Position numbers and translations under genes: made by a program
Shown: positions 1 through 64,000 of the stretch, piece after piece
How the letters are laid out: every line of letters begins with the position of its first letter
Position numbering within the stretch: the first letter of the stretch is position 1
Notes under the pieces: generated by a model
Told to the model about the DNA's origin: nothing
The model's database searches: none
Seen by the model: only the letters and a program-made list of their open reading frames with translations
Source: Marivirga sericea
GTDB taxonomy: Bacteria > Bacteroidota > Bacteroidia > Cytophagales > Cyclobacteriaceae
DNA: 64,000 nt
Assembly (NCBI RefSeq): GCF_900177665.1
Contig: NZ_FXAW01000002.1
Span: forward strand, 248,001-312,000
Reading direction: 5' to 3'

Positions 1-2361
1 GAGGGGATTCACTTTGCTTATCAACGATTCCAAGATCATCTCATTATTTCAGCATTATTAGATAAATATTTTGATAGTAATTATCCCGAAAAATCATTTG
101 AATCCGGACCTTTAAGAGCATTACTCAAAGATGAAAATGAAGTGATTTTTAACCGACATTTTCTTGAAGCTCTTTCAATCCAGATACCTGAACGTATAAA
201 TAAGGAACTATATGAGGTGGTACCAGATTTAGCTTATTATAATGCAACAGCTATTGCTTTTATTAATAGTTTGATCTGGAGACGAAAAGATACTATTGGC
301 GATAATTCTTTAAAATATGTCAATGAAGTCATTGTAAAAAATGAAACCCTATTTCATAGATTTTTGGATATGTCGATTTCCATGGCATTAAAACCAGATT
401 TTTATTTCAATGCCGATAGACTTCATCATAATCTATATAATAAATCATTGGCTGAACGAGATGCATTTTGGACAACTTGGCTACAAAATAAATATGGAGA
501 GAATTCTAGTCATAATTCAGTGAAGCGATTAATCGACTGGGCATGGAGCGAATATCCTAAAGAAGAAATCGATGAAGAATCCATAAGGTTAGCAGCAATT
601 ATGCTAGCTTGGTTTCTTTCTAGTTCAAATAGATATTTAAGAGATGCTTCTACTAAAGCATTGGTTAGTCTTTTGCAAAATAGAATCTCCGTATTACAAA
701 AAGTATTGCAACAATTCGAGAATATAAATGATCCATACATCTACGAAAGATTGTATGCTGTGGCATACGGATGTACTTTAGGAACTAAGAATCATCATTC
801 TATAATTTCACTTAGCAAGTATATTTATAAAATTGTATTTGATGAGAAATATGTCTATCCACATATTTTGCTTCGTGACTATGCTAGAGGTGTGATTGAA
901 TATGCAATTAGCCTTAATTTAAAACTTTCTATAAATATTAATAAAATTCGTCCGCCATATAAAAGTAAGTTACCCAGTAATTTACCAACTATTGAAGAAA
1001 TAGATTCTAAGTACAAACCAGAAGACAATGATGGCATCTATGGGGGAATTAAATGGGGTGCCACAGCAATCCTGCACTCCATGACGACTGAATATGGCCG
1101 AGGGGGAGGATATGGTGATTTCGGAAGATATGTCTTTCAATCTGCATTGAGCAACTGGGATGTCAATTATGATGCTTTAAGTAATTATGCAATTCAGAGG
1201 ATATTTGAACTAGGCTATGATCCAGAAATTTTTACCAATTTTGATCTACAACAAGGATCTGGTAGAAGTAGTGGAAACTTGGAGCGAATTGGTAAGAAAT
1301 ATCAGTGGTTAGCTTTTTATGAAATTCTTGCCGTAGTTTCCGACAATTGCAATTTGATTGACGAAAGTAGCAATCCATGGAGTAAAAACAAACAGTTTTC
1401 TGAATATGAAGGTCCGTGGAATCCTTATGTACGAGACATTGATCCTACTATATTACTTAAGTCAATAAGTAGCAATAATTATATTAATAAAATAGAAAAA
1501 GAGCCTTGGTGGGTAAACCAAAATTATAAAAGCTGGGAAGGTGATTTTGAATCTTGGAAGAAAAAATCTAGTGACTTTCCGGAGATAATTGACTTATTAA
1601 CGGTAAAAGATTCGAATGAGGTTGAATGGATAAATCTCGCTGAGACTATAGAATGGGAGGAACCAAAAAAAGTAGGTGAAGATAAATTTAGTGCAAAAGG
1701 TAAAAGAATTTGGTACGATATTGGAAGTTGGTTGGTGACTAAAAAAGAACTTTCAAAAATACTTAGAGAAAAAGAAGCTGAAAATAGCTGGAAATATTGG
1801 TTCCCTTCTGTTCCGACTCGCTATCAGGTGTTTAGTAGAGAGTTCTATTGGTCACCTGCTTCAATCTTCTTCCAAGCCAATCAATATGCAGGTGGTGATT
1901 CTATGCCTAGGCAATTAGAGAATAGAAAATCTGGAAAAATTATAGCAGAAGCTTTTCATACCGCATTAAACTTTCATTGGGAAGAGGAATATGATTGCTC
2001 AAAAGTTTCTAATATTAGTTATTTTAAACCTTCGGTTTTTATCGCCCTACGTCTTAAGCAATCAGATAGAGAAGGCGAATACCTTAATGTCAAAAATGAG
2101 TTAGTTTGCTTTGATCCTTCTGTTTATGAAGAAGGACCATCCTGCCTTTTAATTAGGAAAGATCATTTGATAAATTTTCTAAAAGAATCCGAATTAAATT
2201 TAATTTGGATTGTACGGGGTGAAAAACAAATTTTAACTAATGATTTTAAAAATGCACCAAATTTTGATAATCAAATAGCAGGACTTTATTATTTAGATCA
2301 AAAAGGTGAAATTCAGGGAGAAAGTCAGATTTTTTTTACTAACTACGATAAGGAACAATAA
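1..2361 (+). CDS. C-terminal part of a large STAND NTPase / Avs-like protein (5' truncated by window)
   Basis: The frame is open from base 1, so the true start is upstream; 786 residues are visible and an in-frame GTG at 142 is probably internal. No Walker motifs are in the visible part. The left edge encodes FAYQRFQDHLI, which I recognise from the end of the NTPase module of STAND proteins. A helical-repeat segment with SSSNRYLRD near visible residues 205-220 resembles the C-terminal sensor half of AVAST (Avs) antiphage proteins. Known Avs proteins carry an N-terminal effector, a central STAND ATPase and a C-terminal domain that recognises a phage protein. The antiphage role is inferred by resemblance only. 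A small gene follows 10 bp downstream and may be cotranscribed. It could instead be another large helical-repeat NTPase. Confidence 0.6.
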   Translation, partial: EGIHFAYQRFQDHLIISALLDKYFDSNYPEKSFESGPLRALLKDENEVIFNRHFLEALSIQIPERINKELYEVVPDLAYYNATAIAFINSLIWRRKDTIGDNSLKYVNEVIVKNETLFHRFLDMSISMALKPDFYFNADRLHHNLYNKSLAERDAFWTTWLQNKYGENSSHNSVKRLIDWAWSEYPKEEIDEESIRLAAIMLAWFLSSSNRYLRDASTKALVSLLQNRISVLQKVLQQFENINDPYIYERLYAVAYGCTLGTKNHHSIISLSKYIYKIVFDEKYVYPHILLRDYARGVIEYAISLNLKLSININKIRPPYKSKLPSNLPTIEEIDSKYKPEDNDGIYGGIKWGATAILHSMTTEYGRGGGYGDFGRYVFQSALSNWDVNYDALSNYAIQRIFELGYDPEIFTNFDLQQGSGRSSGNLERIGKKYQWLAFYEILAVVSDNCNLIDESSNPWSKNKQFSEYEGPWNPYVRDIDPTILLKSISSNNYINKIEKEPWWVNQNYKSWEGDFESWKKKSSDFPEIIDLLTVKDSNEVEWINLAETIEWEEPKKVGEDKFSAKGKRIWYDIGSWLVTKKELSKILREKEAENSWKYWFPSVPTRYQVFSREFYWSPASIFFQANQYAGGDSMPRQLENRKSGKIIAEAFHTALNFHWEEEYDCSKVSNISYFKPSVFIALRLKQSDREGEYLNVKNELVCFDPSVYEEGPSCLLIRKDHLINFLKESELNLIWIVRGEKQILTNDFKNAPNFDNQIAGLYYLDQKGEIQGESQIFFTNYDKEQ

Positions 2362-2371
2362 ATACTTGATT

Positions 2372-2746
2372 ATGAAAACCGAACCAATTGACATAAAATA
2401 CCTAAACATCCCAAACATCTGCTTTTCCCTTACAGAAAAGGATGACGAGAGGGAAGAGAAGTTCATAAAGCAAAGAATTGAACGAGGTTTTGATGACAGT
2501 GAAACATGGGGATTAGATCACACTATTGCCAGTTTTATTGTTCCCCGATTAGAAAGATACCAGGAACTAGCCAATGAAAGATTAGCTAGAGATATAGAAC
2601 AAGTTCAAGATGTCGATACGCTTTTAGAAGCTATGAAACTGATTGAAAGAGACGGAGGAATCCATGATTGGAATAAAGAGGAAGAAGAAACGGTAATGAA
2701 TGGCCTTGAACTTTTCCCCAAAGTGTTTTTAAAGTTGTGGTGGTGA
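2372..2746 (+). CDS. Small conserved protein with WGLD...LWW ends, unknown function
   Basis: A 124-residue acidic protein. The ATG at 2372 is chosen because the longer frame from 2306 would overlap the preceding gene by over 50 bp. Visible hallmarks are GFDDSETWGLDHTIASFIVPRL near residues 35-56 (a Trp-Gly-Leu-Asp start followed by a Pro-Arg-Leu helix) and a terminal ELFPKVFLKLWW. I recall similar small proteins with a WxLDxTIA core and a terminal LWW from phages and from bacterial accessory regions, but no function is known to me. It starts 10 bp after the Avs-like gene, so it may be an accessory of that gene or an unrelated phage-derived cargo gene. No catalytic residues are evident. Confidence 0.6.
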   Translation: MKTEPIDIKYLNIPNICFSLTEKDDEREEKFIKQRIERGFDDSETWGLDHTIASFIVPRLERYQELANERLARDIEQVQDVDTLLEAMKLIERDGGIHDWNKEEEETVMNGLELFPKVFLKLWW

Positions 2747-2760
2747 TTTGGTAAAATAAT

Positions 2761-2816
2761 GTTGTATATATACAACATTTCATCTATTTTTCGTTAATTT
2801 GTTGTATATATACAAC
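2761..2816. promoter_or_regulatory. Two perfect 16-bp palindromes, probable operator of the HipB-like regulator
   Basis: GTTGTATATATACAAC occurs identically at 2761-2776 and 2801-2816. Each copy is a perfect palindrome and their centres are 40 bp apart, about four helical turns. The second copy ends 10 bp before the ATG of the XRE regulator at 2827. Two same-face dyads directly upstream of an XRE/HipB-type gene are the usual layout for cooperative autorepression. The binding protein is inferred, not shown. Confidence 0.75.
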
Positions 2817-2826
2817 AAAAATAATT

Positions 2827-3123
2827 ATGTCAAAAGCATACAAGCTCTATTCAAATACAGAAATTCTTCAAAGAATTGGCAAAGCACTTAAAGACAGAAG
2901 AAAATTCAAGGGCATTACGCAGGAAGAACTCTCCTTTCAAACCGGCTATGATAGAGGAACAATAGTCCGCTTAGAATCAACTGGTAAAGTTTCCCTAGTG
3001 GTTTTAATTGAGGTTTCAAGATATTTAGATATACTGGATGGTGTAGTTGATGCGATTGTGGGGGAAGAACTTCCTTTAAAGGGGATTAAAGAAATGAATA
3101 AATTATTTGGGAAGAAAAGATAA
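2827..3123 (+). CDS. XRE-family HTH regulator, HipB-like antitoxin without HipA partner
   Basis: A 98-residue protein with one Cro/C1-type helix-turn-helix at about residues 16-70 (IGKALKDRRKFKGITQEELS, then GYDRGTIVRLE). Its basic C-terminal tail (MNKLFGKKR) is typical of HipB-like antitoxins in Bacteroidota. Such genes normally precede a HipA kinase, often split as HipS/HipT. Here no kinase follows: the next 230 bp are noncoding and the next gene is an ATPase-like protein. The twin palindromes just upstream are the likely autoregulatory operators. It may be an orphan antitoxin or a stand-alone repressor. Confidence 0.8.
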   Translation: MSKAYKLYSNTEILQRIGKALKDRRKFKGITQEELSFQTGYDRGTIVRLESTGKVSLVVLIEVSRYLDILDGVVDAIVGEELPLKGIKEMNKLFGKKR

Positions 3124-3227
3124 ATTAGTTTTCTCCAAAAATAATTGTCTAATCAATATTGGAAATCAGATTGAATTGATTTTCCGGTTGAAGGAAAGGA
3201 TAAGATTTTGGATGAATAGGTTTTAGT

Positions 3228-3247
3228 TACTAACTTATCGGTTAGTA
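3228..3247. promoter_or_regulatory. Inverted repeat TACTAAC-N6-GTTAGTA, TetR-type operator-like
   Basis: TACTAAC at 3228-3234 and GTTAGTA at 3241-3247 form a perfect 7-bp dyad around TTATCG. The geometry resembles TetR-family operators. It sits in the 230-bp gap between the HTH gene and the ATPase-like gene, about 107 bp upstream of the latter's ATG. No TetR gene lies in the window. Nothing else recognisable was seen in this gap. Confidence 0.45.
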
Positions 3248-3353
3248 TTTAGTAGATTATCTCTAAAGAAGGTGAATTGTGTGGTATCCTATATTAATTC
3301 TCATTTAATTGTAAGTACTATTAAACCTCCAGTTATTAATTTTTATCCAATTG

Positions 3354-4463
3354 ATGAAAAACGACCTTGTATCTTTAATTGACGAAAAGACTGAATTAAT
3401 AGAAAGAATAAGCTTATTTGATAATGTAGTAATAATTGCGCCTTACAATTTCGAGAAAGAATCTTTAATCAACTACTCAATTCAAAAAGCATCAGTTGAA
3501 AAGAAAATCGTGTCCATTTCTTTAAATATGCTTTTTTCAGTCTCAGAAGATGAATTTCTATGCAAATATGCTTCTGAAATCCTAAATAGCCTAAAAGCAA
3601 TTTCTAAAGATTCTTTAGAGTCTTATTTGCGGACAATGTCATCTTTGGAAATATTCTATAACATTGAAGCCACAGAAAATGCTAGTTATAAAATTTCAGT
3701 ATCAGCCTGCACTGCACCATTTAGTACCTTACAAAAGGAAGAAATTTTAAATTTGCCAGAAAAGATAGCAAAGGAGAAAAAAATTGATTTACTGATATGC
3801 TTATCTGAATTTCAAAGTGTACTGTCATGGAACAAGATCAAACCGTCATTTTTAGACTTATTCCATGAGATTGCTAAAAGACAGAATCATGTTAGATACT
3901 GCATCTCCGGATCTCATATCTACCAAATGAACAAGCTATTTGGAAATAAGAACAGCCTTTTATACAAATTTGGTCATATTACATATTTAGAGCCAATTGC
4001 AAAAGAGCAATTTTCGGATTACATTTCTAAAAGTTTTAAAAAGGTCGATAAGGTTATTGAAAGAGATTTGATTAGTAAAATTCTGAATGTAACTGAACGT
4101 AATCCGCGCTACACTGAATTCCTATTTTCAGAAGTCTTAAAATGTAATAACAAGATTATTTCCCATGAATGGGTAGAAAATTGTATTGAAATACTACTTA
4201 GGAGATATATTGCTAGCTACAAATCGAAATTGAGCCAATATAATGTAAATCAAAGGCTCTTTTTAATTGCGCTCTCAAAATCGAACGGTAAAAAAATATA
4301 TTCCTTAGACTTTATTCGGAAAAGTGGGCTGGAATATTCAGCCAAACTTGATAAAGTCAAAAATTCACTACTTAAGGAAGGCACCATTTATACGATTTCA
4401 GATAAAACTATCAAATTTACAGATCCACTGTTCAAATATTGGCTAGCGGAAAATTTTGATTAA
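3354..4463 (+). CDS. Archaeal-type ATPase homologue with degenerate Walker motifs
   Basis: A 369-residue protein. The ATG at 3354 is preferred over the TTG one codon earlier. Its layout follows the archaeal-ATPase family (PF01637-like): an N-terminal alpha/beta NTPase core, a sensor-type IS-GSH at about residue 190, then a winged-helix-like C-terminus ending DPLFKYWLAENF. Family members show GK[ST] in the P-loop and an acidic Walker B ending DEFQ. Here the P-loop position reads APYNFEKESLI, with Gly and Ser/Thr replaced by Glu, and Walker B reads ICLSEFQ, with Asp replaced by Ser. ATP hydrolysis is therefore unlikely. The frame is intact over its full length, which argues against simple decay. 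Function unknown. Confidence 0.6.
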   Translation: MKNDLVSLIDEKTELIERISLFDNVVIIAPYNFEKESLINYSIQKASVEKKIVSISLNMLFSVSEDEFLCKYASEILNSLKAISKDSLESYLRTMSSLEIFYNIEATENASYKISVSACTAPFSTLQKEEILNLPEKIAKEKKIDLLICLSEFQSVLSWNKIKPSFLDLFHEIAKRQNHVRYCISGSHIYQMNKLFGNKNSLLYKFGHITYLEPIAKEQFSDYISKSFKKVDKVIERDLISKILNVTERNPRYTEFLFSEVLKCNNKIISHEWVENCIEILLRRYIASYKSKLSQYNVNQRLFLIALSKSNGKKIYSLDFIRKSGLEYSAKLDKVKNSLLKEGTIYTISDKTIKFTDPLFKYWLAENFD

Positions 4464-4496
4464 ATTGGAATTATATAAATTATACGTAAGTAAATA

Positions 4497-5255
4497 TTAA
4501 AAAATCAACCGCTCCCTGTTAAAACCTTCATGTTCTTGCAGATCAATATATCCTAATTGATTGGTCATAAGTTGAGTCGCTCCAATTGGAAAATCTCTTA
4601 TTTTAGCATGATGGTGTCCGTAAATCCAATAATCAGGTTTAAATTCCATTATAAGATCTTCCAATTCAACTGCAAAAGCTTCGTTCAATATGCTGCCGCT
4701 GTATTTGAATGGGTAATTTATTTTAGTAGGAACGTGATGAGTTATTACGATTGATTTTTCATCTTCATTACAATCTTTTAGTTCTTTCTGAATAAATGAA
4801 AGGCAATCCTTATGTAATTGATTATATTTTTTTGGTCTAAGACTTAATCCATCGTCTTTAATCACCCTAAAATCATTCATACCATGCTTTATTTCATTTG
4901 CATATTGAGTTCCGATATAAGTCCAAAGTGTACTAAATATGAATCTGTAATTTCCTATTTGAATGGATTTATTATTTAGCAAAATAACATTATCTCGTAT
5001 TTTCTCCTGAAATGAACCGCTTCTATCATTTATATCGGATTGGTAATATTCATGATTGCCAGGAATCCAATAGGTCATTTCAAAATTATCCGAAACATAA
5101 TCAAAAAAGTTATCTGCAACATGCATTATGTTGAAAGGAATAATGTCACCTGCTAATATCAAAATATCACCTACAGCTTGCAAGGGATATTTCTCAATAA
5201 AGGCTTTGTTCATTATGAATTCTAAATGGAGATCGGAGGCAAATTGGATTTTCAT
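4497..5255 (-). CDS. Calcineurin-like metallophosphoesterase
   Basis: A 252-residue cytoplasmic protein with the full metallophosphoesterase set: DLH at residues 8-10, GDII near 36, GNHEYY near 66, a THHVPT motif near 170 and GHHHAK near 215. These residues bind a dinuclear metal centre and hydrolyse phosphomonoesters or phosphodiesters. The substrate cannot be read from sequence. It is convergent with the ATPase-like gene (33-bp gap) and is followed, in transcription order, by no close minus-strand gene. Two small unknown genes lie just upstream and could share its transcript. Confidence 0.88.
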   Translation of the reverse strand: MKIQFASDLHLEFIMNKAFIEKYPLQAVGDILILAGDIIPFNIMHVADNFFDYVSDNFEMTYWIPGNHEYYQSDINDRSGSFQEKIRDNVILLNNKSIQIGNYRFIFSTLWTYIGTQYANEIKHGMNDFRVIKDDGLSLRPKKYNQLHKDCLSFIQKELKDCNEDEKSIVITHHVPTKINYPFKYSGSILNEAFAVELEDLIMEFKPDYWIYGHHHAKIRDFPIGATQLMTNQLGYIDLQEHEGFNRERLIF

Positions 5256-5296
5256 TGGTTCAATAAATAAAATTGATTGATTCTCTAGGTTTAAAA

Positions 5297-5494
5297 TTAA
5301 AATCCGTGTTCAATATAATGACTACTGATCTTATTAATTCTTCCGCTTACTATATCTGGATTATTCTCATTAATACCATTTAGTTCTATAAAAGCTCCGT
5401 CAATCAATTTAGAATGTTGTTTAATTTGTTGCAGTTTTAATTCTGATGCTGAACGAAACTTCTTGATTTTCTTATTTGATTCTTCAAAGTTCAT
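5297..5494 (-). CDS. Small hypothetical protein
   Basis: A 65-residue Lys-rich protein with no signal peptide or membrane segment. Its start overlaps the stop of the 71-residue gene upstream by 4 bp (ATGA), which points to translational coupling and supports both being real. The N-terminal half looks helical (KKIKKFRSASELKLQQIKQH). I recognise no family. Confidence 0.5.
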   Translation of the reverse strand: MNFEESNKKIKKFRSASELKLQQIKQHSKLIDGAFIELNGINENNPDIVSGRINKISSHYIEHGF

Positions 5495-5706
5495 TTCTTA
5501 TCGAATTTTTTATCATTTGTAGATTTGAGTATTTCTGAGTCAGAAATACTTTTAGCTAAAGAGGCCAATCCGTCTTTAAAATCCTTTTTTAGTAATTTGA
5601 CATCCTTGCTCAGATCTTCTAAACCATTCTCAATCTTCGATAAATAACCCTGTCTTTGATTAAGGATTTCCATGATTCTTAGCCGTTTTTCGTTGTACTT
5701 ATCCAT
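5491..5706 (-). CDS. Small coiled-coil hypothetical protein
   Basis: A 71-residue charged protein whose residues 5-55 have a heptad-like pattern (ILNQRQGYLSKIENGLEDL and onward), suggesting a short coiled coil. No signal peptide, cysteine or known motif is visible. It is coupled through a 4-bp overlap to the 65-residue gene downstream. Function unknown. Confidence 0.5.
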   Translation of the reverse strand: MDKYNEKRLRIMEILNQRQGYLSKIENGLEDLSKDVKLLKKDFKDGLASLAKSISDSEILKSTNDKKFDKK

Positions 5707-5797
5707 AGTAAAGTTAATTTATGAATACTTTTTGGTATTACCCACTAAGCCAAAATGATATAGGATCAAGGATTGTTCCCCAAATCTAGATTAGATA

Positions 5798-5986
5798 CTA
5801 TCGCTCAGGTCTATCTAAAAACTTTACACTTCTTAATTCAATTAATTCGAGATCGCCAGAATCTAATTCGATTAAAGCTTTGGTAACAGTCTCATCTCTA
5901 TTTGACATATAAACATATCGATGAAAATATCCTTTGTCGTTAAATCGGGGGCCATATTTTATCAGTACTCTTCTTAAGTGACTCAT
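5798..5986 (-). CDS. Small hypothetical protein
   Basis: A 62-residue basic protein starting MSHLRRVLIKYGPRFND. This ATG is preferred to one 19 codons upstream, which would push the start to within 8 bp of the divergent HTH gene region. A Tyr/Arg-rich centre (YFHRYVYMSNRDE) precedes a beta-like ELDSGDLELIEL segment. I do not recognise the family, and expression is not certain. Confidence 0.4.
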   Translation of the reverse strand: MSHLRRVLIKYGPRFNDKGYFHRYVYMSNRDETVTKALIELDSGDLELIELRSVKFLDRPER

Positions 5987-6086
5987 TTTACAAATAGCTC
6001 TATTTCGGTTTAAATATAAGCATAAATCTTTAAATCCGCACAAATAGTCTGTGTTCTGGATTTTCTTTTCAATCTACTTTTACAAA

Positions 6087-6305
6087 GTGGATATCAATAT
6101 AAAAATAGGAGAACAACTAGCGCAGTTAAGAAAACAAAAAGGCTATACCCAAGAGCACTTAGCTTCTATTTTGGAATTACATGAAGACTATATTGGTAAA
6201 ATAGAAAGAGGACAAAGGAACCCTTCCGTTAAAACTTTACTATTGATACTCGATAATTTAAAGATAAAGTATTCTGATTTTTTTGCTCTATTAGAGGATG
6301 CTTGA
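6087..6305 (+). CDS. Small XRE-family HTH regulator
   Basis: A helix-turn-helix protein of about 72 residues: IGEQLAQLRKQKGYTQEHLA, then LHEDYIGKIERGQRNPSVKTL, covering nearly the whole chain. Only GTG starts are available. The one at 6087 gives the usual length, while one at 6051 would add 12 hydrophobic residues atypical for this family. It is divergent from the small minus-strand gene at 5798-5986 and may control it or itself. No cognate operator was recognised in the short gap. Confidence 0.7.
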   Translation: MDINIKIGEQLAQLRKQKGYTQEHLASILELHEDYIGKIERGQRNPSVKTLLLILDNLKIKYSDFFALLEDA

Positions 6306-6480
6306 TTTAAATAAAGGCTCTTTGTAAAAGTTGTGACTTAATTATTTATTCCATAATTACTAATTTTATTATTGGTAAGCTTTATATAACACAAAGTTTA
6401 TATCCCTACTCACAAGGTTGATTTACCTTCGCTTTTTTCAATTTTGTCGTCTGACAATAAATACCGTATTTTGCATCTGA

Positions 6481-6915
6481 ATGCAGCCATTTAAACACAT
6501 ATCAGCATATTTCTTTCTGAGCATATTCAGTGTGCTTTTGCTGCATCAGGCATTGCCTCATAATCATCATCAGCATGAACTAAATGATGCCATAGAGACT
6601 TCCGGACATCACCATTCTCATGCTCATAGCCATGATCACGACAAAGAAGAAAATAAAGATCCCGATGATCTTTCCGGATTATTGGGTTTTCTATTGGGCA
6701 GTCATGCACATACGTATCATTCCAATGATTTTCAGGTAAGAAATGAGGTTAAACCACAAATTCAGGTTTTACTCACATTCGTTTTACCGCAACTGGAACT
6801 TTTCTCATTTGATCACCACAGCAGTACACTAGAGCCTGTTCCCCGTTTCACGACAGGCTATCAACATCTCTATTTATCTATTCCCTCACTTAGAGGCCCT
6901 CCTGTATTAGGTTAA
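6481..6915 (+). CDS. Histidine-rich exported protein, first gene of the efflux locus
   Basis: A 144-residue protein with an N-terminal hydrophobic segment (residues 8-24) likely acting as signal or anchor. Dense histidine clusters follow at about residues 27-55 (HNHHQH, HHHSHAHSHDHD) and it ends SLRGPPVLG. The composition suggests periplasmic binding of divalent metals or copper. It lies 80 bp upstream of the TolC-like gene in the same orientation, at the head of the RND efflux set. The preceding 175 bp (6306-6480) are AT-rich and should hold the promoter, but no convincing element could be fixed there. A second His-rich exported protein with a PP-containing C-terminus lies at 49039-49506. 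Confidence 0.65.
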   Translation: MQPFKHISAYFFLSIFSVLLLHQALPHNHHQHELNDAIETSGHHHSHAHSHDHDKEENKDPDDLSGLLGFLLGSHAHTYHSNDFQVRNEVKPQIQVLLTFVLPQLELFSFDHHSSTLEPVPRFTTGYQHLYLSIPSLRGPPVLG

Positions 6916-6995
6916 TCTTTTGGTGTAAATCATACTGCTTCATATAAGCAGGTGGCTTACCATTTACATTCAGGTTTAACCTAAAATAATAATAC

Positions 6996-8180
6996 ATGTT
7001 AAAAAAAATCGTATTCGCTCTTGGCGGATGCCTGTTTGCTTTGGGTGGTTTTGCTCAATCCACTCAAATTGATCAGGTACTTCAGGAAATAGAGCAAAAC
7101 AATAAAGAACTAAAAGCTTTCCAATCGCTCATGGAAAGTAGAGAGCTTGACTTGAAATCCGGAAATAATTTAGCCGACCCGCAGGTTGCGGCATTTTACC
7201 TTCCATTTGGTGAACATAACACGGGAGACTATTCGGAATTTCAGGTTTCTCAATCATTTGAATTTCCTACGGTATATGCCGCGCGTTCCAAATGGATTGA
7301 TAAGCAAACCGATCAGCTACAACTGGAATATAACCAGCGAAGACAGGATATTTTACTGCCTGCTAAAAAATTCTGCTTGGAGCTGATTTCACTAACCAAG
7401 CGTAAGGAGGTGGAACTACTTCGAGTAGAGCAGGCCCGACAGGTCTTTGACCAGGTGCAAGAGCTATTTGAAAAAGAACAGGTTGGCATTTTGGAGCTTA
7501 ATAAAGCCAAAATTGCCTGGATGCAGGAGCAATTTCAGATAGAACAAATTGAGAATGAAATCCAAAATGTGCAGCTTTCGCTCCAAAAGCTGAATGGAGG
7601 CGAACTCATACGTTTTGAACAGTCTGAATTTTCCGATGAACTGACTGTTGCACCTTCTGATAGTATCTGGCAACAAATAAAATCCATTGATCCTGTCATT
7701 AAAGCATTAAAAGGAGGTGAAGCAGTTGCCATGCAACAAGTACAGGTGCAGAAAAACCAATTACTGCCTAATCTTACTGCCGGCTTCAATCATCAGGGGG
7801 TAATGGGAAATAACTATTCCGGTGTGTACGGTGGAATATCCATCCCCCTTTGGAATAGCAGGAATAAAGTAAAGGCAGCAAAAGCACAATACCAATATCG
7901 GCAGTCCAATACCGAAGCAGTTACTACTGAACGTCATTCAAATTTCATGGAGCAATACAATCAGTATGATTTGATGCTTCGGAAATACCGGGAGTATACA
8001 ACTACATTGGAAGGTTTGAATAGTGAAAACCTGTTGTTGGAAGCTTACCAGCTAGGACAAATTTCCTTTATGGACTATTACGTGGAACTACAATTTTACC
8101 GGCAGGCTTATGATAAAATGCTGGAGATAGAAAAAGAGTTGCATCAGCTAAAGGCTGAAATTATGAGTTTTGAATTATGA
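6996..8180 (+). CDS. czcC: TolC-family outer-membrane channel of a CzcCBA-type efflux system
   Basis: A 394-residue protein with a signal peptide at residues 1-20 (ending GGFAQ). Two repeats rich in Gln and Glu form long helices and match the outer-membrane efflux protein fold (PF02321). In the RND system it would form the trimeric exit duct that meets the adaptor at 8482-9990 and the pump at 10003-13086. Length is slightly short for TolC but normal for CzcC-like proteins. It is the second gene of a plus-strand set with short gaps. Confidence 0.88.
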   Translation: MLKKIVFALGGCLFALGGFAQSTQIDQVLQEIEQNNKELKAFQSLMESRELDLKSGNNLADPQVAAFYLPFGEHNTGDYSEFQVSQSFEFPTVYAARSKWIDKQTDQLQLEYNQRRQDILLPAKKFCLELISLTKRKEVELLRVEQARQVFDQVQELFEKEQVGILELNKAKIAWMQEQFQIEQIENEIQNVQLSLQKLNGGELIRFEQSEFSDELTVAPSDSIWQQIKSIDPVIKALKGGEAVAMQQVQVQKNQLLPNLTAGFNHQGVMGNNYSGVYGGISIPLWNSRNKVKAAKAQYQYRQSNTEAVTTERHSNFMEQYNQYDLMLRKYREYTTTLEGLNSENLLLEAYQLGQISFMDYYVELQFYRQAYDKMLEIEKELHQLKAEIMSFEL

Positions 8181-8226
8181 GTTTTGAATTTAAGAATCAC
8201 CCATCAAAAAATTAACTACTAGAAAT

Positions 8227-8466
8227 ATGAAAACGAGAAATATAGTATTCGCATTACTAATCCTTTTTACCATTTCATGCACCTCAAAGTCTTCAAAAGA
8301 AGAGCATGGGCATGAACACGAAACCGAAGAGGCACACGGTCACGCCCATGATGAGGAATCTGATCATCAGCATGAGGATGAAGAGCATCATGAACAGGAA
8401 GAGTTTAACGTAGATCAGGACTCTACTCACACACATGACGATGGCAGTGAACATCATGATCATTAA
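8227..8466 (+). CDS. Histidine-rich small lipoprotein
   Basis: A 79-residue protein. Residues 1-18 form a lipoprotein signal ending in a lipobox (LFTISC), so Cys18 should be lipidated. The mature chain contains 15 His plus many Asp and Glu in short HGHEH, HGHAH and HHDH clusters and no other fold. It lies between the outer-membrane channel and the adaptor gene, 15 bp before the latter. A periplasmic metal buffer feeding the pump is inferred from composition and position. Confidence 0.7.
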   Translation: MKTRNIVFALLILFTISCTSKSSKEEHGHEHETEEAHGHAHDEESDHQHEDEEHHEQEEFNVDQDSTHTHDDGSEHHDH

Positions 8467-8481
8467 AAATCAGATAAAGAA

Positions 8482-9990
8482 ATGCGATACATAATCATAT
8501 TAATTGCGTTGCTGGCAGCTTCCTGTCAGTCAACAGAAGAGCATGGCCATGCCCACGATGCGGCAGGAGGCCATATAGATGAGGCAGGCGAAATACCAAG
8601 GGTAGATTATACCCGCTGGACAGATAAAACGGAGTTATTCGTAGAATTTCCAGTGTTGGTGGTTGGGAAAACCAGTCGATTTGCGGCTCACTTTACTGTT
8701 TTGAAAAATCACAAACCCGTAAGGGAAGGTAGTGTAACGGTGAGTTTGGTTAAGGAGGGAAAAGGAATCAGACATACTGTAGAAGCACCTTCTTCTCCGG
8801 GAATTTTCTCACCCTCCTTACAGCCAAAGACTACCGGGAGCTATCAACTGATGTTTGATATTAAAACACCTCAGTATCAGGATAGAATTGTAATTAATGA
8901 TATCCGGGTGTTTGCGGATGCTGAAGAAGCCATTAGTGCAGTTGGAAATGAAGAAGATGGAGGTGCTATCAGCTTTCTCAAAGAGCAAGCCTGGAAGATT
9001 GATTTCCAGACGGCTCCTGTAGTTTCCGGTGAAATTTATGATGTCATTAAAACATCAGGCGTATGGAAGGCCGCTCCGGGAGCCATACGCTCTCTTTCAG
9101 CCAATGCTTCAGGGGTGGTAAGCTTTGCCATGGACAATCTGACCGAGGGTACAGAAATAAAGCAAGGACAGGTGTTGATGACCATAAGCAGTAAAGGGCT
9201 TACTTCTAACAATCTACAAACAGAGATTGAGCAAGCGAGGGCAAATTTTGAACAGGCTAAGGCAGAATACGAGCGTAAAAAGCAGCTTTATGAGTCCAAA
9301 ATTGTACCTAAAGCTGAGCTGGAACAGGTGGAAAGCAAATACAAGGTGGCCAAATCAAATTATGAAACCTTAAAAGCCGGTTATTCGGCAGGTGGAAAAC
9401 AGGTCACAGCTCCATTTGATGGGTATGTAAAATCCATTTCAATAAGTAATGGTGATTTTGTCAGCCAAGGAGCTCAACTGTTAACCATTGGCTCTCATCG
9501 CACAAGCTTATTGGAGACCCAGGTCAGTGCCTCTTATGCTTCTGTTTTGCAAAACATCCAAAACGTATTCTATCAGAAGGAAAATGGACAGTGGTCAAGC
9601 ATCCAAGCCTCAGGAGGATCAGTTCTTTCTGTTGGAAAAGAAGTGGAAAGTACAAAACCTCTGCTTTCAGTCTATGCCCAGATCACTGAGGAAATCAAGA
9701 TGCCTGAAGGCAGCTTTACCGAAGTTGAGATAGCTTATGGTGAACCCAAACAAGCTGTAGTTATTCCTGAGGCAGCTCTATTGGAAGATTATGGTAGTTA
9801 CTCTGTAATAGTTCAGCTCTCTGGAGAAAGTTTTGAACGGAGACCAGTTATGATCGGTCGGAGCAATGGAGAATTTACTGAGATTACTGAAGGGCTTGAA
9901 ACTGGTGAAGTGGTAGTAGCCAGAGGTGCTTATCAGGTAAAAATGGCTTCTATGTCCGGAACTACGCCAGCTCATGGCCATGAACATTAA
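8482..9990 (+). CDS. czcB: RND efflux periplasmic adaptor (CzcB/CusB family)
   Basis: A 502-residue lipoprotein (lipobox ending AASC15) with a His-rich start (HGHAHD) and a His-rich end (HGHEH). Residues 20-150 form an extra N-terminal beta domain. An alpha-hairpin lies at about residues 245-305 (EIEQARANFEQAKAEYERKK), flanked by lipoyl-like halves (GQVLMTISSKG and FDGYVKSISISNGDFVSQG), then a C-terminal beta barrel. This is the membrane-fusion architecture linking the pump and the channel. The 12-bp gap to the pump gene supports an operon. The His ends may help capture metal. Confidence 0.92.
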   Translation: MRYIIILIALLAASCQSTEEHGHAHDAAGGHIDEAGEIPRVDYTRWTDKTELFVEFPVLVVGKTSRFAAHFTVLKNHKPVREGSVTVSLVKEGKGIRHTVEAPSSPGIFSPSLQPKTTGSYQLMFDIKTPQYQDRIVINDIRVFADAEEAISAVGNEEDGGAISFLKEQAWKIDFQTAPVVSGEIYDVIKTSGVWKAAPGAIRSLSANASGVVSFAMDNLTEGTEIKQGQVLMTISSKGLTSNNLQTEIEQARANFEQAKAEYERKKQLYESKIVPKAELEQVESKYKVAKSNYETLKAGYSAGGKQVTAPFDGYVKSISISNGDFVSQGAQLLTIGSHRTSLLETQVSASYASVLQNIQNVFYQKENGQWSSIQASGGSVLSVGKEVESTKPLLSVYAQITEEIKMPEGSFTEVEIAYGEPKQAVVIPEAALLEDYGSYSVIVQLSGESFERRPVMIGRSNGEFTEITEGLETGEVVVARGAYQVKMASMSGTTPAHGHEH

Positions 9991-10002
9991 AAAGGAAATG
10001 AT

Positions 10003-13000
10003 ATGCTAAATAAAATATTATCAATATCACTCCAAAACAGGCTGCTGGTTTTATTGGGTGCAGTTATGCTAAGTGTGGCCGGTCTTTATTTGGCACGAAC
10101 AATGAACGTGGATGTATTCCCTGATCTAACAGCACCAACAGTCACCATTTTGACAGAAGCCCATGGTTTGGAGTCTGAAGAAGTAGAGAAACTGGTGACC
10201 TATCAGTTAGAAACTGCCATGAACGGTTCTCCTAATGTGCGAAGGATACGCTCCTCTTCAGCCACAGGTATTTCTATTGTTTGGGTTGAGTTTGACTGGG
10301 GTACCGATATCTATCGCGCCCGGCAAATTGTGAGCGAACGCATACCAATGGTACGTGAAAATTTACCCAGTGGTATAGGTGCACCGACTATGGCACCTAT
10401 TTCATCCATCATGGGGGAAATTATGCTTCTGGGTGTAACCTCAGATAGCTTGTCACCTATGGAATTAAGAACGCTTTCTGATTGGACGATCAGGCCACGT
10501 TTAAAAGCCATAGGTGGCATTGCCAATGTTATCGTTATTGGCGGGGATTACAAACAATACCAGGTGTTTGCCCATCCCGAAAAGCTTAAATACTATGATG
10601 TAAGTCTTCGTGAGTTGGTGGAAAAAGTAAAAGAAGCCAATGTAAATGCTCCGGGAGGTTTTTTCAATCAACATGGCAACCAGTACATCATAAAAGGTAG
10701 TGGACGAGCCTACGCTGTTGAGGAATTGGAAGAGGCCGTGGTAAAGCAGGTTAATGGGCAAAGCATTAAGATTAGGGATATGGCCACTGTCCAAATAGGT
10801 GCAGCGGACAAAATAGGAGACGGTTCCCTGAATGCTTCTCCTGCTGTGATCCTTACCATATCCAAACAACCGGATGTGAACACACTGGACTTGACAGAGC
10901 GGCTGAATGAAGCAATTGCAGAGCTGGGACAAACTTTACCGAAAAGTGTTGAGATCAAAAGCCAGATTTTCCGGCAATCTAATTTTATAGAGGCTTCCAT
11001 TAGTAATTTGAATCAAACATTGTTGGAAGGTGCTTTTTTTGTAGTGATCGTGCTGTTTATTTTCCTAATGAACTGGAGAACCACATTGATTTCTTTGCTG
11101 GCCATCCCTATTTCATTATTGGTTTCAATCATTGTTCTTAAGCTATTAGGCTATACCATTAATACCATGAGTCTGGGCGGAATGGCCATTGCCATTGGTG
11201 CGCTGGTGGATGATGCCATTATTGACGTGGAAAATGTGTACAAGCGGTTGCGAGAGAACATCCGAAAGCCAAAGAATGAACGTCAGCCTATTCTCACGGT
11301 AGTAAAAGATGCTTCCATAGAAATCAGGAGTTCTATAATAATAGCCACCCTGATTATCATTGTTTCGTTTGTGCCCTTATTCTTTTTGAGTGGTATGGAG
11401 GGGCGACTGCTGCAACCTCTGGGTATTGCTTTTGTTACTTCTGTGCTCACCTCATTAGTGGTAGCCGTGACCGTAACACCGGTATTGTGCTCCTATTTGC
11501 TCAAAAGTGAAAAGCAATTGAGTAAAAGTGCTGAAGGCACCAAGGTGGAGCGATGGCTGCAAAAACGATATGCTAGTGTGCTTGGTGGAGCCATGCGTTT
11601 TCCTAAAACGATAATTGGGGTTACAGTTATTGCTTTTATACTGAGCATTGGATTGTTAACTCAATTAGGTAGAAGCTTTTTACCAGAATTTAACGAAGGC
11701 TCACTTGTAATAAGTGTAGTAGGCCCTCCTGGCATGTCACTGGAAGAAAGCAATAAGGTGGGCAAACTGGTAGAGCAACAATTATTGGAAATGCCTGAAG
11801 TTGATGTGGTGACGCGTAGAACAGGACGTGCAGAGCTGGATGAGCATGCCCAAGGTGTAAATGCTGCTGAAATTGATGTTCCGTTTACGCTGGAAGATAA
11901 ATCTAAGGAGGAGTTTTTTGAAGAGGTACGAACAAAACTCAGTATTGTGCCGGGTGTAAACATCACCCTGGGCCAACCTATAGCTCACCGAATTGATCAC
12001 ATGCTTTCTGGAACACGTGCCAATATTGCCATTAAAATTTTTGGCCCTGATTTGCAACGCTTGTATGAAGTAGGTAAGGATGTGGAGCAGGCTATCAAAC
12101 CCATACCAGGCTTGGCCGATGTGGCCGTTGCTCAACAGATTGAAGTGCCTCAGATTCGTATCAAACCGAAACGTCAAATGCTTTCTGCTTTTGGTATGAC
12201 GGTTGGTGATTTTATGGAGCAGGTAGACATCGCCTTTGCAGGAGAGGAAGCTGGTGAAATCTATGAAGGGCAAAAATACTTTGATATTGTAGTGCGCTAT
12301 CAGGATGATTTTAGGAATAAGATAGAACGCATTAAAACTGCCCTCGTAAGCCTGCCCAATGGTGGTCAAACGAGCATAGATCAACTAGCAACTGTATCAT
12401 CAGTAAGCAGTCCAAATACTATCAGCCGTGAAGATGTACAGAGAAAGATCGTAGTTGCATCCAACGTGCAGGGGCGTGATTTGCGGAGTGCGGTCAATGA
12501 GATACAGCAAACCATAAGCAGTAGCGTTGATATACCAGAAGGTTATCGGGTGGAGTTTGGTGGGCAATTTGAAAGTGAAGCCAAAGCCTCCCAATTATTG
12601 TTGCTTACTGCTATCATAGCTATTCTTATCATATATCTGCTGCTTTACTTTGAGTTTAAAGATGTGAAACTGGCTTTTGTGGTGCTGATCAATCTGCCAT
12701 TGGCGTTGATTGGGGGCATTCTAATTGTCTATTTCACTTCGGGTATCATCAGCATTGCAGCTACCATTGGCTTTATCAGTTTATTTGGTATCGCTACGCG
12801 AAATGGGATTTTGCTTGTTTCCAGGTACGAAGACTTGCGCAGGGAAGGCAAACAAGGCGTTGCGTTGATCAAAGAAGGTGCTTTGGACAGGCTCAATCCT
12901 ATTTTGATGACCGCATTTACTACAGGCCTGGCCTTGATCCCATTAGCCCTAAAAGGCGGTGAGCCAGGGAGTGAGATTCAAAGTCCAATGGCTGTGGTGA

Positions 13001-13086
13001 TTTTGGGTGGATTGCTATCAGCTACCATTTTGAATTTGGTGGTGATACCTTGTGTTTATCAGTTGGTTACAGACCGAAATAAATAA
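10003..13086 (+). CDS. czcA: Heavy-metal efflux RND pump (CusA/CzcA family)
   Basis: A 1027-residue inner-membrane proton/metal antiporter with two sets of transmembrane helices around two large periplasmic loops. The TM4 signature reads AIGALVDDAIIDVEN (G399 to N411). Czc-type zinc/cobalt pumps have DFG at its start, whereas here the first Asp is Ala, as in CusA-type monovalent pumps. The acidic residues D403, D404, D408 and E410 are unusually many. The periplasmic loop carries RRTGRAELDEHAQGVN and RIDHMLSG, motifs common in the family. The substrate (Cu/Ag or Zn/Co/Cd/Ni) is not settled by sequence. A hairpin terminator follows at once. Confidence 0.93.
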   Translation: MLNKILSISLQNRLLVLLGAVMLSVAGLYLARTMNVDVFPDLTAPTVTILTEAHGLESEEVEKLVTYQLETAMNGSPNVRRIRSSSATGISIVWVEFDWGTDIYRARQIVSERIPMVRENLPSGIGAPTMAPISSIMGEIMLLGVTSDSLSPMELRTLSDWTIRPRLKAIGGIANVIVIGGDYKQYQVFAHPEKLKYYDVSLRELVEKVKEANVNAPGGFFNQHGNQYIIKGSGRAYAVEELEEAVVKQVNGQSIKIRDMATVQIGAADKIGDGSLNASPAVILTISKQPDVNTLDLTERLNEAIAELGQTLPKSVEIKSQIFRQSNFIEASISNLNQTLLEGAFFVVIVLFIFLMNWRTTLISLLAIPISLLVSIIVLKLLGYTINTMSLGGMAIAIGALVDDAIIDVENVYKRLRENIRKPKNERQPILTVVKDASIEIRSSIIIATLIIIVSFVPLFFLSGMEGRLLQPLGIAFVTSVLTSLVVAVTVTPVLCSYLLKSEKQLSKSAEGTKVERWLQKRYASVLGGAMRFPKTIIGVTVIAFILSIGLLTQLGRSFLPEFNEGSLVISVVGPPGMSLEESNKVGKLVEQQLLEMPEVDVVTRRTGRAELDEHAQGVNAAEIDVPFTLEDKSKEEFFEEVRTKLSIVPGVNITLGQPIAHRIDHMLSGTRANIAIKIFGPDLQRLYEVGKDVEQAIKPIPGLADVAVAQQIEVPQIRIKPKRQMLSAFGMTVGDFMEQVDIAFAGEEAGEIYEGQKYFDIVVRYQDDFRNKIERIKTALVSLPNGGQTSIDQLATVSSVSSPNTISREDVQRKIVVASNVQGRDLRSAVNEIQQTISSSVDIPEGYRVEFGGQFESEAKASQLLLLTAIIAILIIYLLLYFEFKDVKLAFVVLINLPLALIGGILIVYFTSGIISIAATIGFISLFGIATRNGILLVSRYEDLRREGKQGVALIKEGALDRLNPILMTAFTTGLALIPLALKGGEPGSEIQSPMAVVILGGLLSATILNLVVIPCVYQLVTDRNK

Positions 13087-13101
13087 AGCGTAAATTTAAG
13101 C

Positions 13102-13126
13102 CAGGCCGAAGGACTGCTTCGGCCTG
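13102..13126. terminator. Bidirectional hairpin between convergent genes
   Basis: CAGGCCGAAG (13102-13111) and CTTCGGCCTG (13117-13126) form a perfect 10-bp GC-rich stem with a 5-base loop. It sits in the 42-bp gap between the stops of the plus-strand pump gene and the minus-strand gene at 13129, so it probably terminates both. T-runs on either side are short. Confidence 0.85.
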
Positions 13127-13128
13127 AC

Positions 13129-13482
13129 TTAATTAATCCATTCCTTTGCTTCTTCTTTTTCTTCCAAATCAAAGTAACGGATTTCCGCATTGGTAAGTGG
13201 TTTCATAAACTGGGTGATCCATTCCTGCCATTTCTTTTCGCCTACCATGGCTATCTTTTCATAATCATCAGCATGCGACAAATCCATTTTTAAATCCTTC
13301 CAGAAAGCATTGAACTTCCATCCGGAAAAATTCTCCATCTCAAAGTACCACCGTACTTTTTGCCCACGGTTCACAATGTTGTGAATCAAGGGATGTATTT
13401 TCTGAATATCTGTTTCAGTCAGGTTATCCTCAGCCCTGGTGGCTATTATATTATTTTTGGTGAATTCAAGTATCTGTAGCAT
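13129..13482 (-). CDS. SpoIIAA-like (STAS-type) protein
   Basis: A 117-residue soluble protein matching the SpoIIAA-like family (PF11964) in length and layout: an N-terminal strand pair (NNIIATRAEDNLTETD), WYFEMENFSGW in the middle, and a C-terminal helix with FDLEEKEEAKEWI. Family members adopt a STAS-like fold of mostly unknown role, often beside stress or transport genes. Its start overlaps the 68-residue gene by 17 bp, so the two are cotranscribed. It is the last gene before the bidirectional hairpin. Confidence 0.75.
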   Translation of the reverse strand: MLQILEFTKNNIIATRAEDNLTETDIQKIHPLIHNIVNRGQKVRWYFEMENFSGWKFNAFWKDLKMDLSHADDYEKIAMVGEKKWQEWITQFMKPLTNAEIRYFDLEEKEEAKEWIN

Positions 13483-13672
13483 AGTGGTCTATAGTCAAGT
13501 TATAAATTTCTTTTTTCATTTCAGCTTTCGCAATCGCCCGGTCTATGGCTTCTGCCTTTGTGCATTTATCATGGACGTAGAATTCTTCTGCATATTTTAA
13601 AACCAGTATCCTGACATCCTTATCCAGGGCGTTGAGACGGTGCTTATAGTCTTTGAATAAATACTCTTCCAT
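13466..13672 (-). CDS. Small helical hypothetical protein
   Basis: A 68-residue charged protein, largely helical by composition (HRLNALDKDVRILVLKYAEE, then KAEAIDRAIAKAEMKKE). No motif or membrane segment is visible. It lies 4 bp after the broken cation-exchanger gene and overlaps the SpoIIAA-like gene by 17 bp, so it belongs to the same transcript. Function unknown. Confidence 0.6.
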   Translation of the reverse strand: MEEYLFKDYKHRLNALDKDVRILVLKYAEEFYVHDKCTKAEAIDRAIAKAEMKKEIYNLTIDHYATDT

Positions 13673-13676
13673 AAGA

Positions 13677-14673
13677 TTAAAAAAGTTTTAAGACGAAAAA
13701 CGCCATGATCAATAAATAGGCAACATAAGCTGCATCAAACACAAATATTTGCCATTTGCTGAATCCATGGAGCTGCTTGCTTTGATGGACAAAAACCGAA
13801 TAAAGCAATGGCATCAATCCTACAAAAGCCAGGTTGACCCAATACAATTGAAAATCCTCCACTGGCGTGGTTACCAGGGCTAAAGGGAAAAATGCCACTG
13901 TCATGGTGATGGCATTGTCGGCTATCACGCTGGTGGTACCTGCGGTAACCTCTCCACCTTTTACCACACTCCAGGTCTTAAATACTTCAGGGGCAGTGGT
14001 CATAATACCGGTGATGAATAGTCCTCCTACAATCTCTGATATACCCAAAGCCGAAACAATGTTCTCAGTGGCTTTCACAATGAAAAATGCCCCGGCCGCT
14101 ATGGTAAATGCTCCGGCAATGGAAAGCCATATTTTCTTTTGTGTCCATTCTATTTTTTCTCCTTCTTTTCTTCCTTTGACAATAGCGTGGGTTAAAAAAG
14201 CGGCATAGCCCCGAGCATGATCCATCCGTCAATCGGTTGCAAGCCTCGCCAGGCTTCCGGTAAGGTTAGTAAAGCTACCAATGCGATTATACCCAAATAG
14301 GGCAGTGACAAAACGGATACGGAACGCTTGTTTAAAGCCAACAGGTTAGCTTCCAAATGTTCCTGATGTTTGGGGTTGTTTTTGAATTGTTTGCGTGAAG
14401 CAAAATAGGCTATCGTAACCATGAGGGGAATGGAGATGATATTAGAACCCAGTAAGTTTCCTAAGCCTATATTTGATACACCCCGGGCAGCACTGGTGAT
14501 GTTAACTGCTACTTCGGGGCTTGCCGTTACAATCGCCAAAAAGCAGCTCCTGCCGAAGCGGTGAGTCCCCATTGTTTCCGCAACATTTTGAGCGGTGTAA
14601 GCAATTGGTCAGCTCCCCAATGTGCAGCCCATGCGGCTATTACTAAAACTCCTACCCATAACCATGCATTCAT
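13677..14673 (-). pseudogene. Sodium/calcium exchanger (CaCA family), two frameshifts
   Basis: Three frames joined give one protein starting MNAWLWVG at 14673. The first break is near 14543: frame 1 ends GAAFWRL-stop, while the expected reading FLAIVTASPEV needs one extra T. The second break is near 14200: ...GAMPLF-stop, while FLTHAIVKGRKEGE needs one extra T. Both alpha-repeats are otherwise well kept: TASPEVAVNITSA with GNLLGSNII, and TTAPEVFKTW with SVIADNAIT. This is the CaCA signature for a membrane Na+/Ca2+ or cation/H+ exchanger. Because only single T losses in T runs separate the frames, either recent inactivation or sequencing error is possible. It lies 26 bp after the CDF gene. Confidence 0.8.
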
Positions 14674-14699
14674 ATCTTCTATTTTTATCGGTCAATTAT

Positions 14700-15494
14700 T
14701 TATTTAGCTATTTTCAATATCCTTACAGCCCCTCGCATTACGAAGGTGAAAACAATTGCCCCAATGGCCAAATCGGGCCATTTGCTATCAAGAAAATAAA
14801 CTAACACACCGGCCAGGATCACTCCGCCATTTACAATAATGTCATTGGAAGTGAATATGGCACTAGCCTGCATGTGAGCTTCATCACTTTTAGCTTTATT
14901 GATCAGCCAGAGCGAAACCAGATTGCCGATGAGGGCCAGTACTGATATGATAATCATCCATTGAAACAGAGGTGTTTCGCTTTCTCTGAAAAACCTGCGC
15001 AATACTTCTGAAAATCCTAATAGCGCCAGTACCATTTGAAAATAACCACTGATTTTGGCTACTTTTTTCTTGCGAGACATTGCTGCACCTACAGCAAATA
15101 AGCTCAGGCCATAGACGATGGAATCTGCCAGCATGTCAAGTGAGTCAGCTACTAACCCCATGGAACGGGATATCCATCCGGTAGTCATCTCTACCACAAA
15201 GAATCCGAAATTGATACCCAGTACCCACCAAAGTATTTTCCGCTGTTCGGAGTCGTCAGCAGCCAACGGCAACTCAGCTTCATCTTCCGTACTTTCTAAC
15301 CGGTCATTGAGTTTAAGTTCAGTAATGGCCTGATGGATCTTGTCCACTTCGTCTGTGTGATATACTTCCAGTCTGCGATTGGGTATATCAAATGAAAGTT
15401 GCTTTACCTCATTATAAGGCTCCAGCTTCATGCGGATCATTTGCTCCTCTGAGGGGCAGTCCATTTTACTGATATGGAAGGTGGTTTTCTTCAT
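14700..15494 (-). CDS. Cation diffusion facilitator with N-terminal HMA-like domain
   Basis: A 264-residue membrane protein. The ATG at 15494 gives MKKTTFHISKMDCPSEEQM; a longer frame would overlap the upstream gene. Residues 1-70 form a ferredoxin-like HMA-type domain whose metal loop has a single Cys (MDCPSEE). Residues 90-264 hold about six transmembrane helices of the CDF family, with ADSLDMLADS in TM2 and a TSNDIIVN site in TM5 that coordinate the metal in this family. It should export divalent cations by proton antiport. The 7-bp gap to the GDCC protein upstream supports an operon. Confidence 0.85.
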   Translation of the reverse strand: MKKTTFHISKMDCPSEEQMIRMKLEPYNEVKQLSFDIPNRRLEVYHTDEVDKIHQAITELKLNDRLESTEDEAELPLAADDSEQRKILWWVLGINFGFFVVEMTTGWISRSMGLVADSLDMLADSIVYGLSLFAVGAAMSRKKKVAKISGYFQMVLALLGFSEVLRRFFRESETPLFQWMIIISVLALIGNLVSLWLINKAKSDEAHMQASAIFTSNDIIVNGGVILAGVLVYFLDSKWPDLAIGAIVFTFVMRGAVRILKIAK

Positions 15495-15501
15495 AACTTT
15501 T

Positions 15502-15708
15502 TTAGCAACAACTCCTGTCTTGCTGAATTGGTGGACATTGTTCTGTACCATAGCTACAAAATACACAACAGTCTCCTTGTTTTGGTTTCAGTACTGCTTT
15601 GCAGCTTTGACATTCATAAAAGAACTGACAAGCGTCAGTTGGCATTTCTTCTTCTTTTTGATATCCGCAGTTTGGACAGTTAACAATTGATTTATTCGTT
15701 ATTTCCAT
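15502..15708 (-). CDS. Small Cys-rich GDCC-motif protein
   Basis: A 68-residue protein starting MEITNKSIVNCPNCGYQKEE; a longer frame to 15798 would run across the hairpin region. Ten cysteines include CPNCG and YECQSCK, resembling a zinc ribbon, then GDCCVFCSYG and CPPIQ near the C-terminus. I recognise the GDCC...CSYG...CPPIQ pattern as a small conserved family that sits next to metal-efflux genes, with no assigned activity. A metal-binding or metal-delivery role is inferred from the cysteines and from the CDF gene 7 bp downstream. Confidence 0.7.
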   Translation of the reverse strand: MEITNKSIVNCPNCGYQKEEEMPTDACQFFYECQSCKAVLKPKQGDCCVFCSYGTEQCPPIQQDRSCC

Positions 15709-15800
15709 CTCTTTATTGCTCTTTTCATAAGTCTTGCGTCTCAGGTAACTGCAAATGATCAAATCAAAAAACTGCCTTTTTATACTTTTAAATAACACGA

Positions 15801-15833
15801 AAACCTCAGAGATTTTTTCTACCTCTGAGGTTT
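15801..15833 (-). terminator. Hairpin terminator after the CopA-HMA unit
   Basis: AAACCTCAGAG (15801-15811) and CTCTGAGGTTT (15823-15833) form a perfect 11-bp stem around an 11-base loop. It lies 28 bp past the stop of the minus-strand HMA gene and before the GDCC gene, so it should end the copper ATPase transcript. Confidence 0.8.
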
Positions 15834-15861
15834 ATTTTAAATTGATTGCAATTATTCTGCA

Positions 15862-16071
15862 CTACACTGCCTCAGCCTTAAAACCCGCTTTCTGTACCGT
15901 TTTCTTTACTTCTTCTTCAGTCAGATCAGAAGTTTCTACAGTAAGTATGCGGTCATCACTTTCAAGGTTGACATCCCATTTTTTTATGTTCTTTTCCTCG
16001 TTCAAGAAGGGAGTCACTTTTGAAAGGCATCCGCCACAATTGATATTGGTTTTGAATTTTAAAGTGTTCAT
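15862..16071 (-). CDS. HMA-domain metal chaperone
   Basis: A 69-residue single-domain protein of the heavy-metal-associated fold. The metal loop reads NINCGGCLSKV (Cys-Gly-Gly-Cys at residues 12-15), where copper chaperones usually have MxCxxC. It lies 33 bp downstream of the CopA ATPase gene and is followed by a hairpin terminator. It most likely delivers Cu(I) to CopA in the cytoplasm. A second CGGC protein is at 44740-44967. Confidence 0.85.
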   Translation of the reverse strand: MNTLKFKTNINCGGCLSKVTPFLNEEKNIKKWDVNLESDDRILTVETSDLTEEEVKKTVQKAGFKAEAV

Positions 16072-16104
16072 TATTTAGTCTATTTAAAGTTTATAATTTG
16101 ATTC

Positions 16105-18369
16105 TTAAATTTTTGCTGCTTTCAACCGCAGACTATTGGCTACTACCGATACCGAACTGAAGGCCATCGCCATGCCCGCAATCATCGGATCAAGTAAAAA
16201 GCCGTTTACCGGGTATAAAAGCCCGGCTGCTATCGGGATACCGATAATGTTGTAAATGAATGCCCAAAAGAGGTTCTGACGAATACCCAATACGGTTTTC
16301 TTAGATAGCTTAAGTGCTTTGGGTATGGACTGCAGGTCTGAAGTTATCAACGTCATCTTCGCCACATCCATTGCTATGTCAGAACCTTTGCCCATCGCAA
16401 TACTCACATCGGCTTGTGCCAGAGCGTGTGAGTCGTTGATGCCATCTCCAACCATCGCCACAATTTTTCCTTTGACTTGTAGCCCTTTTACAAAATCTGC
16501 TTTGTCGGAAGGCAATACTTCTGCTTTAAACTCCTTAAGGCCTACCTGTTCGGCAACTGCATGGGCTGTTTGCTGATTATCACCGGTGAGCATGTACACG
16601 TTAATGTTTCTTTCCTGAAGGGTTTCAATAGCTTTTTTAGATGTTTCCTTAATCTTATCGGCAATTGCCAGCACAGCTAAAGCCTGATCTTGATTGGCAA
16701 AAAAGATGACTGTTTTAGCTTCCTCCCGAAGTGTTTTGGCTTTTTTGTCAAGTTGATTACTCACACTGATATTATGTTCGGCAAGCAATCTTTGGTTACC
16801 GATATAGAAGCTCGTGCCATTTTTATACTTTGCTTCAACCCCCCGCCCCGTAATGCTGTTAAACTGTGAAATGGTTGCAGATTTAATGCCTTCCTCTTTT
16901 AGCTTTTGAACCACCGCTTCTGCCAAAGGATGTTCCGATTGCGACTCCATGGCCAGTACCATGGGCTTGAGCTTTTCGGATTGCTCCTCATCTTCCCAAA
17001 AGATATCCGTAACGACCGGCTTCCCTTCGGTGATGGTGCCCGTTTTGTCTAAAACAACAGCATTTACCTGATATCCTAATTCCAGGCTTTCAGCGTCTTT
17101 GATCAGAATATTGTTTTCAGCGCCCTTTCCGACACCAACCATAATAGCCGTTGGGGTAGCTAGCCCCAAAGCACAGGGGCAGGCGATCACCAATACAGCT
17201 ACCGAGGTAAGCAATGCATGCGTGAAGGCATCATCTCCACCTACCAACATCCAGGTAATAAAAGTCACGATGGAAATAACCATTACTATCGGCACGAATA
17301 TTCCGGCTATCTTATCCACCAGCTTTTGAACCGGGGCTTTACTCCCCTGGGCTTCTTGCACCATTTTGATTATTTGGGCAAGTAAGGTCTCCCCGGCTAC
17401 TTTCTCAGCCGTAAAGCGAAAGCTACCTTTCTGGTTGACCGTCCCTGCAAACACTTTTTCACCTTTGCTTTTCTCCACCGGTATGGGTTCTCCTGTAATC
17501 ATGCTTTCATCCACAAAAGAATTTCCCTCGGCCACTTCACCATCTACAGGTATCTTCTCCCCCGGACGAACCAAAATGGTATAACCCACCTCAACCGAGG
17601 CAATGGGCATTTCCACTTCCTCTCCATCCACAATCACTCTCAATGTTTTCGGCTGTAAACCCATTAGTTTTTTGATGGCAGAAGAGGTATTGGATTTCGC
17701 TTTTTCCTCCAATACTTTTCCCAGTGAGATGAAAGTGATGATTACGGTAGCCGCTTCATAATACACATGTGGATGTATGCCCCTATTGTGCCAAAACTCA
17801 GGAAATAAGGTATTGAACAAGCTGAAAATGAATGCAATCCCCGTACTCAGGGCCACCAACGTATCCATGTTGGCCTTCCCGTGCCTGGCTTGTTTATAGG
17901 CATTAATGAAAAAACTTCTGCCAAACCAGAATAAAACCGGAATGGTAAATGCCAGAGAAATCCATCTGCCCGGCACCCAGTCCATGTAGAACATGCCCAG
18001 AATGAATACCGGTAGCGTTAAGATAGCAGACCAAATGGTTCGTCTTTTTACTTCCTGATAATGCTTTTCCTGAAGCTCCTGCTGCGCTTCTGATGGGTTT
18101 TCAGCGTCAACAATCAAATCATAACCAACTGACTGTAGCGCCTTACGCAAATCCTCTGAGGTGAGTGAATCGTTATATTCTACTAATACCGAACTATTAG
18201 CGAAATTGACACTTGCCTTGGCCACACCTTCAGTATGGGTAAGGATGGACTCCACGCTGGAGGCACATGAGGCGCAAGTCATCCCCGTTACAGGAAAGGA
18301 TTTTTTTAGTGTCTTGTCCATCTTTTGAGATGGTCTTCTTTTTGGTTCAATAATATCTATGGCTTCCAT
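16105..18369 (-). CDS. copA: Copper-exporting P1B-type ATPase CopA
   Basis: A 754-residue inner-membrane pump. One N-terminal HMA domain carries GMTCASC (Cys32, Cys35). The ion-path motif is CPC at residues 397-399, the phosphorylated Asp is D441 in DKTGTITEG, and TGDNQQTA and [10 protein letters not shown] complete the P/N domains. The CPC motif indicates Cu(I)/Ag(I) export (P1B-1). Its transcript probably begins with the AraC-HMA gene 146 bp upstream or with a promoter in that gap; an HMA chaperone and a terminator follow. One HP motif of the N domain is visible in SEHPLAEA. Confidence 0.95.
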
Positions 18370-18515
18370 ATATCATTTTTAATCTATATGTTCTGAGATG
18401 AACAATACAAAATTCGGAAGTGCAGAAGGAATAAGTACTATAGGATTTGCTGAAGGTTTTACAAAATTGTCAGTATGCCGAGCACACGGGATTTCAATAT
18501 TGAATAATTATATGT

Positions 18516-19088
18516 TTATATGTTATCCAATGTGTTTCTTTTTCTATCAATAGTACTTTTAAACTGAGAAGGTGTCATACCAGTGACTTTTTTAAATTGA
18601 CTACTTAAATGTGCCGAACTGCTGTATCCTAACTGAAAGGCTATTTGGCTCAGTGTAAGTTCATCATAGATCAGCAATTCTTTGATGCGCTCAATTTTCT
18701 GGCGGATGATATATTGCTCAAGGGTAATGCTTTCTACGGATGAAAAAAGCATGCCGAGATATTTATAGTCATAGTTGAGTTGGTCAGCGATCAAATCAGC
18801 CCACTTCACATCTAAAACCTCCTGTGAATGATGAATCTTTTGAACAATCAAATTTTTCATCTGCTCTATCAGTCTGCTTTTGCGATCATCTATAAGCGAA
18901 AAACCCACTGTTTCCAGCCCTTCATTTAACCTGCTTTTTTCTTCATCCCCTAATCCTTTTTTGAGTTCAATCTTACCCAGTTCCACATTTTGAAAGGGTA
19001 TCTCTAATTCTTCCATGAGTTGCTTAACCGCTGTTATACAGCGCGGGCAAACCATATTTTTAATATGTAGAATTTTACTGTCTGTCAT
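18516..19088 (-). CDS. AraC-family regulator with N-terminal HMA-like sensor
   Basis: A 190-residue one-component regulator. Residues 1-75 are HMA-like, with MVCPRC (Cys14, Cys17) in the place of a copper-chaperone loop. Residues 95-190 are an AraC-type double HTH (LTLSQIAFQLGYSSSAHLSS, then FKKVTGMTPSQFK). The layout suggests direct metal sensing by a CxxC site, which is inference. It lies directly upstream of copA. Its own upstream region holds one copy of the motif shared by five units, which suggests autoregulation or cross-control with the paralogue at 47943-48806. Confidence 0.85.
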   Translation of the reverse strand: MTDSKILHIKNMVCPRCITAVKQLMEELEIPFQNVELGKIELKKGLGDEEKSRLNEGLETVGFSLIDDRKSRLIEQMKNLIVQKIHHSQEVLDVKWADLIADQLNYDYKYLGMLFSSVESITLEQYIIRQKIERIKELLIYDELTLSQIAFQLGYSSSAHLSSQFKKVTGMTPSQFKSTIDRKRNTLDNI

Positions 19089-19110
19089 TTAGATATGGCA
19101 TTTATCATCA

Positions 19111-19172
19111 TTTAAATAAACACTTTTTAGTGCGTTATGATTTATAAAATTCGGTGTTTGATGTACGAAATT
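19111..19172 (-). promoter_or_regulatory. Shared promoter motif upstream of the AraC-HMA gene (copy 1)
   Basis: Plus-strand bases 19146-19172 contain GTTTGATGTACGAAATT, matching the consensus CTTTGATGTAYGANATT, with a less conserved left half. It begins 58 bp from the start codon at 19088. A weak -7-like TTTATTTA on the minus strand (19111-19118) lies 27 bp away, poorer than at the other four copies. Confidence 0.6.
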
Positions 19173-19220
19173 ATTGGCTTATACGGTTTGATGGTTCACT
19201 ATTTTTATTCAATGAAAATA

Positions 19221-19661
19221 CTACGAAAAAACAATTTTACGAGCGCATATAAAACTCAGTATTGGATTGACTATAATAGCCAGGAATGGTGACAGTCCTA
19301 TATCTAAGAAAGGTACAACAGGCATTCTTTCATTGTAGCTCCAAAAGTCTAGTTCTACAGCCACCCACTCTGCTGTTAACGAGACTAAGCTGGCCATTAT
19401 GAGGACGATTAGCAATATTTTAAAATTAAAATTTCTAATCCAGTACTTGTCTTTGAGGACAACAGCAACAAGGCCGTATATGATGAATGTGAGTACAACA
19501 TCTCCAATCGTGCATCCGAGGAAGTAGATGCTTTTCATAAAGAGATTGTACTCATTATATAAACCGGCATGAAGGTTTTCCCAGATAAAGTTCAGAACGA
19601 AAGCTATCAGCGCCATCCATGTTAATAAACTTTTAGCTTTAATTGTCTTAGACTCCTCCAT
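19221..19661 (-). CDS. Four-helix integral membrane protein (paralogue of 52393-52911)
   Basis: A 146-residue protein with about four transmembrane helices. Conserved points are AFVLNFIWENLHAGLY in TM1, GDVVLT in TM2, KYWIR at a loop, and EW...FWSYNERMP followed by GLSPF near the C-terminus. The protein at 52393-52911 repeats this pattern (AFVLNFGWEVAHGFLY, YWIR, WSYADTMP, GLSP), so the two form a family. Buried Glu, His and Trp residues could bind a cofactor or metal. I do not recognise a function. A terminator-like hairpin lies between this gene and the operon upstream. Confidence 0.65.
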   Translation of the reverse strand: MEESKTIKAKSLLTWMALIAFVLNFIWENLHAGLYNEYNLFMKSIYFLGCTIGDVVLTFIIYGLVAVVLKDKYWIRNFNFKILLIVLIMASLVSLTAEWVAVELDFWSYNERMPVVPFLDIGLSPFLAIIVNPILSFICARKIVFS

Positions 19662-19671
19662 GTTTAAAGTT

Positions 19672-19702
19672 CAGGAATGGCTTTAATGCAATACCATTCC
19701 TG
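19672..19702 (-). terminator. Hairpin closing the 12-gene operon
   Basis: CAGGAATGG (19672-19680) and CCATTCCTG (19694-19702) form a perfect 9-bp stem around a 13-base loop. It lies 11 bp beyond the stop of the minus-strand gene at 19714. The next gene starts only 10 bp further on, so some read-through into it is possible. Confidence 0.7.
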
Positions 19703-19713
19703 CTATTCTGATT

Positions 19714-20667
19714 TTACAGTGATTTCACCTCAAAAGAAACCTTCAGCTTTTCCCATACGATAGTTACTTCTGCTGTTGAATTGCCCGTTTCATTCACCGC
19801 ATAGGTAAGCGCTTCCTGGTTTTCTGATAGTTTCTCAGGGTTCACTTTTATTCTTACTACATCAAGGGATGGATCATAGTCATCACTCATGTGCTGATCC
19901 CAGTTTTTATTGATGATCAACGTCCATTCCTTTTCACCCGGAATAGTGAAAAAACCATATTTACCGGCAGGAACTTTGGTACTATTGATCTCTACATCTT
20001 CAGAAAAGTTGATGGCTGTTGCTCTGTGCGCGCCCGTGGCCCACACTTTATCGTATTCTACCAGACCTCCCCAGATTGTTCTCCCTCGCACACTTGGGGA
20101 AGAATAATCAATATGTATATGTGTATTTCCTGCATTTCCCATAGCTGCCGTCTTTGGACTCTTGGGTTTAGGCTTATCATCATTTACAGCACCATGTGCA
20201 GCATGATCAGTTGCGACCTTCTTACAGCCTCTGGAAAACTGTAAGTGAACGATCTTCCACATATCACCTTCTACTTGCATGGAAAGGGTCACCAATCCGG
20301 CAGAATTGATCTGTTGGCCTTGCATTTCGCCCTTAATCAAATAATTGCCTCGCAATAGCGCCATTTCTTTGTTAACCAAGGATTCAGCTATTTCGATATC
20401 GAAGGTCATGTTTGCCATTTCTTCAATTTCTTTTCCCAAATGACCGTCTCTATAGTGCTCCCAGGAATCATCAACCGATCCCTGTTCGTATATTTTTGCT
20501 TTTGGAGAGAAAACTGCATTCAACGGCTCTAAATTTTTATCATTTACTGAACTGACAAATAAGTCCAGCACTTCGTTGGCTGTATTTTGGGGTTTGACTG
20601 AATCATTGCAGGAAAACATTAATCCTGATAAAGCCAAAATAGTGGTGGTAAATAATTTTTTCATCAT
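19714..20667 (-). CDS. Lipoprotein with NTF2/SnoaL-like and DUF2911 domains
   Basis: A 317-residue lipoprotein (lipobox ending LMFSC20). Residues 30-150 resemble a SnoaL/DUF4440 cone fold (VLDLFVSSVNDKNLEPL, FSPKAKIYEQG). Residues 180-317 are DUF2911, with IDYSSPSVRGRTIWGG, WATGAHRATAINFSEDV and GKYGFFTIPG as family hallmarks. The DUF2911 family is common in Bacteroidota envelopes and has no proven activity. A related SnoaL-type lipoprotein without DUF2911 lies at 60965-61468. This is the last gene of the 12-gene operon, 24 bp after the aldolase and just before a hairpin. Confidence 0.8.
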   Translation of the reverse strand: MMKKLFTTTILALSGLMFSCNDSVKPQNTANEVLDLFVSSVNDKNLEPLNAVFSPKAKIYEQGSVDDSWEHYRDGHLGKEIEEMANMTFDIEIAESLVNKEMALLRGNYLIKGEMQGQQINSAGLVTLSMQVEGDMWKIVHLQFSRGCKKVATDHAAHGAVNDDKPKPKSPKTAAMGNAGNTHIHIDYSSPSVRGRTIWGGLVEYDKVWATGAHRATAINFSEDVEINSTKVPAGKYGFFTIPGEKEWTLIINKNWDQHMSDDYDPSLDVVRIKVNPEKLSENQEALTYAVNETGNSTAEVTIVWEKLKVSFEVKSL

Positions 20668-20691
20668 AGTTACTGGTTTAGTTATAAATAG

Positions 20692-21744
20692 TTAAGCAAT
20701 AGTAATTTCTTTATCAAGGTAAACCTGCTGGATCAAATTAAGCAGTTCAATACCTTCCTTTCTGGGTCTTTGGAATGCTTTTCTACCCGAGATAAGGCCC
20801 ATTCCCCCGGCTCGTTTATTAATTACAGCTGTTTTTACGGCTTCAGCATAGTCCGAATCACCGGATGATGCCCCTCCCGAGTTGATCAGGCCTATCTTGC
20901 CCATGTAGCAGTTGGCTACCTGGTACCTGCAGAGATCAATGGGATGATCAGAAGTATACTTCTCATACATTTCTTTAGAAGTCTTACCAAAATCCAAAGC
21001 CTTGAAACCACCATTTGTTTCAGGCAGCTTTTGTTTGATAATATCTGCCTGAATGGTCACTCCCAGATGGTTGGCCTGGCCTGTGAGGTCAGCGGCTGTA
21101 TGGTAATCCTTGTCCTTGGTTTTGAAGGCTTCATTTCGGGTATAACACCACAAGATAGTGGCCATCCCTAATTCATGGGCATAAGCAAAGGCTTCTGAAA
21201 TTTCACGGATCTGCCGGTTTGACTCTGCCGACCCAAAGTATACGGTAGCCCCAATGGCGCAAGCTCCCATGTTCCAGGCATCCTTTACTGTTCCAAATAA
21301 GATCTGGTCATGCTTGTTGGGATAGGTTAGCAGCTCATTATGGTTGATTTTTACGATATAAGGAATTTTATGCGCATACTTTCGGGCGGTAAGCCCTAAT
21401 ACACCAAAGGTAGAGGCTACCCCGTTACAACCTGCTTCCAAACCAAGCTGTACAATATTCTCAGGATCAAAGTAGTCCGGATTGGGGCCAAAAGCACTCC
21501 CAGCGGAATGTTCAATGCCCTGATCTACCGGAAGAATTGACAAGTAGCCCGTGCCTGCCAGGTTACCACTATTATACAATCTTGATAGTGAATTAAGCAC
21601 CTGCGGATTTCTGTTTGTATTCAGAAAAACCTGATCCAGATAATCCGGTCCGGGTATGGTAAGCCTTGTTTTGTCAATGGTTTTACAAGTATGTTGCAGC
21701 AGATATTCTGCCTGATCTCCTAAGTATTCCGTTATTTCTTTCAT
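20692..21744 (-). CDS. fbaB: Class I fructose-bisphosphate aldolase (DhnA/FbaB type)
   Basis: A 350-residue TIM-barrel enzyme cleaving or forming fructose-1,6-bisphosphate through a Schiff base. The lysine in [10 protein letters not shown] is the likely catalytic residue. Other family points are [10 protein letters not shown] near residue 75, [15 protein letters not shown], and [13 protein letters not shown] plus [12 protein letters not shown], the phosphate-binding part. It is the bacterial/archaeal DhnA-type aldolase rather than the zinc enzyme. It lies in the 12-gene operon, 22 bp after the MFS gene. A scar of a second copy is present at 51972-52055. Confidence 0.93.
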
Positions 21745-21766
21745 CTCTGTTGTATTTAATGGTAAG

Positions 21767-22996
21767 CTAAGATTTATTGAGTTTTAGTCCCGGCATAATC
21801 AAAATAGTCACCAACAGCAGGGTTATCCCGATAATCAAAAATGGCCATGAGTTACCAAAAGAATAAATCCACATACCCAACAATGGCCCCAGCACCTGAC
21901 CGATGCTATTGGTAGAGGTTTGGGTGGATAAATAAGTCCCTGTATTATTTTCATCAATGAACGAGATCGAGGCTATGAGGTTTGGTGTTACCATTGCACC
22001 GCCTGTTGCAAAAATTATGATCATTGAGAATACATAGTAGTCAGCTTTAATCAATGTGAACAACCCCATCGATAAGGCAGCCAATAAAAAACCGATAATC
22101 AGTTGCAATTTCATGGGTAGTATATTTTCATCAAAACTGGCAAATAAAGGTTGCAAAATGGCCATTATCAAGCCACAAAGCATAAACCCAAGACCTACCT
22201 GTGTGGCATCAAAGATGAGTATATCTTTGGCGTACACGGAAAAAACAGTTTCAAATAGCGTAACAGCTAATTGTATTACTAATGATAGTAACAAGAGCTT
22301 TAAGAAGACAGTATTAGCCAACATCCCTGTTGTTTTGAGTTTCCCTTGCTGCTTATTTGTGTGCTGTTTCTTTGGTTTTTTGAGCCACAGCATAACGACT
22401 ACCAAAGCGACTATTCCTAACAAAGCGATGGCCAAAAAAGGTACACTGAACCTGTTCAAGAGGAAGTGGCCTATTGCTGTATTGAAATGAAGGTTGGTTT
22501 GTGCCAGGTACCCACCAATCATTGGCCCGGCAATGACACCCGCGCTGACAGCCACTCCTGACCAGGCTAGTATTTTTCTTCGTTGTTTACTATTTGTAAG
22601 GTCACTTAGGTAAGCATTACTCGCGGGTATAACAGCAGATGAGAATATTCCTCCAAGGATTCTTGCTACATATAGGATGGTCAAAGAATTTGCCAGCCCC
22701 GTCATAATCTGCATCAAGGCAAAGCCAGCCAGACCCATAACGATGAGCACTTTCCGACCGAAACGGTCGGATAGCTTACCCCAAACTACAGCAAATAGCA
22801 GTTGAAAAAATGGGTAAATACTGGTAAGGATGCCTATGTGATAGTTGATATTTTCGTCAGATACCACTCCGGACTTTAGAGCAAGTCGTTCCGTATAGTA
22901 GGGCAAAACGGGCAGCAGTACGCCATACCCACTCATTACTACAAAAATACTTAATAGGACTATAATTATCCCGCCAAGCATTTCACGATTACCCAT
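21767..22996 (-). CDS. MFS transporter
   Basis: A 409-residue protein with about 12 transmembrane helices. The MFS motif A is clear between TM2 and TM3 ([13 protein letters not shown]), and TM5 shows [14 protein letters not shown], similar to motif C of drug/H+ antiporters such as TetA-like proteins. The substrate is unknown. Its start codon overlaps the stop of the CopB gene by 1 bp, so it is translated from the same mRNA. An export role for a metabolite or toxicant in the stress operon is inference. Confidence 0.88.
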
Positions 22997-25083
22997 TATC
23001 TATTACCTATTTTCTTCTTCAACAGCTGCGCATTGATAGCCACTATAATGGTACTCAAACTCATAAATACTGCCCCAACCGCAGGTCCTAATACAAAACC
23101 AGAGGAATAAAGGACCCCTGCCGCGAGTGGAATCGCAATTACATTGTAGCCAGTAGCCCATATCAGGTTTTGTATCATCTTACTGTAAGTGGCTTTGCCA
23201 AATAAAATCAGATTGGCAATATCCTGTGGGTTGCTATTGACCAGAATAATATCTGCCGTTTCGGCTGCTACATCTGTCCCTGACCCTACTGCAATACCTA
23301 CGTTGGCTTGTGCCAAGGCTGGGGCATCATTAACCCCGTCACCAGTCATGGCCACAAACTCACCTTTGCCTTGGAGTTCTTTTACGATTTCCACTTTCTG
23401 ATGAGGAAGCACTTCAGAATAGTAGCCATCCAATCCTAATTTATCACTTACTGCTTTGGCTGTCTTTTCATTATCGCCTGTTGCCATTAACACTTTAATG
23501 TTGTTCTTCTTAAATACTTCGATGGCTTCAGCAGATTCTGCCCTTATTTCGTCTGCCAGTGCAATATAGCCTGCCAATGATCCATCGATTAAAACGAATA
23601 CTACCGTTTCTGCGGCATCACTGTAAGCATCTTCAGGAATAGTTATTTTTTCATCTCGTAAGTATCCTGGACTAACCACTTTTATGTTTTTTCCTTCCAC
23701 TTTTGCTTCCACACCTTTGCCAGTGATGGCATTGAAATTTTCTGGTTGAGGAATGGCCGTTTTACCTTCTTTTACCTTTTTCACAATACCGACCGCAATA
23801 GGATGTTCGGAACTTTGTTCTAACGCACTCGCCAGTCGTAAGACTTCATCCGAAGAGTATTGCTTATCAACTGATTCAACTCGTGTGACTCCAAAATCAC
23901 CTTTGGTCAATGTCCCTGTTTTATCAAAGAGTAAAGTGGAAATCTTTCGGGATTCTTCAAAAGCTGTTCTGTTCCTGATCAGCAAACCATTTTGTGCAGA
24001 AACTGCTGTGGATATGGCAACCACCAATGGGATGGCCAAACCGAGCGCATGAGGACAGGCAATAACCATTACGGTAACCATCCTCTCCAAGGCATATACA
24101 AAAGGAAATCCTAAGAACAACCAAGTGGCCAATGTTCCGAATCCTATTGCCAAGGCAATATAGGTAAGCCACTTAGCAGCACGATCTGAAAGGTTCTGCA
24201 TTTTGGACTTGGACTTTTGTGCTTCCTGGACCAGTGTGATCACTTTATTGAGGTAGCTGTCTTTGCCTGTATGTTCTACTTTTACTTTCAGTGAACCGTT
24301 TCCATTGAGTGAGCCACCAATCACTTTGTTTTCCAATCCTTTTTTAACAGGTTTGGATTCGCCCGTCAGCATGGACTCGTTCAGGTAGCTTTCGCCTTCT
24401 ACAATAATTCCATCGGCAGGCACTTTTTCTCCCGGTTTGATCAGGATTATATCATCTTTTTGCAGGTCTTCTAATTTTACCTCTTCAATACTATCACCTT
24501 TCACTCTATGTGCTTCTGAAGGCATCATACTCACGAGTAGTTGCAAGGCTTTTGAAGCGCCAAGCACGGATTTCATCTCCAGCCAGTGGCCGACAAGCAT
24601 GATATCAATTAAAGTGGCGAGCTCCCAGAAAAAATCCTCCCCTTCAAGGCCGAAAACTGTTGCAGAACTATAAAAATACGCAACACTAATGGCCATGGAT
24701 ATTAAAGTCATCATGCCCGGGGCACCTTCTTTCAACTCATCCTTCAATCCTTTTAGAAAAGGCCAGCCTCCGTAAAAATAAACTATGGTAGAGAGTCCGA
24801 ACAGAATATAAGAATTGCCCGGCAACAGCCAATCGTAACCTAAAAATCTCTGGATCATCGGAGAAAAAGTAAGTATTGGAATGGTAAGTACCAGGGATAT
24901 CCAAAACCGCTTTTTGAAATCTTCTATCATCATTTTGTGATGATCGTGTCCCATATCACCATGTCCGGGATTGTGGTCAGAATGACCAACATGGTCATGA
25001 CCTTCATGTCCGGAATGATTTTCATGCTTTTTACTTTCTTCGTGCTTATGGTGTTTGTGATTATGCTCTTTATGATTTTCCAT
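22996..25083 (-). CDS. copB: CopB-type P1B ATPase with histidine-rich N-terminus
   Basis: A 695-residue inner-membrane pump. Residues 1-50 are His-rich (HKHHKHEE, HDHVGHSDHNPGHGD) instead of an HMA domain. The ion-path motif is CPH at residues 343-345, the phosphorylated Asp is D387 in DKTGTLTKG, and TGDNEKTA and GDGVNDAPAL follow. CPH with a His-rich tail defines P1B-3 pumps that export Cu(II)/Cu(I)/Ag. It complements the CPC-type pump at 16105-18369. It lies in the 12-gene operon between PPK2 (12-bp gap) and MFS (1-bp overlap). Confidence 0.95.
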   Translation of the reverse strand: MENHKEHNHKHHKHEESKKHENHSGHEGHDHVGHSDHNPGHGDMGHDHHKMMIEDFKKRFWISLVLTIPILTFSPMIQRFLGYDWLLPGNSYILFGLSTIVYFYGGWPFLKGLKDELKEGAPGMMTLISMAISVAYFYSSATVFGLEGEDFFWELATLIDIMLVGHWLEMKSVLGASKALQLLVSMMPSEAHRVKGDSIEEVKLEDLQKDDIILIKPGEKVPADGIIVEGESYLNESMLTGESKPVKKGLENKVIGGSLNGNGSLKVKVEHTGKDSYLNKVITLVQEAQKSKSKMQNLSDRAAKWLTYIALAIGFGTLATWLFLGFPFVYALERMVTVMVIACPHALGLAIPLVVAISTAVSAQNGLLIRNRTAFEESRKISTLLFDKTGTLTKGDFGVTRVESVDKQYSSDEVLRLASALEQSSEHPIAVGIVKKVKEGKTAIPQPENFNAITGKGVEAKVEGKNIKVVSPGYLRDEKITIPEDAYSDAAETVVFVLIDGSLAGYIALADEIRAESAEAIEVFKKNNIKVLMATGDNEKTAKAVSDKLGLDGYYSEVLPHQKVEIVKELQGKGEFVAMTGDGVNDAPALAQANVGIAVGSGTDVAAETADIILVNSNPQDIANLILFGKATYSKMIQNLIWATGYNVIAIPLAAGVLYSSGFVLGPAVGAVFMSLSTIIVAINAQLLKKKIGNR

Positions 25084-25095
25084 AACGTCTATATT

Positions 25096-25827
25096 TTATT
25101 TGTCGGGGTACTCTAAATTAAGTTTTTCAAGCTGTTCGGCTAAAATTTTGGCAGCTGTATAATTACGAAACCAGCGCTTGTCTGCAGGGATGATATGCCA
25201 GGGCAAGTGATCACAGGCATTAAGTACTGTATGGTATACTTTCCTAAAATCATCCCATTGTTTGGGTATCAGTTCATCTTCCTTCGCGTACTTCCAGCGT
25301 TTGTGTGGTTTCGTTTTACGTTCTTCAATACGCTCTATCTGCTCATCAGCAGATATATGCAGGTAAAATTTTAATATCAATGTATTATTGGCCAGCAGGT
25401 GATGTTCCAGTTCGTTGATCAAATTGATACGGTGCTCCAATACTTCAACTGACAGGCTTTTATTGACGGTAGGCACCAAAATGTCTTCATAGTATGAGCG
25501 ATTAAAGACCTTGATCATTCCTTTTTCTGGAAAGTGGGGATATACACGCCATAAGAAATCATGCTTGACTTCATCTGCGGTAGGTTTCTTAAAAGATTTA
25601 ACCTGCACTCCTTGCGGGTTCATACCGCTAAAGGCATGACGGATTGTACCGTCTTTACCTGAAGTATCAAGACCTTGTAAGACGATAAGCATGCTGTACC
25701 TGCCATCAGCGTAGAATTTATTCTGCAACTGAAAAAGCTCTTTTTGAAGTTTTTTCAGTGTTTTTTTAGTTTCCGCTTTATCAGCATGCTCAGGTGGAAG
25801 GGTGGATATGTGATCTAGCTCAATCAT
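25096..25827 (-). CDS. ppk2: Polyphosphate kinase 2 family phosphotransferase
   Basis: A 243-residue cytoplasmic enzyme. Walker A is GLDTSGKDG at residues 52-60, followed by the PPK2 hallmarks PQGVQVKSFKKPT, RVYPHFPEKG and FNRSYYEDILV (about residue 108). The family transfers phosphate from polyphosphate to nucleotides, making NDPs or NTPs without ATP. Class (AMP, ADP or both) cannot be fixed here. The start overlaps the CxxC gene by 4 bp. Its place among nucleotide-salvage genes fits polyphosphate-driven recharging of nucleotides. Confidence 0.93.
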   Translation of the reverse strand: MIELDHISTLPPEHADKAETKKTLKKLQKELFQLQNKFYADGRYSMLIVLQGLDTSGKDGTIRHAFSGMNPQGVQVKSFKKPTADEVKHDFLWRVYPHFPEKGMIKVFNRSYYEDILVPTVNKSLSVEVLEHRINLINELEHHLLANNTLILKFYLHISADEQIERIEERKTKPHKRWKYAKEDELIPKQWDDFRKVYHTVLNACDHLPWHIIPADKRWFRNYTAAKILAEQLEKLNLEYPDK

Positions 25828-26147
25828 CTATCGGTCATTTTAAGTCTTTGAACCATTGCTTCATTTAGGCTACTACTGTATAACCCATAAGCATCAACCA
25901 ATACACCCTTCATACCATTCTTACCGCTTATGGCAAACACAATGCTATTGTCATCAGGGTTACTCATGCCTTCGAACCGATAAAAAGCATCCACTTCAAA
26001 ATCTTCCGGATGTAATTGTAGTTTGGAAGTGAGGCATTCCAAACATTCAGGCTTTAGATTGAAGTCTTCTGTATAACCTTCTTTTCTCAAGGCGTTAGTA
26101 GCTTCGCTCAGTGTGTCGTAAGATGTATTGCTATTTGCTTTGGTCAT
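25824..26147 (-). CDS. Small CxxC domain protein (often mislabelled PRPP synthetase)
   Basis: A 107-residue soluble protein. The ATG at 26147 avoids overlap with the permease gene. Pattern: an N-terminal helix (DTLSEATNALRKEGYTEDFN), KPECLECL with Cys35 and Cys38, YRFEGMSNPDD, then GMKGVLVDAYGLYSSSL. Relatives of this size are commonly annotated phosphoribosylpyrophosphate synthetase, but no PRPP-loop or other synthase motif is present, so that label is unsupported. The same domain is found alone at 50371-50673 and as the C-terminus of an AraC-HMA regulator (47943-48806). This suggests a sensing or binding domain for metal or redox state. Confidence 0.8.
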   Translation of the reverse strand: MTKANSNTSYDTLSEATNALRKEGYTEDFNLKPECLECLTSKLQLHPEDFEVDAFYRFEGMSNPDDNSIVFAISGKNGMKGVLVDAYGLYSSSLNEAMVQRLKMTDR

Positions 26148-26160
26148 GATTTTTAAATTT

Positions 26161-27465
26161 TTAGTCCTTCTCATTTGTTTCCCATTGTAAAAACCACCTT
26201 TCTCCAACAAATACTAAAAACATTAGTACGATGGAAACCACTATTACCAAAGGATCACTGGAGGCCTTTATCCAGAGAAATGCACTCAAAACAATCAGAT
26301 CAAGTAGAATGGCGATCATGACAATTGCTACGTTGACATTTACTTCTTTTCTAAGATTTTTTAAAACGCCCCACTGGAGTATTATATCCATGGTTAAGTA
26401 AAAAATAGCTCCAAGGGAAGCAATACGAGACAGGTCGAAAAATGCCGTGAGCAAAATGGCAATTATTACAGTATAAACTAACAGGTGCTTTTGCAACCCA
26501 CCGGGCATTCCAAAATGTTTATGTGGGATTAGATTTATTTCCGTAAGCATAGCGGTCATCCTTGAAACGGCAAATATACTGGCAATCACCCCTGAAATAG
26601 TAGCTACTATGGCGATACCTACGGTAAACCACAAACCATACTTTCCAAATGCAGGTTTAGAAGCTTCTGCTAGTGAAAAATCTTTTGCAGCAATAATCTC
26701 TGGGATTGACAAATTAGCTGAAACTGCCAAAGCCACAAGTAAATACACCAGAGTGCAAATAAAGAGTGAAATCATAATGGCACGCCCCACGTTTTTATTA
26801 GGGTTCACGATTTCACCACCACTGTTTGTGATAGTAGTAAAGCCCTTAAAAGCCAGAATGGTGAACGCCAAAGCTCCTATGTAACTTGTTAACGTATAAT
26901 CACCAGAAATGGAGGAAGGTAGGGCTTCACTAAATGAAAAACCTGCTGCCCACAGGCCTCCAATAGCGAAGATGGCTAAGCCTCCTATTTTGATAACTGC
27001 CATCATCAGGGAAGACCGTCCAATCACCTTATTGCCAGAAATATTTACTAAAAAAGCAACTACTAATAATAAAACCCCCAAAATAGGTATCCAAATACTA
27101 TTTTCTTGTACATCAAAAAGCTGTAAGGTATAGGATCCAAATGTGCGTGCCACTAAGCTTTCACCAATCACCATTGAAAAAGCCATTAAAAGAGATCCTG
27201 CGGCAGTGATAGTACCTGGCCCATACGCTTTTTTCAGGTACATGGCAATGCCCCCGGCTGATGGATAAGTATTGGATAATTTTATGTAGGTATAAGCACT
27301 AAAGCCAGAGATAATGGCACCTACCAAAAAAGCCAGGGGAAACAAATCTCCTGAAAGATCCGCCACCTGACCAAGTAAGGCAAAAATACCTGCACCTATC
27401 ATCACTCCAGTACCTAGAGCCACAGCTCCAGTTAGACTTAAGCTATTCTTTTTGTAATTTTCCAT
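26161..27465 (-). CDS. APC-family amino acid/amine permease
   Basis: A 434-residue protein with about 12 transmembrane helices. TM1 has the family's unwound segment (GTGVMIGAGIFALLGQ), and SAGGIAMYLKKAYG follows in TM2. TM6 reads AFKGFTTITNSGGEI. Substrate unknown. It is strongly similar along its whole length to the permease at 54751-56067, including the ends (KKNSLSLTGA and SRIASLGAIFYL), so one arose by duplication. It lies within the 12-gene operon with gaps of 13 and 24 bp. Confidence 0.9.
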   Translation of the reverse strand: MENYKKNSLSLTGAVALGTGVMIGAGIFALLGQVADLSGDLFPLAFLVGAIISGFSAYTYIKLSNTYPSAGGIAMYLKKAYGPGTITAAGSLLMAFSMVIGESLVARTFGSYTLQLFDVQENSIWIPILGVLLLVVAFLVNISGNKVIGRSSLMMAVIKIGGLAIFAIGGLWAAGFSFSEALPSSISGDYTLTSYIGALAFTILAFKGFTTITNSGGEIVNPNKNVGRAIMISLFICTLVYLLVALAVSANLSIPEIIAAKDFSLAEASKPAFGKYGLWFTVGIAIVATISGVIASIFAVSRMTAMLTEINLIPHKHFGMPGGLQKHLLVYTVIIAILLTAFFDLSRIASLGAIFYLTMDIILQWGVLKNLRKEVNVNVAIVMIAILLDLIVLSAFLWIKASSDPLVIVVSIVLMFLVFVGERWFLQWETNEKD

Positions 27466-27489
27466 ACTTTTCGTTCAACTATTTAGACA

Positions 27490-28167
27490 CTAATAGCTAT
27501 CGTCATATTCCATCGTAAAATAAGTTCCATCGTCCTGTATGAATTTCTGACGTTGCAATACAAAATTTTCAGTCAGATATTCTTCAACTGAATAGTTGAT
27601 GGTTTTAATTTTCAATCCCATCATGTACGCTTCTATCACTGCTTTACTCCTGATAACCAAATTACCATTTTCTGTCCTCTTATCTCTATCTTTTATTGTA
27701 ATTAGGCTCTTAGAACCGAAAAAACTTAATATTCCTGACTCTATGCTCATCTTCAAATGGATATCCCTCAATTCAGGACTACGTTGCAAATCATACAACT
27801 GTTTAAAATCTTTCGAAGTGACATCCACTGTTATCTTTGCATCACGAGGATCGGCAAACGGAAATACATTCAACAGCACATCAAACTCATTGGGATTGCA
27901 CTGATATGTGGTCGTGTACTTTTCCGTAAGTCGGCCGCTTTCGTCATAAAGCTCTATTATTACCTTTATCCGATAAGTTTTGCCCTCCTGCTCTAACTCT
28001 CCCGTTAAAAATATCTGCTTGCTCTGCAGATCTCCATTTTGATCAAAGTTTTCACGTACTATTCTTTTTTGCGCTATTTGCTCAATGAACATTTCTTTCT
28101 CCTGACCATACAAAATTGCAGGAACAATTTGCAGACATGCTATGATGGTGAGTAGCGCACTACGCAT
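27490..28167 (-). CDS. Secreted hypothetical protein
   Basis: A 225-residue protein with a signal peptide at residues 1-21 (ending ILYGQ). The mature part alternates beta-like stretches (TYRIKVIIELYDESGRL, NLVIRSKAVIEAYMMGLKI) without a recognised motif; two CxxC-free segments and a single Cys are present. The pattern loosely recalls DUF3108-type periplasmic proteins, at low confidence. Its start overlaps the PRPP synthase stop by 8 bp and the APC permease follows after 24 bp, so it is an operon member. Confidence 0.6.
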   Translation of the reverse strand: MRSALLTIIACLQIVPAILYGQEKEMFIEQIAQKRIVRENFDQNGDLQSKQIFLTGELEQEGKTYRIKVIIELYDESGRLTEKYTTTYQCNPNEFDVLLNVFPFADPRDAKITVDVTSKDFKQLYDLQRSPELRDIHLKMSIESGILSFFGSKSLITIKDRDKRTENGNLVIRSKAVIEAYMMGLKIKTINYSVEEYLTENFVLQRQKFIQDDGTYFTMEYDDSY

Positions 28168-29056
28168 GATGCTTCATCAGTTGGCTAATCTCTTTTGCCA
28201 GAACATCTGAAAGGTCAATCTGATTACTTTCATGCCGGATGGTGTTGCACGTTACGACCTGTTGTACCCCTGCATTTTTTAGATCCGCATAGGCTGAGCC
28301 AGCAAATACGGCATGTACCCCAACACAAACCGGTGGGTGCATTCCGGCTTTTTTTAAATGGCCGACTGTCTCTATCATCGTTCTGGCGGTGGAAATTATA
28401 TCATCCACCAGTACCGGGGTGTAGTCTTTGTATTTTGCTACATCGGGGACGGACACTTCCACATCCCGGTCACCGTGCCTCACTTTCTCTAACACGGTAA
28501 AAGGCGCTCCTGCTTCTTCTGCTACCTGGGAAACCCATTGCTCACTTTCACTATCCGGACCGATAAATATCGGCTTTTCAATATTATTGCTCACCCATTT
28601 TGAAATGTGTGATGCCGCATGGATCAGTTTATTAGGTACGGTGTAAATTTCACTTAACGAACTTCTGCGGTGCAGGTGAGGATCAACGGTGGTCAATGTT
28701 TCAGCAAAGCCTGATATCAGTTGGGCAAAATAAGTTGATGTAATACCTTCTCCCGGATTAAACTGTTTATCCTGACGCATGTAGGCAAGATAAGGTGCTA
28801 CCAGGCAAGTACAGACAGCACCGAGTTCTTTGGCGGTCTTACTTAAAAAGTAGAGAGGCAGCAATTTGGCATCTGGCTCGTGTAATGTGCATACCATTAC
28901 CACGCATTTATCTTTAACCTCAGAGTGAATCTGCACATAGCTTTCCCCATCGGGAAACTGCCGGATGGTTACCTCTCCCTTTTCAGCCTTGAGGTGTCCG
29001 GCTATTTTTTTAGTAAGGTCTTCGTTGCCCGGTAAGGCAAAAACTATCATTTCCAT
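28160..29056 (-). CDS. prs: Ribose-phosphate diphosphokinase (PRPP synthase)
   Basis: A 298-residue cytoplasmic enzyme. The ATG at 29056 (MEMIVFALPG) sits 4 bp after the phosphorylase stop. Motifs: FPDGESYVQI near residue 35, PYLAYMRQDKQFNPGE for ATP binding, VDPHLHR, and the PRPP loop VLVDDIISTARTM near residue 220. It links ribose-5-phosphate and ATP with PRPP and AMP. It is slightly shorter and more divergent than housekeeping Prs, so it is probably a second, specialised copy. Placed after thymidine/AMP phosphorylase it could channel ribose phosphate from nucleosides; that is inference. Confidence 0.9.
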   Translation of the reverse strand: MEMIVFALPGNEDLTKKIAGHLKAEKGEVTIRQFPDGESYVQIHSEVKDKCVVMVCTLHEPDAKLLPLYFLSKTAKELGAVCTCLVAPYLAYMRQDKQFNPGEGITSTYFAQLISGFAETLTTVDPHLHRRSSLSEIYTVPNKLIHAASHISKWVSNNIEKPIFIGPDSESEQWVSQVAEEAGAPFTVLEKVRHGDRDVEVSVPDVAKYKDYTPVLVDDIISTARTMIETVGHLKKAGMHPPVCVGVHAVFAGSAYADLKNAGVQQVVTCNTIRHESNQIDLSDVLAKEISQLMKHHA

Positions 29057-29060
29057 ATTT

Positions 29061-30581
29061 TTAAGTCTCTTTGATTTTAATAATTTGTTTTTGTGTATCC
29101 AGGTAAGAAAGGGCGTATTCAAGCTCTCCTTGTGACTCAGCATGGATTTCAAACAGAGTATCGTTCTCTTCCACATGAGTACCCAATGGCGCAAGCAGCA
29201 AAATACCTGCTGTCATTGCACCAGGAGCACCGGCCAGCTTGGCTACTTTGGCCAGTCTACGATTATCAATTTCTGAAACTACTCCACTTACTGCGGATCT
29301 AATCTTATGCTTATGGGGCGCTAACTCAGGTTCCCTGAAAAAACCTTGTGCCTCGCAGATAGCGGTGAATTTTTTGTAGCCGTCTCCACTTTTCAAAATT
29401 CTCAAGGCTTCAAGAGCACCTGATCCTTCGGCTGCTTTTCCTCCCATTTCAAGTAATCTGCCTGCCAGTTTTACCGCTCTTTCACGCAGGTCATTCGGAG
29501 CATTTTCCTCGTTTCGCAAGACAGACAAAACATCCCTTGCCTCCAGTGCAGGACCAATACCCCGCCCCACAGGTTGTGACCCATCGGTTAATACAATATC
29601 AATATTCAGCCCAATGGCTTTGCCTACGGCAACCATCTTTTCTGACAGATGCTCAGCAGCCTCCTGCGAACGCACTTTAGCCGTAGAGCCAACGGGAATA
29701 TCAATCACCACATCAGTAGAACCTGCTGCCGCCTTTTTAGAAAGTACGGAAGCGATCATCTGCCCTTCGCTATCAATATCCAAAGCTTTTTCTACACGGA
29801 TGAGTATATCATCTGCCGGACTTAGCTGTACAGATCCGCCCCAGGCCAGGCAACCACCTTCCTGCTCTACTGCTTTTTTCATTTGCCAGGTTGTGAGATT
29901 TACATTGGTGACTACCTCCATGGTGTCTGCTGTACCGGCTGGTGAAGTAATGGCACGGGAAGAAGTTTTAGGAATGGTCAACCCTGCTGCGGCAACAATA
30001 GACACTATCAAAGGAGTCGTTCTGTTACCGGGCAAGCCACCTATGCAGTGTTTATCATAAACTTTATCCTTGCCCCAGTCCAGTTTAAAACCCACGTTAA
30101 TCATGGAACGGGTCAGGGCAATCACTTCGTCCTGATTTAATGAGTTCCCGGTGCTGGAAGCCAGAAAGGCGGATAGTTGGATATTGGATAGATTCCGATT
30201 GACAATATCTCCGATTATCCTGTCAAACTCTTCCTGGTTCAAGCGGTGACCATAAATTTTCTTACGGACATCACTCATGGAATCCAGGGCATCTAAATGG
30301 CTCAGCTTAAGTAGATCACCTTCTTTAGTATCCAGGGCTTCAATGGCGGCATCAGAAAGGCCCAATTGATCGTGACTTAATTGTGACTCATCATCCCAAA
30401 CGATAAGAGATGCTACAATGGTTTTTTCTCCTTTTGTAACTTTTATACGATTTAAAGCCTCAAACCCTTCCGATATACAAACCGGGCAGTCCTTACGCAT
30501 AAATACCATATATTCATTGCGGGCATCTATGCCTAGTCTTACTAGTTTTAATACGTTATGTCGGGTATCCTTTGCTTCCAT
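29061..30581 (-). CDS. deoA: Thymidine phosphorylase / AMP phosphorylase family enzyme
   Basis: A 506-residue enzyme of the type with an extra N-terminal domain (residues 1-90), as in archaeal AMP phosphorylases and bacterial type-2 thymidine phosphorylases. Motifs include DKHCIGGLPGNRTTPLIVS near residue 180, SSRAITSPAGTADTMEV near 205 and DGSQPVGRGIGPALEARD near 335. It splits a (deoxy)nucleoside or NMP with phosphate to give base and sugar phosphate. Sequence alone does not decide between thymidine and NMP. An ATG at 30579-30581 shares one base with the upstream TGA. It lies 4 bp before prs. Confidence 0.9.
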   Translation of the reverse strand: MEAKDTRHNVLKLVRLGIDARNEYMVFMRKDCPVCISEGFEALNRIKVTKGEKTIVASLIVWDDESQLSHDQLGLSDAAIEALDTKEGDLLKLSHLDALDSMSDVRKKIYGHRLNQEEFDRIIGDIVNRNLSNIQLSAFLASSTGNSLNQDEVIALTRSMINVGFKLDWGKDKVYDKHCIGGLPGNRTTPLIVSIVAAAGLTIPKTSSRAITSPAGTADTMEVVTNVNLTTWQMKKAVEQEGGCLAWGGSVQLSPADDILIRVEKALDIDSEGQMIASVLSKKAAAGSTDVVIDIPVGSTAKVRSQEAAEHLSEKMVAVGKAIGLNIDIVLTDGSQPVGRGIGPALEARDVLSVLRNEENAPNDLRERAVKLAGRLLEMGGKAAEGSGALEALRILKSGDGYKKFTAICEAQGFFREPELAPHKHKIRSAVSGVVSEIDNRRLAKVAKLAGAPGAMTAGILLLAPLGTHVEENDTLFEIHAESQGELEYALSYLDTQKQIIKIKET

Positions 30582-31951
30582 CACAATTCTACCTTTTGAT
30601 TAAGTTGAGGGATCTCACTGTCCCATTGGTATACTTCTTTGATGTGCTGCTGAAGGGCACTGGCTTGCTCTGCTTCCCCATGAATAATAAACACCTTTTC
30701 GGGTTGTTTTTTAATTTCAGAGAGCCAATCAATCAAATCGTTTTGATCAGTATGGGCACTCAGTCCTTCAATGTGTTCCATCTGCATGTTGAATGGCAGC
30801 CATTTGCCATAAACTTTAATTTCTGTTGCACCTTCAAGTAGTTTTCTTCCTCTTGTTCCTTCTGCCTGATAACCTACAAAAAGTAAGGTGTCGTTACTAT
30901 TGCCTGATCTTGTTTCCATGTAGTTGAGTATTCGTCCGCCCGTCATCATACCGCTACCGGCAATGACGATCTTGGATTTATTGTCTTCCCGCAGTGCCAG
31001 GGTTTCCCGATAGTTGCTCACTACCTGAAAATGAGAACACATTTCATCACATTCTTCCGGCTTTAGCTTGTGCCAGTCCCTGGAAGCATGAAATAGATGG
31101 AGTACATTAGCACCCATAGGACTATCCATGATCATGGGTATTTTCGGAATCTTTTTCTCTTTCAAAAGCCTCCAAAGCATTAGCATCATGAGCTGAGTGC
31201 GCTCTACGGCAAAACTGGGAATGAACAAGCTTCCTCCACGCTCTACCGTTTCGTTGACTATACGTTCCAGTTCTGGGATAATACTTTCTTCTTCAGGATG
31301 AATCCTTCCTCCATAGGTGGATTCAATAAGCAGGACATCCGCTTTTTCAGGCTTTTTTGGCGTATACAAAAGTAAATCTTTTTTTCTGCCAATATCACCT
31401 GAAAACACCAGACGGCTATCGTTGGTCTCTACTTCAATAAAAGTTGATCCGATGATATGGCCATTGTATTGCCACCTAACTTTAAAGTCGTTTTCGATCA
31501 CATGCCATTTCCCTTCAGCAACAGGATGGAATAGAGGAATTGTATTTTCCACGTCCTTTAAGTCATAGAATGCCTCTGCGGGGCTGTGCTTACTATAGCC
31601 CTCCTTGTTAGCTCGGGCAGCTTCTTCTTCCTGAATTTTAGCACTGTCCTTTAGAATAATTTCAGCAATTTTTAGGGTAGGTGCACTTCCGTATATTTTC
31701 CCCTTGAAACCGAGCTTTACCAAACGAGCCAGATAGCCTGTATGATCGAGATGGCCGTGCGTAAGCACCACTGCATCAATGGTTGTTGGATCATATTCAG
31801 GTTGTTTCCAATTGAGTAAACGTAATTCTTTCAATCCCTGAAATACACCGCAATCCACCATCAGTTTTTTATTTCCGGATTCGAGTAAATATTTGGAACC
31901 TGTAACCGTACCTGCGGCTCCTAAAAATTTTATGGTCATTTTTTCATTCAT
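30581..31951 (-). CDS. Beta-CASP metallo-beta-lactamase ribonuclease-like protein
   Basis: A 456-residue enzyme. The N-terminal metallo-beta-lactamase fold starts FLGAAGTVTGSKYLLE and carries HGHLDHTGYL (HxHxDH), FSGDIGR, and a central beta-CASP cap with LLIESTYGGR and PMGANVLHLF. The C-terminal RNA-specificity motif is VGYQAEGTRGRKLLEG, then HTDQNDLIDWL and VFIIHGE. Such proteins are RNA exo/endonucleases. The start could also be ATG 31939. It is coupled by TGATG overlap to the phosphorylase gene. RNA turnover would release nucleotides for the next enzymes; inferred. Confidence 0.9.
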   Translation of the reverse strand: MNEKMTIKFLGAAGTVTGSKYLLESGNKKLMVDCGVFQGLKELRLLNWKQPEYDPTTIDAVVLTHGHLDHTGYLARLVKLGFKGKIYGSAPTLKIAEIILKDSAKIQEEEAARANKEGYSKHSPAEAFYDLKDVENTIPLFHPVAEGKWHVIENDFKVRWQYNGHIIGSTFIEVETNDSRLVFSGDIGRKKDLLLYTPKKPEKADVLLIESTYGGRIHPEEESIIPELERIVNETVERGGSLFIPSFAVERTQLMMLMLWRLLKEKKIPKIPMIMDSPMGANVLHLFHASRDWHKLKPEECDEMCSHFQVVSNYRETLALREDNKSKIVIAGSGMMTGGRILNYMETRSGNSNDTLLFVGYQAEGTRGRKLLEGATEIKVYGKWLPFNMQMEHIEGLSAHTDQNDLIDWLSEIKKQPEKVFIIHGEAEQASALQQHIKEVYQWDSEIPQLNQKVEL

Positions 31952-31968
31952 TTGTTCAATACAATACA

Positions 31969-32826
31969 TTAGTTGTGTGACGTACTACTTGAGCAGATTT
32001 CTTCTCCTTCTTTTATGATTCTTTTGACTCGTGTATGAGAAATTCCCATTTCTTCAAGTACTTCGGGTTTGTCGCATAGCTCCTTACAAAGCACGATCAT
32101 CTTATCAATTAGCTTTTGCTTCTCAGCTTTTGTAAGGCTGGTAAGGCATGTAACAGGGTGCAGTCCAGACAAATTTATGCGGTCACGAATGCTCCCTTGC
32201 TGCGGATAATCCCAGCCTATCAATTTCAAACCTGAACATTTACCATATTGGATGGCATCTTCGGTAAACCGGGTATTGGTCACCACCCAGCCTTCGTGAA
32301 ATTTTGACTCGTTATCTTTGCGCTTTTCCCATTCCTTTTTCACATCCTCAAACCGGGATTTGATATAGAGTGGGATTTTAACATCGCACTTATAACCCTG
32401 ACGATTATGGAATTTACATTCCACCATAAAGTGCTGGTTGTCTTTCTCAGCCTCTACATCTATTTCGTGAGAGACACAATGCCCTTGAATGATTACCGCA
32501 ACCTTGGTACGGTATCCTTGACGTTTCAAAATTTCGCCTACAAATTTTTCAAAGGGATAGCCTGAGGGTCCCAGCTCCAGAATCGCCTGCTTGATTTTAT
32601 ATCTGCCTGCAACCGGCTTTGAGTGCTTTCGTAGCATGGAGAATGCCTGACTATAGATTTTCTTCGTTGACATACCGTCAACAAGCTGCGCTTCGATCCC
32701 ACTCACAACTTGATCAATAACGTCAGAACCGGCTCCTGCCTTTTCAAGGGATTGCCTGAGTTTGATTGATGAAAATGGAGCTCTTTCCCCGGAAGCCTTG
32801 GTTATTAAAACGGTCTTTTCTGGCAT
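31969..32826 (-). CDS. ATP-cone domain fused to Mrr-like restriction endonuclease domain
   Basis: A 285-residue cytoplasmic protein. Residues 5-88 are an ATP-cone (VLITKASGERAPFSSIKLRQ through AILELGP), the nucleotide-sensing module of ribonucleotide reductases and NrdR. Residues 90-205 look like an Mrr/PD-(D/E)XK nuclease, with D123 in SHEIDVEAE and E136-C137-K138 in VECKFH. Residues 230-285 are a helical tail ending in a Cys/Ser-rich stretch. It is first in the 12-gene operon and carries the shared promoter motif 59 bp upstream. ATP or dATP may gate nuclease activity; inferred. Confidence 0.8.
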   Translation of the reverse strand: MPEKTVLITKASGERAPFSSIKLRQSLEKAGAGSDVIDQVVSGIEAQLVDGMSTKKIYSQAFSMLRKHSKPVAGRYKIKQAILELGPSGYPFEKFVGEILKRQGYRTKVAVIIQGHCVSHEIDVEAEKDNQHFMVECKFHNRQGYKCDVKIPLYIKSRFEDVKKEWEKRKDNESKFHEGWVVTNTRFTEDAIQYGKCSGLKLIGWDYPQQGSIRDRINLSGLHPVTCLTSLTKAEKQKLIDKMIVLCKELCDKPEVLEEMGISHTRVKRIIKEGEEICSSSTSHN

Positions 32827-32851
32827 TCAATCTACTTTAACAATCGAATGT

Positions 32852-32911
32852 TAAAGTTAGAATTTTACACTCGGAGGTATTTATGATATCTCACTTTCGA
32901 TGTACGAAATT
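32852..32911 (-). promoter_or_regulatory. Shared promoter motif upstream of the 12-gene operon (copy 2)
   Basis: Plus-strand 32885-32911 carries ATCT, three bases, then CTTTCGATGTACGAAATT, one inserted-like difference from the consensus left part. It begins 59 bp from the start codon at 32826. On the minus strand TAACTTTA (32852-32859) resembles the Bacteroidota -7 element TAnnTTTG and lies 25 bp from the motif. No -33 TTTG was seen between, suggesting activator dependence. Confidence 0.7.
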
Positions 32912-32988
32912 ATGCTATTCAAAGTCAGTCTCTGATCACTAGTTGAACACCTAAAATCAAGCCTCAAATAAGTCTTGATTTATTAGTT

Positions 32989-33531
32989 TCACCTATAGTA
33001 TCTGATAAGATCGTCCTGATAAATCCAGAAAAATTTACTTATATCAAAGTAATTCAAAGGAGCCAAGTTGTGCTTTGATTTCATCTCTTTAACTACGGCA
33101 CCATACTCTAAATAATCATCGGGAGAAAAACAACTTTGAGAAAAAGCTTCAGCAATTTTCAAAGAATGACTGTTCCATAGTGGAAAGTAAGTAGGGTGAT
33201 GAACTGCACAATATCTTGAGGCAAATTCTATGTTTTCATAATCGATAGTGTCGTTCCCGTTTTGAGCCACTCTAACTGCAATTAATAGCTCACCTTGACC
33301 TAAAGGACTATCAATTTGCAATTTTTTGATATGATTTTGGAAACCGCACTTTATGAAATAATCAGCTCTATCAAGGTTGGCCACTGCCATCACCTTTTCT
33401 TTGATCACATCAATATCCTGATTGCCAGGGCGGAACCTGATGAAATTGATGAGTTTCCTATCAGTAAGAAAGTAGCCTCGAATATCTTTAATATGGTTGA
33501 TATGTTTCTCTATCATCTTATCCATCTTCAT
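32989..33531 (-). CDS. Hypothetical cytoplasmic protein
   Basis: A 180-residue protein without signal peptide or membrane helices. It contains aromatic-rich motifs (HHPTYFPLWNSHSLKIAEAF, FDISKFFWIYQDDLIRYYR) and a cluster of conserved-looking His and Asp, but no family I recognise. Its start overlaps the symporter stop by 14 bp, so it is the last gene of the unit that starts at 44570. A 162-bp gap with the promoter of the next operon follows. Confidence 0.55.
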   Translation of the reverse strand: MKMDKMIEKHINHIKDIRGYFLTDRKLINFIRFRPGNQDIDVIKEKVMAVANLDRADYFIKCGFQNHIKKLQIDSPLGQGELLIAVRVAQNGNDTIDYENIEFASRYCAVHHPTYFPLWNSHSLKIAEAFSQSCFSPDDYLEYGAVVKEMKSKHNLAPLNYFDISKFFWIYQDDLIRYYR

Positions 33532-34879
33532 TATCAGCTATTGAGGTTTTAGGAGTCATCTTGTTTTTGGTAATGCTACCATACCATTGATTAAAAACCA
33601 CACAAGCTGTCAGGTCTCCCGTTACATTTACTGCCGTTCGGAACATGCCCAACAAGCGCTCCACCCCAATAATGATGATGATTCCCTCTGCAGGAATACC
33701 CGCACTGCCCAGTACAGAAGCCAGGATTACAACCCCACCTCCAGGAATGGCTGGCGTGCCTATTGAAGCTGCAACAATGGTTACTATTACCACAATAATG
33801 TTCAACAAACTCATCTCCAGCCCATACGCCTGGGCGATAAATAAGGTGGTTATGGTTTGGTAAAGTGCTGTACCATCCATGTTGACCGTTGCGCCTATAG
33901 GGATAATAAAGTTGCTGATTGCGGGATCAACTTTCAGTTTTTCTTCTGCTGTTTGCAATGAGAGTGGCATAACGGCTGCTGAACTGGTCGTAGAAAAAGC
34001 CAACAATTGTGCATCCCTGATTTTTCCTAGAAATTTTAGTGGATTCCTTTTGCCGAGCAAGCTCACTATTAACAAATAGATACCCACAAGAATAAGTAAT
34101 CCGGCTAGTACAACGGCCACATAATAACTCAGTCCGGCAAGAGAACTTAAGCCTACACTGGAAGTGAGTTGAGCCATAAGCCCAAAAACAGCCACAGGCA
34201 CTAAAAGCATGGCCCACTTGACTACTGTCATACAAATTTCCTGTATTGCACTCAGCAACAACCTCACAGGTCTTAACAAGTCTGAGGGTAGTGACAGCAC
34301 TGCCACCCCAATGATAATGGTGAAAATGACAATACTCAACATTTCTCCGCTGACCATGGAAGCCAGAGGGTTTTCGGGGAGCAGATCGGTGATGATAGTT
34401 GGCACATCGTTTATCCCAAATGACAATTCTGCACTTTGAGCTCCTTTTGCCAAGGCCTCTTCATGTTCAGCTGCTGCCTGCTGGTGCAAATAGCGACCCG
34501 GTTTGAAAAGTGTGGCCAAGACAGTTCCAATGCTAACAGAAATAATGGTTGTTGCCACAAAATATAAGAGTACTCCTCCTCCAAGTTTTTTGAGGTTGTC
34601 TTTGTCATTGCTGGCAATGCCCGTAATGATAGATGCCACAATCAATGGAATCATGATCATCTGCACCAGCTTAAGAAATAGCATGCCGGGCAGGGCCAAC
34701 CAATTGCCTAAAACATCTGCAGTAGCTTTACTAACCCATCCATTTTGTGGACTTAAAAGTAGACCAAAACCTACTCCTAGAAAAAGTGCAATGAGTACCT
34801 TTAACCAGAGCTTATCTGCTACCAGTTTTTGAAGATAGGTATTTAGTGATTTAAGAGATTTTATTTCTGTATCAAACAT
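33518..34879 (-). CDS. Dicarboxylate/amino acid:cation symporter (DAACS family)
   Basis: A 453-residue membrane protein of the GltP/DctA type. Signatures are the Ser-rich TTSSAAVMPLSL of re-entrant loop HP1 and the TM7 motif GATVNMDGTALYQ, followed by GVERLLGMFRTAVNVTGD in TM8. These bind substrate and Na+ or H+. The substrate may be glutamate, aspartate or a C4 dicarboxylate. It lies 3 bp after the carboxypeptidase-regulatory-like gene in a tightly packed unit. Confidence 0.92.
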   Translation of the reverse strand: MFDTEIKSLKSLNTYLQKLVADKLWLKVLIALFLGVGFGLLLSPQNGWVSKATADVLGNWLALPGMLFLKLVQMIMIPLIVASIITGIASNDKDNLKKLGGGVLLYFVATTIISVSIGTVLATLFKPGRYLHQQAAAEHEEALAKGAQSAELSFGINDVPTIITDLLPENPLASMVSGEMLSIVIFTIIIGVAVLSLPSDLLRPVRLLLSAIQEICMTVVKWAMLLVPVAVFGLMAQLTSSVGLSSLAGLSYYVAVVLAGLLILVGIYLLIVSLLGKRNPLKFLGKIRDAQLLAFSTTSSAAVMPLSLQTAEEKLKVDPAISNFIIPIGATVNMDGTALYQTITTLFIAQAYGLEMSLLNIIVVIVTIVAASIGTPAIPGGGVVILASVLGSAGIPAEGIIIIIGVERLLGMFRTAVNVTGDLTACVVFNQWYGSITKNKMTPKTSIADNEDG

Positions 34880-34882
34880 TTT

Positions 34883-35443
34883 CTAATCAGGCCTTTCGGC
34901 CACATTTGTTCTTTTACCGTATGTGTGAATTTTATTAAGTAAATAGGTTAAAGGCCCTCTAATTTCATATTGTCCATCTCCAGTATAATTTTGTTTGGCA
35001 TATTTATCCACAGTTGGGAGAGCCAGAGAAACATCATCATCAGGCAATTTCATTTGAAGTATTTGCTGTTTGAAATCTTCAAGTCTTTTGAATCCCATTA
35101 CCGTAACGGCTTCTAACCATACAGTATCCTCCTCTAAAGTGATTTCAATGTGCTTGTTATCAAATGATTTTCCTTTTTCGATGGTATATATTTTCTCAAC
35201 ATGCTGAACTGTTGAAAAAATAATGGTATCCTGCTTTTTCATGCTTATACTGAACTCACCGTTCTTGTCTGTCAACGTTCCTTTTTTGGTATTTTTATTA
35301 AATACATGTACGGCACTCAGCGGCTCATTCAGACTGTTGTCACATGAAATTATTCCTGACAAAGTGATTTCACTTTTTTGAGCTTTGGTGACCAAGGTTA
35401 TTACTACAAAGAGAAATAACGTTATTATCATTCTACCTTTCAT
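34883..35443 (-). CDS. Secreted protein with carboxypeptidase-regulatory-like domain
   Basis: A 186-residue protein. Residues 1-21 form a signal peptide, and residues 25-110 form a CarboxypepD-regulatory-like beta-sandwich (LSGIISCDNSLNEPLSAVHV, KKGTLTDKNGEFSISM), the module often found at the start of TonB receptors in Bacteroidota. No receptor barrel follows; the C-terminal 70 residues (FKQQILQMKLPDDDV) are shared with small secreted proteins of unknown role. It overlaps the GAPDH stop by 4 bp. Confidence 0.75.
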   Translation of the reverse strand: MKGRMIITLFLFVVITLVTKAQKSEITLSGIISCDNSLNEPLSAVHVFNKNTKKGTLTDKNGEFSISMKKQDTIIFSTVQHVEKIYTIEKGKSFDNKHIEITLEEDTVWLEAVTVMGFKRLEDFKQQILQMKLPDDDVSLALPTVDKYAKQNYTGDGQYEIRGPLTYLLNKIHTYGKRTNVAERPD

Positions 35444-36474
35444 AATTGCCCTCCATTATTAATACCCAGACTTTTGTTCGTTTTTTTTATGGATTTCTCA
35501 GCACTTTCTTCCATTCCCGTCAATGCCCTTATAGCATCAATGGTTTCAGGTATAACAATAGCCTGGTTATCGACCACATATGCGTAATAGAGTTCATCTC
35601 CCTCGACTTTAAGCATATCTTGCCAAAGGGCTACTTCATACATATCGCCCCAGGGTCGTCCCATATCCAGGTACTTTTCTTTGATCGTATTATTGGAAAC
35701 CAGACCATCGCTGTAGTTGATCAAGGTGATTCGCGTAGATGTCTGAAATGCTTCTATCACCTCTTTTTTATCAGCTTTCCGAGTAAGGCGGACATTCCAA
35801 TAATGCAGGTGGCTAAGGGTTTGAGGTACTTTCACAGCCATGGTTACTATATCCAGTTCAGAGTCCACGCTCTGAGCGTCCGGCCCTTGGTGGCTGGGAA
35901 TATCTTTCTCCGGAACGAGCGTATTCATGATGCCACCTAAATGGCTTTCCCAGGGATCTGTAGCCCTGCGTAGCAGAGTACCACGAGCACTCTGCAGCAG
36001 CCCTGCTTTTTTAAGAGCGGTAAGTGTACGCAAAATGGAGGTAGTGTTGCAAGAGACTACTCGGGTACTGTCCCGGTTCAGGGCAGATGCATAGTTGTTT
36101 TCTGCGCTAAAAGAATGGCCGGTGGTTTCATGTTTTTCTCCACCTTGCAGGATAAATTTTATTCCCCGCTCTTTATAAATTTCTACATTTTGTGCAGCTA
36201 TCTTCTTTGGTGTACAATCTACCACCAGGTGAGCAACCCCTAATAGGTCTGCCATATTACCAGCCAGGGAAATACCGGCCTTTTGCATACTATCTTGGGC
36301 ATCTTCAGTAGCTGCATATACGGAGTACCCTTTCTTTACTGCAGTTTGTATCCGCCAGTCGCTGATCACATCACATACCCCGGCTAATTCCATATCGTCT
36401 TGTCGCGCGATTGCATCGGCTACTCTTTTGCCAATTACGCCATATCCTATAAGTGCTATTTTCTTTTTCATCAT
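35440..36474 (-). CDS. Type II (archaeal-type) glyceraldehyde-3-phosphate dehydrogenase
   Basis: A 344-residue NAD(P)-dependent enzyme. It has the Rossmann motif IGYGVIGKRVADAI near residue 9, DCTPKKIAAQN near 86, and the catalytic Cys142 in VVSCNTTS. The Cys-Asn-Thr-Thr setting and overall pattern match archaeal type II GAPDH rather than the bacterial Gap family (SCTTN). It oxidises glyceraldehyde-3-phosphate to 1,3-bisphosphoglycerate. It lies 1 bp from the K+ channel gene. Together with the class I aldolase at 20692 it suggests a second triose-phosphate route under stress. Confidence 0.9.
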   Translation of the reverse strand: MMKKKIALIGYGVIGKRVADAIARQDDMELAGVCDVISDWRIQTAVKKGYSVYAATEDAQDSMQKAGISLAGNMADLLGVAHLVVDCTPKKIAAQNVEIYKERGIKFILQGGEKHETTGHSFSAENNYASALNRDSTRVVSCNTTSILRTLTALKKAGLLQSARGTLLRRATDPWESHLGGIMNTLVPEKDIPSHQGPDAQSVDSELDIVTMAVKVPQTLSHLHYWNVRLTRKADKKEVIEAFQTSTRITLINYSDGLVSNNTIKEKYLDMGRPWGDMYEVALWQDMLKVEGDELYYAYVVDNQAIVIPETIDAIRALTGMEESAEKSIKKTNKSLGINNGGQL

Positions 36475-36475
36475 G

Positions 36476-37036
36476 TTATTGATTTCTAATTGTAGTATGA
36501 ATGTTATTTATGTTGGACAGTCCGAATACGATCAGCACAAAGCTTTGACCGATCTCCATCATCACTAAAATTTTGGCAGGGGTAGTTATTGGCACAACAT
36601 CTCCATAACCGATGGCAGCAAATGTTACCACACTGAAATAAAATGTCTCGAATAAATACTCGAAGTAATTGAAGCTTTCAAATAGTTTAAACCCCAGAAA
36701 AGAAGATCGATTGGCAGCGACCAAACAAGTGAAATCTGCCGCATAGGAGAAAATAATGAGCATGACGAGCAGTCCGAAAATCCAGAGAAGTTGCCCAAAA
36801 GAATGACAATGTTTAATGGACTTATTGACCTGCCTGAAGGTAAAAAAGGTAAAGTACCCAGTCTTGATAAAGGCCAGAAAAATAACAAGATAAGGCACCC
36901 AGCTTAGGGCATGATCTACAAACTGCATAAGATAGACATACACAAGTGCTACAGTTGCGACCAAAACGAGTGCGGAGCGCATCTGTTTAATAAGTTGTTT
37001 TAAAAAATTACTTCTGGTTATTTTATAAGTCATCAT
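36476..37036 (-). CDS. Two-pore-helix type potassium channel
   Basis: A 186-residue membrane protein with hydrophobic helices near residues 21-40, 45-63 and 85-105, a pore loop and a last helix near 155-175. The selectivity filter reads AIGYGD at about residues 141-146 (TFAAIGYGDVVP), typical of voltage-type K+ channels of the Ion_trans_2 group. No RCK domain or charged S4-like helix is visible. It lies 6 bp after nhaA and 1 bp before the GAPDH gene, which fits an ion-homeostasis role in the unit. Confidence 0.9.
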   Translation of the reverse strand: MMTYKITRSNFLKQLIKQMRSALVLVATVALVYVYLMQFVDHALSWVPYLVIFLAFIKTGYFTFFTFRQVNKSIKHCHSFGQLLWIFGLLVMLIIFSYAADFTCLVAANRSSFLGFKLFESFNYFEYLFETFYFSVVTFAAIGYGDVVPITTPAKILVMMEIGQSFVLIVFGLSNINNIHTTIRNQ

Positions 37037-37042
37037 GTATCG

Positions 37043-38383
37043 TCAGTTAATTACCTTTTGTTTTTTGATAATAGCTACTTTCCGGGATTGTCGAAGAATA
37101 CTTACACCTATCACTCCGGCAAGCACCGAAGCAAATAAAATGGTTAGCTTGGCAATGAAGGTATACTCCTCATTCTGGAAGGCCAACTCCGTGACAAACA
37201 ACGACATGGTAAAACCTATCCCCGCTATCATAGCTACTCCTGAAATATGTGTCCAGGAAATTCCCTGCTGCAGCTCTGCCAGCTTAAGCTTAACTAAAAG
37301 CCAACTGGCTCCTAAAATGCCAGTGAATTTCCCTACTAATAGTCCAAAAGTTATCCCCAGACTTACCGGGTGGCTCAAAATTTCAACTATATCCCCATGG
37401 ATATGAATTCCGGTATTGACCAGGGCAAATATTGGAAGAATGAAAAATCCTACTACGGGTGCCAGATGATGCTCTATCTTTTGCAAAGGAGTTTCCGCAT
37501 CATCTGATTTTTGTTTAATCTCTTCCAAAATTCCAAGTTGTTCTTCTGAGATAAAATTGCCCTTGATAGCTTTGGATTCCAAAAATTTTAAATGAAGTTT
37601 TTGGAGGTTTTTCAGATAATCCACTTCTTTGATTTTGACCTTTCCAGGAATAGTAAAAGCGGTGAGAATACCTGCAATGGTAGGATGGACTCCTGAGAAG
37701 AAAAATGCCAACCATACGCCTCCAATCCCAACAAGAGCATAAAACCAAGCTTTACGAACTCCAACAGAATTAGCGATTATCAATACCATTACAAACAAGA
37801 TACCGTGAAGCAAATCCATATAAGAAATCCCAGCAGTATAGAAAACAGCTATGACGATTACGGCACCAAGATCATCAACTATGGCTAGTGCTACCAAAAA
37901 CACTTTGAGCCCAGCCGGCACACGATTCCCCAACAAAGAAAGTACTCCAATTGCAAATGCAATGTCAGTTGCCATTGGGATACCCCAACCATGTTCTGTT
38001 GGAGAATTTAAATTAAAAATGAGATAAATGAGTGCTGGAACGAGCATGCCCCCAACAGCTGCCCCAATAGGTAAAATAGCTTTCCTAAACGAAGATAATT
38101 TACCTCCGATGATTTCTCTTTTCAACTCCAGGCCTACCTGTAGAAAGAAAATCGCCATTAAGCCATCATTTACCCATAACAATAAAGACTCAGAAATAGA
38201 GAATTGATCAATCCCGATTGATATTTCAGTATGAATAAAATTCTGATATACATCTTGAAAGGGTGAATTAGCCCATATCATAGCTATCAAGACTGCCAAA
38301 AACACTGCAATGCCAGAAGCAGATTGATTATTGAAAAGGTTATTTAGCGTGTCATTAATTTTTGCTATCATAGCAGTCTCCAT
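37043..38383 (-). CDS. nhaA: Na+/H+ antiporter NhaA
   Basis: A 446-residue antiporter. The paired aspartates of the ion site are in LAIVDDLGAVIVIA, and MATDIAFAIGVLSLLG and GLELKREI are NhaA hallmarks. The length exceeds E. coli NhaA (388) because of a loop at about residues 245-305 (KIKEVDYLKNLQKLHLK and onward), also common in Bacteroidota copies. It exchanges Na+ for H+ across the inner membrane. The 120-bp gap before it (38384-38503) may hold an internal promoter, but no element was clear. Confidence 0.94.
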   Translation of the reverse strand: METAMIAKINDTLNNLFNNQSASGIAVFLAVLIAMIWANSPFQDVYQNFIHTEISIGIDQFSISESLLLWVNDGLMAIFFLQVGLELKREIIGGKLSSFRKAILPIGAAVGGMLVPALIYLIFNLNSPTEHGWGIPMATDIAFAIGVLSLLGNRVPAGLKVFLVALAIVDDLGAVIVIAVFYTAGISYMDLLHGILFVMVLIIANSVGVRKAWFYALVGIGGVWLAFFFSGVHPTIAGILTAFTIPGKVKIKEVDYLKNLQKLHLKFLESKAIKGNFISEEQLGILEEIKQKSDDAETPLQKIEHHLAPVVGFFILPIFALVNTGIHIHGDIVEILSHPVSLGITFGLLVGKFTGILGASWLLVKLKLAELQQGISWTHISGVAMIAGIGFTMSLFVTELAFQNEEYTFIAKLTILFASVLAGVIGVSILRQSRKVAIIKKQKVIN

Positions 38384-38503
38384 TCATTGACCTAACAATT
38401 AAAATTATACTTAGTAAGCATAATTTTTGTGACTTTCATCCAGAATAGGTATTCAAATAGTCCTAATCGAATTATGCCAAAATTGAATTTAAGCCAATCC
38501 TTT

Positions 38504-40186
38504 TCAAACCACATATTTATCCCAAAGTCCGTATTTTTCTTTGATTTTTCCTTTGGGAATAGAAAGCATTGTTATAATAAGTCCAGCCACACTGGTGCTA
38601 ATCACCATTGCTAGATTACTATTACCCATGAACCAAGGCAGCACTGCCAGTACTAGACCTAACAATGTGTTAAAATAACGAAAACTTCTGAGCACCTCGG
38701 CCATCGCCACAACCGCAAATACAATTGCAAGTGCCCCACCCAAATGATTTAAATCGGCAAATGGAGTTTCTATCCCAACCCCGAAAACCGTGGGAGAGAC
38801 CATCAACCAAATCCCTAAAACTGTTGATATCGTCAACATCCAGGGGAAGCTCATTCCCCAGATTGAAGATTTAAATACCTTCCAAGGACTGTCATTAAAT
38901 TCTGCCATTTCAGGGGAGCGTTGATCCTTTTCAGTAGAAAGTGCATCACCGCCTTTCCAAAATACTTTCCATAACGAATCCCCTTTTTGTTTTCGTTGCA
39001 CCATATGCTGCCACATGGCAATCACTTCATCAATTTGTAATGGGATCATTGGAAGCATTACAATAGCTGAAAACAGGCATACCGAACACCAAGCCCCTAC
39101 TGAAAGCGGCTGTGAAACGATTAAAAAAATGCTCACAAACCCAAGCGGGATTACCAAAATCCCAAAAAGCGTAACCATCCACGGCATGGTACGCCAACGG
39201 GAGGTTCCACCCATATATCCCATCAGAAATTCCAAAGTGTATGCAAGTGTTCCTAATGCAGCATCCGATATTGGAAAGGAGTGGGACATATCGGAATCTA
39301 AAACGGTCATAGTGCCGTCACCAAAAAAAGGATCCCAGGCATAGTCTATATACCCTAACTGAAAAGCTCCCAAATACCGGGATGCCAGCCACCCGATAAA
39401 TGCCAGGCCAATCATAATAGAGCGCTGTGGCCAGCTTGAAGGGTTATAGCTCCAACCCGTAGGTACGTCACCGCCCATTTTCATAAACATGATCATGTTG
39501 GGCATACCAGGAATAAGAATCGACAAGGCAATAATTAAGGCCCCAACCATAGTGCTGTTATAATAAGCTACGGCTGTTGGTGCCCAGAAAATAAAGGGAG
39601 CCATACTGATCCATATCCCGATAAAACAAAGGATCCAAACGCTATAGGGGCGGTTTGGCTTGAGGGAACGCCATCCAAAAATCACCAGCAATATTCCGCT
39701 GATAATATCGCTCCAGCGCATTGCGGCAATACGATCACTAAGGGAAAGCCACACATCTCTTCCGCCACTAGGCTCGACCACATTCTTTCCATAATCAAAA
39801 GTGAGAGGGGAAGTAATCATCCAAAAACCAAGCAATACGATCGTCCAGTAAACCCAGAGCGTTTGCTTATGGTGGTCTTGGAGCATCGTAAGGCGGTCAT
39901 CAGTAGACATTTTCATACCGCCCATGTCCATGTGTCCATGACCGCCATGCTCTTCCGTATGCATCATAGGACGTGTGATGCCTCTTGAGCCCATACCTTC
40001 CATTTTGTGGCCTGACATTTCGGTTTTTGCTTCGTCCTTTTTCACTAAGGTCATTCCGCATTTCGGGCACTTGCCTGGTTGATCAGTAACGACCTCAGGG
40101 TGCATAGAACAAGTGTATTGTATCTTTTTAGAAGATTTATCCCCATCATCCTGATGGGACATTGAGGAGTGGTCGTGGCTTTTCAT
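38504..40186 (-). CDS. HMBD-SPW-VKOR-like multi-domain membrane protein
   Basis: A 560-residue protein. Residues 22-50 are a heavy-metal-binding domain with YTCSMHPEVV and GKCPKCGMTLV (Cys26, Cys40, Cys43). A Met/His-rich linker (GHGHMDMGGMKM) follows. Residues 110-300 and 470-545 resemble SPW-repeat membrane segments. The central part resembles a vitamin K epoxide reductase (VKOR) with WCSVC (Cys367, Cys370) as the redox pair. A copper-linked disulfide-forming or quinone-coupled redox role is inferred. It lies 38 bp after the epimerase gene. Confidence 0.8.
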   Translation of the reverse strand: MKSHDHSSMSHQDDGDKSSKKIQYTCSMHPEVVTDQPGKCPKCGMTLVKKDEAKTEMSGHKMEGMGSRGITRPMMHTEEHGGHGHMDMGGMKMSTDDRLTMLQDHHKQTLWVYWTIVLLGFWMITSPLTFDYGKNVVEPSGGRDVWLSLSDRIAAMRWSDIISGILLVIFGWRSLKPNRPYSVWILCFIGIWISMAPFIFWAPTAVAYYNSTMVGALIIALSILIPGMPNMIMFMKMGGDVPTGWSYNPSSWPQRSIMIGLAFIGWLASRYLGAFQLGYIDYAWDPFFGDGTMTVLDSDMSHSFPISDAALGTLAYTLEFLMGYMGGTSRWRTMPWMVTLFGILVIPLGFVSIFLIVSQPLSVGAWCSVCLFSAIVMLPMIPLQIDEVIAMWQHMVQRKQKGDSLWKVFWKGGDALSTEKDQRSPEMAEFNDSPWKVFKSSIWGMSFPWMLTISTVLGIWLMVSPTVFGVGIETPFADLNHLGGALAIVFAVVAMAEVLRSFRYFNTLLGLVLAVLPWFMGNSNLAMVISTSVAGLIITMLSIPKGKIKEKYGLWDKYVV

Positions 40187-40224
40187 ACTATGACATAATT
40201 AAGTGTTTGGGAATCTATTTATAG

Positions 40225-41265
40225 CTACTTTTTCAGGTTATTCTCTTGATAAAATTTCTTGGGATTAGCCTTTAAGTTTTCAATCATCTTGGGCAATGTC
40301 TCTCGTAAACCGTGTTTAGGCTTCCAACCCAGAATCATTTTAGCTCTGGAACTGTCCATTTCAAAATGATCATTAGCAAGATCGATCATCCAAGGTTTAA
40401 TAAAAGCTTTGCCAAATAAGTTCTGCATAAATGCCCCCATTTTGGCAAACCACTTTGGAATAGCGATGATGGGCATTTTTTCACCATGGATTTCTGTACT
40501 GATGATGTCTTGCAACTCCTTGTACGATAAAGTTTCTTCATCTCCAATATTGATAATTGTTTCTGACGGGAGTTCTTTCCTTTGGTCTACGGCCAAAGCT
40601 ATTGCATCGATGACATCATCTCTGTGTACATAGGTGCTGCCATGGGCTGTATTGGCCGGATAGAGTCGTGCTGCAATTTGTTTTTCGTAAATACGCTGAA
40701 CTTGATTGGTGATAGGTATTGAACTACCATCTTCGCTGTATACGCCTGCTATGCGCATCATCACTACAGGAATTTCGCCTCGTTTTTCATGCATTACTTT
40801 TTCGGTCGTTACTTTCGATTTTGGATAATCCCATTTAGGTTCCAATGGTGAATCTTCTGTAATGAGCACCCCCGGAGACGAAGGTTTGTAAACCAGCATG
40901 CTACTTGAGAAAATGAATTGCTCCACTTCAAAATCCTGTAGGAATTTTAACAGTCGTTCTGTGCCTTTGACGGTCACTTTATCGTACAGATCGGAGGGTT
41001 CCCCTAAAAAATCATAATAGGCGGCAAGGTGCACTACCGCAGCTATTTTGTTGCCATAGGCATAGCGAACTCTTTTGAAAGCAAAATCCATTCGATCATC
41101 GCTCGTAAGATCCACACATACACATTCAGCTTCTATAGGCGGAAAAGGATAGCCATCTTGGTCAAATCCAACTACGTGGTATTTTTCAGCCAGCTTATGA
41201 ATCAAGGTCGACCCTATCATTCCACTGCTTCCTGTCACAATTACTACTTCGGTTTTGTTTTTCAT
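40225..41265 (-). CDS. NAD-dependent epimerase/dehydratase (extended SDR)
   Basis: A 346-residue cytoplasmic enzyme. It has TGSSGMIGSTL (GxxGxxG) at residues 12-22 for NAD(P), LAAYYDF near 98, and a catalytic Tyr-Lys pair in WDYPKSK. The extended SDR class includes sugar epimerases, 3-beta-HSD-like and reductase enzymes; the substrate is not evident. It lies between the AlbA_2-domain gene (14-bp gap) and the VKOR-like gene. Confidence 0.88.
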   Translation of the reverse strand: MKNKTEVVIVTGSSGMIGSTLIHKLAEKYHVVGFDQDGYPFPPIEAECVCVDLTSDDRMDFAFKRVRYAYGNKIAAVVHLAAYYDFLGEPSDLYDKVTVKGTERLLKFLQDFEVEQFIFSSSMLVYKPSSPGVLITEDSPLEPKWDYPKSKVTTEKVMHEKRGEIPVVMMRIAGVYSEDGSSIPITNQVQRIYEKQIAARLYPANTAHGSTYVHRDDVIDAIALAVDQRKELPSETIINIGDEETLSYKELQDIISTEIHGEKMPIIAIPKWFAKMGAFMQNLFGKAFIKPWMIDLANDHFEMDSSRAKMILGWKPKHGLRETLPKMIENLKANPKKFYQENNLKK

Positions 41266-41279
41266 TTTGCTTGATTTTT

Positions 41280-42077
41280 TTATTTTCTCATTTCCAGATA
41301 TTCAACTGTTTCTTTTACTGTAAGGGGGCATGTAGCATTTCCGTTACGGGTAAAAAACACCGTGTTTTCTCCTTTCGACAAATAAGCTGGTTCAGGAGAG
41401 TTTTCTATATCTACAACACATACTTTCTCTCCTTGTATTTGATGAAAAGACACATGGTTTTTAAATGAATATTGCTGACCAATATTATTGGCTATGATCT
41501 CAAAAATCTTTCTCTCATAGCCATCTGTATTTTTATGTCGCAAGGTTTTAAAATCACTTTCTAACCCTAATATTTCACCTGTGTCATCCACACCTATGAT
41601 AAGCTTTCCTCCCCTTGAATTCATGAAGCCTACTATAGTTTTTGCAATGACAAGCTCCAAGTCGCGGCTGGGTGTTTTCTTATTATAATCATAGCGAATG
41701 GAAGACTTAAATTCCACCCGCTCGTTTTCTCCCATTTCTATGATTTTATTGATGTCGCGCTGAAGAAGTCGCTCCTGCTTATCAATCAAAAGCCTCTTTT
41801 CTCTAATTTTTCGCCAGAGCATACCATATCCTCCACCGAGTATTGTTCCGAAAACAGTAAGGGTCGTATTCATACCCATCATGCGAAATGAAAATGATTG
41901 CCAGAGTTGATCTTTTAGTACATCTCCAATTAAAGAAAATGAGAAGGGTTGATGACTAAATTCGAATCCATAAAGTACCATCGTAAGTGGGTGAACCAGA
42001 AAATAGAACAAAGCTGCTCCTATGAGCGCATGAATTAAAATTATACTGAAGTCATTCCTCACATTTTTAATTTCCAC
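41280..42077 (-). CDS. Membrane-anchored AlbA_2/Schlafen-type protein
   Basis: A 265-residue protein. Two hydrophobic helices (about residues 10-32 and 65-86) and a charged helix (RREKRLLIDKQERLLQRDINKI region) precede an AlbA_2 (Schlafen-like, PF04326) domain from residue 115: ENERVEFKSSIRYD, KTIVGFMNSRGGKLIIGVDDTG, and VFFTRNGNATCPL. Soluble AlbA_2 proteins are often regulators or nucleases; the membrane anchor suggests a tethered sensor or effector. The link to copper stress is only positional. Confidence 0.75.
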   Translation of the reverse strand: MEIKNVRNDFSIILIHALIGAALFYFLVHPLTMVLYGFEFSHQPFSFSLIGDVLKDQLWQSFSFRMMGMNTTLTVFGTILGGGYGMLWRKIREKRLLIDKQERLLQRDINKIIEMGENERVEFKSSIRYDYNKKTPSRDLELVIAKTIVGFMNSRGGKLIIGVDDTGEILGLESDFKTLRHKNTDGYERKIFEIIANNIGQQYSFKNHVSFHQIQGEKVCVVDIENSPEPAYLSKGENTVFFTRNGNATCPLTVKETVEYLEMRK

Positions 42078-42098
42078 CTCTATCTATCACTTTTATAT

Positions 42099-42386
42099 TT
42101 ATTTATTTCGATAACCTTTATTGAAGGAAGCGTTGTAAACAGAAGCTATCAAAGCCCCAAACAGCCACCCGAGTATAAACATTTCCACCAGTCCGATCAA
42201 TGCTTCTGTCCAAGGGACGTCCATTCTGATCAGCGAAGTTGTGTCTAGCCCGTGTAGCAAACTGTTAAAAAACAGAATGGTGCCTTCACGGCCTACGGTG
42301 GACATGAGTATAATGCAGCCCAAGTAGAATACCACACCTGCTACTCCCCATGATAATGCGAATTTCTTAATGTTGATGTGTTGCAT
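42099..42386 (-). CDS. DUF5676-like small membrane protein
   Basis: A 95-residue protein (ATG at 42386, MQHINIKKFALSWGVAGVV) with two transmembrane helices at about 10-30 and 65-85. The pattern MNIKKFxLxWG near the start and GLVEMFILGWLFGALIASVYN near the end resembles DUF5676 proteins that occur beside copper genes. The family has no known activity. Its start lies within the last 20 bp of the upstream gene, which indicates coupled translation. Confidence 0.6.
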   Translation of the reverse strand: MQHINIKKFALSWGVAGVVFYLGCIILMSTVGREGTILFFNSLLHGLDTTSLIRMDVPWTEALIGLVEMFILGWLFGALIASVYNASFNKGYRNK

Positions 42387-42606
42387 GATCCTTTTCGTTT
42401 TTTGATTGTTTTTCTTCTCTATTGTTGTGCCCAGTATGTCCTCCATGTCCTCCATGCCTACCCATCATAAAGAGGTGAGCTACGAAAAATATGATGATGA
42501 ATATAAAAAGTGAATTGGATCCGTTGAACCCAAAAACGGGTAGCAGGAATAGTAAAAGGAATATCCCCAGACATCCTATTAACATCCATAGCATGTGATT
42601 TTTCAT
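42367..42606 (-). CDS. Small DUF2933-like membrane protein with His-rich tail
   Basis: A 79-residue protein with two hydrophobic helices (residues 4-24 and 32-48), then a Gly/His-rich cytoplasmic or periplasmic tail (GRHGGHGGHTGHNNREE...HATHQH). The start MKNHMLWMLIGCLGIF resembles DUF2933 family proteins, frequent in copper-resistance loci. Metal binding by the tail is plausible. It overlaps the next gene by 20 bp and starts 12 bp after the Met-rich lipoprotein. Confidence 0.6.
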   Translation of the reverse strand: MKNHMLWMLIGCLGIFLLLFLLPVFGFNGSNSLFIFIIIFFVAHLFMMGRHGGHGGHTGHNNREEKQSKNEKDHATHQH

Positions 42607-42618
42607 AGTTTTGGTGTT

Positions 42619-43095
42619 TTAGTGATGGCCAGTGTGTTTTTCTGCCCCAATCTTTTCTTTGTTCTTCATCATTGTTTCTTTATCCATCATGCCTTCTTTA
42701 TGCATCATTTCCATCATCTGTCCCATCATGTTGGGTTTATCTTTCATCATGGTCATCATGTGGGTGCACATGGACGAATCCGCCTCAGCGATGTTCATCA
42801 TTTTGTTCATCATATCAGGCTTATCTTTCATCAAAGCCATCATTTGGTCATTGTCTGACATCATCATACCCATCATCTGCTCATTGCCTTTCATCATCAT
42901 TTGGGTATGATCATCTTCCATCATTTTGGTCATCAATTGTTCAGCTAATTCATGATCTGAAATGATGGTATTAAATATCTCATTTCGGGTATCGTCATTT
43001 TCTAACATTGTGCTTACATCCTTCTGTTGCTGGCAGGCAGATAATGCTGCAATCAATAAAGTGAGTGTTACCACTGTTTTCAAAGTATTTTTCAT
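42619..43095 (-). CDS. Methionine-rich copper-binding-type lipoprotein
   Basis: A 158-residue lipoprotein (lipobox ending ALSAC21). About 35 of its residues are Met, mainly in MM pairs, with a repeated KDKPxMMxxMM unit near residues 90 and 120 and a His-rich end (KHTGHH). Met clusters of this type bind Cu(I) in periplasmic proteins such as PcoE/CopC-like carriers, so a copper buffer role is inferred. No catalytic residue is seen. It starts 4 bp after the universal stress protein. Confidence 0.7.
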   Translation of the reverse strand: MKNTLKTVVTLTLLIAALSACQQQKDVSTMLENDDTRNEIFNTIISDHELAEQLMTKMMEDDHTQMMMKGNEQMMGMMMSDNDQMMALMKDKPDMMNKMMNIAEADSSMCTHMMTMMKDKPNMMGQMMEMMHKEGMMDKETMMKNKEKIGAEKHTGHH

Positions 43096-43099
43096 ATCG

Positions 43100-43945
43100 T
43101 TATCTTTTAAGGTTAATACTTAGTATAGGTATATCGGCATGGTTTGCCAGGTTTTCGGTAATGCTCTTTCCTATCAGGTTAAAGAAGCCGGATCTCCCAT
43201 GTGTAGTTAATCCAATAAGGTCAGCATTTACAGATTCGGAAAACTTCAGAATGCCGCGTTCTTCATTTAGCGAATTGTAGATGTTGGTGGTGCAGGTTCC
43301 TCCTCGAGGACAGGTTTCGTGAAAAGCATGCATTTTCTCAAGGCTCCTGTCCGTCTCCTCAAATGAAAATGGGACATTGACATAAAGAAGATGCATATTG
43401 GATTCGTTGAGATCAGCGAACTTCACCACCGTTTTGAAGGGTTCTTTGACATCTTCTTCAAAATTGGATGCAAAAACCACATTTTTAACGGGCCACTTAG
43501 ACTTTTCTTTGATGATCAACACGGGTACAGTAGCATCTCTGAGGACCTTTTGCGCATTGGATCCGATAAACATTTCTTTTGCACCCGATGCACCATGTGA
43601 ACCCATTACTACAAAATCATGGTTATGATGTGGAATATGCTTCAGTATTTCTTCTCTTCCAACATCAAATACCAGAAACTGTTGTGCCTTCAGGCCCTTT
43701 GTTTCTGCTTTTTTTACTAATTTATTAAGCTCGTTTTTGGCATGCCCTATCTCTTTTAGGGTTTCGGGAAACCGTACTTCCTTCTCTTTATCTAGTTTGA
43801 CCCAAGGCACGGGCGTTATCTTTAAATGCAAAAAATGAATTTCCGCACCTGATTTTTCTGCTATAGCTATGGCTATATCAGCCGCCCGGTTAGCAGTTGA
43901 GGAAAAGTCGGTAGGTACTAAAATATTTTTCATAGATATATTCAA
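43100..43945 (-). CDS. Tandem universal stress protein
   Basis: A 281-residue protein with two Usp domains in tandem (about residues 1-145 and 150-281). The ATP-binding motif G-x2-G-x9-G appears as GSHGASGAKEMFIGSNAQ in the first and, in the second, as THGRSGFFNLIGKS. The ATG four codons later (MKNILVPTDFS) is an equally good start. Usp proteins are induced by starvation, hypoxia and redox stress. It lies 74 bp after the PII gene and 4 bp before the Met-rich lipoprotein. Confidence 0.9.
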   Translation of the reverse strand: MNISMKNILVPTDFSSTANRAADIAIAIAEKSGAEIHFLHLKITPVPWVKLDKEKEVRFPETLKEIGHAKNELNKLVKKAETKGLKAQQFLVFDVGREEILKHIPHHNHDFVVMGSHGASGAKEMFIGSNAQKVLRDATVPVLIIKEKSKWPVKNVVFASNFEEDVKEPFKTVVKFADLNESNMHLLYVNVPFSFEETDRSLEKMHAFHETCPRGGTCTTNIYNSLNEERGILKFSESVNADLIGLTTHGRSGFFNLIGKSITENLANHADIPILSINLKR

Positions 43946-44019
43946 ATTTTATCGACTACTTTGCTTAAGGTGATCCCTTAAAAGAAACCCAAAAAATTTC
44001 TTTAAATATCACTGTAGGA

Positions 44020-44361
44020 TCAATCCTTGTTATGTAAGTCGGGTTTTAAAGTTTTTACTTTGACCATATCACTAACCTCTGTGATATAAATAATGCCGTC
44101 CCCTGAGTGGGCTGTTTTTCCATTTTGATGTATAATCTGTAGTGCTGTCTTCACTTCCTTATCAGGTAAAACAACTTCCAGTTTTGCTATTTTAGCATGT
44201 GAAAATGGGTGCCGCAAAGACGGAAAATCCTTCCGTTCATCCGTGTAGTGCCCAGTTCCCTCTCCTTCAAAGACGGTTAGGCAACAAATTCCTTCTTCAC
44301 GCAAATGATTTACAATATCAGGTAATCGATTCGGCCTGACGAAAGCTTTAATTTCCTTCAT
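44020..44361 (-). CDS. P-II-family signal protein
   Basis: A 113-residue PII-fold protein: KEIKAFVRPNRLPDIVNHL at the start, a T-loop region (EGEGTGHYTDERKDFP) unlike that of canonical GlnB, FSHAKIAKLEVVLPDK, and HSGDGIIYITEVSD, the C-loop area that binds ATP/ADP. The divergent T-loop argues for a partner other than nitrogen enzymes, as in PII-like proteins beside metal-efflux genes. It overlaps the SHOCT gene by 4 bp, and a Usp gene follows. Confidence 0.85.
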   Translation of the reverse strand: MKEIKAFVRPNRLPDIVNHLREEGICCLTVFEGEGTGHYTDERKDFPSLRHPFSHAKIAKLEVVLPDKEVKTALQIIHQNGKTAHSGDGIIYITEVSDMVKVKTLKPDLHNKD

Positions 44362-44570
44362 TTTAACAAGGTCTTTTTTATATCTTCATATTCTTCTTTG
44401 CTGATCTCTCCTTTAGCGTATCTCTTTTTCAAAAGATCCAATGGAGTTTCCTTTTTCGTCTTTTGTCCGGGGATATCCCAAGGCGTGGCAAAAATCCAAA
44501 TCATAAAAATCACCCAAATCACCCACCAGATGATGTGCATGCCGCCATAATGTCCTTCAAACCAATGCAT
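44358..44570 (-). CDS. SHOCT-domain small membrane protein
   Basis: A 70-residue protein: residues 12-30 form one transmembrane helix (IIWWVIWVIFMIWIFA), and residues 42-70 form a SHOCT motif (PLDLLKKRYAKGEISKEEYED). SHOCT motifs are short oligomerisation segments of unknown precise role. It is the first gene of the long unit ending at 32989; the shared promoter motif lies 103 bp upstream. A second SHOCT protein is at 56071-56274. Confidence 0.75.
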   Translation of the reverse strand: MHWFEGHYGGMHIIWWVIWVIFMIWIFATPWDIPGQKTKKETPLDLLKKRYAKGEISKEEYEDIKKTLLK

Positions 44571-44639
44571 AATATCTATTTTTAAATTTTACTAACTTTT
44601 AAAATTCCAGTATCAAGCCACTACAGACTCGCACTTACT

Positions 44640-44699
44640 CAAATTTAGCATATTGTCCCGCACTGTATTTTTGATATCTTGTCTTTGATGTATGATATT
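44640..44699 (-). promoter_or_regulatory. Shared promoter motif upstream of SHOCT-PII-Usp unit (copy 3)
   Basis: Plus-strand 44673-44699 reads ATCT, TGT, then CTTTGATGTATGATATT. On the minus strand, 25 bp away, TAAATTTG at 44640-44647 is a perfect TAnnTTTG -7 element. The start codon at 44570 is 103 bp from the motif, longer than the 55-59 bp of the other copies. No -33 TTTG was seen between them. Confidence 0.75.
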
Positions 44700-44739
44700 T
44701 TGCAAACATCAGTCGATTTATTTTTATTCAGCTTCTATT

Positions 44740-44967
44740 TTACGCTGATGCGTTTGAAATATCTTCTTTAATGGTGTAATGTCCTGCTTTTTTTAGCTCG
44801 GCTTGTAATTCCTCAAGAGTAATGGGTTTGTTGAGGGTAATAACTGCACCCGGTGGACGCAATTGTATTTCCACATTTGAAACATCGGGGACTTGAAGCA
44901 ATGCCTTCTTTACACTGTTCACGCAACCGCCACAACTCATTCCTTGTAATTCATATCTCTTTTTCAT
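44740..44967 (-). CDS. HMA-domain metal-binding protein
   Basis: A 75-residue single HMA domain with GMSCGGCVNSVKKAL, Cys-Gly-Gly-Cys at residues 12-15. The rest keeps the ferredoxin-like pattern (VSNVEIQLRPPGAVITL, LEELQAELKKAGHYTI). It should bind Cu(I) or another soft metal in the cytoplasm. It follows the SDR pseudogene by about 98 bp, so it may have its own promoter. Downstream comes the shared motif of the next unit. Confidence 0.85.
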   Translation of the reverse strand: MKKRYELQGMSCGGCVNSVKKALLQVPDVSNVEIQLRPPGAVITLNKPITLEELQAELKKAGHYTIKEDISNASA

Positions 44968-45065
44968 GCTATTTGATTTTAGATTTTACTGTTTTTATTA
45001 TTGCCTTTTTTGCCTTTACTACTGAATCTCTTTTCTGCGTGTTTTTCTGATTTTCTAGCGCTACT

Positions 45066-45815
45066 TTATGCAAATACCCCTCCATCTAATCCCAATTGAG
45101 TGCCGTTGCAATACCTCGAATCGGCAGATGCTAGATAGATGAAAGCTTTCGCCACTTCTTCTGGAGTGCACAGGCGTTTCATAGGTGTAGCGTCTACCCA
45201 TTGTTTGCGTATTTTCTCAGGGGCTGCACTGAGCAAGGGTGTTTCAACATAATAGGATCACAGCGCATTTGCGCGAATATTCTGAGTCGCATATTGAATG
45301 GCTATATTTTTTGTAGTGCCAAGCACACCATGTTTTGCAGCAGTATAGGGTACCAATCCAGGTTCTGCTTTTAGGCCACCTAAAGAAGACATATTGACAA
45401 TTACTCCTCCTCCTTGTTTAAGGAATTGCTGCAGTTCATATTTTAGACAGTAGAATTGCCCTGTGAGGTTCACACTGATTATTTTATCCCAAACATCTTC
45501 TGGCATATCATGAATGCCGGAATAAGGGCTTCCAATACCTGCGTTATTAAAAGCTATATCAAGCCTTCCACATTTTTCAACCGTTAAATTAATAGCCTTC
45601 TTTACACTATTAACATCTGATACATCAATGGGTACGAAAAAGCATTTAGCACCCAATGCCCTAATTTCATTTAAGGTTTGTTCATGATCATTTCCAGGAA
45701 GATCTGCCACAACTACTGTGGCGCCTTCCCTTGCGGCTTCTAGTCCGGTGGCTTTTCCAATTCCAGAATTGGCTTCATTAAATAAACTTTCTGCTAATAT
45801 TTTTAGGTCATACAA
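45066..45815 (-). pseudogene. Short-chain dehydrogenase/reductase, in-frame stop and damaged N-terminus
   Basis: One frame reads through a TGA at 45258-45260. Before it stands ...NIRANAL, after it SYYVETPLLSAAPEKIRK and onward to GLDGGVFA-stop at 45066; intact relatives have NALCPGYVETP here, so a Cys codon probably became TGA. The cofactor motif is also damaged: relatives have TGANSGIG, here FNEANSGIG with the first Gly lost. The catalytic YTAAKHG and NNAGIGSP are kept. It was a classical NAD(P) SDR of about 250 residues. It lies 102 bp after a cytochrome gene. Confidence 0.85.
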
Positions 45816-45917
45816 TTTTATGTCTAAAGAAAAGAAAGCCTTTTCAATCGGAATTTTACAAGCAAAAATTTTAAAGTCTGATTTTGATTTGTTCTTCCAG
45901 TGGTTTAATTATTCTTA

Positions 45918-46235
45918 TTAGTTGGCTGATTTTAAAAATTCCAAAACTTTTTCTGCTTCCACTTTGGTTAGCTGTGCCCTTATCTCCATATGTTTGATTG
46001 CTACATCCCATTCTGTATCACTAAAAGTTGCTGGAGATGCCGTATTATGACATCTGATACAGGACTCTGCCCAGAGCTGGGCGCCACTTTTTTGCAAGAC
46101 ATATTCTGGTACTCCTTTGGCAAAACTCGTACTTTCAGTGCTTGTGGCATTTTGCTGCGTGGCGCATTTCGTAAAAATTATTGTCACAAAAACAACAACA
46201 GTAACTAATAATATTATTTTATTGATTTTTTTCAT
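45918..46235 (-). CDS. Small lipoprotein-type cytochrome c
   Basis: A 105-residue protein starting MKKINKIILLVTVVV (ATG at 46235). Its signal segment ends in FTKC, a likely lipobox, so it should be anchored at the outer side of the membrane. A single haem motif, ESCIRCHN, is followed by a helical tail (QLTKVEAEKVLEFLKSAN). The distal Met ligand may be in HMEIRAQ. It lies 11 bp after the porin gene and is probably part of the cytochrome-porin unit. Confidence 0.8.
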   Translation of the reverse strand: MKKINKIILLVTVVVFVTIIFTKCATQQNATSTESTSFAKGVPEYVLQKSGAQLWAESCIRCHNTASPATFSDTEWDVAIKHMEIRAQLTKVEAEKVLEFLKSAN

Positions 46236-46246
46236 GATTTTAAGTT

Positions 46247-47416
46247 TTAAAAGCCTAAGGTCCATTGAATATAAAAGGTATTTATATCCAGCGCTACGGA
46301 TGTCTCAGCGTCTTCAACATGCCCCCCGATTACGTTGTCTATCTGGTAAGCAAACTTGATAGCCGTTCTCCAATCAATCCAATAGTTGAGCCCTATTGCC
46401 AATTGCGTACTTTCAGATTCCCAGGGGGCTTCTTCTGGTGTATTTAAAGTGGAATAGCGTCCTACAAGCTCCAAATTTTTGACAAATTGGCTTGACCCAA
46501 AAGTGGGACGATAACCAAGCTGGAAGAAAGTTGAGTTGGACTGGTTGTCGAAAGTGTAGGATTCCATCACGCTATCTTCTTCAACTTCATAAGTTTGGTC
46601 ATCGATATTAATGAAGTTGAGCTGGCCTTTAAGGTCAATCACCCCGCCCAGAATGGATACTTTTCTTACGTAAGTCCAGTCAAAAGCATACAACAAGGCG
46701 CCAATATCTTCCAAATCAGAGTCGCGGTCACCGAGCTTGGCTGATTGAGCAGAAAAACCGATTTCCAACGACTGATCTCTGAAAGGGAACAGGCCTAATC
46801 GGCCACCTAATGCCTTGTTATTGTTGTTGTCCTCTTGACCTTCGTGCACGATCATTCCTACTTCGTCCGCTTCTTCTTCTCCATCCTCTATGCGAGGGCC
46901 GTTCATTACGTAAACTGAATAATTGAACTTCATCCCTGCCAGGTAAGATGCGCCCCTTAATTCCACCCCTAAATCTGAGGTTGGGAGAATTCCATCATGA
47001 CCATAGCCAAGTGGCACCGTAGGTAAGCGATTAATCCAAGACGGATGTAACCTATCGAAAAATATTCCAAAGGGAATTAAAATTTTACCTACTCTGATGT
47101 TTAGGTTGGGAGCGAGACTATAATTGAAGTTTGCATATTCTAACGCTACGTCAATCTCCCCATCCTCAACTGCAAATTCTAGTTCCGCCTCAAAAAACAG
47201 TTTGTCTGACTGTTTATATAAGAACAAAGGTACAAATCGTGCATTACCAAAGGTAGTTTCTTCGTCATTAGACATGAAGGTTGCATCTGAATAGCCACGC
47301 ATCAAAAATCGACTGTTACCTGGTTTGGGATCGAATAATTTCTGTTGATTTTGTGCCTTTGATTCAAATAACACAATTATAATCAACATGGAACTTAAAA
47401 ACCATCTATACTTCAT
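46247..47416 (-). CDS. Outer-membrane beta-barrel porin-like protein
   Basis: A 389-residue protein with a signal peptide (residues 1-21, ending SKAQ). The mature chain shows alternating amphipathic strands, for example FEAELEFAVEDGEIDVALEYA and NIRVGKILIPFGIFFDR, and ends with an aromatic residue (QWTLGF) as barrels do. The IRVGK..PFG pattern resembles phosphate-selective/OprP-like porins; the solute is unknown. It lies between two cytochrome c genes (gaps 12 and 11 bp). Confidence 0.8.
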   Translation of the reverse strand: MKYRWFLSSMLIIIVLFESKAQNQQKLFDPKPGNSRFLMRGYSDATFMSNDEETTFGNARFVPLFLYKQSDKLFFEAELEFAVEDGEIDVALEYANFNYSLAPNLNIRVGKILIPFGIFFDRLHPSWINRLPTVPLGYGHDGILPTSDLGVELRGASYLAGMKFNYSVYVMNGPRIEDGEEEADEVGMIVHEGQEDNNNNKALGGRLGLFPFRDQSLEIGFSAQSAKLGDRDSDLEDIGALLYAFDWTYVRKVSILGGVIDLKGQLNFINIDDQTYEVEEDSVMESYTFDNQSNSTFFQLGYRPTFGSSQFVKNLELVGRYSTLNTPEEAPWESESTQLAIGLNYWIDWRTAIKFAYQIDNVIGGHVEDAETSVALDINTFYIQWTLGF

Positions 47417-47428
47417 AAGTCAAACGTT

Positions 47429-47848
47429 TTATTTTTTCAGTGTTCTTAAATAGTTAACCAATTGCCACCTATTCTCTTCAGAAAGTGTGGCTTTGTAGGA
47501 TGCCATCGGTGCTCGGCCTTCTGTAATTTTCCAAAAAATGGCTCCGTCACTTTGGTCGTTGAAGGTCTTTGTGGTCAAGTTGGTTGGTTTTGGATTGAGC
47601 GCTGCACCAGCTACACCATCTCCTCTACCTTTATCACCATGACAAATGGTGCACATATTGGCAAAAATCTTTTTGCCAGCTTTGATGTCCTCAGAGCCTC
47701 CTTTATAAGGGTTTTTTAATGCATCAGCCTCTTTTGGAGCCTTCCATTCTACTGTTTGCTGAATACGTATAAATCCTACTATTAAAACAGTGGCTACGGT
47801 CAAAATTGAAACTTTCAAAAACTTAAACTCAAAATTGGTATGATTCAT
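47429..47848 (-). CDS. Membrane-anchored cytochrome c (class I type)
   Basis: A 139-residue protein with one N-terminal hydrophobic anchor (residues 11-28). The haem motif is ANMCTICHGDKGRGDG, with a distal Met in GRAPMASYKATLSEE, then WQLVNYLRTL, a complete class I pattern. It likely carries electrons in the periplasm. The shared promoter motif lies 55 bp upstream of the start, so it heads the cytochrome-porin unit. Confidence 0.9.
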   Translation of the reverse strand: MNHTNFEFKFLKVSILTVATVLIVGFIRIQQTVEWKAPKEADALKNPYKGGSEDIKAGKKIFANMCTICHGDKGRGDGVAGAALNPKPTNLTTKTFNDQSDGAIFWKITEGRAPMASYKATLSEENRWQLVNYLRTLKK

Positions 47849-47868
47849 AGTATTGCTTTTTATATTAA

Positions 47869-47929
47869 TGAATGTAAGTGAAAAAAAGGAGGTTCCTTTT
47901 TCGAAATCTTGTCTTTATTGTACGAGATT
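47869..47929 (-). promoter_or_regulatory. Shared promoter motif upstream of the cytochrome c unit (copy 4)
   Basis: Plus-strand 47903-47929 reads AAATCT, TGT, CTTTATTGTACGAGATT. It also forms a dyad, AAATCT with AGATTT, the clearest dyad of the five copies. It begins 55 bp from the start codon at 47848. TACATTCA on the minus strand (47869-47876) is a partial -7 element 26 bp away. Confidence 0.7.
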
Positions 47930-47942
47930 TAGATCATTTCTT

Positions 47943-48806
47943 TCAATCCCTTTTTTCATTAGGCTCATCTTTTAACTTATCAGAAAGCCTCCTTAAAAAC
48001 TCCCTGTTTTGAAGATTGCTATTGTCAATAAGTAGTCCTTTCAAGCCATCTTTTGTTTCTATACCATAAATGACAGACTTACCTGCTGCATCTTCATTTT
48101 CATCAAACCGGTAGAACTCTGAAATATTCAATTCCTCAATCTGAAAACTGGCGCACAAATCCTTGCATTCCACACAATCATCCTTTCTGTTGAAGTTATA
48201 GGTATAGCCCTTTTCTCTTAAATTGCCTAGGGCATCAGATAAGTTCTTGTAGTATCGGTTCTCGCTTCTCATTACTTCTTTATAATCAGTTACAGAAAAA
48301 CCAGTAACGCGCTTAAATTGGCTGGATAGGTAATGAACAGAACTGTATCCGAGCTTAAAAGCAATCTCACTTAAGTTAAGTTCATCATACTTTATAAGCT
48401 CTTTTACCCTATCCACTCTTTTGTTTATGTAGTAGGCCTCTATTGTAAGTCCTTCAATCTTTGAAAAGAGCTTGCTTAGAAAATTGTAATTTTTACCTAT
48501 TTCGTGTGCCAGAAAATCAGACAACATGATCTCTTTGGTAGATTTTTCCAGCATTTCTATATAATGTTGAATTCCAAGCTTAATCTGTTCCATCAGGATT
48601 TCTTCTTTGTCTTCAAGAAGTTCAAAGCCATAAGTATCTAATCTGGACGCAATTTTATCTTTGGTCAGGGTCTCAGGCACTTGTATTGTAGCATGGCCAA
48701 GCTGAATTGTTGAAATAAATGCTCCGAGTTCCTCTAATTCATTTCGTACAACCAGAATGCATCTCGGGCACACCATATTTTTAATATTCAGATTTAATGT
48801 TTTCAT
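47943..48806 (-). CDS. AraC regulator with N-terminal HMA-like and C-terminal CxxC domains
   Basis: A 287-residue regulator in three parts. Residues 1-75 are HMA-like with MVCPRC (Cys13, Cys16). Residues 95-185 are AraC double HTH (LNLSEIAFKLGYSSVHYLSS, FKRVTGFSVTDYK). Residues 188-280 match the small CxxC proteins at 25824 and 50371: SDALGNLREKGYTYNFN, DCVECKDLC (Cys211, Cys214, Cys218), EFYRFDENED, GLKGLLIDN. The fusion implies that the CxxC domain has a sensing or signal role. It is a longer paralogue of the regulator at 18516-19088. Confidence 0.85.
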   Translation of the reverse strand: MKTLNLNIKNMVCPRCILVVRNELEELGAFISTIQLGHATIQVPETLTKDKIASRLDTYGFELLEDKEEILMEQIKLGIQHYIEMLEKSTKEIMLSDFLAHEIGKNYNFLSKLFSKIEGLTIEAYYINKRVDRVKELIKYDELNLSEIAFKLGYSSVHYLSSQFKRVTGFSVTDYKEVMRSENRYYKNLSDALGNLREKGYTYNFNRKDDCVECKDLCASFQIEELNISEFYRFDENEDAAGKSVIYGIETKDGLKGLLIDNSNLQNREFLRRLSDKLKDEPNEKRD

Positions 48807-48835
48807 CTGTTATAGGGGTTAAACTTTTTCTGATC

Positions 48836-48934
48836 CTGGATTAAATCCAGTGAAGGAGTATCGACCGGTTAAAATCTTTGCTTATTGCCAAATGAATTAT
48901 TTCAACAATAATTTTTGGCCGGCAATACATTGCC
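48836..48934. promoter_or_regulatory. Two short dyads upstream of the AraC-HMA-CxxC gene
   Basis: CTGGATT-A-AATCCAG (48836-48850) and GGCAAT-AC-ATTGCC (48921-48934) are perfect short inverted repeats. The first lies 30-44 bp from the start codon at 48806. They are in the 232-bp gap that also holds a hairpin nearer 49039. Operator function is a guess from position; nothing else was recognised in the gap. Confidence 0.35.
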
Positions 48935-48977
48935 CTCGCAGAAAAAGTGATTAAGAATTATTGAAAAGAATAGAATA

Positions 48978-49026
48978 AGGCTGATAAGCTTGCGGAGTAG
49001 AACATGGCAAACTTCATGATCAGCCT
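48978..49026 (-). terminator. Long hairpin after the His-rich secreted protein
   Basis: AGGCTGAT (48978-48985) pairs with ATCAGCCT (49019-49026), and the interior adds AAG-TTGC pairing with GCAA-CTT, giving a long imperfect stem. Read on the minus strand it lies 12 bp past the stop at 49039 and is followed by a T-rich stretch, as in an intrinsic terminator. Confidence 0.6.
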
Positions 49027-49038
49027 AACAGATGAATG

Positions 49039-49506
49039 CTAATTGAGGAAGGATTGAATAAAAATACGAATATGGTTACCACTAACGGGTGGTGGCAAAT
49101 TGGTATATAAAAACGGGAGTAATTGTTTATTAAAGATATCTGCTTCAACATCTAAATTATAAATACGATAAAGCATTTGAAAGGCTGGAGCCTCAACTGG
49201 TGTTTGCTTCAACTCATATTTGATTAATGAGGCATACAGGTTATTCACTACTTCGTCACAGCACTCCTCCTCGTCAGCATCATGGCTATGCTTATCATCG
49301 TGATGATGATCTTTAGGGGCATTGTGATGATCATCAAGGTCATATACTTTTATTGAATGATGAACCATCTCATTAGTACTAGTTGGGTAATTGCCCCAAG
49401 AAATCACTCCAAAATTACAAAAAGCATCACAAACAAATACACTAATAAAACCTGTGAGGAGCAAGGTTACTATGTATTGTTTTATGTTGTGCAATTTTAT
49501 CATCAT
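49039..49506 (-). CDS. His/Cys-rich secreted protein, HYC_CC_PP-like
   Basis: A 155-residue protein with an N-terminal hydrophobic segment (about residues 10-27) acting as signal or anchor. A His/Asp stretch (DDHHNAPKDHHHDDKHSHD) leads to EEECCDEVVNNLYASL, and NLPPPVSGN lies near the end. The CC and PP landmarks resemble Bacteroidota HYC_CC_PP-family proteins, at modest confidence. It probably binds metal in the envelope. It lies 109 bp after the DUF2231 gene. Confidence 0.6.
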   Translation of the reverse strand: MMIKLHNIKQYIVTLLLTGFISVFVCDAFCNFGVISWGNYPTSTNEMVHHSIKVYDLDDHHNAPKDHHHDDKHSHDADEEECCDEVVNNLYASLIKYELKQTPVEAPAFQMLYRIYNLDVEADIFNKQLLPFLYTNLPPPVSGNHIRIFIQSFLN

Positions 49507-49615
49507 ACCAATAGAAGTGATAACTACTGCATAAATGTCGGTAAAAATCAGGTATAAATCAAATGATAAATGTTAAGTAAAAACATGATATAAGTCACTA
49601 TATTGACAAAAAATT

Positions 49616-50275
49616 TCAATGAGCATGTCCTTCTGTAGATTCAAGGAATTTGCCTTGCGGTCCTACCGCTTCTATATGTACCAGTTGTGCCCCGTAATGA
49701 CCGGTGCGCGACACCGCATAGCCGGAAGCAATAAGTAACAAGGCAACCACTGCTACAGCCCAACGTTTCTGTCTAAAAATAAATTGACTGACCGCCTGAG
49801 CCACAAAGCCGGCAATGCTCAAGTATATAGTCCAGTCGGCCCATAGATCATGCTGCGCAAGCACCTGTTTCGCATGCTCCGTTAAATCATGTGTGTGTGG
49901 GTGGAACGTTCTCCCTGAAAGATAAGCACCCAACGCACCTACTAAAACCATTCCCGTGATGACCCAATCTACTTCTTTTTTTAGGAGAATCACGTTAACA
50001 ATAGCTAAGACAGCTCCAATCAATAACAATACGATTGGGAAGTGAACCATAAGCGGATGCAGATTAGGGAAATCGTCCAGGTCTGCTGTGACTTTCTTAG
50101 TCTCATGCTCATCGTGTTCATGCTCCTGTTGTGCTTGTATATGAGAATAATCCACTTGGGGCTGCTCCAAATGTGTGGAATCTTCTTTTGTGCTTTTTTC
50201 ATGTTTCTCCCCTTCATGAGCAGAGAGCACAATGCATGACAACATGAAGTATAATAGTAGTCCTAATTTTTTCAT
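49616..50275 (-). CDS. DUF2231-type membrane protein with His-rich loop
   Basis: A 219-residue protein. A signal peptide (residues 1-18, ending LSAH) is followed by a His/Glu-rich segment to about residue 65. From NLHPLMVHFPIVLLLIG onward (the DUF2231 hallmark) there are four transmembrane helices. Loop histidines in GRTFHPHTHDLTEHAKQ resemble a metal or haem site. DUF2231 proteins are often next to cytochrome genes and may bind haem. The shared motif lies 59 bp upstream. Confidence 0.8.
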   Translation of the reverse strand: MKKLGLLLYFMLSCIVLSAHEGEKHEKSTKEDSTHLEQPQVDYSHIQAQQEHEHDEHETKKVTADLDDFPNLHPLMVHFPIVLLLIGAVLAIVNVILLKKEVDWVITGMVLVGALGAYLSGRTFHPHTHDLTEHAKQVLAQHDLWADWTIYLSIAGFVAQAVSQFIFRQKRWAVAVVALLLIASGYAVSRTGHYGAQLVHIEAVGPQGKFLESTEGHAH

Positions 50276-50299
50276 AGCCCTTCAATAATTAAGAAAATT

Positions 50300-50360
50300 T
50301 AAAGCTATGCCCTTTGCCTGGAAACTTCAGTACAAAATCTCAACTTAGATGTATAATATT
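50300..50360 (-). promoter_or_regulatory. Shared promoter motif upstream of the DUF2231 gene (copy 5)
   Basis: Plus-strand 50334-50360 reads AAAATCT, CAA, CTTAGATGTATAATATT. It begins 59 bp from the start codon at 50275. TAGCTTTA on the minus strand (50300-50307), one base off TAnnTTTG, lies 26 bp away. Confidence 0.65.
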
Positions 50361-50370
50361 CTTCAGCCGA

Positions 50371-50673
50371 CTAGCGATTAACAACCAATTTATTGATCAT
50401 TGCTTCACTCAACGCTTCGGAATAAACACCATAGGCATCTACTAATACGCCTTTAAGTCCATCGGTAGATTTAATGGCGTAAAGAATGGAGTTATCATCC
50501 GGGTTGCTCATGCCTTCAAACCGATATACTTCTTTTACTTCAAACTGCTCAGGATGTAGCTCGAGCTTATCGGCCGGGCATTCAATACAATGCGGTTTGA
50601 GATTAAAATCGTTGGAATATCCTCTTTCTTTCAGGTCTTTTAATGCTTCAGATAGTGTTTCGTAGGTTTTCAT
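50371..50673 (-). CDS. Small CxxC domain protein (paralogue of 25824-26147)
   Basis: A 100-residue protein starting MKTYETLSEALKDLKERGY (ATG at 50673). It repeats the family pattern: SNDFNLKPHCIECPADK with Cys29 and Cys32, VYRFEGMSNPDDNS, and GLKGVLVDAYGVYSEAL. It is about 60% alike by eye to the copy at 25824-26147. It is last in the unit that starts at 58066, 46 bp after the ArsP-like permease gene. The usual database label of PRPP synthetase does not fit its size or motifs. Confidence 0.8.
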   Translation of the reverse strand: MKTYETLSEALKDLKERGYSNDFNLKPHCIECPADKLELHPEQFEVKEVYRFEGMSNPDDNSILYAIKSTDGLKGVLVDAYGVYSEALSEAMINKLVVNR

Positions 50674-50719
50674 TTTTTTCTTTTTGAAATTCATCCCAGT
50701 TACCAGGCCATTCAACGGA

Positions 50720-51934
50720 TTATAAAAGGAATATTACCAAGCCAATGCCCACAATCAGTACGAAAGCATATACAACAACTCTTTTGAAAGAAATACCTCC
50801 ACCTCCGTGATCATGATCATGGCCTCCATCAGTTTCCTTGTTTTTTGTCCTGAAATTGAAGTATAGCATGAGTGCAGTAAATGCAGCGAAAACGATGTTA
50901 AAATAGAAAGTGTAATCAATCTTGAATTGTGTCACTTCTTTTACTTTCCGGCTGCCTTCGGGTAATACGCCTAATAGATCAAAGCTATAATTGAGGATCA
51001 ATGCCGTAATGACGATGCTGACGTACATCACCCCTGCAATGTAAAGGGCTATGCGGGTACCATAATATTTTCTATTCATATTGACCAGCGGTGGCACCAT
51101 TAAGTCAGAGTAAATAAAGCCCATCAATCCGGCAAACAGAATGCCGTTCTCGTTGAGCACAGTCGCCAGCGGTATGTTTCCCATGGATCCAATGAATGTA
51201 GCTGCCGCTACAAATGGGGCTACCAGCGCGTTTTCCAGCCGGATCACAAAATCAGGTAATTCCCCCTGCATACCATTTAAAAAAATTGCTTCCCAAAAAG
51301 ACTGAGGGACTAATACAGAAACGAACCCCGCGATGGTAAAGCCAATAAGAATATCCTCCCAGGCCATTTTCCATTCCATCACAAATTTCTTTCCCACTAA
51401 AAACCAGCCCTCTTTCGACTTAATCCTTTCCTTCCAATCAAAATCCTCCTCTTCGGCAGATTCATCCTCAACTTTCTCTCTGGCAGCTTTAATCCATTTT
51501 TTAGGGTACGTAAGCTTGATGATAAGTCCACTAATAGTTATCAAAATTAGTCCTCCTATTACTTCAGCTACTATAAACTGCCACCCTAAGAAAATGAATA
51601 TAAGGATACCAAGCTCAATGACTAGATTGGTGGAAGCAAACATAAATGCGACCGTACTTATGAAATGTGCTCCTTTTTGAAAAAGAGACCTCGCTGCTGC
51701 TAAGGCAGCAAATGAGCAGGAAGAAGAAATGGAACCAAACAAAGTAGAGAGTGAAATACTTTTAACATTTCCTTTACCCATTTGCTGAGTCAATTTCTTC
51801 TTTGGAACAAAGGCCTGAATCATTGAGCTTATTATATATCCTAACACAAAAGCCCAGCCTGATTTCCAGAAAAACCCAATTGCAGTTTTTGAGGATTCTC
51901 CCCACAGATCTAATATATCATTCATAATTCCCAT
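50720..51934 (-). CDS. ArsP-like permease (PF03773 type)
   Basis: A 404-residue membrane protein with about eight transmembrane helices in two halves. The first half has GSISSSCSFAALAAARSLF, where a Cys in a Ser-rich helix is a mark of this permease family. A charged loop follows (residues 150-190), then the second half (GFVSVLVPQSFWEAIFL, AAATFIGSMGNIPLATVL). A His-rich loop (GGHDHDHGGGG) lies near the end. ArsP relatives export organoarsenicals; here the His loop suggests a metal. The substrate is uncertain. Confidence 0.8.
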   Translation of the reverse strand: MGIMNDILDLWGESSKTAIGFFWKSGWAFVLGYIISSMIQAFVPKKKLTQQMGKGNVKSISLSTLFGSISSSCSFAALAAARSLFQKGAHFISTVAFMFASTNLVIELGILIFIFLGWQFIVAEVIGGLILITISGLIIKLTYPKKWIKAAREKVEDESAEEEDFDWKERIKSKEGWFLVGKKFVMEWKMAWEDILIGFTIAGFVSVLVPQSFWEAIFLNGMQGELPDFVIRLENALVAPFVAAATFIGSMGNIPLATVLNENGILFAGLMGFIYSDLMVPPLVNMNRKYYGTRIALYIAGVMYVSIVITALILNYSFDLLGVLPEGSRKVKEVTQFKIDYTFYFNIVFAAFTALMLYFNFRTKNKETDGGHDHDHGGGGISFKRVVVYAFVLIVGIGLVIFLL

Positions 51935-51971
51935 GATTTGATTGTCTTTATTGAAATTTTATAAAATAGCT

Positions 51972-52055
51972 TTAGGCCACAATAATTTCATTATTCAGGT
52001 AAACTTTTTGAATCAAACGAAGCACTTCAATCCCTTCCTTTTGGCCTTTTTTTCG
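51972..52055 (-). pseudogene. C-terminal scar of a class I fructose-bisphosphate aldolase
   Basis: The minus strand encodes RKKGQKEGIEVLRLIQKV and then YLNNEIIVA before a TAA at 51972-51974. The intact aldolase at 20692-21744 ends [25 protein letters not shown], so 27 codons match over nearly the entire length and include the stop. Upstream of 52055 the match ends at once, with no start codon or RBS. It is the 3' remnant of a second aldolase gene, left by deletion. It lies in the 201-bp gap between 52136 and 51934. Confidence 0.85.
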
Positions 52056-52135
52056 AGCTATGATCTCGTATTTTTCATAACATTAAATGGTTAAACGGAT
52101 GATTATTCGAAATTAGCTTACCGGTAAAAATTTTC

Positions 52136-52357
52136 TTATTTACCTTCATTTTTGTAATGCTTATAATTCTCAAATCCTTTGAAAACTTTAAAACACCCGA
52201 CAGCAGATAGAGCTAAAGCAACGATATGGTAGATAAACATTTCAATTTTACCTAAATACATAAGTGTTTCAATTAATCCAGCTAAAAAAAACCACATCAT
52301 GGCATAGCCAATTTGTCCTTTTACTTTATTTAATTTTGCTTGTCTTTCGTGCTTCAT
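52136..52357 (-). CDS. Small two-helix membrane protein
   Basis: A 73-residue protein (ATG at 52357, MKHERQAKLNKVKGQIGYAM). Two hydrophobic segments (about residues 15-33 and 36-55) are followed by a Lys/Tyr-rich tail. The longer frame would overlap the next gene upstream. No family is recognised. It lies 35 bp after the 172-residue membrane protein and upstream of the aldolase scar. Confidence 0.5.
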   Translation of the reverse strand: MKHERQAKLNKVKGQIGYAMMWFFLAGLIETLMYLGKIEMFIYHIVALALSAVGCFKVFKGFENYKHYKNEGK

Positions 52358-52392
52358 AATTAAAAGTCTAAAATAGTAGTATACTACCCCAT

Positions 52393-52911
52393 TCATATTT
52401 TTCTTCTGCTTATGAGAAATATGATCAACGGTAAAATAGAAAATTGTAGGACTGGTGAAAGGCCAACTTCTATGAGAGGAAGCATTGGCATCGTATCAGC
52501 ATATGACCAATCTCCTCGCCATGTATGCCAAAACTCACCTAAAATAGCCCCTAGAAACCCTACAAGTACTAATAGTAAAGTTCTGGTAAATTTTAAACGT
52601 CTGATCCAATAAACGTTGTTGTATATAAGTCCGAATAAGAAGAGTAAAACCAGAACCATGAGCACATCCGCTATTGAGGCCAATGCACAAAAAGAAACGT
52701 GTTCAAGATCGTATTGAAAATTTTCATACAAAAATCCGTGAGCTACCTCCCAGCCAAAATTTAGCACAAAAGCTACAACAGATGTTCTAGCTACGAAATA
52801 CTGATAATTACGCTTATCTGCTGCCTTCCTGAAAAAATGGATATATAACATTATAATCAACGTTAACGTAATAATCGGCACAACAAAAATACCAAAGCTT
52901 AGATTATCCAT
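52393..52911 (-). CDS. Five-helix membrane protein, paralogue of 19221-19661
   Basis: A 172-residue integral membrane protein with about five helices. It shares AFVLNFGWEVAHGFLY, SIADVLMVLV, VYWIRRL, GEFWHTWRGDWSY and GLSPV with the 146-residue protein at 19221-19661, and adds one N-terminal helix. Conserved Trp, His and Glu facing one another could be a ligand site. It lies 3 bp after the Tat multicopper oxidase gene, so a role in copper oxidation or quinone traffic is possible but not shown. Confidence 0.7.
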   Translation of the reverse strand: MDNLSFGIFVVPIITLTLIIMLYIHFFRKAADKRNYQYFVARTSVVAFVLNFGWEVAHGFLYENFQYDLEHVSFCALASIADVLMVLVLLFLFGLIYNNVYWIRRLKFTRTLLLVLVGFLGAILGEFWHTWRGDWSYADTMPMLPLIEVGLSPVLQFSILPLIIFLISRRKI

Positions 52912-52914
52912 TAC

Positions 52915-54609
52915 TTACACTATTTTAAAATTTCGCATCATTCCCATGTCCTCATGCTCCAGATTGTGGCAGTGGTATACAAACAAGCCTTTAAAATCTT
53001 TGAACTGCATGATAACTTTGGCACTCATCCCTGGCATCAACAAAACGGTATCGTGCCAGCCTTCATCTACAAAACCATCTTTTACGGCATCCCATAATTG
53101 GGGATCTACATCAGTGACATTTCTTTCTAAAATATTGAACTGCACCTGGTGAATATGGATCGGGTGGGGCATCTGCATCATATTGCCCATCATTCCTCCC
53201 CCGCTCATCATACCATCGTCACCTCTCATCATGCCCCCATTACCCATCATGCCGTGACCATCCATCATGCCGCCACCATCGTCATCATTGTCCATCATAC
53301 CTCCGCCATTGATCAGTTCCCAAACTTCAGTGCTTCCAAGCTTGACGATTTCTTCATCAGCTACTTCAGTCGTTTCCCAGGTACGTCCGTTAATCGTCCA
53401 TTCCATGTGGCCCATCGCGAAGGTAAATTGCCGCGGGGCGTTTAGATTTCCAGCAGTTGAGGGGTCAATGTAATCCGGCTGAGCTAATTGCCGCGGTAAG
53501 GTATAATCATTACTCCCCGAAGCATTGGCAAGCACGGTAAACACAGGATATTCGCTACCTTGTGGCAGGACACTTTTAGCACCTTCCATCATTCCTCCAT
53601 TGCCCATCATTCCACCAGACATTAACTCAAGAGGGAAAGATGTATTTTTCATGGTCAATTCAGTGCCTTCGGGTTTGTTGGTCAAGTCCAGCCAAACGTC
53701 CGCCCTTTTTGCAGGGCCGAGCATGAGATAGGATAATTCTTTGGGTGCACTTAACAAGCTTCCGTCCATGCCAAAAACAGTCACTGGACTTCCATCTTCC
53801 CAGGCCAGTTTGTAGATCCTTGAGTTTGACCCGTTCAGTAACCTCAACCTGTATTTGCAACCTGCTTTCAGGTTTAACCTTTGTTCAGGTCTGCCATTAA
53901 TCAGTATCCGGTTTCCTAAAAAACCAGTCATGCGGCCCATCTGGCCATTTTCAAGATAGACCAGTTGATTATTATCATCAAAAGTTCGGTCTTGGATCAC
54001 TACCGGAAGATCAAACTCCCCTTGCGGTAAGTTGAGTTGCTGTTCTTCCTCATCGGTGACCAGTAGAAGGCCTGCCAGACCATTATACACCTGTGGACCG
54101 GTGCGTCCATGTGGATGGGGATGAAACCAATAGGTGCCTGCCCGGTTCATTACTTCATATTCGTAGATGTATGTTTCTCCACTATCAATTACATCTTGCG
54201 GGTGACCATCGTACCGTTCCGGCACATGCATGCCATGCCAGTGAACAATACTCTCTTCCGGCAGATCATTTTGGAAGCGAATACGGACTTTCTGTCCTTT
54301 ACTTACTTTGATGACCGGCCCCACATAACTCCCTTCTAGGATTTGAAGCGCCTCTTTGTTGCCCTTAATTAATTTCCCCTCATACACCCACACCTTTGTT
54401 TTTGGCCCAGATAAAATGGATAAGTCACGCTGTACCGCTTTCAGTTCCAAATCAATATCGGGCTGAAAATCCTTGCCGAGTTCAGGCTTTGCTGTAGTAG
54501 AAGATTGACTGTCGCAGGAAGAAAAGAAAGGCCATACCATGGTTACCGCAGCGCCTGCTCCAGCCTTTGCCAAAAATTTTCTTCTGTTTATTCTGAAAGG
54601 TTCTTTCAT
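52915..54609 (-). CDS. Tat-exported multicopper oxidase with Met-rich insert
   Basis: A 564-residue periplasmic oxidase. The Tat signal is NRRKFLAKAGAGAAV. Copper sites are HWHGMHV, WFHPHPHG, HPIHIHQVQF and YHCHNLEHEDMGMM (type 1 site with axial Met), so all four copper ligand sets are present. A Met/Gly/Asp-rich insert near residues 430-490 (GGMMDNDDDGGGMMDG and similar) is like the CueO Met-rich helix that takes Cu(I). It should oxidise Cu(I) to less toxic Cu(II). It lies 3 bp before the five-helix protein. Confidence 0.93.
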   Translation of the reverse strand: MKEPFRINRRKFLAKAGAGAAVTMVWPFFSSCDSQSSTTAKPELGKDFQPDIDLELKAVQRDLSILSGPKTKVWVYEGKLIKGNKEALQILEGSYVGPVIKVSKGQKVRIRFQNDLPEESIVHWHGMHVPERYDGHPQDVIDSGETYIYEYEVMNRAGTYWFHPHPHGRTGPQVYNGLAGLLLVTDEEEQQLNLPQGEFDLPVVIQDRTFDDNNQLVYLENGQMGRMTGFLGNRILINGRPEQRLNLKAGCKYRLRLLNGSNSRIYKLAWEDGSPVTVFGMDGSLLSAPKELSYLMLGPAKRADVWLDLTNKPEGTELTMKNTSFPLELMSGGMMGNGGMMEGAKSVLPQGSEYPVFTVLANASGSNDYTLPRQLAQPDYIDPSTAGNLNAPRQFTFAMGHMEWTINGRTWETTEVADEEIVKLGSTEVWELINGGGMMDNDDDGGGMMDGHGMMGNGGMMRGDDGMMSGGGMMGNMMQMPHPIHIHQVQFNILERNVTDVDPQLWDAVKDGFVDEGWHDTVLLMPGMSAKVIMQFKDFKGLFVYHCHNLEHEDMGMMRNFKIV

Positions 54610-54626
54610 ATCTCTTTAGGTTTAAA

Positions 54627-54739
54627 TTATTTCCGTATCTGCTTTACTAACCAGACAATCAATAGAACCAGCACTACCAGCAAAAGAGCCAAATCCAGCC
54701 TACACCGTGCATACCATAATTTGTTTCCTGATCCATCAT
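54627..54739 (-). pseudogene. Tiny membrane protein, frameshifted in a T run
   Basis: From ATG 54739 one frame gives MMDQETNYGMHGVGWIWLF and soon hits TAG. Adding one T in the run after CTC gives LLVVLVLLIVWLVKQIRK and a stop at 54627. The joined 37-residue product has one transmembrane helix and a Met/His/Gly-rich head, like small proteins found beside copper genes. It fits tightly between its neighbours (gaps of 11 and 17 bp), which supports a former or actual gene. Confidence 0.6.
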
Positions 54740-54750
54740 GATTTTCTGTT

Positions 54751-56067
54751 TTAGTTATTACTTGATTCCTCTTTAAATTTCCTCATTTTCAAAAACCACT
54801 TTTCACCTGAGATAATCAGAGTTAGCAAAACTGTCGATACTATAATCAGTAGCATGTCACTCTGTGCTTTCATCCAAATGAAGGCTATTAAAACAACTAC
54901 GTCAAGCACAATAGTAGCTAAAAGTATCGCTCCATTAGCCTTTATTTCTTTCCGTAAATGTTTAAAAACACCCCATTGTATAATAATATCCATAATAAGG
55001 TAAAAAATTGCTCCTAAAGATGCAATTCTGCTGAGATCAAAAAATATGGTCAAGGTGATGGCGATGACTATGGTATAAGTCAACATATGCTGTTGCAGGT
55101 TACCCGGCATTCCAAAATGCTTATGAGGTATCAGCTTCATTTCGGTAAGCATCGTTGTCATCCTGGAAATAGCAAATACATTGGCCAAAACACTGGATAC
55201 GGTTGCAATGATGGCGATACCTACGGTGAACCATAAGCCATATTTTCCGAAAGCCGGTCTGGCCGCTTCAGCCAGGGAGTAGTCTTGTGCTTCTATAATC
55301 TTGGGAACAGAAAGATTGACTGATACCGCAAATGCGACCAGCAGATAGACAATGGTACAGATAATTAGTGATATCCATATCGCTCTTCCTACGTTCTTGT
55401 GAGGCTTGACAATTTCTTCACCGCTATTGGTGATAGTGGTAAATCCTGCATACGCCAGAATAGCAAGCGCGAGGGCACCTAAATAACTCCCTACGGAATA
55501 GTCGCCTGAGATTTCTGAAGGGATAGCTTCTCCAAATGAAAAACCAGCAGCCCAAAGTCCTCCAATGGCAAAAATGGCTATACCCCCAACCTTGACAATT
55601 GCCATGATGAAAGAAACCCTGTCAATGACTTTATTACCGGCAATGTTGATCAAAAAAGTAATGACCAATAAAATCACTCCCAGCAGGGGTATCCAGAAAT
55701 CGTTCTGATTTCCATCAAATAATTGCATGGTATATGATCCGAATGTACGTGCTACTAAACTCTGGTTAATGATCATGGCGAAAGCCATCAATAGCGCAGC
55801 TACAGCCGTTATGATACCTTTACCATAAGCTTTCTTTAAGTACATGGCAATACCTCCGGCAGACGGGTAAGCATTCGACATTTTTATGTAGGCATATGCA
55901 CTAAACCCGGCTATAATTGCCCCGACCAAAAAGGCTATCGGAAACAATGAACCGGATAATTCAGCCACCTGTCCCAGCAAGGCAAAAATAGCTGCACCAA
56001 TCATTACCCCGGTTCCCAAAGAGATAGCTCCTGTGAGTGAAAGGCTGTTCTTCTTATATTTACCCAT
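54751..56067 (-). CDS. APC-family permease (duplicate of 26161-27465)
   Basis: A 438-residue protein with about 12 transmembrane helices. The TM1 motif is GTGVMIGAAIFALLGQ, TM2 has SAGGIAMYLKKAYG, TM6 has AYAGFTTITNSGEEI. It resembles the other APC permease almost segment by segment, with differences mainly in loops. The substrate is unknown. It lies 3 bp after the SHOCT gene in the unit that runs from 58066 to 50371. Confidence 0.9.
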   Translation of the reverse strand: MGKYKKNSLSLTGAISLGTGVMIGAAIFALLGQVAELSGSLFPIAFLVGAIIAGFSAYAYIKMSNAYPSAGGIAMYLKKAYGKGIITAVAALLMAFAMIINQSLVARTFGSYTMQLFDGNQNDFWIPLLGVILLVITFLINIAGNKVIDRVSFIMAIVKVGGIAIFAIGGLWAAGFSFGEAIPSEISGDYSVGSYLGALALAILAYAGFTTITNSGEEIVKPHKNVGRAIWISLIICTIVYLLVAFAVSVNLSVPKIIEAQDYSLAEAARPAFGKYGLWFTVGIAIIATVSSVLANVFAISRMTTMLTEMKLIPHKHFGMPGNLQQHMLTYTIVIAITLTIFFDLSRIASLGAIFYLIMDIIIQWGVFKHLRKEIKANGAILLATIVLDVVVLIAFIWMKAQSDMLLIIVSTVLLTLIISGEKWFLKMRKFKEESSNN

Positions 56068-56070
56068 TGT

Positions 56071-56274
56071 CTATTTGGTCTTTTTCAGTTCTGCTTTTCT
56101 TTCTTCAAACTCCGCTTTGTCAATTTCTCCTTTGGCGTAGCGGTTTTTTAGCGTCTCCATCGCTGAGCTTTTACTGGTGGATGGACTGGCTCCTTTATGA
56201 AAGATACCACCTCTACCCAGCGCAACAATCAGAACGAAGATGAGTATTACCCCTATAATCCATCCATACATCAT
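56071..56274 (-). CDS. SHOCT-domain small membrane protein
   Basis: A 67-residue protein with one helix (residues 4-21, WIIGVILIFVLIVALG) and a SHOCT tail (AMETLKNRYAKGEIDKAEFEE). Similar to the protein at 44358-44570 in domain order and length. It lies 34 bp after the DUF302 gene and 3 bp before the APC permease gene. Role unknown. Confidence 0.75.
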   Translation of the reverse strand: MMYGWIIGVILIFVLIVALGRGGIFHKGASPSTSKSSAMETLKNRYAKGEIDKAEFEERKAELKKTK

Positions 56275-56308
56275 AATTTGAGTGGTTTTAAGTCTAGATT
56301 ATTATTTC

Positions 56309-56695
56309 TCAAAATCTTTCAACTACTGATTTAAGCTTTGATCGGATTTCTTCAGCTATTTTGACTAAGTCTTTATTCCCTACGGCCTGCATAGAGGCTA
56401 CAGGATCCACTGCTGCTATCTCTACGCCATCATCACTTTGTTGAACGATTACATTGCAAGGCAGCATTGCACCAATTTTATCTTCGGCTAATAATGCCTT
56501 GTGTGCGAAGGGCGGATTGCATGCACCGAGTATCTTGTAAGGACGAAAATCTTCATCCAGCTTTTCCTTCAGGGTTTCTTTTACATCAATTTCGGTAAGG
56601 ATACCGAACCCTTCCTCTTTCAGTGCCTCTGTTACTTTTTGAATGGCTTCTTCGAAGCTTACGTTTGTCAATGTTTTCTCGTGATAGTATTTCAT
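56309..56695 (-). CDS. DUF302 protein
   Basis: A 128-residue cytoplasmic protein. The hallmark of the family is near residues 55-70 (YKILGACNPPFAHKAL), followed by LPCNVIVQQSDDGVEIAAVDP and a helical end. DUF302 proteins occur next to sulfide, thiol and metal-stress genes and have no proven reaction. Here it starts 36 bp after the MBL-rhodanese gene, and Cys residues at LGACN and LPCN could react with sulfur compounds (inference). Confidence 0.88.
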   Translation of the reverse strand: MKYYHEKTLTNVSFEEAIQKVTEALKEEGFGILTEIDVKETLKEKLDEDFRPYKILGACNPPFAHKALLAEDKIGAMLPCNVIVQQSDDGVEIAAVDPVASMQAVGNKDLVKIAEEIRSKLKSVVERF

Positions 56696-56731
56696 CTGTA
56701 TATTTTTTACTGTTCTAAAATTTTTTTACGA

Positions 56732-58066
56732 TTATTTAAAATCACTTATTGCTTTACTTAGATCATAAACTGCGACATCAGCAAACTCAGTTGCCAGGAT
56801 ACTCGAGCCTGCTGCCGATCGATACCCACCGGCACAATGTACGACTACTGGCCTTTGATCAGGAACTTCAGTAATACGTTCTCTTAGTTCGGGTAAGGGT
56901 ACATGGATGGCTTTCTCGAAAATCTTGCCATCAGCTATTTCAGGTTCATTTCTTATGTCGAGTATGGTATAATCATCAGGGTTTTGTTTGAAATCCTGTA
57001 GGTCTATCTGCTGATCAGCATACAGGTCGTATTGCTCTAACTGATAGGTCATACCGGTAATATGACTTTCATAAGCTATTTTGGCTGTACGTCTAACCGC
57101 CTTTTCTAACATTGCCTGATCTTCAGCAACGAGATTGAAACTCTCATCAGGGCCTACTATTGAACCCAACCAGGTCTCAAATTTGGAACTGTCATCACCT
57201 AATTGAATATTAATAGACTGTTTCAGATGCCCTTTTTTAAACTTTTCCTGGTCTCTGACATCTATGATTAATGCCTTCTCATCAATTGTTTTAGCATCAA
57301 ATATTTTATGAATATCTTCCTCTGCCGAGTCTATACCTTTTCGGTTTACCTTAACCTCGTAGGGGAAGTATATTGGAATGAAAGCCTGACCATCCAAAAA
57401 ATCCGTTACAAACTGATCCTTGTCTTGGATTTGAAAGGCCCAGTTATTACTTCTTTCCTTTCCTATTGTGGTCTCTAATTCTTTACCCATGTTTTTCCCG
57501 CACAGCGAGCCTGGGCCGTGGGCAGGATAGACGATTGTATCATCATCTAAGTTGCTGAAAACCTTATTGATCGTATCGTACATCATGCCGGCCAGTTCCT
57601 TTTTGCTAACCTGCATGTTGCCGACACCCTCTCTGAGGTCGGGCCTTCCAACATCTCCAACAAATAAGGCGTCACCCGAAAAAACTGCTTTTTCAGTACC
57701 ATTTTCAAGTAATAAATAGGCATTATGGTCAGGAGAATGACCGGGGGTAAATAAAGCGCGAAAGATTAAATCTCCAATTTGGACTTCTTCATTGTGTCCC
57801 AGTTCGGTGGCATCATAATAGACCCCAGCTTTTGAATTAATGTAGACAGGGACATTAAATCTTTTCGATATTTCCAGGTGACTACTAGCAAAATCCGCAT
57901 GCGGATGTGTCTCAAGTACTGCCACAATTTCCCCATCGTGTTGTTTTGCAAAATCCAGATAAGGTTGAATATCCCTTGCCGGATCTACCAAGACTATTTG
58001 CCCCTGGCTTTCGATGGCGTAAGACAGTTGAGAAAGTGCTTTATCATAAAATTGTTTTATTTCCAT
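56732..58066 (-). CDS. MBL-fold hydrolase fused to two rhodanese domains
   Basis: A 444-residue cytoplasmic protein (ATG at 58066, MEIKQFYDKALS). Residues 1-240 are a metallo-beta-lactamase fold (ETHPHADFASSHLEI with HxHxD, FTPGHSPDHNAYL, FSGDALFVGDVGRPDL, YPAHGPGSL) like persulfide dioxygenases. The first rhodanese domain (about 250-345) lacks a catalytic Cys, while the second has Cys411 in VVHCAGGYRS. The arrangement is known for sulfur detoxification: persulfide oxidation and sulfane transfer. A palindrome lies 55 bp upstream. Confidence 0.92.
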   Translation of the reverse strand: MEIKQFYDKALSQLSYAIESQGQIVLVDPARDIQPYLDFAKQHDGEIVAVLETHPHADFASSHLEISKRFNVPVYINSKAGVYYDATELGHNEEVQIGDLIFRALFTPGHSPDHNAYLLLENGTEKAVFSGDALFVGDVGRPDLREGVGNMQVSKKELAGMMYDTINKVFSNLDDDTIVYPAHGPGSLCGKNMGKELETTIGKERSNNWAFQIQDKDQFVTDFLDGQAFIPIYFPYEVKVNRKGIDSAEEDIHKIFDAKTIDEKALIIDVRDQEKFKKGHLKQSINIQLGDDSSKFETWLGSIVGPDESFNLVAEDQAMLEKAVRRTAKIAYESHITGMTYQLEQYDLYADQQIDLQDFKQNPDDYTILDIRNEPEIADGKIFEKAIHVPLPELRERITEVPDQRPVVVHCAGGYRSAAGSSILATEFADVAVYDLSKAISDFK

Positions 58067-58121
58067 AATTTCTTTTTGTTTTGTATTCAACAAATTTTAC
58101 TCATGCTGACAGACAAAGTTC

Positions 58122-58135
58122 GTAACATGTGTTAC
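58122..58135. promoter_or_regulatory. Perfect dyad GTAACA-TG-TGTTAC, Crp/Fnr-type site
   Basis: The dyad lies 56-69 bp from the start codon at 58066. GTAAC-N4-GTTAC sites are known for some Crp/Fnr-type regulators, which in Bacteroidota often neighbour MBL-rhodanese genes. No Crp/Fnr gene is in the window, so the regulator would act from elsewhere. Confidence 0.5.
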
Positions 58136-58185
58136 ACAACTTTGAGCTAAAGATCAATCTGTTATTCAGTAAGATTTCGTGTTTC

Positions 58186-58542
58186 TTAATCTAACTTACC
58201 TTCAAACTCAGGTAAAGGCCTGCTTTCCTTTTCCTCTTCTGTCTCCACTACACCATTTTCTTTGATGTCATTGATCAACATTGCATATCCATAATCTTCC
58301 CACGCTGGCCTTTAATAATTTCGTCAGCGAGTTTTCATACCCTTACATCCTTTATTTGAGCACGCTCACTCTTTAAAATAGCTATAGAATGATGTAGGAT
58401 CATATCTTCCATGTAGTCAATACCCTTGACGGTGACCTGACTTCTCACCAATCATATACCACCGGCAATCAATACGATACACAGACCGATAATTGCTATT
58501 TGTGTCCCTCGAATTATTGCCGTGTTTTTGTTCGTTTTGCAT
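58186..58542 (-). pseudogene. DUF305 protein, decayed
   Basis: No long frame remains, but pieces in order give NTAIIRGTQIAIIGLCIVLI (one helix), then a TGA, then LVRSQVTVKGIDYMEDMILH (continuing with HSIAILKSERAQI), a second TGA after VRV, KLADEIIKGQR, and after a frameshift LINDIKENGVVETEEEKES to a TAA at 58186. The helix plus MEDMILHHS core matches DUF305, a copper/metal-associated periplasmic family. Two of the stops look like TGG-to-TGA and CGA-to-TGA changes. It lies between the rhodanese and multicopper oxidase units, in a 522-bp gap. Confidence 0.8.
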
Positions 58543-58588
58543 TTTTATAAGTTTTAAAGTTTATTTGTTTTATAGTTTAATAGATTGA

Positions 58589-60943
58589 TTAAAATCTTAT
58601 GGATAAGCCTCCACCTGCACCAAAGCGATTGTCATAGCTGCCCATTATAGAAAAGTTTTTAGATAGGAGAAACTCCGCACCTGCGTTCCACACAATTTCC
58701 TGAATATAGCCCACATTGCTCTCAAGATCATTTACCCAACCGGCATCTAGCTGATATTCATAATAGCCAAAAACAATAAATCTTGGGAAAAGCATTACAG
58801 ATCGGCCAATACCTACTCTTGGTCTCAATTCGTTATCAATTCGCAAGTCCACATTAAACATATAAGGGGTGAACAATCGAATACCGGCCACTGCCGTGGT
58901 TTTTATATCATCCAGACTATTTCGTGTGGTATTTTCAACATTTACACCCCCAAATACACGCACATAATCGTAGAGATAATATTCATAAGAAAATTCGGTT
59001 TCTACATTTTTATTCCAGCCATATTCCAGCGAAAAATTGAACTGGTTTCGGATGTTGGATGAAACCACATTAAGTGCACCAGCGTGAGAGGCAATATCAG
59101 CCATTCCCCAGGTATAAAACTGATTGGTTTCATGCACAAGTTTGGACACGGGATAGGGCTCCATTCGTGGATCTCTTGGCGTATCATAGCTTACTACACG
59201 TGCCATTCCACCCATCAAATGATAGAGAATGTGACAATGGAAGAACCAGTCACCGTATTCATTTCCATAAAACTCAATCGTTACCTTTTGCATCGGTGGC
59301 ACATTCACGGTATGCTTTAATGGTGAATAATCTCCATTCTCATTGATTACCCTGAAAAAATGACCATGTAAGTGCATTGGGTGGTGCATCATGGTGAGGT
59401 TGTTGAAAGTAATCCTTGTTACTTCTCCTTCATTGATTTTAATCTTATCGGTTTCAGCCAATGGTATGCCATTCATACTCCAGATATAGCGGCTCATATT
59501 ACCTGTAAGGTTTAAGAGAATTTCTTTTACGTGAACATCCTCCGAGTAGGTTGTATTTTCTGTAGACTTGAGATAATCATAGTTATATTCAGAAAACATA
59601 TTCATTCCGCCCATTTCTGCAGATTCCATATTGGTTGATGGTGGTGAGGTTTGCATCATTTTATCATCACCCATTCCGCTCATTTTAGTTTCTTCAGGAT
59701 CTTCCTTTTCCATATCCATCCCCTGATGCATTGGCATGTCATTTTTTGCGTTGTCCATGTTCATACCGCTCATTCCATCCTTCATCTGCATTCCCCAGTT
59801 TCGCATCATTTTTTCAGGGTCAACTTTTTTTGGACGGAATTTCAGTGCTGGGGCTCCCATACGCATATCCATTTTGGACATTTGCTTCATCATTGCAATT
59901 TTATCTGGCCGGGGCACCGCAGGTGCTGGTAGCATTTCACCTTGCCCCAGAAATGCGGATGCGGTACCAGATCCATCTTGCGCAGTGATTTTAAACTCCA
60001 TTTTGCCTTCTTCTGGAATAGTCACAACAAAATCATACGTTTCGGCTATAGCGATAAAGGTCTTGTTGTGGGCAACAGGCACCACATTAAGACCATCGGC
60101 AGAAACAATAGTGGGATTTCCACCACCAAAGGTCATCCAAAACTGCGTTGAAGCTGCGCCATTGATAATCCGTAACCTTACTTTTTCACATGGTTTGAAG
60201 TCAGGGTATTCTTGCTTTTGCTCGCCATTCACCAAAAAAGCCGGGTAATAAATATCTGCTATGTCGGCACTTTCCATTCTCTGCCTCCAAAAATTAAGTT
60301 GTGCACCCAGTGCTCCACGAGCGATTACCTGGTTCAGTGGCGTGGCCGTTCCTTTTCGCCAGTTATACCATTCTGTCCCCCTTTTTAGAAAACGAAGAAC
60401 GCTCATTGGATTTTCATTGGTCCAGTCTGAAAGCACCATCACCAACTCTTTATCATACTCAAGGCTCTCTTCCTTTGGTTGAATGACAATAGAGCCGTAA
60501 ACTCCGCTTTGTTCCTGAAGCATGGTATGCGAATGGTACCAGTAGGTACCGGATTGCTTTAAAGGGAATTCATATTTTTGGGTATGGCCCGGCTCTATGG
60601 GCGGAGTGGTCAAATAGGGTACCCCATCATAAAAATTAGGTAAAAGTAGTCCATGCCAATGAACTGAGGTTTCCACGTCCATTTCGTTTTTTACGTAGAT
60701 GACCGCATACTCTCCTTCAGTGAACCGGAGGGTAGGCCCGGGAATGCTGCCATTAACAGTCATTCCTTTAACATCTTTGCCGGCCTTGTTGACCATTTCC
60801 TGTTTAAGCGTGATCGTGTGTTCCCTAACCGGAAGGTTATCCACATTTCCTTCACCTGACTTTTCTGTAAGGTTTTGAGCCTGCACTGAAAACACACTTG
60901 TCAACAGGATGCATATTAGAAGTGTAATTTTTGAATTTTTCAT
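58589..60943 (-). CDS. Multicopper oxidase fused to a C-terminal beta-barrel domain
   Basis: A 784-residue secreted protein with signal peptide (residues 1-22, ending VQAQ). Copper ligands are HWHGLLLPN, WYHSHTMLQEQSG, HPMHLHGHFF and FHCHILYHLMGGM (type 1 site). A Met-rich insert lies at about residues 345-445 (DGMSGMNMDNAKNDMPMH). After about residue 600 the sequence turns to beta strands (FSLEYGWNKNVETEFSYEYY through GAGGGLSIRF), resembling a CopB-like outer-membrane barrel with a terminal Phe. A CopA-CopB fusion, with the oxidase hung on the outer membrane, is inferred. Confidence 0.87.
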   Translation of the reverse strand: MKNSKITLLICILLTSVFSVQAQNLTEKSGEGNVDNLPVREHTITLKQEMVNKAGKDVKGMTVNGSIPGPTLRFTEGEYAVIYVKNEMDVETSVHWHGLLLPNFYDGVPYLTTPPIEPGHTQKYEFPLKQSGTYWYHSHTMLQEQSGVYGSIVIQPKEESLEYDKELVMVLSDWTNENPMSVLRFLKRGTEWYNWRKGTATPLNQVIARGALGAQLNFWRQRMESADIADIYYPAFLVNGEQKQEYPDFKPCEKVRLRIINGAASTQFWMTFGGGNPTIVSADGLNVVPVAHNKTFIAIAETYDFVVTIPEEGKMEFKITAQDGSGTASAFLGQGEMLPAPAVPRPDKIAMMKQMSKMDMRMGAPALKFRPKKVDPEKMMRNWGMQMKDGMSGMNMDNAKNDMPMHQGMDMEKEDPEETKMSGMGDDKMMQTSPPSTNMESAEMGGMNMFSEYNYDYLKSTENTTYSEDVHVKEILLNLTGNMSRYIWSMNGIPLAETDKIKINEGEVTRITFNNLTMMHHPMHLHGHFFRVINENGDYSPLKHTVNVPPMQKVTIEFYGNEYGDWFFHCHILYHLMGGMARVVSYDTPRDPRMEPYPVSKLVHETNQFYTWGMADIASHAGALNVVSSNIRNQFNFSLEYGWNKNVETEFSYEYYLYDYVRVFGGVNVENTTRNSLDDIKTTAVAGIRLFTPYMFNVDLRIDNELRPRVGIGRSVMLFPRFIVFGYYEYQLDAGWVNDLESNVGYIQEIVWNAGAEFLLSKNFSIMGSYDNRFGAGGGLSIRF

Positions 60944-60964
60944 AATGTTCGAATTTATTGTTAA

Positions 60965-61468
60965 TTATTTCACTGATCTTGATGAGCTATGGGTTTTGAT
61001 AATTTTCCATTCATCGTCCATCTTTTTCAAAATTGATGTGGCCGTTGCTTTACGCTCGACCTTGCGGCCATCTTCCTTCAAGACAATATTGTAGATATAG
61101 GACTCAGTCGTGAATGCATACGGCATATCCAACACTACCGATATCTCATATTCACTAAAAGTGAATGACTCAAAATGACCAAGTTCCGGCCCGATGTGAT
61201 TGGCGATATAGTCTCGATATGTTCCTTCTATTTTTCCTTGTTCCAGTACCTCCGAATCCTCGATGAACAATGCGTAGGAATCTGTCACATCCAGACTTTC
61301 CAGGGTTTCTTTGTAAGTCTTCATGACTTTTTTAACTGCATTCACTTCTGAAACTAAATCAATAACTTCTTCCTGTTTCATCTCAGTTTTCTGATTTTTG
61401 TCCGAGGTGGGCGAATTACAAGAGGAAGCCAGTATTAACGCTGTGAGTAGACATAGAAAATTCTTCAT
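60965..61468 (-). CDS. SnoaL/DUF4440-like lipoprotein
   Basis: A 167-residue lipoprotein (lipobox ending ASSC17). The mature chain resembles an NTF2-like cone fold: NAVKKVMKTYKETLESLDVT, ALFIEDSEVLEQGKIEGTYRD and KMDDEWKIIKTHSSSRS. It resembles the N-terminal half of the lipoprotein at 19714-20667. No catalytic residues are clear. It lies 17 bp after the haem-binding gene and 21 bp before the oxidase gene. Confidence 0.75.
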   Translation of the reverse strand: MKNFLCLLTALILASSCNSPTSDKNQKTEMKQEEVIDLVSEVNAVKKVMKTYKETLESLDVTDSYALFIEDSEVLEQGKIEGTYRDYIANHIGPELGHFESFTFSEYEISVVLDMPYAFTTESYIYNIVLKEDGRKVERKATATSILKKMDDEWKIIKTHSSSRSVK

Positions 61469-61485
61469 GGTGTTGGTTCTTTTAG

Positions 61486-61926
61486 TTATTGAGGATTTAG
61501 TTTTTCCAAATATTCAATTAATTGTTCCTTTTCCTCCTTGGTCATCTCTGCTTCCGGATGCATCCAGAGGTATTCTTTCAGGGGCATCTCACCATCACTG
61601 ATTTGTGAAATCATAGAACGAATTTTTTCACGCTGCATGCGCCCGGAATATTCCTGAAAGGTGGAGAAGTTAAGTTCGTCCTTGCCCTCATCAATGTGCT
61701 GCTGCAGCAACCAGGCAAATGGCCGAACCCTGCCGTACCACGGATAGTTGGTATTGTTGCTATGGCAGTCATAGCAAGAGGCTTTTATCATATTCTGAAT
61801 CGGAATTGTTGCCTCCATGGTTTGTAAAAAATCTGCTTCTGATACCTTTTCAGTCTGATTTTTGGGCACAGGAATAAATTGTATTCCTATGCCCAAAATC
61901 AAAATAATTATAGCTGCCTTTTTCAT
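61486..61926 (-). CDS. Haem-binding domain (Haem_bd) cytochrome-like protein
   Basis: A 146-residue protein with an N-terminal signal/anchor (residues 4-18). It has SCYDCHSNNTNYPWYGRVRP, a CxxCH haem site followed by the NTxYPWY pattern that typifies the Haem_bd family, and ends EEKEQLIEYLEKL. A periplasmic electron-transfer or haem-binding role is expected. It lies 8 bp after a DUF3347 gene and 17 bp before the SnoaL-like gene. Confidence 0.88.
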   Translation of the reverse strand: MKKAAIIILILGIGIQFIPVPKNQTEKVSEADFLQTMEATIPIQNMIKASCYDCHSNNTNYPWYGRVRPFAWLLQQHIDEGKDELNFSTFQEYSGRMQREKIRSMISQISDGEMPLKEYLWMHPEAEMTKEEKEQLIEYLEKLNPQ

Positions 61927-61934
61927 AACAGTTA

Positions 61935-62507
61935 TTACAGGCTGATAATTTCCTGTACTTTACCACACTTCATCATCTTAGCACCAAATAGTGGGTTTTT
62001 GATTTCCTCACTAGTGCTAAGCCACATACCGCCTTTGTTGTCGTTGTACATTGGGCAATACTGGTGGTATAAGGTTCTGTCTGTACCGACAATAGCAGTC
62101 AGGTCTTTTATATCCTGACTCATGGCCTCAAAATGCTCTCTTTGATGCTCAATTTCGCTCTTTGAGATATGCTCACCATGATTTTTAGCTACTTCCACAA
62201 TCTCCTGCAGTTCAGTTTGCTTGTCGACATCAAATTGAGATATATCCAGACTTGCCAGAGCTGTAGCCAGTGTAGCTCCCGATTTGGCAGCTTCCTCTTG
62301 ATTGTCATTCACAAGGGCATTCTTCACTGCCAGGTAAGCATCAATAATCGGTGTTATAGCTTTTCCACCTTCTTGATCACTAGCAGCCGTATTCTCTGCT
62401 TTGGCTGTCGTTTCATTCGTGGTTTCAGCTGCTCTTTTTTCTGTTTTTGAGTTGTTGCATGAGATAATTGTCAATGCTAATCCGATTGTTAATAGTGTCG
62501 TTTTCAT
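61935..62507 (-). CDS. DUF3347 lipoprotein
   Basis: A 190-residue lipoprotein (lipobox ending TIISC17). Residues 50-190 are DUF3347: AYLAVKNALVNDNQEEAAKS, LYHQYCPMYNDNKGGMWLST and NPLFGAKMMKCGKVQE, with Cys and Met residues suited to copper. The domain also occurs at the C-terminus of CusB-type adaptors. It lies 93 bp after the other DUF3347 gene; that gap holds two inverted repeats and probably a promoter. Confidence 0.88.
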   Translation of the reverse strand: MKTTLLTIGLALTIISCNNSKTEKRAAETTNETTAKAENTAASDQEGGKAITPIIDAYLAVKNALVNDNQEEAAKSGATLATALASLDISQFDVDKQTELQEIVEVAKNHGEHISKSEIEHQREHFEAMSQDIKDLTAIVGTDRTLYHQYCPMYNDNKGGMWLSTSEEIKNPLFGAKMMKCGKVQEIISL

Positions 62508-62523
62508 TTTTCTGATTGTTTAG

Positions 62524-62568
62524 TGTCCAAGGACAAAACGCAAACTCATATTTTTCGATAATTTGCGT
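62524..62568. promoter_or_regulatory. Two inverted repeats between DUF3347 genes
   Basis: TGTCC-AA-GGACA (62524-62535) and ACGCAAA (62538-62544) with TTTGCGT (62562-62568) lie 17-61 bp upstream of the start at 62507. The pairings are exact but short; they may be an operator or a processing hairpin. Confidence 0.35.
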
Positions 62569-62600
62569 CACGCCTTAAGCTATTTATTTAATTGTTTTAT

Positions 62601-63272
62601 TTACTTGATTGTTTCTTTTACACTTCCGCACTTCAGCATTCTCTCACCGAAATATGGGTTTTTGATTTCCTTTTGATTGGATAGCCAATAGGCCCCTGCA
62701 TTGTTATTTGCCATTGGGCAATACTCCAGGTACACTTCACCCATAGAAAGTTCACCACTTTTTACTAAAGAAGCCATCTCATTACTCAACAAATCGAAAG
62801 CTTTACGCTGACCATCCAAAGTAGTAGCCGAAACCACCTTTGCCGCCTCTGCCTTAGCTTTCTGGTTTTTGTCTACTTCTCCTAAAGATGCTTCCAGTTT
62901 GGTTGCAGCTTTTGTTGCCTCATTCATCTGTGAAGCAACCAGGGTTTCTTTCAGGTGGATATAATGGTCGTAAGCCACACCCAAATCTTTGTCTTTGAAC
63001 ATAGGCTCCATTTTTTGGTCCATTTCCTTTTTGTCATCATGATTACCATGATCGTGTTGCGCAAATGCTCCAAAGCTTACTAAAGCCAGGGTCATTATTA
63101 AAACTGTTTTTTTTCTCATTACATTTCTCATTTTATTGTTATTTAATTTAAACATTTGCATAAGGGCTATCCCAATCACGAGGAGAATTACTACACCCCA
63201 GATGATACGTCCAGCCCATTTTTTTAATTTTGAAGGGGCTTTTTCATCCCCTGTTTTGCAACATTCTTTCAT
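62601..63272 (-). CDS. DUF3347 protein, in frame with a small CC-motif membrane peptide
   Basis: The open frame gives 223 residues. Residues 1-45 look like a separate small protein: MKECCKTGDEKAPSKLKKW and then one helix (WGVVILLVIGIALM). From residue 48 or 52 (MRNVMRKKTVLIMTLALVS) a normal signal peptide ending FGAFAQ and the His-rich DUF3347 protein begin, with LEYCPMANNNAGAYW and GERMLKCGS. The likely start of the secreted protein is ATG 63131 or 63119. Either two genes lie in one frame without a stop, or a stop was lost and they are fused. Confidence 0.75.
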   Translation of the reverse strand: MKECCKTGDEKAPSKLKKWAGRIIWGVVILLVIGIALMQMFKLNNNKMRNVMRKKTVLIMTLALVSFGAFAQHDHGNHDDKKEMDQKMEPMFKDKDLGVAYDHYIHLKETLVASQMNEATKAATKLEASLGEVDKNQKAKAEAAKVVSATTLDGQRKAFDLLSNEMASLVKSGELSMGEVYLEYCPMANNNAGAYWLSNQKEIKNPYFGERMLKCGSVKETIK

Positions 63273-63285
63273 ACAATAATACCTA

Positions 63286-63975
63286 TCAAGCCTTTTTCTT
63301 AATTCTCTTTTTATTGGTCACAAAGAATAGAGTAAAGCCAGAGAGTACGGTTAGCAAACCAAAAACAGAAAATATTCTCAACAGCCAATTATTGAAATCA
63401 TCTCTGCTTTCATAATCCATAGTATGGCCCATCCATAAAAAATCAAACCACCTCCAGGCTCGATGCCTTACTCTTTGAAAACTTCCGTCTCTTTGAGACA
63501 CATAGGCAGTCAGGTTTTCAGGACTGTCAAACTTTACCGCCCATACAGGTAAAGGCCTGCCCCTATACTCGTGATGTGGTCCTACTTCGGTAAGCATCTC
63601 ACTTGATTTGATCTCATATTGTTCAATAACGTGTTTTCTTGCTATCGACTCTGCCTCCTTCTTTGTGACACCATTCTTCTTCAAGCCAGTTTGAGTGTGT
63701 ATAAGCAGTGAGTCATTAATAAAGAAGTATGACTGCTCACCTATGAACCTCAGGGAAATTTCATTGATCTGAACGGTGCTATCTAGTACGGGTAGTATAC
63801 CTATAGCTGCGCTATGATTGCGATGTTCTTCAATAAAATGATCACCGTGGATCTCATCTATATCGGTCCAACTAAAGTAAAGTCCGCTCACAGTCCAAAA
63901 AAGAAATTGCACTCCAATGATTACGCCTAACCACCGGTGCGTTTTTCTTACATAATATTTATTGTTCTTTCTCAT
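63286..63975 (-). CDS. PepSY-domain membrane protein
   Basis: A 229-residue protein with two transmembrane helices, at residues 14-34 (WLGVIIGVQFLFWTVSGLYF) and about 200-220. Between them lies a periplasmic PepSY-type region with EAESIARKHVIEQYEIKSSEM and RPLPVWAVKFDSPENLTAYVS, plus a conserved HRWLG start. The pattern is that of small PepSY-associated proteins linked to iron or copper reduction and electron transfer. It starts 25 bp before the window edge; its partner genes may lie outside. Confidence 0.88.
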   Translation of the reverse strand: MRKNNKYYVRKTHRWLGVIIGVQFLFWTVSGLYFSWTDIDEIHGDHFIEEHRNHSAAIGILPVLDSTVQINEISLRFIGEQSYFFINDSLLIHTQTGLKKNGVTKKEAESIARKHVIEQYEIKSSEMLTEVGPHHEYRGRPLPVWAVKFDSPENLTAYVSQRDGSFQRVRHRAWRWFDFLWMGHTMDYESRDDFNNWLLRIFSVFGLLTVLSGFTLFFVTNKKRIKKKA

Positions 63976-64000
63976 TGAGCGTTATTAACTTCAAAAGAGA

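Follow-up and report, generated by a model that had tools for sequence, protein, structure and literature searches.

A putative AraC-type, metal-responsive regulon on a Tn7-like transposon of Marivirga sericea

Which protein, if a single one, controls the scattered transcription units of this locus that are preceded by almost the same short sequence? The initial annotation of the window (the whole analysed stretch of 64,000 nucleotides) described near-identical motifs of 27 bases before five units and attributed them to one activator, perhaps an AraC-HMA protein. Our computational analysis recovered the five sites at 19149, 32888, 44676, 47906 and 50337 (plus-strand pattern, zero to three mismatches). 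Their recurrence far exceeds chance: 0.04 sites are expected in the window, none of 100 shuffles yielded five, and random controls, which would have refuted the claim by giving as many, did not.

Architecture of the sites and of their promoters

In a matrix scan, these sites are the top five of the 127,936 window positions, the best non-site scoring 14.2, and all are oriented towards minus-strand genes. The 27-base motif is real, but it corresponds to a distal half-site plus the first bases of a proximal half-site. The entire site spans 33 bp and is a head-to-tail repeat with a 21-bp period (consensus AATnTCrTACAT...GATnTCrTAAAT). The self-match of the sites at offset 21 reaches 41/60 bases, compared with 28/60 at the next-best offset, and the direct-repeat score of a profile including a sixth site (see below) was reached by only 24 of 5000 column shuffles. 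The predicted operators and the units behind them are as follows.

16105..18369, minus strand: CopA-type Cu P-type ATPase (TIGR01511, E 5.6e-184)
19111-19118, minus strand: weak -7-like element TATTTAAA of the P0001 promoter
19140..19172, minus strand: predicted P0002-type operator before P0001, AATTTCGTACAT / AATTTTATAAAT, 21-bp direct repeat
19221..32826, minus strand: operon behind the 32879 operator, a presumed single transcript judging from gene order
32879..32911, minus strand: predicted operator of this ATP-cone/Mrr-led operon of 12-13 genes, -7 element TAACTTTA at 32852-32859
42099..44570, minus strand: SHOCT, PII-like, Usp and DUF5676 unit
44358-44570, minus strand: 70-aa ORF, first of the SHOCT-PII-Usp unit, SHOCT-like by reading and not by library match
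44667..44699, minus strand: predicted operator of the SHOCT-PII-Usp unit, -7 element TAAATTTG at 44640-44647
45918..47848, minus strand: cytochrome c, porin and a 115-aa protein without Pfam match
47897..47929, minus strand: predicted operator of the cytochrome c unit, -7-like element TACATTCA at 47869-47876
49616..50275, minus strand: DUF2231-like membrane protein, scoring under the Pfam cut-off
50328..50360, minus strand: predicted operator of the DUF2231-like gene, -7 element TAGCTTTA at 50300-50307

The promoter layout had been described correctly: the -7-like elements of four sites lie 19-20 nt past the 33-bp site, and the start codons follow at 55-59 bp in four cases (19088, 32826, 47848 and 50275) and at 103 bp in the fifth (44570). 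Among 48 site rows, which are related to one another and not independent, 37 have a -7 element (at least 5/6 matches, 17-22 nt downstream), against a shuffled mean of 7.5% and a maximum of 19%; the element is poor at the 19149 site, in the P0001 promoter, and at the MCO2 promoter. In a flavobacterium, the sigma-A box from -12 to -5 is reported to be TAnnTTTG (PMC9723704). Because this box is mostly found 19-20 bp beyond the site, the proximal half-site lies over the -33 region. A sigma-70 promoter scan is uninformative in this phylum. Between units, flanks and spacers are unrelated, but the two half-sites and the distance separating them are preserved. The operators of MerR-type regulators such as CueR are inverted repeats located between -35 and -10; here, a direct repeat lies upstream of the -7 element. 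By analogy, the arrangement of site and box is that of an AraC-family activator.

The whole-genome matrix scan suggested by the initial annotation, using the five-site model, retrieved one extra site in the 4.74-Mb genome among the best 150 of 2327 first-pass candidates. This sixth site (C15:320023-320057) is outside the window, before a CusABC-type efflux operon, and has an E of 0.003, the runner-up having an E of 0.24. Single half-sites with up to two mismatches show little excess genome-wide (145 matches vs 127 in a reversed control), the signal being carried by the full 33-bp site and restricted to one genome region. In the class- and family-wide scans, the best 17 candidates per genome were scored under stricter filters; as only the best first-pass candidates were scored in any scan, the site counts are lower bounds.

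The operon at 19221..32826 encodes ATP-cone/Mrr, a beta-CASP RNase, an AMP/thymidine phosphorylase, a PRPP synthetase, a small protein of the P0002 C-terminal family, an amino-acid permease, PPK2, a CopB-type Cu ATPase, an MFS protein, a DeoC/FBA-type aldolase and others. The predicted targets include CopA and CopB, both Cu ATPases, and a Cus-type pump. PII-NG genes have been reported to adjoin metal pumps (PMC7726332).

Two related regulators and the distribution of the sites

Two regulators of the same family are encoded in the window, together with relatives of one of their domains.

18516..19088, minus strand: P0001, 190-aa regulator of the P0002 family, leading a predicted target unit and lying upstream of CopA
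25827-26141: second stand-alone relative of the P0002 C-terminal domain
47943..48806, minus strand: P0002, 287-aa regulator, proposed activator of all six units
50371..50676, minus strand: stand-alone relative of the P0002 C-terminal domain (34% identity over 95 residues)

P0002 is predicted to consist of an HMA-like fold with a CPRC motif (residues 1-64), a helix linker, an AraC double HTH (~95-182) and a C-terminal alpha/beta domain (~189-276). The double HTH is matched by Pfam HTH_18 (E 5.5e-13) and by the DNA-binding domains of AraC, MarA and SoxS in Foldseek. The AlphaFold model (pLDDT 83 overall) displays an HMA topology and an AraC domain, residues 1-60 (pLDDT 88-96) adopting a beta-alpha-beta-beta-alpha-beta ferredoxin-like fold. 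This fold resembles MerP, Atx1, the PacS N-domain and GolB (Foldseek TM-score by target length 0.70-0.77), although the E-values of MerP, Atx1 and GolB are just 0.02-0.07. Cysteines C13 and C16 are invariant across 18 aligned regulators, giving the CxxC motif of HMA soft-metal chaperones, from which P0002 differs in being fused to a DNA-binding domain. Since the Pfam HMA model (PF00403) matches neither P0001 nor P0002 even at E<=1, we term them HMA-like by fold and not members of that Pfam family. P0001 is 41% identical to P0002 and its relatives are widespread in the class (206/395 genomes at E<=1e-15); an open-access literature search found no paper treating them as metal regulators.

The sites travel with P0002, which is therefore the likely master switch. 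All 11 of the 390 family genomes with a P0002 orthologue (at least 73% identity) carry at least two to six sites among the best 17 candidates per genome. By the same count, one of the remaining 379, with a P0002 relative at 53%, has two sites, and eight have a single weak match each. As these genomes share an inherited gene cluster, the 11/11 are not 11 independent events. Cyclobacterium lianum has at least seven sites at E<=0.1 in one scan and at least five at E<=0.02 in another, and the operator before P0001 is conserved there, in UBA1842 and in others. In the regions examined, 58 of 67 matrix matches are followed within 450 bp by a relative of an island gene. In 26 orthologous promoters, themselves chosen by motif, the half-sites are 77-100% identical to those of the window genome, whereas the 60 bp upstream are 30-57% identical. 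In the class-wide scan, 10 of the 394 other genomes each yielded a single weak site among the best 17 candidates per genome, which we read as chance. P0002 was sought in four of these: three (G272, G164 and G260) lack a match at E<=1e-10 and G336 has relatives at 43-44% only.

Sites are, on the other hand, rare near relatives of P0001, which fits P0002 and not P0001 as the protein that they track. Among the best 80 of 534 P0001-relative loci, one of which (L091) lacked upstream sequence, an upstream site was found only at L087 (P0001 at 96%), L089 and L090 (77%), with scores of 31-38; the M. atlantica locus L088 (94%) has none. Above a score of 17, the 80 loci give three matches; of 20 column-permuted controls, 19 gave 0-3 and one gave 18. 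Looser matches equal the controls.

The chief case in which this shared inheritance of the gene cluster is broken is Marivirga atlantica. This species has P0001 (95%), CopA (99%) and CusA (96%), and no P0002 orthologue (best relative 50%); it also lacks several target units. No site at E<=0.1 was recovered among the best candidates scored in its genome, and the best matrix score in the stretches examined (14.6) is at the level of the window's best non-site. M. atlantica does keep another element of the window.

18436..18468, minus strand: CopA promoter element resembling a 21-bp direct repeat, different from the 33-bp sites, candidate P0001 operator

The half-sites of this element match weakly, at 7/12 positions in the window and 9/12 in four other genomes (G397, G398, G399 and G635). 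The Cus promoter of M. atlantica contains half-sites with 11/12 matches at 21 bp, followed by TATATTTG. Searching for this repeat in the window and the relatives' stretches gave five rows with at least 19/24 matches, itself included (24/24 by construction), and two of them point to CopA promoters, in G635 and in G662, a resemblance that is suggestive but weak. A family-wide 21-bp rule for P0001 relatives was discarded, as the repeat searches gave no clear excess. Offset 21 had the most raw matches (130), overlapping and many coding-looking; with a -7 element required, it had 9 vs 16 at offset 22, and in a set of 54 distinct promoters both offset 15 and offset 26 outperformed 21.

Alternative readings and the proposed mechanism

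P0001 could itself be the activator, autoregulated through the site preceding its own gene. Both proteins have a similar second HTH, and of the 11 family genomes with sites, 8 have a P0001 orthologue of at least 74%. A point against P0002 is that no site precedes its own gene in the window scan. This idea is unlikely, given that M. atlantica has P0001 without any site among the best candidates scored, and that G644 and G656 carry sites (P0002 at 80% and 73%) with P0001 at only 52% and 48%; in G643, which is 86% complete, no close P0001 was found. Moreover, the CopA promoter beside P0001 has the different repeat kept by M. atlantica. Copying of one promoter among the units of a mobile element, with no shared regulation, would explain why the six sites are in one element and in one orientation, but is very unlikely because half-sites and spacing are kept between unrelated flanks and spacers, and because the half-sites are conserved where the regulator has diverged to 73% or, for two sites, 53%.

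A Crp/Fnr-type or other palindrome-binding global regulator would suit the position, which matches a class II activator, and in part the targets, as by our reading Usp, PII and cytochrome c are reminiscent of regulons for oxygen limitation; the distal half-site core is also loosely palindromic in some copies. We consider it highly improbable, and reject the palindrome: on the six-site profile the inverted repeat is at chance level (2850 of 5000 column shuffles), in contrast to the direct repeat, the sites are co-inherited with P0002, and finding six sites, all on one transposon, among the best 150 of 2327 candidates of the genome is unlike a global regulator.

The single activator initially proposed is therefore supported by the direct repeat, the -33 position, the conservation of the promoters and the co-inheritance. 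Its proposed AraC-HMA identity is also supported, and co-inheritance narrows it to P0002. We consider it likely that the six sites are operators of this AraC-family activator, which would act in a metal-triggered, class II-type manner within a self-contained transposon regulon; binding, activation and the identity of the metal are what we infer here. From co-occurrence, the regulator of the sites is most likely P0002 and not P0001, and P0001 is probably one of its targets, giving a cascade. Two AraC-type DNA-binding domains would occupy the half-sites in head-to-tail order, 21 bp or two helix turns apart. The proximal half-site, at about -43 to -32, would replace the -33 element and could thereby recruit the sigma-A RNA polymerase to TAnnTTTG. 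The likely signal would be a soft metal ion, most likely Cu(I) or Ag(I) judging from the target genes, that binds to the CPRC loop in the N-terminal HMA-like fold; P0002 would then switch on P0001, CopA, CopB, CusABC, cytochrome c, PII/Usp and the metabolic genes together.

A mobile regulon compared with known systems

The window and the sixth site belong to a single mobile element, on which the regulon would be self-contained.

Contig C15:~227705-326388: Tn7-like transposon of ~98.7 kb, inserted after glmS, with the whole window (1..64000) inside

Its genes include TnsA, TniB/TnsC, TnsD+TniQ and TnsE by Pfam. The end of glmS (named from its sequence) is ~30 bp before the left end, and TTTGAACA blocks are repeated at both ends in inverted orientation. 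In two congeners (G567 and G588) the site is empty, glmS being directly followed by the right-flank gene (90-91% identity). The element thus resembles Tn7-like transposons at attTn7 in its TnsA, TniB-type TnsC, TnsD/TniQ and TnsE genes and its insertion directly after glmS. It differs in its cargo, a copper-type regulon with its own activator alongside restriction and defence genes, and in the 699-aa protein in the place of TnsB (L033:781-2880), without Pfam match at E<=0.01.

AraC at araI1-I2 and MarA/SoxS act at class II promoters with half-sites in head-to-tail order, spaced by about 21 bp and near -35. P0002 and the six sites share with AraC/XylS activators the double-HTH domain and half-sites arranged head to tail, two helix turns apart, with the proximal one over -35/-33. 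In contrast, the predicted sensor of P0002 resembles an HMA metal chaperone in fold and not a cupin arm domain, the protein has an extra C-terminal alpha/beta domain, and the promoter is of the Bacteroidota type with the TAnnTTTG box. Known bacterial copper sensors include CueR (MerR type), CsoR, CopY and CusRS. The class of genes controlled would be the same (CopA-type ATPase, Cus efflux, multicopper oxidase), whereas the DNA-binding fold and the operators, here an upstream direct repeat, are different.

Tentatively, and with slightly less confidence than an even chance would imply, we suggest a two-tier transposable soft-metal regulon in Bacteroidota, in which P0002 is the master of the six units and P0001 reads the CopA repeat. 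If true, a second input for sensing would come from the Cys-containing C-terminal domain of P0002 together with the two stand-alone relatives of that domain in the island. The HMA-AraC paralogues would then be metal activators of one family, alike in repeat geometry and different in half-site, with the Cus promoter of M. atlantica as a third example. The proposal names a regulator, spells out its operator and predicts six target promoters, and M. atlantica offers a natural near-knockout, so that copper-type defence regulation in this phylum becomes directly testable. In this locus, a Tn7-like element of a marine bacterium would carry a metal response along with the activator that controls it, tied to polyphosphate, nucleotide-salvage and respiratory genes.

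Putative tandem operators and their promoters

The five near-identical sites proposed in the initial annotation are all present (window positions 19149, 32888, 44676, 47906 and 50337), each within a 33-bp putative operator. A 33-bp matrix built from them places them at ranks 1-5 of the 127,936 window positions, and each site omitted in leave-one-out scans ranks 4th or 5th, directly behind or among the training sites. The operator is real and tight. The 27-base motif first described is also real, but it is only part of a longer repeat structure. Read in the direction of the genes, this is AATnTCrTACATCnAA, then five bases, then GATnTCrTAAAT; the first block recurs as the second 21 bp further on (41/60 bases identical at offset 21; next-best offset 28/60). 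Using the six sites of the genome, one row per promoter, the direct-repeat score was reached by 24 of 5000 column shuffles, and an inverted repeat was at chance level (2850/5000).

The genome-wide scan proposed earlier was performed with R1, a sequence-only model of the five window sites, on the 4.74-Mb genome, scoring the best 150 of 2327 first-look candidates. It recovered the five sites (E 4e-6 to 5e-5) and an additional one at C15:320023-320057 (C15 being the contig; E 0.003), followed by the gene of a 139-aa protein and then those of an RND pump, an outer-membrane channel and a CusB-like protein; beyond these six, the best match among the scored candidates had an E of 0.24. The half-site alone is hardly enriched in the genome (145 matches, 127 in the reversed control).

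Among 48 site rows from 12 genomes, 37 carry a TAnnTTTG match of at least 5/6 at 17-22 nt beyond the 33-bp site (shuffled sequence: mean 7.5%, largest 19%), and the best match begins 19 or 20 nt past the site in 36 of the 48 (12 genomes); the -7 part fits poorly at the promoters of P0001, a 190-aa regulator, and of the multicopper oxidase gene MCO2. TAnnTTTG is described as a sigma-A box, at -12 to -5, in a flavobacterium (PMC9723704). With the box so placed, the proximal half-site would span roughly -43 to -32 and the distal one -64 to -53, and therefore the operator would overlay the position of the absent -33 element. AraC-family activators use head-to-tail half-sites that are spaced by two helix turns and reach the -35 region.

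Sites in other genomes precede the same kinds of units, and a relative of a gene from the metal-defence island lies at most 450 bp downstream of 58 of the 67 matrix hits in fetched stretches. When 26 orthologous promoters were compared in register with our six, mean identity per unit was 88-100% in the distal and 77-97% in the proximal half-site, values that are partly circular because the promoters were chosen by motif; outside the half-sites, it was 44-78% (bases 33-50) and 30-57% (60 bp upstream). The predicted targets are P0001 with CopA behind it, a CopB-type Cu ATPase, CusABC, cytochrome c with porin, and PII/Usp, together with PPK2, AMP/thymidine phosphorylase, PRPP synthetase and a beta-CASP RNase. 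Six further genomes add MCO2 to the predicted targets, a seventh (G618) shows a weak match there, and one adds a GAPDH-like gene. PII-NG proteins adjoin metal pumps in other systems described in PMC7726332. Our best guess for the signal of the predicted regulator is copper or silver.

Co-inheritance of the sites with P0002

Two candidate regulators, sharing 41% identity over 181 residues, are encoded in the window:

47943-48806, minus strand: P0002, 287-aa HMA-like AraC regulator
18516-19088, minus strand: P0001, 190-aa relative

A P0002 orthologue (73-100% identity) occurs in 11 of 390 family genomes, all 11 of which have two to six R1 matches at E<=0.02. By tally, 370 of the other 379 have none; a single weak match occurs in each of eight, and two occur in G633, whose P0002 relative (53%) retains a portion of the C-terminal domain. 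Fisher's p for this co-occurrence (1.7e-20) overstates independence, as these genomes share the gene cluster, and the split cases are more telling. M. atlantica, a congener, has P0001 (95%), CopA (99%), an ArsP-type permease (92%), multicopper oxidases (91-93%) and CusA (96%); it has no P0002 orthologue (best relative 50%) and no site in the R1 scan, and the 40 kb fetched from it showed no ATP-cone, PII or cytochrome unit. Conversely, G644 and G656 (P0002 80% and 73%) have sites, and P0001 relatives at only 52% and 48%. These splits show that the sites go with P0002. Although 206 of the 395 genomes sampled across the class have a P0001 relative, sites were limited to our own genome, with six, and to ten others, each with a single weak one. 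The initial suggestion of a single activator, perhaps an AraC-HMA protein, gains strong computational support, and one HMA-like AraC protein is predicted to bind and activate at all sites.

A Tn7-like element after glmS

The regulon lies wholly inside a Tn7-like element of about 98.7 kb (C15:227705-326388, window 1-64000 included; L033:234-7798, L339:13839-15674), which explains why it is local in the genome. Genes for TnsA, TniB/TnsC, TnsD/TniQ and TnsE directly follow glmS at the start of the region, a 699-aa protein in the place of TnsB matches no Pfam model, and TTTGAACA blocks at the left end (C15:~227705) recur inverted at the right end (C15:~326388). The congeners G567 and G588 display the empty site, with the right-flank gene (90-91% identity) directly after glmS. 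Besides the metal island, the cargo comprises type I restriction, GmrSD and an Avs2-like gene, whose start is probably before the window given the limited profile match:

142-2361: defence protein resembling Avs2, matched over the later portion of the profile (PADLOC E 5.9e-223)

Elsewhere in the window, the translations of two overlapping minus-strand ORFs (13677-14572) look as if a single gene of the cation-exchanger type had been split between frames. Another ORF, for a short-chain dehydrogenase (45258-45815, TTG start), is probably truncated; Pfam profiles match it only from position 5-13, and the matches stop short of the profile ends.

TnsA follows glmS in G643 (91%; P0002 99%) and in G605 (83%), which has neither P0002 orthologue nor site. 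In G618 (P0002 93%), the regulon begins about 5 kb past glmS, and the 1.5 kb examined contained neither TnsA nor end repeats. Outside the genus, all nine genomes with a located glmS carry the regulon either on a different contig or over 100 kb from glmS, so it predates this element or also moves by other means. End-repeat-like blocks (TTTGGACA or TTTGAACA) also follow glmS, without this regulon, in the Marivirga genomes G546 (L349), G632 (L345) and G605 (L344), only the last of which showed a TnsA. Several Tn7-like elements seem to use the site after glmS.

P0002 and its paralogues

An AlphaFold2 model of P0002 (60 sequences, mean pLDDT 83) displays a beta-alpha-beta-beta-alpha-beta fold with a CPRC loop at residues 2-64, followed by a helix linker, a double-HTH domain and a C-terminal helix plus sheet. 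In Foldseek, the DNA-binding part matches AraC, MarA and SoxS; the N-terminus matches MerP, Atx1, PacS and GolB with target-normalised TM of 0.70-0.77, but E of ~0.02-0.07, and the Pfam HMA model does not match P0002. The C-terminal domain, a family named by neither NCBIfam nor Pfam, has two stand-alone relatives in the island:

47943-48254: unnamed Cys-containing domain of ~95 residues, C-terminal end of P0002
50371-50676: stand-alone relative, 34% identity to that domain
25827-26141: second stand-alone relative

A P0002 orthologue is also found in a MAG labelled Thalassovita (G397:C15:622-1479, L204; stop near the end, open frame 283 aa), a label that looks wrong for a Bacteroidota island.

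Different 21-bp repeats occur at two other promoters:

18436-18468: direct-repeat-like element, CopA promoter, kept in M. atlantica
L270:10855-10887: direct repeat, M. atlantica Cus promoter, AAATTTTATAAC-N9-AAATTCTATAAC, then TATATTTG

They may serve P0001 and a third paralogue of 193 aa as operators, in a possible cascade. The two repeats suggest that paralogues share geometry and differ in half-sites; wider searches did not bear out 21-bp repeats as a general rule for them. The system governed by P0002 would represent a new variant of AraC-type regulation.
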